Of a DNA stretch of 35,500 nt, positions 1 to 35,500 are shown in pieces. The stretch spans positions 1 through 35,500 of the forward strand of contig NZ_JACTVA010000052.1 of NCBI RefSeq assembly GCF_014490485.1. The letters are read 5' to 3'. The translations under genes and the position numbers were made by a program. Positions within the stretch are counted from its first letter, which is position 1. Each line of letters starts with the position of its first letter. The notes under the pieces are model-generated. The model did no database searches. It was not told where the DNA came from and worked only from the letters and a program-made list of their open reading frames with translations. The stretch comes from Teichococcus aerophilus (GTDB lineage Bacteria; Pseudomonadota; Alphaproteobacteria; Acetobacterales; Acetobacteraceae).

Positions 1-103
1 CGCCTCAGCAGCCAAGATCATCAATCTCATCTTCCTAGAATTACTTCCAGAAAACCCGATGCAATTTTAAAAGAACCTTCCGGCGATTTCCGTCGGGACG
101 CGG

Positions 104-132
104 TATTTAGCGATTTCTCAACCGCTCGTCAA
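104..132 (-). promoter_or_regulatory. Strong sigma70-like promoter reading off the left edge
   Basis: On the minus strand there is a TTGACG -35 box (127-132), a 17-bp spacer and a TAAATA -10 box (104-109), set in a stretch much richer in A+T than the rest of the window. Transcription would start near position 97 and run out of the left edge. Positions 1-100 contain no coding sequence I can recognise, so the transcript would have a leader of about 100 nt or more. What it transcribes is unknown; a stable RNA operon or a housekeeping gene are both possible. Confidence 0.5.
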
Positions 133-182
133 CCCCAACCTTCAGTCAATCACCGTCCGTTCGCCGTTAGCAGCGCCAACCG

Positions 183-218
183 GCGGCGTGGGGGGCTTAT
201 ATGGCTCCCCAGCGCCGC
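183..218. other. GC-rich hairpin downstream of the Bug gene
   Basis: GCGGCG (183-188) pairs with CGCCGC (213-218), and a second stem of seven pairs with one G-T wobble (190-196 with 204-210) encloses a short AT-rich loop. It lies about 45 nt beyond the stop codon of the minus-strand Bug-family gene and could end its transcript. A run of six T's follows about 12 nt later on the plus strand, so a plus-strand terminator is also possible. Function is inferred from position only. Confidence 0.35.
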
Positions 219-263
219 TGCCTAGCCCCTTTTTTGAACTTTCTGCGTAATCGGCAAAATGGC

Positions 264-1238
264 TCAGCTATCGGCCTGGATGCCGTTGTCCCGAATGACC
301 TTCCCCCAGCGGTCGATCTCCGTCTGCAGGAACCGTCCGCACTCTTGGGGAGAGGACGCCACGACGTCCGCGCCCTGCTCCTCGATCTTGGCGCGGACGT
401 CGGGGTCGGCCAGCACCTTCATCAGTGCGGCATGCATCCGGTCCAGGATCGGCTGCGGGGTTCCGGCCCGGCCCAGCATGGCCCACCAGGTTGGCGCCTC
501 GAAATCAGTCAGGCCCTGCTCGGCGAAGCTCGGCGTGCCGGGCACGTGCCGGCTCTGGGTCCTGGTGGTCACGCCCAGCGGGCGCAGCACGCCGGCTTTG
601 ATATGCTGGCTGATCACCACCACGTTGGACATGAACAGGGGCACATGCCCCGCCACCGCATCCTGCGTGGCCGGGCCGCCGCCGCGATACGGCACATGCA
701 CCATCTTGAAGCCGCCCCGCTGCTGCAGCAGCGTGGTGGCCACGTGGGCCAGCCCGCCCACGCCGCTGGTGGCGTAGTTCAGGGTATCCGGCGCCTTCTT
801 CGCCGCCGCCACCACATCGGCATAGGTGCGGTAGGGGGTGCTCGCATGCGCCACCAGGGCCAGCGGGCCCGTCGCCACCAGGCAGACCGGGGCGAAAGCC
901 TCCATGGTGCGGAAGGGCAGGCGCATCACGCTCTCATTGGTGGCCTGGGTGTCGTAGGCCAGCATCCAGCTGTAGCCATCCGGCTGCACCCGCGCCGCCT
1001 CGATCGCCCCGATCGAGCCCGAGGCGCCGCCACGGTTGTCGATCACCACCGGCCGGCCGAGTACCTCGCCCAGCTTGGGCTGGAGGATGCGGGCCACGGT
1101 ATCGGTACTGCCACCCGGCGGCCACGGCACAATCAGGCGGACCGGCCGGTCCGGCCAGGTCTCCTCCGCCCGCAGCAGGCCCGGCATCGCCAGGCCCGCC
1201 GCCGTCAAGGCCAGCAGCCTCCTCCGGTCGGTGATCAT
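264..1238 (-). CDS. Tripartite tricarboxylate transporter (Bug family) substrate-binding protein
   Basis: This is a periplasmic binding protein of the Bug/TctC family, 324 aa. Family members bind carboxylates, nicotinate or related small acids for TTT transporters, and most are orphans without linked membrane genes, as here. The start at 1238 is chosen because GGAG lies a suitable distance upstream and the protein then opens with a signal peptide (MITDRRRLLALTAAGLAMPG, cleavage probably after LLRA). The family hallmarks WPDRPVRLIVPWPPGGSTD, near residues 28-46, and VIDNRGGASGSIGA are present, and the length is normal. An in-frame extension to 1316 lacks these signals. The ligand cannot be read from sequence. 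The nearest regulator is the LysR gene at 1692-2582, on the same strand but separated by 453 nt. Confidence 0.93.
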   Translation of the reverse strand: MITDRRRLLALTAAGLAMPGLLRAEETWPDRPVRLIVPWPPGGSTDTVARILQPKLGEVLGRPVVIDNRGGASGSIGAIEAARVQPDGYSWMLAYDTQATNESVMRLPFRTMEAFAPVCLVATGPLALVAHASTPYRTYADVVAAAKKAPDTLNYATSGVGGLAHVATTLLQQRGGFKMVHVPYRGGGPATQDAVAGHVPLFMSNVVVISQHIKAGVLRPLGVTTRTQSRHVPGTPSFAEQGLTDFEAPTWWAMLGRAGTPQPILDRMHAALMKVLADPDVRAKIEEQGADVVASSPQECGRFLQTEIDRWGKVIRDNGIQADS

Positions 1239-1416
1239 TCTCTTGTACGCTCCTATCGCTCCCAGAACCCCGCGCGGCTTGTGCCGTCTGTGGGGAATTC
1301 GGCATGGCCGGGCCACGCTTCATTACGCAGAGTGCAGCATTCCTATGGGGCACAGGGCAAGCATGTTCGGACTTGGCGGCGGCCGGGGCCGTACGTTGCC
1401 TGGATGGGTAGACAGG

Positions 1417-1630
1417 TTGAGAGGGCTCTGCCCCCTCAAACTCCCCCGGCAGGGGATACGATCCCCTGCACCCACGGTCAGTCAGCCACACGTCTGGCGT
1501 TGGCCGAAGGCCGTTTTAAATCAATGGTCTCAATGGATGGGCCCCACGCTGGTCTGGCCGACATGAGGGTTTGCAAAGGCCACAGGCCTTTGGTGGGGAG
1601 AGTTTGAGAAGGGCAAGGCCCCCTCTCAAA
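1417..1630. repeat. Family-2 inverted-repeat element with nested hairpins
   Basis: This is a roughly 214-bp intergenic element with degenerate terminal inverted repeats of about 40 nt. Both ends, read inwards, begin TTGAGAGGG and continue through a C-rich segment, TCAAACTC and CCCC. Each end folds locally: 1417-1439 pairs TTGAG with CTCAA and GGGC with GCCC; 1449-1469 is a perfect 9-bp stem with loop ACG; 1574-1592 is a perfect 8-bp stem (CAAAGGCC, loop ACA); 1603-1630 pairs TTTGAGA with TCTCAAA. It lies 61 nt beyond the stop codon of the LysR gene. The primary sequence is unrelated to the ten-copy family elsewhere in the window, but the design of hairpin ends facing each other is the same. 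Confidence 0.6.
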
Positions 1631-1691
1631 AGCACTTCGTCCAATCGTGTCCAGGTAAGAGCTCCCACGCTCTACCGAACCTCGGCAGCCC

Positions 1692-2582
1692 TCACCCCTC
1701 CCGGTCGGGAAGCCCACCCGGTTCGTGCCGGAAGCTATCGATGATGTGGCGTTCCAGGGCCTGGGCCACGGCGGTCTCGCTGCCGGTGGCCAAGGCGATC
1801 TCGAATTCCGGCAAAGGCGGCAGGCCGTCCGACTCGTCCAGCACCCGCAGGCCGGGCGGCAGCGGCGCGGCCAGGCCGACGGTGATGGCCAGCCCGGCCA
1901 GCACCACCGCATGGGTGCCCATCTGCGAGCTGGAACTATAGGTGACGCACCAGGGCTGACCGGCCGCATCCAGCGCCGCCGTCGCCGCCCGCCGCCAGAC
2001 GCAGCTCGGCTGGGCCAGGGAGAGCCGCAGCGGCGAGCGCCGGTGCACCGCGTGGGCGGAGGAGCCGACCCAGTGCAGCGGGCCCTTCCAGAGCGAGACC
2101 GAATCCTGCTCCCGCCCATTGCCGGCGGAGAACAGGGTCAGGTCCAACTCGCCCCGCTCCAGCCGGTGCAGCAATTCGGTGGAGGGGGCGGTGATGACCT
2201 CCATCTCCACCGCCGGGTGGCTCTCGGCGAAGCGGGCGAGGATTTCCGGCAGCCAGATCAGCACGTAGTCATCCGGCGTGCCGAGTCGGACATGCCCGGT
2301 GACGTCGGGCGAGCGGAAATTGGCCAGGATCTCGTCGTGCATGGCCAGCCAGGGGCGCACGCGTTCCAGCAGCCAGGAGCCGTGCGGGGTCAGGGCGAAG
2401 CCGCGATGGCCGCGGATCAGCAGCGGCTGGCCCAGCGTTTCCTCCAGCCGCCGCATCTGCATCGACACGGCCGACTGGGTGCGGCCTACCCGCTGCGCCG
2501 CACGGGTCACGCTGGCTCCATCCGCAATCAGCACGAAGGAGCGGAGCAGGTCGGGGTCGAGACCGGGGGGTAGACCGAGCAT
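1692..2582 (-). CDS. LysR-family transcriptional regulator
   Basis: This is a LysR-type regulator of 296 aa, a normal length. The N-terminal winged helix-turn-helix is clear: DLLRSFVLIADGASVTRAAQ, then VGRTQSAVSMQMRRLEETLG with its recognition helix, then LLIRGHRGFALTPHG. The effector-binding domain follows from about residue 90 (GHVRLGTPDDYVLIWLPEIL). The ATG at 2582 is preferred over a TTG at 2597. A TTGACG/TGATAA promoter ends only 8 nt upstream of that ATG, so the mRNA may be leaderless and would exclude the TTG. The gene is divergent from the DUF1127 gene and is followed by the family-2 element. Its targets are unknown; the Bug gene downstream or the divergent gene are candidates. Confidence 0.92.
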   Translation of the reverse strand: MLGLPPGLDPDLLRSFVLIADGASVTRAAQRVGRTQSAVSMQMRRLEETLGQPLLIRGHRGFALTPHGSWLLERVRPWLAMHDEILANFRSPDVTGHVRLGTPDDYVLIWLPEILARFAESHPAVEMEVITAPSTELLHRLERGELDLTLFSAGNGREQDSVSLWKGPLHWVGSSAHAVHRRSPLRLSLAQPSCVWRRAATAALDAAGQPWCVTYSSSSQMGTHAVVLAGLAITVGLAAPLPPGLRVLDESDGLPPLPEFEIALATGSETAVAQALERHIIDSFRHEPGGLPDREG

Positions 2583-2590
2583 GGCGAGGA

Positions 2591-2619
2591 TTATCAATCC
2601 GCCTGATGGGGACCGTCAA
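2591..2619 (-). promoter_or_regulatory. LysR gene promoter with overlapping T-N11-A operator
   Basis: The minus strand carries TTGACG (2614-2619), a 17-bp spacer and TGATAA (2591-2596). The predicted transcription start is near 2584, 1-3 nt from the ATG at 2582. An inverted repeat ATCA-N7-TGAT (2593-2607) contains the T-N11-A pattern typical of LysR binding sites and covers the -10 box, which suggests autorepression. The elements are seen directly; the regulation is inferred. Confidence 0.5.
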
Positions 2620-2696
2620 AACAATTCGTTTTCTTTATTCCGCATCGTCACCCACCTTCTGAGGCATCAATCCCGGAGCTTGAAAGGCCCCTTCCG

Positions 2697-2933
2697 ATGT
2701 CCGCCCATCTTGGCCACGCCTCCTCCCTGCGGTCCGCGCACGTCGCCCGCTCCCCTGGCTGGTCCGTCCTTCTCCGCCGCATCTTCACCGTCGTCGAGAC
2801 GCGGATGCAGTTGCAGGAACTGGATGACCGGATGCTGCGAGACGTCGGCATGTCCCGTGGCGACGCCCTGCACGAAGCCAACCGCGCCCCCTGGGATATC
2901 GGCCCGGACGGGAAGCCGACCATCCGCTTCTGA
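2697..2933 (+). CDS. DUF1127 (YjiS-like) small protein
   Basis: This is a 78-aa protein whose C-terminal half matches the DUF1127 pattern: an arginine-containing helix (LLRRIFTVVETRMQLQELDD), then RMLRDVGMSRGDALHEANRA. Short DUF1127 proteins in alphaproteobacteria have been linked to RNA turnover and to phosphate and carbon metabolism. That role comes from family knowledge, not from this sequence. The first 20 residues are low-complexity and poorly conserved in the family, so the exact start is not certain. It is divergent from the LysR gene, with 114 nt between the two starts, and may share its operator. About 200 nt without recognisable features separate it from the next gene. Confidence 0.85.
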   Translation: MSAHLGHASSLRSAHVARSPGWSVLLRRIFTVVETRMQLQELDDRMLRDVGMSRGDALHEANRAPWDIGPDGKPTIRF

Positions 2934-3131
2934 GCCGCGATCGTCCACGGCTCAACCAGCCGGGGGACTCCGAGTACACAGCGCCATCCAAGTCCGCCGT
3001 GCGTCTGCCGCCCCTATCGGCGGCAGACCCGGCCCAGGCCCACACCTCCCAGGCCAGGGTCCCGCGATCCTGGCCTGGACACCAATGCCGCCCGCCGCTC
3101 ATCTGGATGTCTTCCTGGAAAGGCGTGGACG

Positions 3132-3503
3132 ATGACCCTGGCGAACTGGATGGTCCTGCTGGCGGCGCTGCTGCCCTTTCCCACCGTGCTGATCGCCAAG
3201 GTAGGCGCGAGCTTCGACAACACCGCCCCCCGCGCCTACCTGGAACGCCAGACCGGCTTCCGGCAGCGGGCGGACTGGGCCCACCGCAATCACTTCGAAG
3301 TCTTCCCCGCCTTCGCCGCCGCCGTCATCCTGGCGCAAATGGCCGGCGCATCCCAAGGGCGGATCGATACCCTGGCCGTGGCCTTCCTGCTGCTGCGCCT
3401 GGCCTATACCGGCGCGTACCTGGCCAATATCAGCAGCCTCCGCTCCGCCCTGTTCGCGCTGAGCATGGGCTGCGTGATCTGGCTGTTCGTCCTGCCCGTC
3501 TGA
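3132..3503 (+). CDS. MAPEG family membrane protein
   Basis: This is a 123-aa integral membrane protein with four predicted hydrophobic helices, the normal size for bacterial MAPEG proteins. The family's N-x-x-E motif appears as NHFEVFPAFAAAVILAQMAG after the first loop. The third and fourth helices are LAVAFLLLRLAYTGAYLANI and LRSALFALSMGCVIWLFVLP. MAPEG proteins include glutathione-dependent transferases and eicosanoid enzymes in eukaryotes; bacterial members such as this are mostly uncharacterised. The gene is monocistronic. Copy a of the intergenic repeat begins 113 nt after its stop codon. Confidence 0.9.
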   Translation: MTLANWMVLLAALLPFPTVLIAKVGASFDNTAPRAYLERQTGFRQRADWAHRNHFEVFPAFAAAVILAQMAGASQGRIDTLAVAFLLLRLAYTGAYLANISSLRSALFALSMGCVIWLFVLPV

Positions 3504-3616
3504 CGCCGGGTGCGGGCGTCCACCGGGCGGCTTGCCAATGTTTTCATCGTACGGGGGCGGCTTTCGCTTCCCAGGGGCGGGGCTTGGGTCTGCTCTGGAT
3601 AGATGGGAGTGGGAGT

Positions 3617-3861
3617 AAGGCCGGGGAAAGAATTCCCCGGACCCCTTCTTTCTTCTTTCGAGTTTTTGCTGGTGTGGCTGTTGAGGGCGCGGACTTGAAA
3701 GAAGGTCGAGTGCGCCGGAGGTCTAGGACCTTCGGCGACTGACAGTTCAGCCCGCATGGCCATTTCAAATATAATTAGAGGCGTCCGCCCTCAGTCCTGC
3801 AGCGCTGCCCCAAACTCGAAGAAATAAAAGAAGGGGTCCGGGGAATTCTTTCCCCGGCCTT
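3617..3861 (+). repeat. Intergenic hairpin repeat, copy a (forward)
   Basis: This is a 245-bp copy bounded by AAGGCC and GGCCTT. The left arm hairpin is CCGGGGAAAGAATTCCCCGG and the right arm is CCGGGGAATTCTTTCCCCGG. The terminal inverted repeat extends inwards through the CCCCTTCTTT tract to CGAGTTT. The central hairpin (3713-3737) is an 11-bp stem with loop TAG, and one stem position is a G-T wobble. An AT-rich core follows GTTCAGCCCGC and TGGCCAT. The copy lies between the MAPEG stop and the M20 start and is the copy farthest from a stop codon. Confidence 0.9.
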
Positions 3862-3888
3862 CTCCCCTAACCCAATGCACCTCGAAAT

Positions 3889-3916
3889 GGCGCCTCCGTC
3901 CCCGGAGGTGGGCGCC
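3889..3916 (+). other. Hairpin upstream of the M20 gene
   Basis: GGCGCCTCC pairs with GGAGG and GGCGCC across a short loop, with a small bulge, about 80 nt upstream of the M20 start. It is followed by no U tract, so it is not an obvious terminator. It could be a 5'-UTR structure or simply chance in GC-rich DNA. Confidence 0.25.
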
Positions 3917-3996
3917 CTACCCGTCCTTACCTTCCCTGCCTTGACGCTGGCCCGCCCCGGCCGCACTCCCTCAGCACAGGTTGGAGGAGACGCCCC

Positions 3997-5427
3997 ATGC
4001 GCAACACGGAAGAGATCTGGCAGCACGTCGAGGCCAAGAAGGACGACTTCATCGCCTTGAGCGATCGCGTCTGGGGCATGCCGGAGTTGCTGTACGCCGA
4101 GTTCCGCTCCTGCGCCGAGCATGTGGAGATGCTGGAGCAGCAGGGTTTCGGCGTGACGCGGGACCTGGCCGGCATTCCCACCGCCATCATGGGCGAGGCG
4201 GGCGAGGAAGGTCCGGTCATCGCCATCCTGGGCGAGTATGACGCGCTGCCCGGCCTGAGCCAGGAGTCCGGCGTGGCCGAGCCGCGCCCGGTGGAGGCCG
4301 GCGGCCACGGCCATGGCTGCGGCCACAACCTGCTGGGCGCCGCCGCCCTCTTGGCCGCCACGGCCGTGAAGGACCACCTGGAGAAGAATGGCCTAAAAGC
4401 CCGCGTGCGCTACTACGGCTGCCCGGCCGAGGAAGGCGGCGCCGCCAAGACCTTCATGGCCCGCGCCGGCTGCTTCGACGATGTGGACGCCGCCATCACC
4501 TGGCACCCCTTCGCCTGGGCTGGCGTGCAGGAGGCGGATTCGCTGGCGAATACCCGCATCGACTTCACCTTCACCGGCCGGTCCAGCCACGCCGCGGCGG
4601 CGCCGCATCTGGGGCGCTCCGCGCTCGATGCCGTCGAGCTGATGAATGTCGGCGTGAACTACATGCGCGAGCATATGCCGAGCGACGCGCGCATCCACTA
4701 CGCCTACCTCAATGCCGGCGGCATCGCGCCCAACGTGGTGCAGGGCGAGGCCAAGGTGCGCTACGCCGTGCGCGCCCACACGCTGCACGAGATGTTCGGC
4801 CTGATCGAGCGGGTGAAGAAGATCGCCCAGGGCGCGGCGCTGATGACCGAGACGAAGGTGGAGATCAAGATCCTCTCCGCCGTGTCCAACCTGCTGGCCA
4901 ACACGCCGCTGGAGCAGGCCATGCACGACAACTTCATGCGCCTCGGCCCCGTGCCGTTCGACGATGAGGACCGGGAGTTCGCCCGCAAGATCCAGGCGAC
5001 GCTGACGCCGCAGGACATCGCCAGTAACTACAACCGCTCCGGCTTCAAGCCGCGCGCGGGGCAGGAATTCTGCGAGGCCATCCAGCCGCCGATCCCCGAG
5101 CGCAGCGGCGTACCGCAGCTGGGCTCCACCGATGTCGGCGACGTCTCCTGGGTCGTGCCGACGGTGCAGGCCAGCGGCGCGACGCTGGCCATCGGTACCC
5201 CGGCGCATTCCTGGCAGTGGACCGCGCAAGGCAAGATGCCGGCAGCCCATAAGGGCATGGTGCACGTGGCAAAGGCCATGGCCGGCACCGCCATCGACCT
5301 GATCGCCCGGCCGGAGCTGCTGGCCGCCGCGAAGGCCGACCTGGCCGCCCGCACGGCGGAGACGCCCTATGTCTGCCCGATCCCGGAAGACGTGGCACCG
5401 CCACTGAACATGGGCTCTGGGGTCTGA
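3997..5427 (+). CDS. M20 family amidohydrolase (AbgB-like)
   Basis: This is a zinc-dependent M20D amidohydrolase of 476 aa, close in length to E. coli AbgB (aminobenzoyl-glutamate hydrolase subunit). Relatives remove acyl groups from N-acyl amino acids or split amide bonds. Metal-site motifs are visible: GEYDALPG (79-86), GGHGHGCGHN (102-111), PAEEGG (143-148) and the dimerisation-domain motif TGRSSHAAAAPHLGRSALDA. There is no signal peptide, so it is cytoplasmic. A strong Shine-Dalgarno (GGAGGAG) supports this start. The gene ends in its own intrinsic terminator and then repeat copy b. It may work with the FMN monooxygenase and amino-acid ABC transporter on the other side of coaA, but that link is inferred. 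Confidence 0.9.
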   Translation: MRNTEEIWQHVEAKKDDFIALSDRVWGMPELLYAEFRSCAEHVEMLEQQGFGVTRDLAGIPTAIMGEAGEEGPVIAILGEYDALPGLSQESGVAEPRPVEAGGHGHGCGHNLLGAAALLAATAVKDHLEKNGLKARVRYYGCPAEEGGAAKTFMARAGCFDDVDAAITWHPFAWAGVQEADSLANTRIDFTFTGRSSHAAAAPHLGRSALDAVELMNVGVNYMREHMPSDARIHYAYLNAGGIAPNVVQGEAKVRYAVRAHTLHEMFGLIERVKKIAQGAALMTETKVEIKILSAVSNLLANTPLEQAMHDNFMRLGPVPFDDEDREFARKIQATLTPQDIASNYNRSGFKPRAGQEFCEAIQPPIPERSGVPQLGSTDVGDVSWVVPTVQASGATLAIGTPAHSWQWTAQGKMPAAHKGMVHVAKAMAGTAIDLIARPELLAAAKADLAARTAETPYVCPIPEDVAPPLNMGSGV

Positions 5428-5446
5428 CGCCTCCGCTCACAGAACA

Positions 5447-5475
5447 AAGCCTGGGGTCGTTCCCCGGCTTTTTTT
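5447..5475 (+). terminator. Intrinsic terminator of the M20 gene
   Basis: AAGCC-T-GGGG pairs with CCCC-GGCTT across a 5-nt loop with one bulged T, and the stem runs into seven consecutive T's (5469-5475). This is the clearest classical rho-independent terminator in the window. It lies 19 nt after the M20 stop codon and just before repeat copy b. Confidence 0.85.
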
Positions 5476-5494
5476 GTGTGATCTGTGAGAAAGG

Positions 5495-5740
5495 AAGGCC
5501 GGGGAAAGAATTCCCCGGACCCTATCTTCTTTTTTCGAGTTTTTGCCGGCGTGGCTGCTGGAAGGTTTGGCCTTCAGACACGGCTGGGTGCGCCGGAGGT
5601 CTGGGACCTCCGGCGACTGACGGTTCAGCCCGCGTGGCCCATTTCAAATATCATTAGAAGCGTCCGTCCTCAGTCCTGCAGCGCTGTCCCAAACTTGCAG
5701 AAAGAAAAGAAGGGGTCCGGGGAATTCTTTCCCCGGCCTT
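5495..5740 (+). repeat. Intergenic hairpin repeat, copy b (forward)
   Basis: This is a 246-bp copy between convergent genes, 67 nt after the M20 stop and 19 nt from the coaA stop. Both terminal arms have the CCGGGGAA/TTCCCCGG stem. The central 11-bp stem has loop TGG. It contains GTTCAGCCCGCGTGGCCCAT followed by the AT-rich core. The left pyrimidine tract is altered (CCCTATCTTCTTTTTT). Confidence 0.92.
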
Positions 5741-5759
5741 CCCTCCCGCAACCTCTGGA

Positions 5760-6695
5760 TCAGAAGCGGCGCAGCAGGACCTGGTCTGCCGCGTGGTCGG
5801 CGCGCTTGTGGACCACGACGTCGGCGCGCGGGCGGGTGGGCAGGATGTTCTCCTGCAGGTTGGGCAGGTTGATGGTTTGCCACAGCTTGATGGCGAAGGC
5901 CTGCGCTTCGTCGTCTGAGATCGCGGCAAGGTGGTGGAAGTAGCTGGCCGGGTTCTGGAACGCCGTGGCCTTCAGCAGCATGAAGCGGCGGATGTACCAT
6001 TGTTCGATATCGGCCGGCTCGGCATCGACATAGATGGTCAGGTCGAAGAAGTCCGTGGCCGTGTGGGTCGGGGTTGGCTTGCCCTCGGCCGCGCTGCCGA
6101 GTTGCAGGACGTTCAGTCCCTCGAAGATCAGGATGTCCGGGTGGCTGACGGTCTGCAGCACGTCCGGCAACGCATCGTAGGCCTGGTGGGAATAGACGGG
6201 CAGGCTGGCTTCCCCCGCTGTGCGGATGTCGGAGAGGAAGCGGATCATCCGCCGGACGTCGTAGCTTTCCGGGTAGCCCTTGCGCTGCATCAGGCCACGC
6301 GCCTGAAGCTCCTTCGTCGGGTAGATGAAACCGTCGGTGGCCACCAGGTCCACGCGCGGATGGTCCGGCCAGAGGGAGAGCAGCGTGCGCAGCAGCCGCG
6401 CCACCGTGCTCTTGCCCACCGCCACGCTGCCCGCGACCGCCACCACATAGGGCCGGCGCGCGGCGGGGCGGCCGACGAAATCATCCGCCACGCGCGCCAT
6501 GGTCCGGGTGGCGTTGACATGCAGGTTGATCAACCGCGTCAACGGCAGGAACACCTCCTCCACCTCCGCCATGGAAAGCGGCTCGCCCGTGGCGCGCAAC
6601 GCCTCCAGGTCACTCTCGACGAGCGGCATCGGCACGCTCGATCGCAGGCGCGCCCATTCGGCGCGGGTGAAAGCGGAATGGCTGGTCGTTTCCAT
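5760..6695 (-). CDS. coaA: Type I pantothenate kinase
   Basis: CoaA phosphorylates pantothenate with ATP, the first committed step of coenzyme A synthesis, in the cytoplasm. The protein is 311 aa, typical for the prokaryotic type I enzyme. The Walker A motif GSVAVGKST (89-97) follows VVAVA. Other family motifs include VDLVATDGFIYPTKEL, RKGYPESYDVRRMIRFL, YSHQAYD, DILIFEGLNVLQ and IYVDAEPADIEQWYIRRF. The C-terminal NLPNLQENILPTRPRADVVV is also characteristic. The gene is flanked by repeat copies b (3' side) and c (5' side) and appears to be transcribed alone. Confidence 0.97.
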   Translation of the reverse strand: METTSHSAFTRAEWARLRSSVPMPLVESDLEALRATGEPLSMAEVEEVFLPLTRLINLHVNATRTMARVADDFVGRPAARRPYVVAVAGSVAVGKSTVARLLRTLLSLWPDHPRVDLVATDGFIYPTKELQARGLMQRKGYPESYDVRRMIRFLSDIRTAGEASLPVYSHQAYDALPDVLQTVSHPDILIFEGLNVLQLGSAAEGKPTPTHTATDFFDLTIYVDAEPADIEQWYIRRFMLLKATAFQNPASYFHHLAAISDDEAQAFAIKLWQTINLPNLQENILPTRPRADVVVHKRADHAADQVLLRRF

Positions 6696-6812
6696 CCCTC
6701 GGCCTTAGAGCGGGACCGGCCAGGGTGGAAGCACCGATGCCACCTGCGCGGCGCGCCTTGGCGCCATGCTTCGGAGGCTTGGTGCGTGTCAGGCGGGGCG
6801 AAGGGTGCAGGC

Positions 6813-7054
6813 AGGCCGGGGAAAGAATTCCCCGGACCCCTTCTTTCTTTTTCGAGTTGTTGCTGGTGTGGCTGTTGGGCGCGCTGTCTTGAGAGACGGC
6901 TGGGCGCGCCGGAGGTCTAGGACCTCCGGCGACTGACGGTTCAGCCCGCGTGGCCCATATTAAGAATCATCAAGAACGTCCGCTCTCGGTCTTGCAGCGC
7001 CGCGCCAAACTCGCAGAAAAAAGAAGGGGTCTGGGGAATTCCTTCCCCAGCCTT
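6813..7054 (+). repeat. Intergenic hairpin repeat, copy c (forward)
   Basis: This is a 242-bp copy lying 45 nt from the stop of the FMN monooxygenase gene and 117 nt from the coaA start. Its left arm stem is CCGGGGAA/TTCCCCGG, but its right arm is CTGGGGAA/TTCCCCAG, a paired change that keeps the stem intact. The central stem is identical to the consensus, with loop TAG. The core reads CCCATATTAAGAATCATCAAG. Confidence 0.92.
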
Positions 7055-7099
7055 CCTTCTCCCCCGTCAAACGCCGCGCTGGACGGAAAACAGTCCCCC

Positions 7100-8419
7100 T
7101 CAGAATTCGCGAAGATTCTCGCGCAGGGTGGCGTGGGTGTAGCCGGTGCGGGTCAGGCCGCGGGCTTGCAGGGCGGGGATCAGGCCGTCGGCCACTTCGG
7201 CCACCACGCGGCGGCTGACATCGCCCATGGAGAACAGGAAGCCGTCGCCGCCGACTTCCTGCATCACTTCGTCCATCCGCGCGGCGATGGTTTCCACGGT
7301 GCCGCACAGGTCGACGGAGAGGCCGGTGCCGCTGTAGTCGGTGAAGGCCTGGCGGAGGGTCTTGCCGCCGGCGCCCATCTTCTTCAGCGTATCCAGGTTC
7401 TGTTGGTGGCCGTTGGTGCGGAGGCCTTCCTCGATCGGCTTGTCCAGGTCGAAGCTGGCGAAGTCGATGTTGGTCACCTTGCTGAAATGCGCCAGGCGCT
7501 GGGCGATCTTGGCATCGGCGTTGGCCAGGCGCTGCAGGCGGCGTTCCTCGGCGTGCTGGGCGCTTTCGCCGATGATGGGGTTCACCAGGAACAGCACTTT
7601 GATGTCGTCCGGGTTGCGGCCCATGGCGGCGGCGCGGGCGCGGATATCGTTGCGATAGGCCTTCATCGCCTCGATGCCCTTGGGGTTGGCGACGATGGTC
7701 TCGCCATGCGTCGCGGCGAATTGCCGGCCGCGGGCGGAGCCGCCTGCCTGCGCGATGACCGGCCGCCCCTGGATGCAGGGCCCGGAGTTGAGCGGGCCGC
7801 GGGAGCTGTACCACTGGCCTTTGAAGTCCACGCTGCGGACCTTGGTGTGGTCCACCAGCACGCCGCTCTCCCGGTCCGCCACCAGGGCGCCGGGTTCCCA
7901 CGAATCCCACAGGGCGTTGGCGCAGGCCATGTATTCGTCGGCCATGTCGTAACGCAGGTCGTGTTCTGGCAGGCCGTCCAGCCCGTAGTTGCGGGCGGCC
8001 ATGTCGCTGCTGCCCGTGACCATGTTCCACGCCGCGCGGCCGCCGGAGACCTGGTCCAGCGTCGCCATCATGCGGGCCAGGAGGTAGGGGTGGTGGGTGA
8101 AGGTGGCGAGGGTGGTGGCGACGCCGATATGCTTCGTCGCCGCGAAGAGCAGGGTGGAGACGATGGCGGGGTCCTGCCGCGGCACGGACAGGCCGTGCTT
8201 CAGGTAGATCTCGCGCGATCCGCCATAGGCTTCGCCGACATAGGAGCTGTCTTCGACCAGAATATAATCGAAGCAGGCGCGTTCCAGCGCCTGGGCCATG
8301 TCGATGAACAGGCTGGGGTACATCCACTCCCGGCCGATATTGCCGGTCCAGGGCTCACCCCAGGCCTGTACGCTGGAACCTTGCAGGAACCAGCCAAGAT
8401 GAAAAGGTCGTGCAGTCAT
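7100..8419 (-). CDS. NtaA/SnaA/DmoA-type FMN-dependent monooxygenase
   Basis: This is a 439-aa flavin-dependent monooxygenase of the bacterial luciferase-like superfamily, NtaA/DmoA branch. Such enzymes use FMNH2 from a separate reductase to cleave C-N or C-S bonds (nitrilotriacetate, dimethyl sulfide, modified cysteines). Visible features are the N-terminal FHLGWFLQGSSVQAWGEPWT, ATTLATFTHHPYLLARMMAT, DQVSGGRAAWNMVTG with S-(D/E)-M-AARN-(Y/F)-G next to it, and PVIAQAGGSARGRQFAA. The start at 8419 has GGAGG upstream. A longer in-frame ORF to 8590 runs into repeat copy d and is spurious. The amino-acid ABC genes lie upstream on the same strand, separated by repeat d. A Bacillus YxeK/YtnJ-like role on a sulfur amino acid is plausible but inferred. 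Confidence 0.92.
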   Translation of the reverse strand: MTARPFHLGWFLQGSSVQAWGEPWTGNIGREWMYPSLFIDMAQALERACFDYILVEDSSYVGEAYGGSREIYLKHGLSVPRQDPAIVSTLLFAATKHIGVATTLATFTHHPYLLARMMATLDQVSGGRAAWNMVTGSSDMAARNYGLDGLPEHDLRYDMADEYMACANALWDSWEPGALVADRESGVLVDHTKVRSVDFKGQWYSSRGPLNSGPCIQGRPVIAQAGGSARGRQFAATHGETIVANPKGIEAMKAYRNDIRARAAAMGRNPDDIKVLFLVNPIIGESAQHAEERRLQRLANADAKIAQRLAHFSKVTNIDFASFDLDKPIEEGLRTNGHQQNLDTLKKMGAGGKTLRQAFTDYSGTGLSVDLCGTVETIAARMDEVMQEVGGDGFLFSMGDVSRRVVAEVADGLIPALQARGLTRTGYTHATLRENLREF

Positions 8420-8563
8420 TCGTACGCCTCCGGTAGCGCGCCGGAGAGGCACGCGAATCTGGGCCGTGAATGAACAGGTCGTCCGCCTCCCGAGACGGTA
8501 GAGCGCTCTGGAGTGGCGCCGTTGTTCTTGGCGAGAGTTGTCCGGCAATGGGGCGGGGTTGGC

Positions 8564-8822
8564 AAGATTGGGGGGAATGAATTCCCCCAAACCCCCCTTC
8601 TTTTTCTTCCTTGGTGTTTTTCGGGTGTGGCTGTTGTGGCGTTGCGCCTTGGTCAGACGAACGGGTTGCGCCGAGGGACGGAGTTCCCCGGCGACTGCGG
8701 GTTCAACTCGTGTGGCCTGTTTTATTCATAAAAGGCTGCTGATCCCGTGCACCGCTCCGGCCCGGAAGCCCGAACCCGGAGAAAGAAGAAGGGGGCCTGG
8801 GGGAATTCATTCCCCCAGCCTT
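8564..8822 (+). repeat. Intergenic hairpin repeat, copy d (forward, diverged)
   Basis: This is a 259-bp diverged copy, 14 nt from the stop of the downstream permease gene. The arms have switched to a longer stem: the right arm is CTGGGGGAA/TTCCCCCAG and the left is a TTGGGGG/CCCCCAA stem with one bulged G. The inward tracts have changed in step, to CCCCCCTTCTT and AAGAAGGGGG. The central hairpin is weakened but still recognisable (CGCCG...CGGCG). GGTTCAACTCGTGTGGCC precedes an AT-rich core. Confidence 0.8.
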
Positions 8823-8836
8823 ACATCCCCAAAGTA

Positions 8837-9511
8837 TCAGCCCCGCCCCGCCATCGCCTTGTTCTCCAGCCGCGACATCAGCCGCACCAGCGGCCACAGC
8901 AGCAGGAAATACGCCACCGCCGCCGCGACGATGGGGGAGGCGTTGTAGGTGACGTTCTGCGCCTGCCGCGCCTGGAACAGCAGTTCCGGCAGCGCCACGA
9001 CGCTGGCGATGGAGGTGAGCTTCACCACTTCCACGGTGTTGGAGATCAGGTCCGGCATCACGTTGCGCACGGCCTGCGGCAGCACGACGAAGGCCAGGGT
9101 CTGCGCCTGGGAGAGGCCGGTGGAGCGGGCGGCCTCGGTCTGGCCGCGTGGCACGCTGTCGATGCCGGCGCGCAGCACTTCGCCGTAATAGGCGCCGGTG
9201 TTGAGGAAGAAGCCGATGGCGACGGCGCCCCAGGCGCCGACATCCAACCCGGCGAAGGGCAAGCCGGCATAGAGGAATACCAGCAGCACCAGTGGCGGGA
9301 TGGCGCGGAACAGATCCACCCAGCCCGCGGCCAGGATACGCACCCAACGCAGCGGTGCGGTGGAGAGCAGGGCGAGGATGACGCCGCCGATCAGCCCCAG
9401 CGGCACCACCATGACGGCCAGCAGCAGCGTCTGCCACAGCCCGCGCCACAGGATGGGCGAGGCCTGGCTGATGATATCCAGGTTGAGGAAGGCTTGTACG
9501 AAATCGTCCAT
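8837..9511 (-). CDS. Polar amino-acid ABC transporter permease (second)
   Basis: This is an inner-membrane permease of the HisM/GlnP family, 224 aa, with about five hydrophobic helices. The ABC-interaction (EAA) region is visible as TEAARSTGLSQAQTLAFVVL followed by PQAVRNVMPDLISNTVEVVK. It is the last gene of a three-gene operon (ATPase, permease, permease) and starts 7 nt after the preceding stop codon, with GAGG upstream. It presumably forms a heterodimer with the product of 9519-10199. No binding-protein gene is adjacent. Substrates of this family are polar or sulfur-containing amino acids such as cystine. Confidence 0.93.
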   Translation of the reverse strand: MDDFVQAFLNLDIISQASPILWRGLWQTLLLAVMVVPLGLIGGVILALLSTAPLRWVRILAAGWVDLFRAIPPLVLLVFLYAGLPFAGLDVGAWGAVAIGFFLNTGAYYGEVLRAGIDSVPRGQTEAARSTGLSQAQTLAFVVLPQAVRNVMPDLISNTVEVVKLTSIASVVALPELLFQARQAQNVTYNASPIVAAAVAYFLLLWPLVRLMSRLENKAMAGRG

Positions 9512-9518
9512 GGGAACC

Positions 9519-10199
9519 TCAGCGCTTCCAGGCGAAGCGCGATTCGACCCAACGGCCGAAGGCGACGACGGGGATGAACAGGACCAGATAGGCGATCGCC
9601 CCCAGCATCAGCGGCGACGGGTTGGCCGAGAAGGACATCGCGCTCTGCGACGCGCCAAGGATCTCGGACACGCCGACGACCGAGCCGAGCGCCGTGCCCT
9701 TGGTGATGGCGATGGTACGGTTGGTCAGCGGCGGGATGGTGATGCGCAGCGCCTGCGGCACGACGACGTGGCGCAGCGTCTGCGTGAAGGTGAGGCCGGT
9801 GGAGCGGGACGCCTCCCACTGCCCTTTGTGGACGGAGGTGAGGCCGGCCCAGAAGATTTCCTCCGAGAAGGCCATCAGCACCAGGGTGAGGGAGAGCCAG
9901 GTGGCGGCGAAGCCGGAGAGGCCGAGCCCGGCGGCCGGCAGGCCGAAGAACAGCAGCACGATGATGACCAGCGGCGGCAGCGCGCGGAACAGGTCCACCA
10001 CGAAGATGATCAGCCAGTTCAGCGGCCGGATACCGAAGCTGCGCACCAGTGCCAGCGCCAGGCCGGAGGCGAGGCCGGCGACGACGATGAGCACCGCCAG
10101 CCACACGGTCAGGACGAAGCCCTGCGCGATCTGCGGCAGGTATTGCGCCATCACCTTCATGTTCAGGAAGGAGAAGGCGAAGTTCTCGAAGCCGGTCAT
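9519..10199 (-). CDS. Polar amino-acid ABC transporter permease (first)
   Basis: This is a 226-aa inner-membrane permease of the HisM/GlnP family. The EAA-type loop is visible as QWEASRSTGLTFTQTLRHVV then PQALRITIPPLTNRTIAITK, and several hydrophobic helices are clear, including FVLTVWLAVLIVVAGLASGL. The start codon is 2 nt beyond the ATPase stop codon, so translation is probably coupled. It works with the neighbouring permease and ATPase as an amino-acid importer. Confidence 0.93.
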   Translation of the reverse strand: MTGFENFAFSFLNMKVMAQYLPQIAQGFVLTVWLAVLIVVAGLASGLALALVRSFGIRPLNWLIIFVVDLFRALPPLVIIVLLFFGLPAAGLGLSGFAATWLSLTLVLMAFSEEIFWAGLTSVHKGQWEASRSTGLTFTQTLRHVVVPQALRITIPPLTNRTIAITKGTALGSVVGVSEILGASQSAMSFSANPSPLMLGAIAYLVLFIPVVAFGRWVESRFAWKR

Positions 10200-10201
10200 G
10201 G

Positions 10202-10957
<756 letters not shown>

Positions 10958-11006
10958 GAAGGCGGCGGTCCTGATTAACGGCTAGGCGATGGCAGAGAGT
11001 GATGGC

Positions 11007-11038
11007 AGGTGCCGGCGGGACCGGAAAGCCTGCCGGCA
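11007..11038. other. Inverted repeat in the divergent ABC/pepN intergenic region
   Basis: TGCCGGC followed by GG, a roughly 9-nt loop, then CC and GCCGGCA form an imperfect inverted repeat inside the 218-nt region between the divergent ABC ATPase and pepN starts. It could be an operator or a 5'-UTR hairpin. No regulator is linked to it in the sequence. Confidence 0.25.
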
Positions 11039-11175
11039 GACGGATCGGAAGGCCCGCCGCGTTTCATCAGGCAAGATTCATGCCGAAATAGCCGCAGACC
11101 CATGCTGGGCGTGGCCGCCCCATGGGGCCATAGTGGAGCATCTTCCCGAGCCACGATCCAGGCAGGACGAACCGC

Positions 11176-13830
11176 ATGACCGCCAGCACCACCGCCAGCA
11201 CCCCGGCCACCATCCGCCGCGAGGACTACACCCCGCCCGCCTTCCTGGTGGACACGGTGGAGCTGCACTTCGCCCTGCACCCCACCGCCACGCGCGTGCG
11301 CGCCCGGCTGGCCATGCGCCGCAATGGCGAGTCCCACGACCTGGAGCTGGATGGGGAGGAGCTGATGCTGCTCTCCGCCAGCATCGACGGCGTGGCGCTG
11401 CCGTCCTACCGCGTCGCCTCCCTCCCCTCCGGCGGGCTGCGGATCGAGGGCGTGCCGGACAGCTTCATGCTGGAGACGCTGGTAGAAATCTCGCCGGAGG
11501 CGAATTCGGAGCTGTCCGGCCTCTACCTCTCCGGCGGCAACTACTTCACGCAGTGCGAGGCGGAAGGGTTCCGCCGCATCACCTTCTTCCCCGACCGGCC
11601 GGACGTGATGTCGCGCTACAGCGTCACCATCGAGGCCGAGAAGACCGCCTGCCCGGTGCTGCTCTCCAACGGCAACCCGGCCGGCGGCGGGGAATTGCCC
11701 GATGGCCGCCACTGGGCGAAGTGGGAGGACCCGCACCCCAAGCCGTCCTACCTGTTCGCGCTGGTCGCCGGCGACCTGGTGGCGGTGCGCGACAGCTTCA
11801 CCACCCGCTCGGGCCGCGAGGTCGCGCTGGCGATCTATGTGCGGCAGGGGGACGAGGATGCCTGCGGCCATGCCATGGACAGCCTGAAGGCCTCCATGGC
11901 CTGGGACGAGACGGAGTACGGGCTGGAATACGACCTGGACGTGTTCAACATCGCCGCCGTGTCCGACTTCAACATGGGCGCGATGGAGAACAAGGGCCTC
12001 AACGTCTTCAACACCAAGTACATCCTGGCGCGGCCGGACACCGCCACCGATGCGGATTACGAGGGCATCGAGACCGTCGTCGCCCACGAGTACTTCCATA
12101 ACTGGACCGGCAACCGGGTGACCTGCCGGGACTGGTTCCAGCTCTCCCTGAAGGAGGGCCTCACCGTCTTCCGGGACCAGCATTTCTCCGAGTTCATGGG
12201 CAGCGCGGCGGTGAAGCGACTGGCCAATGTGCGCCGCCTGCGCGCTGCGCAGTTCCCCGAGGATGCCGGGCCGATGGCGCATCCGGTGCGGCCGGATTCC
12301 TACGTGGAAATCAACAACTTCTACACCGCCACGGTCTACCAGAAGGGGTCCGAGGTGGTGCGGATGATGCGGGAGCTGATCGGCCCCGCCAGCTTCCGCA
12401 AGGGCATGGACCTCTACATCGCCCGGCACGACAACCAGGCCGTGACGATCGAGGCATTCGTCGGCGCCATGCAGGATGCGTCCGGCATCGACCTCTCCCG
12501 CTTCGCCCGCTGGTACGCGCAGGCGGGCACGCCCGAGGTGACGGTCAGCGACAGTTTCGACGAGGCCACCGGCCGCTACACGCTCAGCCTCACCCAATCC
12601 ACGCCGCCGACGCCAGGGCAGCCCACCAAGCAGCCGGTGCCCATCCCGGTCGCCATGGGGCTGCTGGGGCCGGACGGCGCCGCGCTGCCCTTGCGCCTCA
12701 GCGGCGAGAATGCCGCCGAGGCGCCGGAGGAGCGGGTGCTGCTGCTGGAGGAAGCGAAGCAGGATTTCGTCTTCGAGGGCCTCGGCACCCAGAGGCCCGT
12801 CCCTTCCCTGCTGCGCGGCTATTCCGCGCCGGTGAAGCTGCACGGGCTGGGGCTGGAGACGCTGGGCTTCCTGGCGGCGAAGGACAGTGACCCGTTCGTC
12901 CGCTGGGAATCCGCGCAGCAATACGCCACGGCGGAGATGCTGCGGCTGGTGGCGGCCTACCGCGCGGGGCAGGAACCCACCCTGCCCGACGGCCTGGCCG
13001 GCATCTTCGCCGCGGTGCTGGAGCGGGCGGAGCAGGACCCGGCCTTCGCCGCCGAGGCGCTGGCCCTGCCTTCCGAGGATTTCGTCGCTGGGCAGATGAG
13101 GATCGCGGACCCGGAAGCCATCCACTTGGTACGGCAGGCGCTGCGGCGGCAGCTGGGCACCCGCTTCGCCAGCCGCTTCGCCGCGCTGCATGACAGCCTG
13201 GCCGATGCCGGGCCCTACCGCACGGATGGCGACAGCATCGGCCGCCGGGCGCTGCGCAATGCCGCGCTCACCTATCTGGGCCGCGCCGATGCGGGGGACG
13301 GACTAGCCCGCGCCCGCGTGCAATTCGCCGCCGGTGCCAACATGACGGACGTGCTGGCGGCCCTGCGCGTGCTGGTGGATTCGGAGGACCCGGCGCGCGA
13401 GGATGCGCTCGCCGCCTTCCACGCCAGTTGGCGGGCCGACCCGCTGGTGCTGGACAAGTGGTTCACGCTGCAGGCGGTCTCCACCCGGCCGGATACGCTG
13501 GCGGCGGTGCAGGCGCTGGCGAAGCACCCGGATTTCGACCTGCGGAACCCCAACCGCGTCCGCTCCCTGGTCGGCGCCTTCGCGGCCGGCAACCCGGCGC
13601 AGTTCCACGCGACCTCCGGCGAGGGCTACCGCTTCCTGGCGGAGATGGTGATCGCGCTGGACCCGGTGAACGCCCAGGTGGCGGCGCGCATCGTCTCGCC
13701 GCTTGGGGACTGGAAGCGTCAGTCACCCGATCGCGCGGCGATCATGCGGGCGGAGCTGGAGCGCATCCTGGCACTGCCGGGGCTGAGCAAGGGGACGTTC
13801 GAGAAGGTGTCCAAGTCGCTGGCGGCCTGA
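11176..13830 (+). CDS. pepN: Aminopeptidase N
   Basis: This is an M1-family zinc aminopeptidase of 884 aa, near the usual proteobacterial PepN length of about 870. It removes N-terminal residues from peptides in the cytoplasm. The substrate-binding motif GAMEN is at about 268-272. The zinc site HEYFH is at about 304-308, followed by NWTGNRVTCRDWFQLSLKEG, which carries the third zinc ligand. The PepN-type C-terminal helical domain is present (DFDLRNPNRVRSLVGAF, SPLGDWKRQ). AGGACGA lies upstream of the start. It is monocistronic and convergent with the TRAP operon. The long minus-strand ORF opposite it is an antisense artefact. Confidence 0.97.
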   Translation: MTASTTASTPATIRREDYTPPAFLVDTVELHFALHPTATRVRARLAMRRNGESHDLELDGEELMLLSASIDGVALPSYRVASLPSGGLRIEGVPDSFMLETLVEISPEANSELSGLYLSGGNYFTQCEAEGFRRITFFPDRPDVMSRYSVTIEAEKTACPVLLSNGNPAGGGELPDGRHWAKWEDPHPKPSYLFALVAGDLVAVRDSFTTRSGREVALAIYVRQGDEDACGHAMDSLKASMAWDETEYGLEYDLDVFNIAAVSDFNMGAMENKGLNVFNTKYILARPDTATDADYEGIETVVAHEYFHNWTGNRVTCRDWFQLSLKEGLTVFRDQHFSEFMGSAAVKRLANVRRLRAAQFPEDAGPMAHPVRPDSYVEINNFYTATVYQKGSEVVRMMRELIGPASFRKGMDLYIARHDNQAVTIEAFVGAMQDASGIDLSRFARWYAQAGTPEVTVSDSFDEATGRYTLSLTQSTPPTPGQPTKQPVPIPVAMGLLGPDGAALPLRLSGENAAEAPEERVLLLEEAKQDFVFEGLGTQRPVPSLLRGYSAPVKLHGLGLETLGFLAAKDSDPFVRWESAQQYATAEMLRLVAAYRAGQEPTLPDGLAGIFAAVLERAEQDPAFAAEALALPSEDFVAGQMRIADPEAIHLVRQALRRQLGTRFASRFAALHDSLADAGPYRTDGDSIGRRALRNAALTYLGRADAGDGLARARVQFAAGANMTDVLAALRVLVDSEDPAREDALAAFHASWRADPLVLDKWFTLQAVSTRPDTLAAVQALAKHPDFDLRNPNRVRSLVGAFAAGNPAQFHATSGEGYRFLAEMVIALDPVNAQVAARIVSPLGDWKRQSPDRAAIMRAELERILALPGLSKGTFEKVSKSLAA

Positions 13831-13859
13831 CGCCGGGGGCGCTGCCCCTGGACCCCGCT

Positions 13860-13878
13860 GGGGTGGCAGTGCCACCCC
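13860..13878. terminator. GC-rich hairpin after pepN
   Basis: GGGGTGGC and GCCACCCC form a perfect 8-bp stem with loop AGT, 30 nt beyond the pepN stop. It is flanked by GCTGCCCCTGGACCCCGCTG, a type of C-rich sequence common after genes in related genomes. There is no T tract, so termination by this hairpin alone is uncertain. Confidence 0.4.
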
Positions 13879-14049
13879 AGACCCCGCCGTCCGTTGGCGA
13901 GGCGCAGGGTTGCAGGCGATGGCGGAGTGCCGGCGGGCGTTCTGGATGGGGTCTGACGTGGGCGCCGCCGCTGCCGCTGGCTGGCACCAGCGGCGCGGCG
14001 CCATGCCAGGCGTCCTGAAACTGTATGTTTAGCCTCAGGTTTTCGAGGA

Positions 14050-14112
14050 TGCGGGAGGGGGCGGCGCCCCTCCCGCGCGGCCGGCAGGCGTGTCTTACTG
14101 CCTGCCGGGCCG
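14050..14112. terminator. Paired hairpins between pepN and the TRAP operon
   Basis: Two strong hairpins lie just beyond the dctM-type stop codon on the minus strand. The first pairs GCGGGAGGGG with CCCCTCCCGC. The second pairs GCCGGCAGGC with GCCTGCCGGGC, with one bulge, across a loop containing GTGTCTTACT. They occupy the 289-nt convergent region between pepN and the TRAP permease gene, which otherwise holds no gene. They probably serve as the 3' end of the TRAP transcript; this is inferred from position. Confidence 0.4.
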
Positions 14113-14119
14113 CGGGGCG

Positions 14120-15424
14120 TTACCCCAGCATCAGCCGCGGCAGGATGCTGACGATGCCCGGCACCGCCACCAGCAGGAACACGAAGGCCACCATGATCAG
14201 CAGGTAGGGCAAGGTCACGCGGGCGATGGTGCTGAGCGGCTGCTTCGTCAGCCCCTGGATGACGAACAGGTTGAAGCCGACAGGCGGCGTGATCTGCGCC
14301 ATCTCCACCGCGATGATGAGGTAGATGCCGAACCACAGCTTGTCGAAGCCGGCGGCGATGACGAGGGGCATGACGATCGGCAGCGTCATGACGATCATCG
14401 AGAAGCCATCGAGGAAGCAGCCCAGCACGAGGTAGAGCAGGGTGAGCACCACGATCAGCATCAGCGGCGAGAGGCCCCAGCCGGTCACCACTTCCGCGAC
14501 GAAGCGCGGCACGCCCAGGAAGGCGGCGACGTTGCCGAGGATGGAGGCGCCGAGCACGATCAACCCGATCATGCCGCAGGTCTGCACGGCGCCGAGGCCC
14601 ACGGCCTTCAGCGTCGGCCAGTTCAGCTCCCCCTGCAGGCCGCTGACGATCAGCGCGCCCAGCACGCCCACCGCGGCGGCCTCGGACGGCGTGGCGATGC
14701 CGGCATACATCGAGCCCAGCACGCAAAGGATGAGGAACAGCGTCGGCCCCAGCTCGCGCAGCGCGGCGAAGCGCTGGCCCCAGCTCATCCGCCGCTGCGC
14801 GCCATCGTCCGCCGGCAGCAGCTCCGGCCGCATCGTGGTGTGGATCATGATCCACGCCATGAAGCACATCGCCAGCAGGATGCCGGGCAGGAAGCCGGCG
14901 GTGAACAGGCGCAGCACCGATTCGTCCGCCAGCACGCCGTAGATGATCATCACGCTGGAGGGCGGGATGAGGAAGCCCAGCGTGCCGGCACCGGCCAGGC
15001 TGCCGATGGCGATGCGCTCGTCATAGCCGCGCTTGCGCAGCTCATCGAGCGCGATGCGCCCGACCACCTGCGTCGTCGCGGCGGAGGAGCCGGAGATGGC
15101 GGCGAAGATGGTGCAGCCGATGACGTTCACATGCAGCAGCCGCCCCGGCAGCAGCGCCGCCCAGGGCGAGAGGCCGTTGAACAGGGAGCGGGAGAGCTTG
15201 GTGCGGAACAGGAACTCACCCATCAGGATGAACAGGGGCAGCGCCACCAGTTCCGGCGTGGTGAGGATGTTGAAGGTGTACTGGCTGAGCAGCCGCTCCA
15301 CCGGGATGCTGCGGAAGCTCCATAGCAGGACCAGGGACGTGGCGATCAGCGTGATGCCGACCCAGGCGCCGAGCGCGAGCGCGCCGAACAGCGTGGCGAA
15401 GAGAACGCCGACAATGGCCGTCAT
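14120..15424 (-). CDS. dctM: TRAP transporter large permease
   Basis: DctM is the 12-helix membrane subunit of tripartite ATP-independent periplasmic transporters, which import organic acids with sodium. The protein is 434 aa, the usual length. Family motifs are visible: TPELVALPLFILMGEFLFRT near residue 56, ISGSSAATTQVVGRIALDEL, AGAGTLGFLIPPSSVMIIYG, TPSEAAAVGVLGALIV and MAQITPPVGFNLFVIQGLTK. Its ATG overlaps the dctQ stop (ATGA), so translation is coupled. It is the last gene of the dctP-dctQ-dctM operon. Confidence 0.96.
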   Translation of the reverse strand: MTAIVGVLFATLFGALALGAWVGITLIATSLVLLWSFRSIPVERLLSQYTFNILTTPELVALPLFILMGEFLFRTKLSRSLFNGLSPWAALLPGRLLHVNVIGCTIFAAISGSSAATTQVVGRIALDELRKRGYDERIAIGSLAGAGTLGFLIPPSSVMIIYGVLADESVLRLFTAGFLPGILLAMCFMAWIMIHTTMRPELLPADDGAQRRMSWGQRFAALRELGPTLFLILCVLGSMYAGIATPSEAAAVGVLGALIVSGLQGELNWPTLKAVGLGAVQTCGMIGLIVLGASILGNVAAFLGVPRFVAEVVTGWGLSPLMLIVVLTLLYLVLGCFLDGFSMIVMTLPIVMPLVIAAGFDKLWFGIYLIIAVEMAQITPPVGFNLFVIQGLTKQPLSTIARVTLPYLLIMVAFVFLLVAVPGIVSILPRLMLG

Positions 15425-16005
15425 TCGGCGACGCCCCCGGCCTTGAGCGATTCATCCTCGGTCGGCTGGCCCAGGATGACGCGCAGCAGGCGCGCCAGGA
15501 ACTGCAGCGCCAGCAGCGTGGCGCCGGCCGAGAGCAGCGCATCCGGAATCCACAGCGGCGTCAGGCTGCCGCTGGAGAGCTGGCCGAGATTCCAGGCGCG
15601 GATGGTGAAGCGGATGAGCGACCAGGCGAGGAAGCCGCTGACGCCGAGGGCGATGAGGGTGGAGACCACCTCCAGCAGCATCATGCCGGCGCCCCTGGCC
15701 TGCGCCAGCAGCAGCGTGACGCGGATATGCGAGCCGGCGCGCAGCCCGGCCGCCGCGCCGAACAGGAACACCGCCCCCATCAGGTAGGAGCTGTATTCCC
15801 AGGAGAAGCTGAGCCCGCCGGCGAAGGCCGGCATGAACTTGCCGAGCACCCCCATGCCGACTTCCACCAGGATGAGCACCAGCAGGGAGACCATGCACAG
15901 CACGGCGACGACCCCGGCGAACCCGCCGAGGCCATCCGTGATCCGCAACAGCGCCGTGAGCGGCGATGAAGCGGCGGGCGGCACGGTTGCCGTCCTCGTC
16001 GCCAA
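15421..16005 (-). CDS. dctQ: TRAP transporter small permease, TTG start
   Basis: This is the 194-aa small membrane subunit (DctQ) of the TRAP system, with four hydrophobic helices. Visible features include SLLVLILVEVGMGVLGKFMP, SFSWEYSSYLMGAVFLFGAA, then LRAGSHIRVTLLL, the typical DctQ core. No ATG lies at a sensible place. A TTG at 16005 starts two nucleotides beyond the dctP stop and has GGGAGG seven nucleotides upstream; that Shine-Dalgarno lies inside the end of dctP. A GTG seven codons in is a weaker alternative. The long in-frame ORF reaching 16434 overlaps dctP and is an artefact. Confidence 0.9.
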   Translation of the reverse strand: MATRTATVPPAASSPLTALLRITDGLGGFAGVVAVLCMVSLLVLILVEVGMGVLGKFMPAFAGGLSFSWEYSSYLMGAVFLFGAAAGLRAGSHIRVTLLLAQARGAGMMLLEVVSTLIALGVSGFLAWSLIRFTIRAWNLGQLSSGSLTPLWIPDALLSAGATLLALQFLARLLRVILGQPTEDESLKAGGVAE

Positions 16006-16007
16006 AC

Positions 16008-17009
16008 TCAGGACCTCCCGAGTTCGGCGAGATAGGCGGTGATGATCGGCCTGGCGGCCGGGACGCGCTTCAGGAATTCCTCCTTGATGGGCGCGGTGCG
16101 GCGGCGCATCTCGGCCATCATCTCGGGCGCCGGGTCCACCACCTGCATGCCGCCATCGGACAGCTTCTTGGCGCTGGTGGCATCGTCCTGCGCCGCGACC
16201 GCCCAGAATTCCGGCTGCAGGCGCTTCGCGACCTCCTCGATTTTCGCGCGGTCGGCGGCGGAGAGCTTGTTCCAGGTATCGAGGTTGATGCTGACGAGCT
16301 GGCTGGAGAAGGTGTGGTTGGTGCGGTAGGCCACCTTCAGGAATTCCCAGAAGCGGCCATCGACGCCGGAGGTGGCGGAGGTCGCCACCCCTTCGATGCG
16401 GCCGGAGGCCAGGGCGGGCACCACCTCGCCCCACGGCATCATGGTGCCGGCGCCGCCCAGCAGGGTCGCCATGTCCGCCGTCGCCTTGTCCGAGCTGCGG
16501 ATACGGACGCCGCGCAGGTTGTCGAGCGAGGTGATCGGCGTCTTCAGGTGGATGTACTGCGTGGGCCAGGGGACGATGTAGAGGAACTTCTGGTTGTTGC
16601 GGGCGGCGATGCGCTCGTATTCGGGCATCAGGTACTTGTGCAGCACCTTCAGCTCGTCGAACGACCCGACGAGGAAGGAGACGCCTTCCGTGCCCATCAC
16701 CGGCTCCTCGCCGATCTGCTGGTTGTTCAGCACGTCGGCCATCGGCACCAGGCCGTCGCGCACCGCCGCCAGCTGCTCTGGCCCCTTGAAGCCGAGCGCG
16801 CCGCCGGATTGCACGTTGATGGTAACGGCGTTGCCGGTGGCCTTGGCCACCTCGGCCGCGAAGCGCTTGGCGTTGACGGTGTGGAAATTGCCGTCGGGCC
16901 AGACGGTGGCCAGGTCCAGCTGCGTGCCCGCCGCCGCCGCGCGGCGGACATAGGCGGGAACGGCCAGCAACGCCGTGGCGGCGGGCAGGAAGGTGCGGCG
17001 CGTGATCAT
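16008..17009 (-). CDS. dctP: TRAP transporter substrate-binding protein
   Basis: This is the periplasmic DctP-type receptor of the TRAP system, 333 aa. The start at 17009 has AGGAG upstream and gives a twin-arginine-like signal, MITRRTFLPAATALLAVPAY, cleaved near RRAAAA. Characteristic regions are AKATGNAVTINVQSGGALGF, LRGVRIRSSDKATADMATLL and GAGTMMPWGEVVPALASGRI, the last being the conserved P-x-E-V-x-x-A-L segment, with an arginine in the position that usually clamps the ligand carboxylate. It heads the dctPQM operon. The substrate is probably an organic or keto acid but cannot be specified. Confidence 0.95.
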   Translation of the reverse strand: MITRRTFLPAATALLAVPAYVRRAAAAGTQLDLATVWPDGNFHTVNAKRFAAEVAKATGNAVTINVQSGGALGFKGPEQLAAVRDGLVPMADVLNNQQIGEEPVMGTEGVSFLVGSFDELKVLHKYLMPEYERIAARNNQKFLYIVPWPTQYIHLKTPITSLDNLRGVRIRSSDKATADMATLLGGAGTMMPWGEVVPALASGRIEGVATSATSGVDGRFWEFLKVAYRTNHTFSSQLVSINLDTWNKLSAADRAKIEEVAKRLQPEFWAVAAQDDATSAKKLSDGGMQVVDPAPEMMAEMRRRTAPIKEEFLKRVPAARPIITAYLAELGRS

Positions 17010-17371
17010 CTCGGAACTCCTTGGCTCAGGCATCGAATGTCAGCGGGGCGGTCTCCACGGTGGCCCTGAACGGGTGAGGCAGTGGTTCAGGGCGAAGATC
17101 TCGGCGGTATGGTCCTTGGCTTCGCGTGGAGCGCGGTTGGGCAGGCGGGTGACTGCCCGTCTGGTGGAGAGGCAAAGCAATTTCCGCGCCGCGGCGGCCA
17201 GGCCGTCATACCGGCGTGGACAGCGCCGTGGTTGCGGCGCCGTACCGTGGCAGTCTGAGCATCTGCATGGATTTCAGGCAACCATTGCGCGCACCCCTTC
17301 TACAGCGCCGCGAAACCGTCCTAGGCTACCCGCCACAGACAAGCCGCGAAGCGGCGCAAGGGAGACTGGAT
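17010..17371. other. Divergent intergenic region, no gene seen
   Basis: These 362 nt separate the divergent starts of dctP and the spermidine/putrescine-type binding protein gene. They must hold both promoters, but I find no convincing -35/-10 pair, RNA gene or copy of the repeat family. AAGGGAGAC immediately before 17372 is the ribosome-binding site of the rightward operon. Confidence 0.6.
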
Positions 17372-18421
17372 ATGTTGCGGAGAAACTTCGGCGCCGTCCT
17401 CGCCATGGGTGCCGCCCTGCTGGCCTCCGGCACCGCCAGCGCGCAGCAGCGCGACCTGACCATCGTCTCCTGGGGCGGGGCCTATCAGGACGCGCAGCGG
17501 GAGGTGTTCTTCCGCCCCTTCCAGCAGCAGAGCGGCACCCGCCTGCTGGAGGAGACGTGGGATGGCGGCGTCGGCGTGCTGCGCGCCAAGATCCAGTCCG
17601 GCGCCAATAACTGGGACCTGGTGCAGGTGGAGAGCGAGGAACTGCTGCTCGGCTGCGAGGAAGGGCTGTTCGAGCGGATGGACTTCGCCGCGATCGGCGG
17701 CGAGCAGCGCTTCATCCCCTCCGCCGTCAGCGAATGCGGCGTCGGCAACATCCTCTACTCCTTCGTGCTGGCCTATGATCGCGGGCGGATGAGCACGGCG
17801 CCGACCAGCTGGGCGGATTTCTTCGACACCCAGCGCTTCCCCGGCAAGCGCGGCCTGCGGCGCGGCCCGAAGACGACGCTGGAGATCGCCCTGCTGGCCG
17901 ACGGCGTGGCGCCGGGCGAGGTGTACAAGCTGCTGGCCACCGATGCCGGCGTGGACCGCGCCTTCCGCAAGCTGGACAGCATCCGCAACGACCTGGTGTG
18001 GTGGGAGCGCGGCAGCCAGCCGGCGCAGTGGTTGGCCAGCGGCGAGGTGGTGATGACCGACGCCTATAACGGCCGCATCACCGCCGCCAACCAGAATGAC
18101 GGGCGCAATTTCGGCATCGCCTGGCGCAACAACCTGTTCACCCTGGATTCCTGGGTGATCATGAAGGGCAGCCCGAACCGGGCGCAGGCCACCGCCTACC
18201 TGAACTTCTGGGCGCAGCCGCAGGTGGCCGCCGCGCTGCCGCCGCGCATCCCCTACGGCACCACCATCCGTGGTGCCGATGCGCTGCTGCCGGCCAATGT
18301 GCTGGAGAACCTGCCGACCGCGCCGCAGAACGCCGAGGGCGCGCTGCAGATCGACGACCGCTTCTGGCTGGATAACCTCGACAAGCTGAACCAGCGCTTC
18401 AACAACTGGGTGTCCCGCTGA
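17372..18421 (+). CDS. Spermidine/putrescine-type ABC transporter substrate-binding protein
   Basis: This is a 349-aa periplasmic binding protein of the PotD/PotF-like family 1. AAGGGAGAC precedes the chosen ATG. The signal peptide MLRRNFGAVLAMGAALLASG ends near TASAQQ. The typical start of the mature domain is DLTIVSWGGAYQDAQREVFF, and GTTIRGADALLPANVLENLP occurs near the C-terminus, with several tryptophans (WWERGSQPAQW) likely in the ligand pocket. It is the first gene of a three-gene operon with two permeases. The true ligand may be a polyamine or another small cation. Confidence 0.93.
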   Translation: MLRRNFGAVLAMGAALLASGTASAQQRDLTIVSWGGAYQDAQREVFFRPFQQQSGTRLLEETWDGGVGVLRAKIQSGANNWDLVQVESEELLLGCEEGLFERMDFAAIGGEQRFIPSAVSECGVGNILYSFVLAYDRGRMSTAPTSWADFFDTQRFPGKRGLRRGPKTTLEIALLADGVAPGEVYKLLATDAGVDRAFRKLDSIRNDLVWWERGSQPAQWLASGEVVMTDAYNGRITAANQNDGRNFGIAWRNNLFTLDSWVIMKGSPNRAQATAYLNFWAQPQVAAALPPRIPYGTTIRGADALLPANVLENLPTAPQNAEGALQIDDRFWLDNLDKLNQRFNNWVSR

Positions 18422-18447
18422 AAAACAAGCTGACCGCGGCGGCGCTG

Positions 18448-19611
18448 GTGGCGCCGCTGCTCATCTTCCTGCTGGTGGTCTTCGTGCTGCCGATCGGCAC
18501 GTTCCTGGCCCGCGCGGTGCAGGAGAGCGACGTGCCGCCCGTCCTGCCGCGCACCATCGCCGCGCTCTCCGGCTGGGATGGCGCGGCGGCGCCGGGCGAG
18601 CCGGCCTTCGCCGCACTTGTCGAAGACCTGCGCGAGGCGCGGCGGCGGGACCAGGAGGCCGGGGGCGGCAGCATCGGCCGTGCCTCCGCCCGGCTGAACA
18701 ATGACTGGCCGGGCTTCCGCAGCCTGCTGCCCGCCACCGCCCGCCGCATCGCCAGCCCGTTCCAGGGCGAGGCCCGCGCCGCCGTGCTGGCCGCCGCGCC
18801 GGAATGGGGCGAGGTGGCGCCCTGGGCCGCCATCAGCCGCGCCGGCGGCCCGCTTTCCGACTTCCACCTGCTGGCGGTGCTGGACCTGAAGCGCGATGCC
18901 GCAGGCCATATCGCCGCCGCGCCGCCGGACCAGTCCATCTTCCGCGCCGTGCTGTGGCGGACGATGTGGATCTCGCTCTGCGCCACCGTGCTGGCGCTGG
19001 CCATCGGCTACCCGCTGGCCTGGCTGATCGCCACCGCGCCTTCACGCTTCGCGCCCTGGCTGCTGGCCGGCGTGCTGCTGCCGTTCTGGACCAGCCTGAT
19101 CGTCCGCACCGCCGCCTGGATGGTGCTGCTGCAGCGGGAGGGCGTGGTGAACGCCACGCTGCAATCACTGCGCCTGGCGGACGGGCCGCTGCCGCTGCTG
19201 TTCAATCGCGGCGCCGTGCTGCTGGCCATGGTGCACATCCTGCTGCCGTTCATGGTGCTGCCCATTTACGCCAACCTGAAGGGGATGGACTGGCGGCTGC
19301 CGCGCGCGGCGATGTCGCTCGGCGCCTCCCCGCTCCGCACCTTCTGGCGGATTTCGCTGCCGCTCTCCCTGCCCGGCATCGGTGCCGGCAGCCTGCTGGT
19401 GTTCATCCAGGCGCTGGGCTTCTACGTCACCCCGGCCCTGCTGGGCGGCGCCAACGACCAGATGCTGTCCTATTTCGTCGGCTTCTACGCCACGCGCACC
19501 GTCAACTGGTCGATGGCCGCGGCGCTGTCCTGCCTGCTGCTGGCGGCGGTGGCCATCGTCGTCGCGCTGTATGCCAGGCTGGTCGGCTTCGAGAAGACGA
19601 GGCCCGCATGA
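18448..19611 (+). CDS. ABC transporter permease, PotB-like
   Basis: This is a 387-aa inner-membrane permease of the PotB/PotH type. After the first helix (LLIFLLVVFVLPIGTFLARA) comes a long periplasmic segment of roughly 130 residues, then helices 2-6. The cytoplasmic EAA-like loop reads AAMSLGASPLRTFWRISLPL. The start is uncertain. GTG at 18448 is the first standard start after the binding-protein stop but lacks a good Shine-Dalgarno. The frame is open upstream and would add KNKLTAAALV if a CTG overlapping the previous stop codon (18418) were used. Its stop overlaps the next gene's ATG. Confidence 0.9.
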   Translation: MAPLLIFLLVVFVLPIGTFLARAVQESDVPPVLPRTIAALSGWDGAAAPGEPAFAALVEDLREARRRDQEAGGGSIGRASARLNNDWPGFRSLLPATARRIASPFQGEARAAVLAAAPEWGEVAPWAAISRAGGPLSDFHLLAVLDLKRDAAGHIAAAPPDQSIFRAVLWRTMWISLCATVLALAIGYPLAWLIATAPSRFAPWLLAGVLLPFWTSLIVRTAAWMVLLQREGVVNATLQSLRLADGPLPLLFNRGAVLLAMVHILLPFMVLPIYANLKGMDWRLPRAAMSLGASPLRTFWRISLPLSLPGIGAGSLLVFIQALGFYVTPALLGGANDQMLSYFVGFYATRTVNWSMAAALSCLLLAAVAIVVALYARLVGFEKTRPA

Positions 19612-20387
19612 CGGCATCCCGCATCTCGCTCTGGGTGTTCGGCATCCTGGCGCTGGCCTTCCTGCTGGCGCCGGTGCTGGTGATCCTGCCGCTCTCCTTC
19701 TCCGCCGGGTCGTTCCTGTACTACCCGCTGCCGGGGCTCTCGCTGCGCTGGTACCAGGATTTCCTCACCTCGGATTTCTGGCTGCCGGCGCTGTGGAACA
19801 GCCTGCGCCTGGGCGCCGCCACCGCCATCCTGGCCGGCGGGCTGGGCACGCTGGCGGCCTTCGGCCTGTGGAGCGCCCGCTTCCCCGGCCGGCAGGCCGT
19901 GATGGCGGTGCTGATGGCGCCGATGGTGGTGCCGGCCATCGTCGTCGCCGTGCCGCTGCTGCTGGCCTTCGGGCCGCTGGGGCTGACCAACAGCTTCTGG
20001 GGGCTGCTGCTGGCGCATACGGTGCTGGGCGCGCCCTTCGTCGTCGTCACGGTGCTGGCCGCGCTGGCGCAGTTCGATGCGGTGCAGCTGCGCGCGGCGG
20101 CGGCCTGCGGCGCCTCCCCCACCCGCGCCTTCCTGCGCGTGTGCCTGCCGCAGATCGCCCCCGGCGTCGCGGCCGGTGCGGTGTTCGCCTTCGCCACCAG
20201 CCTGGACGAGGTGGTGGTGGTGCTGTTCCTGGCCGGGCCGGCGCAACGCACCCTGCCGCGCCAGATGTTCTCCGGCATGAGCGATTCCATCAGCCTGACC
20301 GTGATGGCGGCAGCGATGGTGATGGTGGTGCTGTCCTGCCTGCTGCTGCTGGCGGTGACGCTGCTGCGCCGGGGGCAGAAGGCCTGA
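19608..20387 (+). CDS. ABC transporter permease, PotC-like
   Basis: This is a 259-aa permease of the PotC/PotI type with six predicted helices. The EAA loop reads RAAAACGASPTRAFLRVCLP, followed by AFATSLDEVVVVLFLAGPAQ and TLPRQMFSGM, which are very typical of PotC. The start codon overlaps the upstream permease stop (ATGA). It completes an operon of binding protein and two permeases. No ATPase gene is present before repeat copy e, which begins 15 nt after the stop, so the energising subunit must come from another locus. Confidence 0.95.
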   Translation: MTASRISLWVFGILALAFLLAPVLVILPLSFSAGSFLYYPLPGLSLRWYQDFLTSDFWLPALWNSLRLGAATAILAGGLGTLAAFGLWSARFPGRQAVMAVLMAPMVVPAIVVAVPLLLAFGPLGLTNSFWGLLLAHTVLGAPFVVVTVLAALAQFDAVQLRAAAACGASPTRAFLRVCLPQIAPGVAAGAVFAFATSLDEVVVVLFLAGPAQRTLPRQMFSGMSDSISLTVMAAAMVMVVLSCLLLLAVTLLRRGQKA

Positions 20388-20402
20388 GGCGGGGGAGGTA
20401 AA

Positions 20403-20649
20403 AAGGCCGGGGAAGGAATTCCCCGGGCCCCTTCTTTTCTTTCTGCGAGTTTGGCGAAGCGCTTTAGGACTGAAAGCGGGCGCTGCTTGATGATTTTAAT
20501 CATGGGCCACGCGGGCCGAATCCTCAGTCGCCGGAGGTCCTAGACCTCCGGCGCACCCAGCCACCGATCAAGCCCAGCCCACCAACAGCCCCGCCCGGAA
20601 AATTCGCGAAAAGAAAAGAAGGGGCCCGGGGAATTCTTTCCCCGGCCTT
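20403..20649 (-). repeat. Intergenic hairpin repeat, copy e (reverse)
   Basis: This 247-bp copy is in the opposite orientation to a-d, beginning 15 nt after the permease stop. The arm flanks have changed in step on both sides (CCCCGGGCCCC at the left and GGGGCCCGGGG at the right). The central 11-bp stem has loop CTA. The AT-rich core, read in forward sense, is GTGGCCCATGATTAAAATCA. The remaining roughly 275 nt up to the SOD gene hold a small hairpin and no gene. Confidence 0.92.
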
Positions 20650-20687
20650 CCCACTGCTCCCCCGCTTATCCCGCCGACGCGTGATCA

Positions 20688-20704
20688 TTGCTGGCTACCA
20701 GCAA
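20688..20704. other. Perfect short palindrome upstream of the SOD gene
   Basis: TTGCTGG and CCAGCAA form a perfect 7-bp inverted repeat with spacer CTA, about 220 nt upstream of the SOD start. It could be an operator or a weak hairpin. No matching regulator is recognisable. Confidence 0.25.
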
Positions 20705-20924
20705 GGCCAAGGTCCAGACTGCGGCAGCGGCCAGCGGCCTTTGGCGGGCCTTCGCCTGCATCTTGGCCGGGCGGGCGCGAACCATCCCGGCCCTGCTGCA
20801 TTACGTGGATCATGGGTCTCTGCCGCAGGGGCAGCGAACACGGCCTGGCACAGGGCCGGCACCGCGGGTTTCCGTGGCTGCCGGCGGGCCAGGGCCGCGG
20901 ACAAGAACGAAGGGACGCTTTGCC

Positions 20925-21695
20925 ATGGCTATCGACCTCACCTCCTCCTCCCTCGGCCGTCGCGGTGCGCTGGCGGGTGGCGCGCTGATGCTGGCGGGCG
21001 GGCTGTTCGCCGCCCCGCGTGCGGCCCGAGCCCAGGCCCCGGCCGCAGCACCGCCGGCGGCCCCCACCGGGCCCTTCACGCTGCCGCCGCTGCCCTACGC
21101 CAACAATGCCAACGAGCCGCATATCGACGCGGCAACGATGGAACTGCACCATGACAAGCACCACGCCGCCTACGTCAACAACCTGAACACCGCGCTGAAG
21201 GACCACCCGCAGCTGGCCGCCATGCCGCTGGAGGAGATCCTGGCCAAGCTGTCCCAGGCGCCGGAGAGCGTGCGCACGACGCTGCGCAACAATGCCGGCG
21301 GCCATGCTAACCACGCCATGTTCTGGCAGATCATGGGCGGCAAGGGCGGCAACCCCAGCGGCGAGCTGGCCGAGGCCATCACCCGCGACCTGGGTGGGAT
21401 GGACAAGCTGAAGACCGACTTCAACGGCGCCGGCGCCCGCGTTTTTGGCTCCGGCTGGGTGTTCGTCACCGTGGGGCGGGACGGCAAGCTGGCATTGACC
21501 AGCCGGCCCAACCAGGACACGCCGCTGATGGAGGGCACCAAGGTGCTGTTCGGCAACGACGTGTGGGAACACGCCTATTACCTGAAGTACCAGAATCGCC
21601 GGCCGGAATACCTGGCCGCGTGGTGGAACGTGGTGGACTGGGCGAAGGTGGCGGAACGCTACACGGCGGCGAAGGCGGGCACGCTGCGCGTCTGA
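20925..21695 (+). CDS. Tat-exported superoxide dismutase, Mn-type
   Basis: This is a Fe/Mn-family superoxide dismutase of 256 aa; cytoplasmic relatives have about 200. The extra N-terminus is a twin-arginine-like signal, SSLGRRGALAGGALMLAGGL with an alanine-rich cleavage region (RAARAQA), then a proline/alanine-rich linker. The catalytic domain starts at FTLPPLPYANNANEPHIDAA. Metal ligands are visible in MELHHDKHHAAYVNNLN, GGHANHAMFW and DVWEHAYYLKYQNRRPEYL. The GGHANH and NQDTPLM segments match Mn-type rather than Fe-type enzymes. It would act in the periplasm. An AGGGACG sequence precedes the start. The gene is convergent with the J-protein gene. Confidence 0.95.
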   Translation: MAIDLTSSSLGRRGALAGGALMLAGGLFAAPRAARAQAPAAAPPAAPTGPFTLPPLPYANNANEPHIDAATMELHHDKHHAAYVNNLNTALKDHPQLAAMPLEEILAKLSQAPESVRTTLRNNAGGHANHAMFWQIMGGKGGNPSGELAEAITRDLGGMDKLKTDFNGAGARVFGSGWVFVTVGRDGKLALTSRPNQDTPLMEGTKVLFGNDVWEHAYYLKYQNRRPEYLAAWWNVVDWAKVAERYTAAKAGTLRV

Positions 21696-21759
21696 GGCGC
21701 TACGGCGCACCCGGGGGGGCATCGGTCTCTCCGGGGCTGTCGCGGGGAGGAAGGGAAGC

Positions 21760-22047
21760 AAGGCCGGGGAAGGAATTCCCCGGGTCCCATCTTCCTTTTT
21801 CGAGTTTCGATAGCGGGTGTCGTTGGCTTCAGGAACCGCCAGGATTGAGCTTGAGGCCGAGCACTCTTAGCGATAGGGGGGCTCAGCCCGCGCAGATTTT
21901 ATAGTCAGCAACGTGTCTCTTTAAGACGGCGTGCGGCTTTGAGTGCGACAGAGGCCCGCCTCAACATCCGGGCTGACTTTTCCGACTGAAGCCCCACCCA
22001 AACTCGCAGAAAAAAGAAGGGGTCCGGGGAATTCTTTCCCCGGCCTT
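21760..22047 (+). repeat. Intergenic hairpin repeat, copy f (forward, variant interior)
   Basis: This is a 288-bp copy between convergent genes, 64 nt after the SOD stop and only 4 nt before the J-protein stop codon. The terminal arms are canonical. The interior is mostly different: the central 11-bp stem is missing, though GGCTCAGCCCGCGCAGATTT recalls the conserved segment before the AT-rich core. It is a useful case for separating end function from interior function. Confidence 0.82.
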
Positions 22048-22051
22048 CCTC

Positions 22052-22990
22052 TCAGTCCACCAGATCGCGCCGGGGATCATAGGCCACATGCCGATCGGCC
22101 CATTCGCGCAGGGCGGCTTCCAGCTCGGCGTCCACCGTGCCGGCCACCAGCTTCAGGGTCACGTACTGGTCGCCGGCGGCATGGCTGCCGCGTGCGGCCA
22201 CGCCTTTGCCGCGCAGCCGCAGGCGGGTGCCGCTGTCCGAATGCTTCGGCACGTTCACCGTCACGTCGCCGCTGGGGGTGGGCACGGTGATCTTGCCGCC
22301 CAGCACGGCCTCGGCCAGCGTCACCGGCACTTCGACGTGGATGTCGCGGCCTTCGCGCCGGAACAGTTTGTGCGGCGCGACCTGGATTTCGATCAGCGCG
22401 TCGCCGGCCGGGCCACCATTCATGCCGGGGCCGCCCTGGCCTTTCAGGCGCATGGTCTGGCCGTCCTCGATGCCGGCGGGCACCTTCACTTCCAGGCTGC
22501 GGCCATCGGGCAGGGTCAGGCGCTGGGTGGCGCCGCGCACCGCGTCCAGGAAGTCCACGCGCAGGCGGTAGCTCTGGTCCTGGCCGCGCATCGGGCGCGT
22601 CGCGCCGCCCCCGCCGCTGCTGCGGGAACGGCCGAAGAGTTCGGAGAAGATGTCCGAGAAATCCTCGCCGCTGCCAAAGCCCTGGCCGCCGGCCGTGCCG
22701 CCCCCGCCGAAGGGGGAGGAGCCGTAGCGGGCACCGCCGCCGCCGAAACCGCCGAAGCCCTGCTCCTGGCCGCTGGCGTCGATCTCGCCGCGGTCGTAGC
22801 GCGCGCGCTTCTCGGTGTCCGAGAGCAGGGTGTGCGCGGCCGAGGCTTCCTTGAAGCGCTCTTCCGCCGCCTTGTCGCCCGGGTTCATGTCGGGGTGGTA
22901 GCGCTTGGCCAGCTTGCGATAGGCGCTGCGGATTTCCGCCTCGGTCGCGCCGCGGGCCACGCCCAGTGCCTCGTAGGGATCTTTTGCCAT
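22052..22990 (-). CDS. J-domain co-chaperone, CbpA-like
   Basis: This is a 312-aa class B J protein that delivers substrates to DnaK. The J domain (residues 4-70) has the HPD tripeptide at 32-34 within [20 protein letters not shown]. It is followed by a Gly/Phe-rich region (about 78-115) and two beta-barrel substrate domains ([40 protein letters not shown]). There is no CxxCxGxG zinc finger, so it is not DnaJ itself but DnaJ-class-II/CbpA. It is monocistronic with about 300 nt upstream, where a TTGAAA-containing palindrome could be part of a heat-shock promoter. Confidence 0.95.
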
Positions 22991-23299
22991 GTTCTCTGCC
23001 TCGCGGGGTTCCAGGGACCGGGGGGATGAATCGCGAGCGCCCGGAAGGCCGCGTTACAGTATCAGGTATCCATCGCCAGGGGGGTTTCAACCCCGTGGCG
23101 GGGGAACGCACGGCACTGGCGTGAAATATGCATGACAATGCGCCGGCCGATACGCCCTGCGAGACCGCCTGGCCCATCATGGCTTCACGAGACGGTGTGC
23201 CGGCGGGCCTTCCGGCCTGCCCGCCTTGGGGTTGGGGTGCTGCTTCACAGCCCTTATGCCCTATGATAGAGCCAGGAGGCCAAGCCATCTTCAGGAGGC
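22991..23299. other. Divergent intergenic region, no gene seen
   Basis: These 309 nt separate the J-protein start from the nucleotidyltransferase-kinase start. I see no small gene or repeat copy here. The notable features are the GGGGTT/AACCCC palindrome at 23081-23094 and an AGGAGG ribosome-binding site at 23293-23298 for the rightward gene. Confidence 0.55.
23066..23094 (-). promoter_or_regulatory. Possible heat-shock-type promoter of the J-protein gene
   Basis: The minus strand reads TTGAAA (23085-23090), 13 nt, GGATAC (23066-23071). The TTGAAA lies in a perfect palindrome, GGGGTT-TC-AACCCC. The -35 resembles the sigma32 consensus, but the -10 does not match well, so this is only a candidate. 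Confidence 0.25.
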
Positions 23300-24832
23300 A
23301 TGATGCCGGTGCCGACGCAGGTCATGAATGTCATCGTACAGGCCGGCGGCAAGGGTACACGCCTCGAACAATATAGCTGGAACAAGCCGAAATGCCTGGT
23401 TCCGGTCGATGGCAAGCCGCTCATCTACCATACCTTCGATGCATTCCCCGGCGCCCGCTTCCTCATCATCTCGGATTACAAAAAAGACATCGTCTCCCGC
23501 TTCCTGGAAGTCTTCCGCCCTGAGGTGGACTTCGAGATCGTGGAGGTAGAGGGCACCAGCGGCAATGTCGCCGGCATTCCCGAAGCGGTGTCCAGGATCG
23601 ATCCGTCCGAGCCGGTGACGGTGGTGTGGTGCGACCTGAAATTCGACGAACCGCCGGCGATCGCCGCCGGCGAGAACGTCGTGGTCGGCACCACCCAATC
23701 CTTCACGTGCCGCTGGTCCGTGCAGCCGGACGGCTCGCTGGCCGAGAAGCGGTCCGACACCACCGGCATCATCGGCCTGTTCGCCTTCCCGCGCGCGGAG
23801 ATGCTGCTGGAGATGCCGCGTGCCGGCGAGTTCGTCGACTGGCTCTCCCGCTCCGGCCTGCCGACCGCCAGCGCCGAGTTCAACGCGGTGAAGGAGATCG
23901 GCACCGTCGATGCGTTGCTGGACCAGTGGTCCGCCGCCGGGCATGCGCGCTTCTTCAACAGCGTGGAAATGTTGCCGGACCGCGTCATCAAGCGCGCGAA
24001 GCTGCCGGAGTTCCAGCCGCTGCTGGAGGGAGAGGCCGCGTGGTACCGCCATGCCGCCGAGCTCGGCTTCCGCAACATGCCAGATCTGATCAGCGACGAT
24101 CCGCTGACCATCAGCCGCATCCACGGCCGCCACCCCTTCGAGTTCGCGGAAAGCATGCGCGGGCGGGAAGCCGCGCTGCACCGGATCATGCAACGGCTGG
24201 AAGGCCTGCACGCGCTGGAATCCGGCCCGGCCTCCGACGCCGTGGGGCAGGAAGTCTATGCCGCCAAGACACTGCAGCGGCTGGAGAACATCCGCCGGCT
24301 GCTGCCGGAGCTGGAGACGGTGGAGAGCTTCCGTGTCAACGGCACGCCCTGCCGCAACATCCTGCACCCGGCGCACCAGGACTGGTTCCGCGATGCGACG
24401 CGGGCGGTGCTGCCCAACCGCTTCCACTTCATCCATGGCGACCCGACCTTCAGCAACATGCTGCTGGATGACGCGGGCGAGCCCTGGTTCATCGACCCGC
24501 GCGGCAAGTTCGGCTCCAGCTGGTTCCTCGGCGATGCCAATTACGACTGGGCGAAGCTGTATTACTCGGTGGCCGGCGAGTACGACAATTTCAACCGCCG
24601 CCAGTTCGTGCTGGAGATGCAGGACCGCAACGTCACCATCCAGATCCGCCCGGGCGGCTGGGCACATCTGAAGGGCGCGTTCAAGGAATTCCGCCCGAAC
24701 GACTTCCGCAAGATCCGCGGCATCCATGGCCTGATCTGGCTGTCGCTCAGCGGCTATGTGAGCGACGACTACGACTCCATCCTGGCCTCCTTCTTCATGG
24801 GGCTGCTGATCCTGGAAGAGGCCCTGGCCTGA
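23300..24832 (+). CDS. Nucleotidyltransferase-phosphotransferase fusion protein
   Basis: This is a 510-aa two-domain protein. Residues 10 to about 230 are a GT-A nucleotidyltransferase: VIVQAGGKGTRLEQYSWNKP with KCLVPVDGKPLIYHTF, the nucleotide-binding signature of sugar-phosphate or choline-phosphate activating enzymes. The C-terminal half resembles aminoglycoside/choline kinases: FHFIHGDPTFSNMLLDD is the Brenner-type catalytic loop and WFIDPRGKFG the metal-binding segment. This suggests one protein that phosphorylates and then nucleotidylates a small molecule for surface-glycan synthesis, as LicA and LicC do separately. AGGAGG is only 1 nt from the first ATG, so the second ATG (23303) or GTG at 23309 may be used. 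It is 43 nt upstream of the next gene, probably in one operon. Confidence 0.85.
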   Translation: MMPVPTQVMNVIVQAGGKGTRLEQYSWNKPKCLVPVDGKPLIYHTFDAFPGARFLIISDYKKDIVSRFLEVFRPEVDFEIVEVEGTSGNVAGIPEAVSRIDPSEPVTVVWCDLKFDEPPAIAAGENVVVGTTQSFTCRWSVQPDGSLAEKRSDTTGIIGLFAFPRAEMLLEMPRAGEFVDWLSRSGLPTASAEFNAVKEIGTVDALLDQWSAAGHARFFNSVEMLPDRVIKRAKLPEFQPLLEGEAAWYRHAAELGFRNMPDLISDDPLTISRIHGRHPFEFAESMRGREAALHRIMQRLEGLHALESGPASDAVGQEVYAAKTLQRLENIRRLLPELETVESFRVNGTPCRNILHPAHQDWFRDATRAVLPNRFHFIHGDPTFSNMLLDDAGEPWFIDPRGKFGSSWFLGDANYDWAKLYYSVAGEYDNFNRRQFVLEMQDRNVTIQIRPGGWAHLKGAFKEFRPNDFRKIRGIHGLIWLSLSGYVSDDYDSILASFFMGLLILEEALA

Positions 24833-24875
24833 TGCACTGCCCGGCCACCCCCACGGTCCACGCCCTGTCCCGGCC

Positions 24876-27632
24876 ATGAGCCTGGAGACGCAACTGCTGC
24901 TGCAGGCGGCGGAGATGGCGGGAGACCGGGGCGACTGGGCCGATGCCGTCCGGCTGCTCCAGGAACTGGCGGCAGCGGAGCCGGATCTGCCCGGCCTGCA
25001 GCGGCAGCTGGGCCAGGCCTTGCGCCACGCCGGGCAGGAAGCCGCCGCCGAGGCCGCCTATAATCGTGCCCTGGCCCGGCAGCCGGCCGACCCCGCCTTG
25101 CTGCTGGACCTCGCTTTGCTGTGCCAGCAGACCGGCAGGCCGGCGGAGGCGCTGGCGCTCTACCGCTCCTCCCTCTCCCGCCTGCCCGGGCAGGCGGAGG
25201 CGGAGGCGGCGGTCGGGCCATTGCAGGCAGCGCTGCCGCCCAGCTTCACCCCTGAGGTCTCCGGCCGGCTGGTGCTGGCGCGCCGGGCCCGGGCGCTGGG
25301 CGACCAGGCCGCGGCCGCCGCCCATTACCACGCGGTGCTGGAGATCCTGCCCGGACTGAACGAGGTCAGGCGCGCGCTGGCCGAGTGCGGAGGCAGCGCC
25401 CCGCAACCGCAGGCGGAGACCAAGACTGAGACGGAGCCTTCCATGCTGCGGAGCCTGGCCGCCAAGTTCATCCAGCCACAGCCAGCCTGGCTGGAATCCG
25501 TGCTGGAGGCCGAGGCGGCGCCGTGGCGTGCTGTCACCGGTCCCGCCGGCGTGTTGCAGCCGGCGCCTGCCCTGGCGGAACGGGGCCCGGTGGTGTTCCC
25601 GCCGGTCCTGGACGCCTACTTGGCCGGGGACATGGCGCGCGCCGCCACCTTGCTGCCCGCCGACGCGCCCCGCCGCGCCGAGGCCGAGGCGCAATTGCTG
25701 CGTGAGGCGCAGCTGCGCCACGCCGCGGCCGCCGACCCGGCCTCGGCCGCCGCTCTGCTGCCCGGCCTGCCCACCGACATCGGCCTGGACGAGGCCGCGC
25801 GGCAGGCCGGGGACAGCTACTTCACGCCGGAGGCCGCCCGCCTCCGCTACCTGCTGCGCCGCGCCATGGCCGAGCAGCAGCCTTTGCCCGCGCCGGCCAG
25901 CCTGCCGCTGGCGCTGCTGCGCTTCGAGACGGATGTGCTGTTCGCCATGGCCGGGCGGCTGGAGGTCCGGTTGCTGCTGCCGCTGCCCATCCTGACCCAT
26001 GACGGCGGGCTGCTCTACCGCATGGTGGATAATTGCCTGGCCAGCCGTGAGGACCGGCTGGGCCTGCCGCTGGCAGAGATGGGGGAAGCCTTCTTCCAGC
26101 GCCGCGGCGACCGGTTCAAGAGCCTGCAATTCGTCCTGAAGGGCGCCGAGCTGTTGCAGATGCGCGGCGCCGAAGGCCAGGCGCCCGCCATGGAGCGCTA
26201 CCTGCGTGCCCTGGCGGTGGCTGAGGCGCCGGAGTTGCTGCTGGCCGCGCTGAAGGGCGCCCTGGCCATGCTGGCGCCGGCCGAGCGGCAGAGCGGGGCC
26301 GCGATCGCCAGCCTTTCCGACAGCCTGGCCCGGCAGGGTACGGACCTGATCGCCAGTTCCCTGGCCGAGTTGCTGCGGGTGGCCAGCGGCGTCGGCGACC
26401 CCATCCTGCGCCGGGGCATCGACCTGCTCTCCGACTCCCTGGCCAGCCGCGACGACGCCACCATCCGGCTGCCGGTCTCGGCGCTGACCTCGCCCGCCAT
26501 GTTCGGCCACATGCTGCTGCACGGCATGCGCGGCATGAAGCAGGAACAGGTACTGCGCCCGACGGTGCAGCAGATGGCCGCCTACGCTTCCGGCTTCGCG
26601 GATATCGAGGCGTCCAGCCAGCACCTCGCCGCGCTGCTGGGCAAGGGCGAGCTGGATACCATCGCCGCCATCAGCGCCTACATCACCCGCTGCTATGGCG
26701 AGCCGTTCCGGCGCGGGGATGGGGAGGCGATCACCGCCATCGTCAGTTCCCGCAATGTCGGGGATACGCTGCTGTACATGGCGGCGCTGGCCACCTTCTC
26801 CCTGGCCGCCGGCCGGCCGGTGCATGTGCTGCACCGGGAAGAGCGCACCATGCTGCGGGATTTCTTCGGCGCCGTGCCCGGGCTGACCTTCGAGGCGATC
26901 CCGAATACCCAGGACATACCGCTGCCGCTTTCGCTGAACCGGCTGGCGCCGGGCAATGTCTCGCTGTTCTACGAGTTCCCCTGGTTCATGGCGCGCGAGC
27001 GCCCGCGCCTGACCGAGCCGGAGCTGGAGCAGAACTTCCTCTGGGACAAGATCGTGAAGGTCATGCTCTCCGGCGCCGCGATGCTGCCGCCGCGGGTGGA
27101 GATCAAGCGGCCGCCGCTCTATCCCTCGGTCACCTGGAACACTGCGGCGCGCCAGCGCTTCGCCGAGCTGGGGCTGAAGCGGGGGCGGACGGTGTTCCTC
27201 TCGCCGCTGGCCAACACGCTGTTCCACCTGACGCCCAGCCGCTTCAACCACTTCCGCAGCTTCTGGCAGGAAGCCATCCGGATCTTCCGCCAGGCGGGCT
27301 TCCTGGTGGTGTCCAACTCCGTGAACAACCACAAGGCGGAGAGCCTGTTCCCGGATGCGGGCGTGCCGGAACTGAACCTGGACCTGCGGGAGTTGCCGGC
27401 CTTCATCGCCGAATGCGGCTATTTCGCCGGCGTGCGCTCCGGCCTGTGCGACCTGCTGGCGCTGTGCGGGCTGGAAGGCATCCAGAGCCGGACGCTGTAC
27501 ATGCGCGGCGCGGAGCACTGCATCGGCCTGGCGGAATTCGGCATGTCCGAAGTGGTGGCCGACTTCAACCGCCAAACGCCGCGCGATCTGGCCGAGGGCC
27601 TGTTCGCCGACTGGCTGAAGACACCGAACTGA
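24876..27632 (+). CDS. TPR protein with glycosyltransferase-like C-terminal domain
   Basis: This is a 918-aa protein. The first 190 residues are tetratricopeptide-like helical repeats (GDWADAVRLLQELAAAEPDL, AAAEAAYNRALARQPADPAL, GRPAEALALYRSSLSRLPGQ). A Pro/Glu/Thr-rich linker is followed by a long helical middle region with no recognised domain. From about residue 600 the sequence resembles GT-B glycosyltransferases: VSSRNVGDTLLYMAALATFS, RTVFLSPLANTLFHLTPSRF, then AGFLVVSNSVNNHKAESLFP and CGYFAGVRSGLCDLLALCGL, a likely nucleotide-sugar pocket. No signal peptide is seen. It is preceded by the nucleotidyltransferase-kinase gene and probably uses its product or a related donor. The assignment rests on motifs and layout, not on a search. 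Confidence 0.75.
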   Translation: MSLETQLLLQAAEMAGDRGDWADAVRLLQELAAAEPDLPGLQRQLGQALRHAGQEAAAEAAYNRALARQPADPALLLDLALLCQQTGRPAEALALYRSSLSRLPGQAEAEAAVGPLQAALPPSFTPEVSGRLVLARRARALGDQAAAAAHYHAVLEILPGLNEVRRALAECGGSAPQPQAETKTETEPSMLRSLAAKFIQPQPAWLESVLEAEAAPWRAVTGPAGVLQPAPALAERGPVVFPPVLDAYLAGDMARAATLLPADAPRRAEAEAQLLREAQLRHAAAADPASAAALLPGLPTDIGLDEAARQAGDSYFTPEAARLRYLLRRAMAEQQPLPAPASLPLALLRFETDVLFAMAGRLEVRLLLPLPILTHDGGLLYRMVDNCLASREDRLGLPLAEMGEAFFQRRGDRFKSLQFVLKGAELLQMRGAEGQAPAMERYLRALAVAEAPELLLAALKGALAMLAPAERQSGAAIASLSDSLARQGTDLIASSLAELLRVASGVGDPILRRGIDLLSDSLASRDDATIRLPVSALTSPAMFGHMLLHGMRGMKQEQVLRPTVQQMAAYASGFADIEASSQHLAALLGKGELDTIAAISAYITRCYGEPFRRGDGEAITAIVSSRNVGDTLLYMAALATFSLAAGRPVHVLHREERTMLRDFFGAVPGLTFEAIPNTQDIPLPLSLNRLAPGNVSLFYEFPWFMARERPRLTEPELEQNFLWDKIVKVMLSGAAMLPPRVEIKRPPLYPSVTWNTAARQRFAELGLKRGRTVFLSPLANTLFHLTPSRFNHFRSFWQEAIRIFRQAGFLVVSNSVNNHKAESLFPDAGVPELNLDLRELPAFIAECGYFAGVRSGLCDLLALCGLEGIQSRTLYMRGAEHCIGLAEFGMSEVVADFNRQTPRDLAEGLFADWLKTPN

Positions 27633-27736
27633 TACGGTAGGCCCTGAGCAGTACGGGGTCCGCGACGCTGCACCATGCGGCTGACGGCACGCTTTCCGCA
27701 TCCGCCTCCGGCGGCGGCGCGGGGGGCTAGCGGAGA

Positions 27737-27761
27737 AGGGCACCCGCTGCGCGGATGCCCC
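27737..27761. terminator. Hairpin between convergent genes
   Basis: GGGCA-C-CCGC pairs with GCGG-A-TGCCC across a TGC loop, with one internal mismatch, in the 142-nt gap between the TPR-glycosyltransferase and ohr stops. On the minus strand it is followed by TTCTCC, a weak pyrimidine tract. It is a candidate bidirectional terminator; this gap has no copy of the repeat family. Confidence 0.4.
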
Positions 27762-27774
27762 TCCCAGCCGGCCG

Positions 27775-28203
27775 TCAGACGACGGTCAGCTTCACATCGA
27801 CATTGTTCCGCGTGGCGTTTGAGTAGGGGCACACCTGGTGCGCCTTCTGCACCAGCGCCTCGGCCGACGCCTTGTCCAGGCCGGGCAGCGAGATCTCCAG
27901 CGCCGCGGTGATGCCGAAGCCGCCTTCCGAACGGGGGCCGATGCCCACCGTCGCCGTTACTGTCGCGTCCTGCGGCACCTTGGGGCCAGACTTGTCGGCA
28001 TTCGCCACCGCCTTGATGGCGCCCAGGAAGCAGGCCGAATACCCGGCGGCGAAGAGCTGCTCCGGGTTATTGCCGTCGCCGCTGCCGCCCATCTCCTTCG
28101 GCGGCGCCAGCTTCACGTCCAGCGAACCATCCTGAGTGCGGGCGCGGCCATCACGGCCGCCGGTCGCGGTGGCGGAGGTCGTGTACTTCACGTCAACTGG
28201 CAT
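27775..28203 (-). CDS. ohr: Organic hydroperoxide resistance protein
   Basis: This is an OsmC/Ohr-family peroxidase of 142 aa, the usual Ohr length. It reduces organic hydroperoxides with dithiol help. The two redox cysteines are present: Cys58 in AAGYSACFLGAIKAV and Cys125 in AHQVCPYSNATRNNVDV. The Ohr-type KLAPPKEMGGSG and NNPEQLFAAGY segments are also seen. The start at 28203 gives the normal N-terminus (MPVDVKYTTSATATGGRDGR); the longer ORF to 28368 is not supported. No ohrR-type regulator is next to it. It is convergent with the TPR-glycosyltransferase gene. Confidence 0.95.
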   Translation of the reverse strand: MPVDVKYTTSATATGGRDGRARTQDGSLDVKLAPPKEMGGSGDGNNPEQLFAAGYSACFLGAIKAVANADKSGPKVPQDATVTATVGIGPRSEGGFGITAALEISLPGLDKASAEALVQKAHQVCPYSNATRNNVDVKLTVV

Positions 28204-28436
28204 CGTCTTCTCCTGCTTGGCAGCCCGCGCGGTTGTCCGCCCGGGGTCACGCCGTGCGGCGCGTACCCCGCTATGTTCGGTGCCGGACGGTGCAGCACAA
28301 GGGGGACATGCGTTCACCGCCGCGCGCGGGCTGCGCGGCAGCAGGAGGACCGGCGCCCTTTGGGCCACGGACCGTGGACGTGGGGACCGGGGGCGCCAAG
28401 GCGGCCTTGGCCTGGTGACGCGAGCGGAGGGCGGGG

Positions 28437-28685
28437 AAGGCCGGGGAAAGAATTCCCCGGAACCCTTCTTTTCTTTTTTCGAGTTTTTGCGGGCTCGTCT
28501 GTTGAGATGTGGAGCCTGAAAAAAGCCGCTGGGTGCGCCGGAGGTCTAGGACCTCCGGCGACTGAGGGCTCAGCCCCGGCGGACCATTTTAAATATCATC
28601 AAGCAGCGTTCGCCCTCAGTCCCGAAGCGTGACGCCAAACTCGCAGAAAAAAAGAAGGGGTCCGGGGAATTCTTTCCCCGGCCTT
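28437..28685 (+). repeat. Intergenic hairpin repeat, copy g (forward)
   Basis: This is a 249-bp copy, 23 nt from the MOSC gene stop and 233 nt from the ohr start. Both arms and the inward tracts are canonical, and the terminal inverted repeat runs about 48 nt. The central 11-bp stem (28536-28560) is perfect, with loop TAG. The core reads ACCATTTTAAATATCATCAA. Confidence 0.93.
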
Positions 28686-28708
28686 CTCTTCCACCCGCAT
28701 GCGCCCTG

Positions 28709-29248
28709 TCAGACCTTCTGCAAAGCCCGGTGCGGCAGGGGTGGCAGGATTGCTTGCAGGGTGTCCCCTGCGCGGATCGTGCCGCCGGCCAGGACGATGC
28801 CCATGATGCCGGCCTTCCGCACCACCTGCCCGGCGGCGTCGCGCCCCAGCAGGGCGCGCATCAGGCCGGGGCGGAAGCTGTCCAGCTGGGTGCATGGGTT
28901 GCGCAGGCCGGTGACTTGCACGACCGCGCTGTCGCCCAGCCGCAGCTGGGTGCCTTCGGGCAGGGCGAGCAGGTCGAGTCCGCTCGTGGTGACGTTCTCG
29001 CCAATGTCGCCCGGCTGCAGGGCGAAGCCCTGGGCGCGCAGCTCGTCCAGCATTTCCTGGTGCAGCAGGTGCACTTGCCGCAGGTTCGGCTGGGTGGGGT
29101 CGGCCCGCACGCGGGAACGGTGCTTCACCGTCTCCCCGGCATGGGCATCGCCTTCCACGCCCAGCCCGGCCAGCAGGGTGATGCTGCCGCAACCGGCCTT
29201 GCTGAAGCCATGCACCGCACTGCGCGCGACGGCCAGGATATGGGGCAT
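28709..29248 (-). CDS. MOSC domain protein
   Basis: This is a 179-aa protein made of a single MOSC domain, the C-terminal domain of molybdenum cofactor sulfurase, also found in YiiM-type reductases and small stand-alone proteins. The conserved cysteine is in VTGLRNPCTQLD (Cys119). Other family features are GLGVEGDAHAGETVKHRSRV and LQPGDIGENVTTSGLDL. A GGAGAT ribosome-binding site supports the start at 29248. Stand-alone MOSC proteins probably carry sulfur or metal-sulfur groups; no molybdenum gene is nearby to refine the role. Repeat copy g lies just after the stop codon. Confidence 0.92.
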   Translation of the reverse strand: MPHILAVARSAVHGFSKAGCGSITLLAGLGVEGDAHAGETVKHRSRVRADPTQPNLRQVHLLHQEMLDELRAQGFALQPGDIGENVTTSGLDLLALPEGTQLRLGDSAVVQVTGLRNPCTQLDSFRPGLMRALLGRDAAGQVVRKAGIMGIVLAGGTIRAGDTLQAILPPLPHRALQKV

Positions 29249-29396
29249 CGGCGTATCTCCGCTGTTCACGGCACGGGTCGTCGCATGGGGCGGCGGGGGG
29301 CGAAAAGGCCGATTCCGATGCGGGCGGACGATCGGGCAGACGGGCCCCGCCGCCATCCGCATCGGGGTGGCGGCGGATGCGGACCAGTGGCGTGGA

Positions 29397-30782
29397 TCAT
29401 CCGGCCCCGGTCAGCGCGGGGTCTTGCGGGGCCTGCTCCTGGGGGGCGGGCAGCGCGGCCTCCTCCAGCTCCACCGACTCGATGCGGCCGCCGCGGCGGA
29501 CGATCTTGTCGGTGCTGATCTCGATGTCGCGGATGTCCTTCTGCGCCTGGTCGAAATGCTTCTTCAGGCTGTTCACCCGGCCGTCCAGGCGGCTGACATC
29601 CTCCACCAGCCGCACCACCTCTTCCTGGATGCGGCCGGCCTGGGCGCGCATCCGCACGTCCTGCATCAGCGCCCGCATGGCGGAGAGCATGGCCCACAGC
29701 GTGGTGGGCGAGGCGATGTAGACCCGGCGCCGCTGTGCATCGTCCACCACGCCGGCAAAGCCGGTATGCAGTTCCGCGAAGATGGCTTCGGACGGCACGA
29801 ACATGATGGCGGCTTCCGCCGTCTCCCCCGCGATCAGGTATTTCTGCGAGATGTCGTCCACATGCTTTTTCATGTCGGCGGAGAAGCGGCGGGTGGCGAT
29901 GGTGCGGGCGCCGACATCCTCGCCCGCCTCCCGCAGCGCCTGCCAGGCCTCCAGCGGGAACTTGCTGTCCACCACCACCGGGCCGGGCGGGTGCGGCAGC
30001 TTGATCAGGCAATCGCAGCGCGTGCCGTTGGAGAGGACATGCTGCCAGGAGAAGCCATCGGCCGGCAGCCGGTCCTCGATCAACTGGCGCAACTGCATCT
30101 CGCCGAAGGCGCCGCGCGACTGCTTGTTGCCGAGGATGCCGGCCAAATTGGTCACCTGGCTGCCCAGCGCTTCCATGTTCTGCCGGGCGGCGTCGATCAC
30201 CGCCAGGCGCTCATGGATCTGCCCGGCCGTCTCCTGCGCCTTCTGGGCGGAATCGGCCAGGATGCGGGCCAGCTTCTCGTTCTGCGCGGCCAGCGCGGCA
30301 TCCAGGCGCTCATTCTGCGCCGACACCGCCTTGGCCATCATCTCGGAGGACGCGCCCAACCGCTCGTTCTGCGCCGCCAGCGCCTGGGTCAGCGTCTCGC
30401 TGAGGGAGAGGGTGGCACCGGCCATCCGCTCGTTCTGCGCCAGCAATGCCGCATTCAGCGCCTGGGCAGACGCCGAGAGCCGGTCGGCGGTCTCCAGCCG
30501 GTCCTGCGCCATGCGCTGGTTCTGCGCCGCCAGCGCATCGTCCAGCCGGCGGGCGCTGCCCTCCAATCGCTCGGCCAGGGCGCGGTCCTGCTGCGCCAGG
30601 CGGTCCAGCGTCGTGCCGGCCAGCCGTTCCTGCGTCGCGGCGAGGGATTCCAGCTTGCCGGCCAGCATGGCGAAAGCCTCGGTGGCACCGCCGCCCTGGG
30701 CAGGCCGCCGCAAGGCCAGGACCACCAGCAGCACCACGAGGAACGCCCCGAGACCGACCAGCAGCAGCACATTCTCAGACAT
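29397..30782 (-). CDS. rmuC: DNA recombination protein RmuC
   Basis: RmuC is a membrane-anchored coiled-coil protein with a restriction-endonuclease-like domain that limits inverted-repeat recombination. This protein is 461 aa, in the family range. It has an N-terminal membrane helix (VLLLVGLGAFLVVLLVVLAL) and a long coiled coil over about residues 35-190. The conserved domain follows, with LGNKQSRGAFGEMQLRQLIE, VVVDSKFPLEAWQALREAGE and SPTTLWAMLSAMRALMQDVR. The coiled coil carries five AQN(E/Q)(R/K)(L/M) motifs spaced 29, 22, 18 and 11 residues apart, which fits 7- and 11-residue coil periods. The gap to the MOSC gene has no repeat copy. Confidence 0.95.
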   Translation of the reverse strand: MSENVLLLVGLGAFLVVLLVVLALRRPAQGGGATEAFAMLAGKLESLAATQERLAGTTLDRLAQQDRALAERLEGSARRLDDALAAQNQRMAQDRLETADRLSASAQALNAALLAQNERMAGATLSLSETLTQALAAQNERLGASSEMMAKAVSAQNERLDAALAAQNEKLARILADSAQKAQETAGQIHERLAVIDAARQNMEALGSQVTNLAGILGNKQSRGAFGEMQLRQLIEDRLPADGFSWQHVLSNGTRCDCLIKLPHPPGPVVVDSKFPLEAWQALREAGEDVGARTIATRRFSADMKKHVDDISQKYLIAGETAEAAIMFVPSEAIFAELHTGFAGVVDDAQRRRVYIASPTTLWAMLSAMRALMQDVRMRAQAGRIQEEVVRLVEDVSRLDGRVNSLKKHFDQAQKDIRDIEISTDKIVRRGGRIESVELEEAALPAPQEQAPQDPALTGAG

Positions 30783-30857
30783 TGATCACTCTTTGTTCCA
30801 GGCCTGGGAGAATCCTCGCCTTGGGACGGGGGCGCAAGGGGGATGATCTCAGGGGTA

Positions 30858-31243
30858 AAGGTCGGGGGAAGGAATTCCCCCGAACCCCCATCTTTTTCTG
30901 CGCGTTTTTGGTTTGTGGGGTGGAGGGAGGCGCTCTGGGGCATAGGGCTGGGTGGGGCCCAGGTGCGTGGCCAGCCAAGGAGCGGCGTGGGGCGCCGCAT
31001 CCTCGTGCAGTGGCCCGGATCGGTACGGTGCAGATTTTTTTGAAAAATTTGGAAGGGCTGAGGGGGTTCGCTGAGGCCCCGGGCCTCGTCAGAACAGCAG
31101 AGGTGTCGGGCCTAACCTCGACCCGGATGCCCATCCCCGGCTTCCAGCCATCTCAGGCCAACATTCCACGGAATGCCCCAACCCAGACCCGAAAACTCGC
31201 AGAAAAAAGATGGGGGCCTGGGGGAATTCCTTCCCCCAGCCTT
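30858..31243. repeat. Intergenic hairpin repeat, copy h (ends only, unrelated interior)
   Basis: This is the longest copy (386 bp), 19 nt from the purH stop. The arms have the longer stem variants TCGGGGGAA/TTCCCCCGA and CTGGGGGAA/TTCCCCCAG. The inward tracts match each other (CCCCCATCTTTTT and AAAAAAGATGGGGG). The interior of roughly 290 nt shows no clear relation to the other copies, and the central 11-bp hairpin is absent, so orientation cannot be assigned. It contains a short run of T's and A's around 31030-31050. Confidence 0.75.
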
Positions 31244-31262
31244 CACCACCAGCGGCCAGGCC

Positions 31263-32840
<1,578 letters not shown>

Positions 32841-33003
32841 GGGCGGAGTCACCTTCCGAAGCCGGGTGGCATTGTCGGCGCCGGGATAGACCTTCGCGCC
32901 CCATTGCTCAACCAGAGGCGGTGCAAGGCAGCCCCGCCCTGCCTTCGCCCGGCCTCGCCCTGGGGCTGGGGCTGGGGCTGGGGCCGGTGGTTGGGTTCAG
33001 GCG

Positions 33004-33246
33004 AGGCCGGGGAAGGAATTCCCCGGCCCCTTCTTTTTTCTGCGAGTTTGGCGTGGCGCTGCAGGACTGAGAGCGGACGCTGCTTGAAGATTTTAATCAT
33101 GGGCCACAAGGGGCGAACCGTCAGTCGCCGGAGGTTCAGAACCTCCGGCGCACCCAGCCGTCTCCGGAACCACCCGCCCAACAGCCCCGCCCGAAAAACT
33201 CGAAAAAAGAAAAGAAGGGGCTCCGGGGAATTCCTTCCCCGGCCTT
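33004..33246 (-). repeat. Intergenic hairpin repeat, copy i (reverse)
   Basis: This is a 243-bp copy in reverse orientation, 11 nt from the esterase stop. Arms are canonical. The central stem (33126-33150) is CGCCGGAGGTT-CAG-AACCTCCGGCG, where both strands of the last base pair have changed relative to the other copies (C-G to T-A), preserving the 11-bp stem. The core in forward sense is GTGGCCCATGATTAAAATCT. Confidence 0.93.
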
Positions 33247-33257
33247 CCCCCCTGTCT

Positions 33258-34169
33258 TCAGGCCAGGAACGCGAAGGGCACCGCCCGCCCGGCCGCCGCG
33301 GCGCGGACGCTGCCATGGTTCTCGCCGACGAATTCCTGCACCTCCAGCGCGCCGAAGCGGCCCGGCAGGGCGTGCAGCCGCTCGGCCAGTTCCCGCACGT
33401 TGTCACCCATGATGCGGCGCTGGCCGCCCGGCGGCACGACGGTTCCATCCGGCCGCAGCCGTCCTTCCAGCGAGCCGAAGGTCATCAGCAGCCGGGGCGG
33501 GGCGCCATGTGGGGCGGGGTGGGCGGCGAAGGACTCGGCTTCCCGCAGCAGCACGCCACCGCCCCACCAGATGGAGGGGCTGGCGGCCAGGTAGGTGGAG
33601 AAGCTCTGCGTACGGGTGAACAGCGCGTGCAGGGCGAACAGCCCGCCATAGGAGTGGCCGAACAGCGCCCGCCGGGCGGGGTCGATCCGGAAGGCAGCCT
33701 CCACCAGCGGCCGCAGCTCATGCTCGATCACCGCCAGCAGGGCATCGGCCCCGCCATGGCGGCCGCGCACCTCGCTGAAGCCCTCGGGCACCGGCAGGGT
33801 GTATTCGAAGTCCCGCCGCGCTTCCTCCGTATCGTCCAGCGGGAAGTCGATGGCCACGATCACCCCCTGCGACGCATCCGGCAGGAAGCGGCAGGCGCCG
33901 GTCAGCACCTCGAACATCGCGTTGCCATCCAGCGCGTAGAGCACGGGCCAGCCGGCCTCCGGCACCTCGCCCGGCGGCCAGGAGAGCAGGACGCGGTAGC
34001 GGCGGCCGTTGCGGGCCGTCAGCGACCATTCCTCCGCCCGGGCCAGGGCGAACGGCACGCGCCCGGGCAACGCCGCCGCGCGGGCCTCCGGGCCAACCAG
34101 CAGCGCCAGGCCCGCCAGGCCACCACCCAGCACGTGCCGCCTGCCGGGCCGTGTCTCACCATGCCGCAT
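33258..34169 (-). CDS. Tat-exported alpha/beta-hydrolase, siderophore-esterase-like
   Basis: This is a 303-aa esterase D/BesA-like alpha/beta hydrolase. Relatives hydrolyse trilactone siderophores or simple esters. The nucleophile is Ser173 in FGHSYGGLFALHALF, followed by the family's AASPSIWWGGG and the C-terminal catalytic histidine in VGENHGSV. The N-terminal domain shows PVLYALDGNAMFEVLTGA. A twin-arginine-type signal (RRHVLGGGLAGLALLVG) suggests a periplasmic enzyme. The ATG at 34169 has GGAG six nt upstream; two more in-frame ATGs at 34184 and 34181 lack one. There is no siderophore or TonB gene nearby, so the substrate is unclear. It is flanked by copies i and j. Confidence 0.9.
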   Translation of the reverse strand: MRHGETRPGRRHVLGGGLAGLALLVGPEARAAALPGRVPFALARAEEWSLTARNGRRYRVLLSWPPGEVPEAGWPVLYALDGNAMFEVLTGACRFLPDASQGVIVAIDFPLDDTEEARRDFEYTLPVPEGFSEVRGRHGGADALLAVIEHELRPLVEAAFRIDPARRALFGHSYGGLFALHALFTRTQSFSTYLAASPSIWWGGGVLLREAESFAAHPAPHGAPPRLLMTFGSLEGRLRPDGTVVPPGGQRRIMGDNVRELAERLHALPGRFGALEVQEFVGENHGSVRAAAAGRAVPFAFLA

Positions 34170-34328
34170 TGTGCGCTCCATCATCCGTCCCGCCGGTCAG
34201 TGAGCCAAAGCGAGGAAGAAGAAAAGCTCGGGAGAGTTTCCGGCCTTCCCTTCCGGCAGATGGGGCGGAAGGCGAGGCGCGCATCCCCATCGCCGCCCTC
34301 GGTTGTGACGGGGTCTGGTAGGGCGGAA

Positions 34329-34571
34329 AAGCCGGGGAAAGAATTCCCCGGACCCCTTCTTCTCTTCTGCGAGTTTGGCGAAGCGCTTCAGGACTGAGAG
34401 CGGGCGCTGCTTGATGATATATAAAATGGGCCACAAGGGCTGAACCGTCAGTCGCCGGAGGTCCAGGACCTCCGGCGCACCCAGCCGTGTCTCAAGCGCA
34501 CCCGCCCAAAGGCCCGCCCTCAAACTCGAAAAAAGAAAAGAAGGGGCCCGGGGAATTCCTTCCCCGGCCTT
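34329..34571 (-). repeat. Intergenic hairpin repeat, copy j (reverse)
   Basis: This is a 243-bp copy in reverse orientation, 15 nt from the stop of the last hydrolase gene and 159 nt from the esterase start. Arms are canonical. The central 11-bp stem has loop CAG. The core in forward sense is GTGGCCCATTTTATATATCA. Confidence 0.93.
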
Positions 34572-34586
34572 TCCCACCTCCAAGCC

Positions 34587-35500
34587 CTACCCCGGTGGCC
34601 GGGCCGGGGCACCCAGCCAGGCAGCCCCGAGCTGGTCGGCGCCGGATGGCAGGGCGGCGCGGGGGTTGCTCATCCAGGCCAGAAGGTCGGTCGTCACGGT
34701 GCCACGCACGGAGTCCCGCAGCAGCAGGTGGTAGCCCTGGGGGTAGCGGGCCAGGCGGGGGCCGGGGGGCATGCGGGCCAGGCTGGCGCGGGTGATGCCG
34801 GGCGGGACCACTTCGTCCTTCTCGCCTTGCAGGATCAGGGTGGGCATGGCGCAGCAGCGTGGCAGGGCGGCGCTGGCGCGGTCCATCGCGTCCAGCAGGC
34901 CCCAGGCGGCGTCGATGCGCGTCAGCTTGATGACCAGTGGGTCGCGGCCGTTGCGGCGCAGGGCCTCGATATTGTCGCTGGCGGAGATGCCGCCGGCGGC
35001 GGCGGGGAAGGCCAGGGCCGGCAGGCTGTGCGCCAGGGTCCAGAACAGCCCCACCCCCACCGGCCCGATGGCGGCGCGGGACCAGAAGGCCGGCGCCAGC
35101 AGCACCAGCCCATCCAGCGGCGGCGGCGGATCGGCCGTGGCGGCGAGGACGGCGACGGCGGCGCCCATGCTCTCCCCCATCAGGTAGACAGGCACGCCCG
35201 GGTTGGCGGCGCGCAGCGCGTGCAGGGCCGCGGTGGCGTCCGCCACCATGATGTCGGTGCCGGGCCAGTAGCCGCGCGCCGGCGCCTGGCCGAAGCCGCG
35301 CTGGTCGTAGGCCTGCACCTCTACCCCCGCCGCGGTCAGGGTGCCGACGCTGTCGAGCAGGAAGTTGCCGGAATGCTCGTTGAAGCCGTGCAGGGCCAGC
35401 AGGATGGCGCGGGGCGGGCCGCCGGCGGCCGGCCAGATGCGGCGGGGCAGCAGGGCACCGTCGGCGGCGCGGAAGGGCTCGGCCAGGGGCGCGGCGGGCT
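34587..35500 (-). CDS. Alpha/beta-hydrolase (lysophospholipase-like), partial
   Basis: This gene continues beyond the right edge; its start is not in the window. The visible part encodes about 300 residues of a serine-aminopeptidase-S33/monoglyceride-lipase-type hydrolase. The oxyanion-hole segment reads LLALHGFNEHSGNF, followed by VQAYDQRGFGQAPARGYWPG, the nucleophile elbow GESMGAAVA, and the acidic and histidine regions LILQGEKDEVVPP and YPQGYHLLLRD. The substrate is probably a lipid or another small ester. The stop codon (TAG) lies 15 nt from repeat copy j. Confidence 0.9.
   Translation of the reverse strand, partial: PAAPLAEPFRAADGALLPRRIWPAAGGPPRAILLALHGFNEHSGNFLLDSVGTLTAAGVEVQAYDQRGFGQAPARGYWPGTDIMVADATAALHALRAANPGVPVYLMGESMGAAVAVLAATADPPPPLDGLVLLAPAFWSRAAIGPVGVGLFWTLAHSLPALAFPAAAGGISASDNIEALRRNGRDPLVIKLTRIDAAWGLLDAMDRASAALPRCCAMPTLILQGEKDEVVPPGITRASLARMPPGPRLARYPQGYHLLLRDSVRGTVTTDLLAWMSNPRAALPSGADQLGAAWLGAPARPPG

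What the first reader, a model, noticed from the sequence alone, without database searches (positions are those of the whole stretch)
3617..34571. A ten-copy family of structured intergenic repeats with hairpin terminal inverted repeats
Seen in the sequence: copies at 3617-3861, 5495-5740, 6813-7054, 8564-8822, 20403-20649, 21760-22047, 28437-28685, 30858-31243, 33004-33246 and 34329-34571. Each is bounded by inverted repeats of roughly 45-50 nt: AAGGCC, a GAATTC-centred hairpin (stem CCGGGGAA/TTCCCCGG), CCCC, a TTCTTT tract and CGAGTTT. Eight of ten also carry a central 11-bp-stem hairpin (degraded in d) and an AT-rich core after GTGGCCCAT. There is no transposase and no clear target-site duplication. 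The family is larger than REP units, is end-symmetric like a MITE, and makes up about 7% of the window. I know of no named element with this structure, but I could not search.
Basis: seen in the sequence. Interest (0 to 1): 0.85.

Follow-up and report, generated by a model that had tools for sequence, protein, structure and literature searches.

The report
Genus-wide spreading twin transcription-terminator repeat
The ten repeats belong to a family of several hundred copies in this bacterium whose two hairpin ends look like stop signals for transcription parked just after genes, and the family seems to have been gained and lost at gene ends as related species diverged.

Summary
In detail: ten copies, inward-facing hairpin ends, no target-site duplication. 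The genome holds 925 such hairpins (up to 1 mismatch), an estimated 450 elements. The MITE/RAYT reading is not supported. Each end is best read as a stereotyped intrinsic terminator: GC stem, C-run, T-tract. In contiguous stretches elements occupy 20 of 40 convergent, 17 of 111 tandem and 1 of 42 divergent intergenic regions; in tandem contexts the near end lies a median 25 nt after a stop codon. Compensatory changes support each end's own hairpin (34 double-change cells against 4 in shuffles); end-to-end pairing has little support (33 against 31.5). In fetched relatives the unit occurs singly or as shorter inward pairs; 26 of 39 read out of a gene end 35 nt or less away. The unit after purH is kept in 6 of 6 species; at six other window sites none was found in five relatives. 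It occurs in 16 of 102 sampled family genera; one congener has none. No Y1 (RAYT/IS200) transposase was found in this genome. How it spreads is unknown; termination was not measured, and a simple terminator scan gave no excess. Closest known: uptake-sequence terminators and REP/BIME repeats. I found no description in the papers searched.

The parts
3617..3861 (+). copy 0; 113 nt after a + gene (3132-3503), 135 nt before the next + gene
   Evidence: no unit within 450 nt of the orthologous anchors in 5 relatives (in G007 the middle ~120 nt of a 1,019-nt gap was not scanned)
5495..5740 (+). copy 1; between convergent genes: 67 nt after the M20-peptidase-like gene (3997-5427, +) and 19 nt from the end of 5760-6629 (-)
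   Evidence: a paired unit lies at the same 3' end in 3 of 5 relatives
6813..7054 (+). copy 2; 45 nt after the - gene 7100-8323
   Evidence: no unit in 3 of 3 relatives with an anchor, right side only
8564..8822 (+). copy 3 (5-G stem variant, degraded central hairpin); 14 nt after the - gene 8837-9511
   Evidence: no unit in 5 relatives, some with one anchor only
20403..20649 (-). copy 4; 15 nt after the + gene 19608-20387
   Evidence: absent in 5 of 5 relatives
21760..22047 (.). copy 5, unrelated interior; between convergent genes, 64 nt and 4 nt from their ends
   Evidence: unit present in 1 of 5 relatives (G007); GC-rich inverted repeats of other sequence are visible there by eye in G006, G001, G002
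28437..28685 (+). copy 6; 23 nt after the - gene 28709-29248
   Evidence: no unit in 5 relatives, two of them with one anchor only
30858..31243 (.). copy 7, 386 bp, unrelated interior, 5-G stems; its right end lies 19 nt after the end of purH (31263-32840, -)
   Evidence: a unit whose stem starts 16-26 nt after the purH stop in this genome and 5 of 5 relatives, with 2 mismatches to the motif in G006
33004..33246 (-). copy 8; 11 nt after the - gene 33258-34133
   Evidence: absent in 5 of 5 relatives
34329..34571 (-). copy 9; 15 nt after the - gene 34587-35318
   Evidence: absent in 5 of 5 relatives
28437..28486 (+). typical end unit: AAGG, stem CCGGGGAA/TTCCCCGG, second C-run, T-tract, CGAGTTT tail; reads as an intrinsic terminator into the element
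28637..28685 (-). the opposite end unit, same design, facing inward; it reads out of the adjacent - gene's 3' end
28536..28560 (+). central 11-bp hairpin of the interior; conserved, with only weak compensatory support

Best explanation
The element is a dispersed double terminator. Each end is a near-identical ~50-nt intrinsic-terminator unit: purine-rich AAGG, a GC stem-loop, a second C-run that with AAGG can extend the stem, then a T-tract. The two units face inward, so transcription entering from either flank should stop inside the element. Between convergent genes it would serve both; between tandem genes it would stop the upstream gene and shield the spacer from antisense readthrough. The 245-bp version in this species encloses a ~150-bp interior that spread with the ends. 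Shown: sequence, position, orientation bias, compensatory change in each end hairpin, single units at gene ends in relatives, occupation of one orthologous 3' end where 11 congeners folded have an unrelated hairpin, and presence or absence between species. Inferred: that RNA polymerase really terminates there, and that copies spread by an unidentified copying process and persist mainly downstream of genes because there they are harmless or useful.
For: Position: in contiguous own stretches, elements lie in 20/40 convergent, 17/111 tandem and 1/42 divergent intergenic regions of at least 30 nt. In 1.02 Mb, 143 elements: 69 convergent, 61 tandem, 10 divergent, 3 at a stretch edge, 0 inside genes; in tandem contexts the near 3' end is at a median 25 nt (IQR 19-48), the next start at 136 nt. 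Of 31 solitary own units, 25 read out of an adjacent gene end; of 39 units fetched from relatives, 26 do so at 35 nt or less. Structure: double-change cells in the end hairpins of 90 copies, 34 vs 4.1 shuffled, 0/500; across species 52 vs 13.3, 0/500. Two of four typed units fold as a stem running directly into the T-tract. In AT-5844 the eight copies fetched by similarity carry a different but still paired stem base pair; a ninth, picked by a pattern that required the other pair, does not. Conservation: a unit 16-26 nt after the purH stop in 6/6 species. Replacement: after a T7-like capsid gene, of 17 congeners 2 carry the paired unit (G003, G012), 1 (G004) a partial one, 14 no unit; 11 of those 14 were folded and each forms a hairpin. 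Six of six pattern-found viral-collection contigs carry a pair after the same gene.
Against: No expression data. A simple terminator scan found no excess over shuffles in the window (12 vs 8.7, 7 vs 9.0) and listed 5 of the 20 hairpins, 4 of them read outward and only 1 inward; the units may work outward too, or poorly. The T-tract is interrupted by C and starts about 5 nt after the stem unless the AAGG/CCTT extension forms; in two of four typed units the predicted fold does not run into a free T-tract. Six of 31 solitary own units and 10 of 39 units from relatives do not read out of an adjacent gene end, and the annotated plasmid copy faces against its upstream gene. Ten of 143 elements are between divergent genes. 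End-to-end pairing is not at zero: some measures exceed shuffles slightly. Termination explains neither the conserved tail nor the second end between tandem genes. Rho is present, so its loss does not explain the expansion. Gene ends come from my own caller; on the one annotated stretch its stop positions agreed with the annotation.
Confidence: 0.72

Rival explanations
1. A classical MITE: a non-autonomous DNA transposon whose terminal inverted repeats are bound by the transposase of an (absent or unseen) full-length element; position near gene ends is only where insertions are tolerated.
For: Terminal inverted repeats of ~45-50 nt, hundreds of copies, species-specific presence, shared ends around different interiors, a weakly conserved tail beyond the T-tract.
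Against: No TSD in 65 elements; the two longer inward pairs in 1.02 Mb hold no transposase; end-to-end double changes 33 vs 31.5 shuffled; the end unit occurs alone after stop codons in relatives; a unit kept at an orthologous 3' end.
Confidence: 0.2
2. A REP/REPIN (BIME) system moved by a RAYT or other IS200-like Y1 transposase acting on hairpins.
For: Two inverted palindromes make the unit; palindromic, intergenic, high copy.
Against: PF01797: 0 in the own genome; 1 weak, partial match in 19 genomes. No GTAG or CGTC tag beside the stem in the consensus. Little support for end-to-end pairing.
Confidence: 0.04
3. A DNA-uptake-signal-like or other DNA-binding site that happens to be palindromic, with termination as a by-product, as with uptake-sequence terminators in Neisseria and Pasteurellaceae.
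For: Known precedent in convergent regions (PMC1852404, passages); hundreds of near-identical words.
Against: Solitary units were not found in genes (0 of 31); the conserved unit is ~50 nt and asymmetric with a T-tract; the outer stem pairs drift with compensation, unlike a fixed protein-binding word, although the inner GGGGAA/TTCCCC is nearly fixed.
Confidence: 0.06
4. A structured non-coding RNA family.
For: Conserved central hairpin and interior; strong predicted folding of the consensus (no shuffle control).
Against: No Rfam match; central hairpin double changes 3 vs 1.1 shuffled, 41/500; the two leading covarying pairs are in the end hairpins; inward terminators would block transcription from outside.
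Confidence: 0.05

Closest known systems
DNA-uptake-sequence terminators of Neisseria and Pasteurellaceae (PMC1852404, passages)
   Same: A stereotyped repeated word forms intrinsic terminators in large numbers, enriched between convergent genes.
   Different: There the stem is made of two copies of a 9-11 nt uptake word; here the unit is a ~50-nt asymmetric hairpin plus T-tract, its outer stem drifts with compensation, and it occurs as inward pairs with a shared interior.
REP / BIME / REPIN repeats (PMC3733652, passages; REPIN from recall and the PMC8049555 listing)
   Same: High-copy intergenic palindromes, often as inverted pairs.
   Different: No GTAG/CGTC tag, no RAYT found in the genome, the ends carry T-tracts, little support for pairing between the two palindromes.
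Bacterial MITEs (recalled; PMC10969869 listing)
   Same: Short, terminal inverted repeats, many copies, no coding capacity seen.
   Different: No TSD, no related transposase found in the part examined, ends also occur singly and as pairs about 60-200 nt apart.
Ordinary intrinsic (Rho-independent) terminators (recalled)
   Same: Stem, T-tract, distance from stop codons, compensatory stem change.
   Different: Ordinary terminators in one genome do not share a 40-50 nt sequence in hundreds of copies or come as a 245-bp repeat.

Membership tests
Intrinsic (Rho-independent) terminator | GC-rich hairpin followed directly by a T-rich tract | tested here: inconclusive
   Stem and T-tract present, but the T-tract abuts the stem only with the AAGG/CCTT extension (2 of 4 units folded so), and the simple scan found no excess in the window, with 4 of 5 listed hairpins read outward
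Intrinsic (Rho-independent) terminator | Lies shortly after stop codons, oriented with the gene; rare between divergent genes | tested here: met
   exceptions: 6 of 31 solitary own units, 13 of 39 units from relatives not within 60 nt of a gene end they read out of (10 not reading out of one at all)
Intrinsic (Rho-independent) terminator | Stem maintained by compensatory change | tested here: met
   cells are not independent events
Intrinsic (Rho-independent) terminator | Transcripts end in the T-tract | not testable with these tools
   No RNA data
MITE | Terminal inverted repeats | tested here: met
MITE | Target-site duplication | tested here: not met
   0 of 65 for 3-10 nt; direct repeats at other offsets not clearly above mismatched flanks
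MITE | Ends shared with a transposase-bearing element | tested here: inconclusive
   Two longer inward pairs in 1.02 of 5.66 Mb, neither with a transposase
REP/RAYT (REPIN) | Y1 transposase in the genome | tested here: not met
   PF01797: 0 in G000, a 99.9% complete draft
REP/RAYT (REPIN) | GTAG or CGTC tetranucleotide beside the palindrome | tested here: not met
   Consensus and flank composition, by inspection
DNA-uptake-sequence terminators | Short word also frequent singly and in genes; guides uptake | not tested
   Only the whole unit was located; no uptake data
Rfam families | Match at gathering score | tested here: not met
   0 of 4227 families in the window

The most novel reading that the evidence does not exclude
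A mobile terminator: a self-propagating sequence whose transposable unit is itself a functional transcription terminator. It invades gene 3' ends and displaces the resident terminator hairpin, without transposase-type target duplication, perhaps through hairpin-guided strand exchange or gene conversion, and thereby rewires where a whole genus stops transcription.
Probability: 0.3. Interest if true: 0.85.

Novelty: new variant of a known kind. Interest (0 to 1): 0.62.

Why it matters
Terminators are usually thought of as evolving in place. Here one stereotyped unit occupies half of the convergent junctions in the contiguous stretches sampled, is kept at some orthologous gene ends and present or absent at others. 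Because congeners range from zero to over 700 exact hairpins, the genus offers a natural experiment on how terminators turn over and whether a repeat family can supply a genome-wide transcription-stop system. The inward double design could also be useful as an insulator.

Tried and rejected
Target-site duplication and insertion into palindromes: flanks of 65 elements tested against mismatched flanks; no TSD, no significant excess of flank complementarity (permutation p 0.075-0.75; exact complementary words of 8-9 nt in 6 elements against about 3 expected), although copies 4 and 9 at first looked like insertions into hairpin loops.

RAYT/IS200: PF01797 not found in the genome. Loss of Rho as a reason for the expansion: Rho found in 16 of 18 genomes, including this one and the unit-free congener. 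Nested elements as precise empty sites: no uninterrupted paralogue found in the sample. A long-range end pair as an autonomous element: two in the sample, one with a polysaccharide-deacetylase-like gene, one without a called gene. Orientation preference in tandem contexts: none, 25 vs 20 with 16 untyped. Plasmids: one record; phage records: no match. The one genome-contig scan used a pattern that was too strict and returned a single locus.

Not done: structure prediction, and a model search for the interior.
Full report
What is there. Each is flanked by an inward-facing unit: AAGG, a stem of the type CCGGGGAA/TTCCCCGG closed by a 4-nt loop, a second C-run, a T-rich tract and a CGAGTTT-like tail. 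The motif with up to two mismatches occurs 20 times in the window and never in 10 dinucleotide shuffles. Eight interiors are related, three of them reversed; the copies at 21760 and 30858 have other interiors. All ten lie next to a gene 3' end: two between convergent genes, eight between tandem genes, none between divergent ones (gene calls).

How many. This genome (5.66 Mb) holds 465+460 hairpins with up to one mismatch; the reversed-pattern control is 0. In 355 kb of contiguous stretches 82 hairpins correspond to 40 complete pairs, so I estimate about 450 elements, some 2% of the genome; the window is about 3.5 times denser than that average. These stretches were taken from contigs that one search listed as having hits, not at random. 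Among 91 related full-length copies the median pairwise identity is 0.81 and the maximum 0.94, so no burst in the sample is very recent.

Who else has it. The exact stem-loop pattern is in 16 of 17 genomes of the genus (this one included), from 13 hairpins (in a 71% complete genome) to 728; G008 has none. It is in 2 of 17 other genomes of the family drawn there and in 0 of 24 others of the class. A covariance model of the end unit matches 47 of 299 family genomes in 16 of 102 genera (own genus included), with at most 19 candidates scored per genome and strict filters; G008 again has none. Full-length copies appear in this genome and in G006, with one diverged near-full-length match (72%) in G013; only 40 candidates per genome were scored and the list is cut. 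A Pseudoroseomonas cervicalis plasmid carries at least one unit.

Where it sits. I called genes with a codon model of my own; on the one annotated stretch its stop positions agree with the annotation. In contiguous stretches, 20 of 40 convergent, 17 of 111 tandem and 1 of 42 divergent intergenic regions of at least 30 nt carry an element. In the larger, partly copy-centred sample of 1.02 Mb, 143 elements split 69 convergent, 61 tandem, 10 divergent, 3 at an edge, none in a gene. In tandem contexts the near gene end is a median 25 nt away and the next start 136 nt. Solitary units read out of a neighbouring gene end in 25 of 31 cases, at 8-525 nt. Of 39 units in the stretches fetched from G007, G009, G013, G016 and G027, 26 read out of a gene end 35 nt or less away, 3 out of one further than 60 nt and 10 out of none. 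They occur singly (mostly in G016) or as inward pairs about 60-200 nt apart. These stretches were chosen around known hits.

What is maintained. In 90 copies, end-hairpin pairs show 34 cells changed on both sides against 4.1 in shuffles, with four pair types at one position; the count of further pair types is less striking (13 vs 11.2, 32/500). The two strongest covarying column pairs of the whole element are the second stem pair of the right end and of the left end. Pairing between the two ends shows 33 double-change cells against 31.5 (273/500). Other measures of that call lie a little above shuffles: pairs with a double change 15 vs 9.0 (2/500), further pair types 54 vs 44.7 (0/500), covariation score 0.084 vs 0.076 (0/500); shared ancestry of the two ends could give this. 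The central hairpin shows 3 against 1.1 (41/500). Across species the unit shows 52 against 13.3. So selection, or exchange of whole units, keeps each hairpin far more clearly than the foldback of the whole element. Cells count sequences and not independent events, and subfamilies of end units are shared.

Turnover. At the ten window sites, up to five relatives were examined where anchors could be placed. The unit after purH (copy 7) is kept with its stem 16-26 nt from the stop in all six species. Copy 1's site has a pair in 3 of 5 relatives and copy 5's in 1 of 5. Copies 0, 3, 4, 6, 8 and 9 have none within 450 nt of the anchors in 5 relatives (copies 3 and 6 with one anchor only in some), and copy 2 none in 3. 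In G007 the copy-0 gap is 1,019 nt, so its middle 120 nt were not scanned.

An informative orthologous site. Six viral-collection contigs found by pattern carry paired units and turned out to hold a T7-like structural module; the pair follows the major capsid gene in 6 of 6, which is where T7 has its main terminator (recalled). The capsid gene is found in 17 of 17 genomes of the genus and in G027, so this is probably a vertically kept chromosomal module and not proof of a phage using the unit. Directly after that gene two congeners (G003, G012) have the paired unit and one (G004) a partial one; the other 14 have none. I folded 11 of those 14, and G027: each forms a hairpin, z -1.4 to -4.2 against shuffles, with -1.4 in G008 and G015. 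Among 78 of 80 related loci in the viral collection with a downstream region, 18 have a unit with up to 2 mismatches there; these include the contigs and loci identical there to some of the genomes.

Mechanism. The most economical account is that each end works as an intrinsic terminator and that the double unit therefore stops transcription from both sides. The typical unit folds as GAGAGAAGG-CCGGGGAA/TTCCCCGG-ACC-CCTTCTTTTC with the T-tract following at once; of four unit sequences folded two do this, one keeps a gap and one pairs up its T-tract. Against it, the simple terminator scan gives no excess in the window and lists 5 of the 20 hairpins, 4 of them in the outward direction, so an outward or two-way action is possible. 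Not explained by termination alone: the weakly conserved tail, the second end between tandem genes, and the equal lengths of the stem G-run and the second C-run (5-5-5 in 25 and 4-4-4 in 14 of 49 units). The spreading process is unknown: no TSD, no Y1 transposase found, no autonomous relative in the 1.02 Mb examined.

Literature. Passages read: PMC1852404 (uptake-sequence terminators), PMC3733652 (GTAG/CGTC repeats), PMC2267715 (stem-loop families), PMC12306157 (it reports 1,369 REPs in Lichenicola cladoniae, also Acetobacteraceae, without describing them in the passages I saw). Searches that listed no description of this family; only open-licence papers are held, and long result lists were seen in part.

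Verdict. Observation confirmed; MITE/RAYT reading not supported; best read as a dispersed double intrinsic terminator with presence and absence at gene ends that differs between species of a genus. It is a new variant of known kinds (repeat-derived terminators, palindromic repeats).

Noticed in passing
L158:1-12957 and L153-L157, L240-L257: A T7-like podovirus structural module (connector, scaffold, capsid, tail tubes, terminase) of about 12-13 kb in the viral collection; its capsid gene is found in 17 of 17 genomes of the genus and in G027, so it may be domesticated (gene-transfer-agent-like).
   Followed up: partly
L120:7888 and 8012, L122:9096, L134:2590-2848, L099:14340, L138:4083-4337: Palindromes of about 18-20 bp (centres such as GTATAC or CTATAG) sit between stem and T-tract of some units, with different sequences in different species.
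   Followed up: no
units of relatives; L225, L230, L234 after the capsid gene: The second C-run has the same length as the stem G-run: 5-5-5 in 25 and 4-4-4 in 14 of 49 units, 6-6-6 in diverged family members. It may reflect two subfamilies; no explanation.
   Followed up: partly
L128:1890-2010, L129:1780-1860, L130:2280-2380: In G013 the central core of the interior occurs without recognisable terminator ends beside it, as if it were a repeat of its own.
   Followed up: no
G008: One congener of 4.5 Mb shows no unit by exact pattern or by the covariance model, although the other congeners searched do.
   Followed up: partly
L038:3140-3760: One element lies inside another; the interior flanking the inner copy forms an inverted repeat by eye. 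No uninterrupted paralogue was found in the sample.
   Followed up: partly
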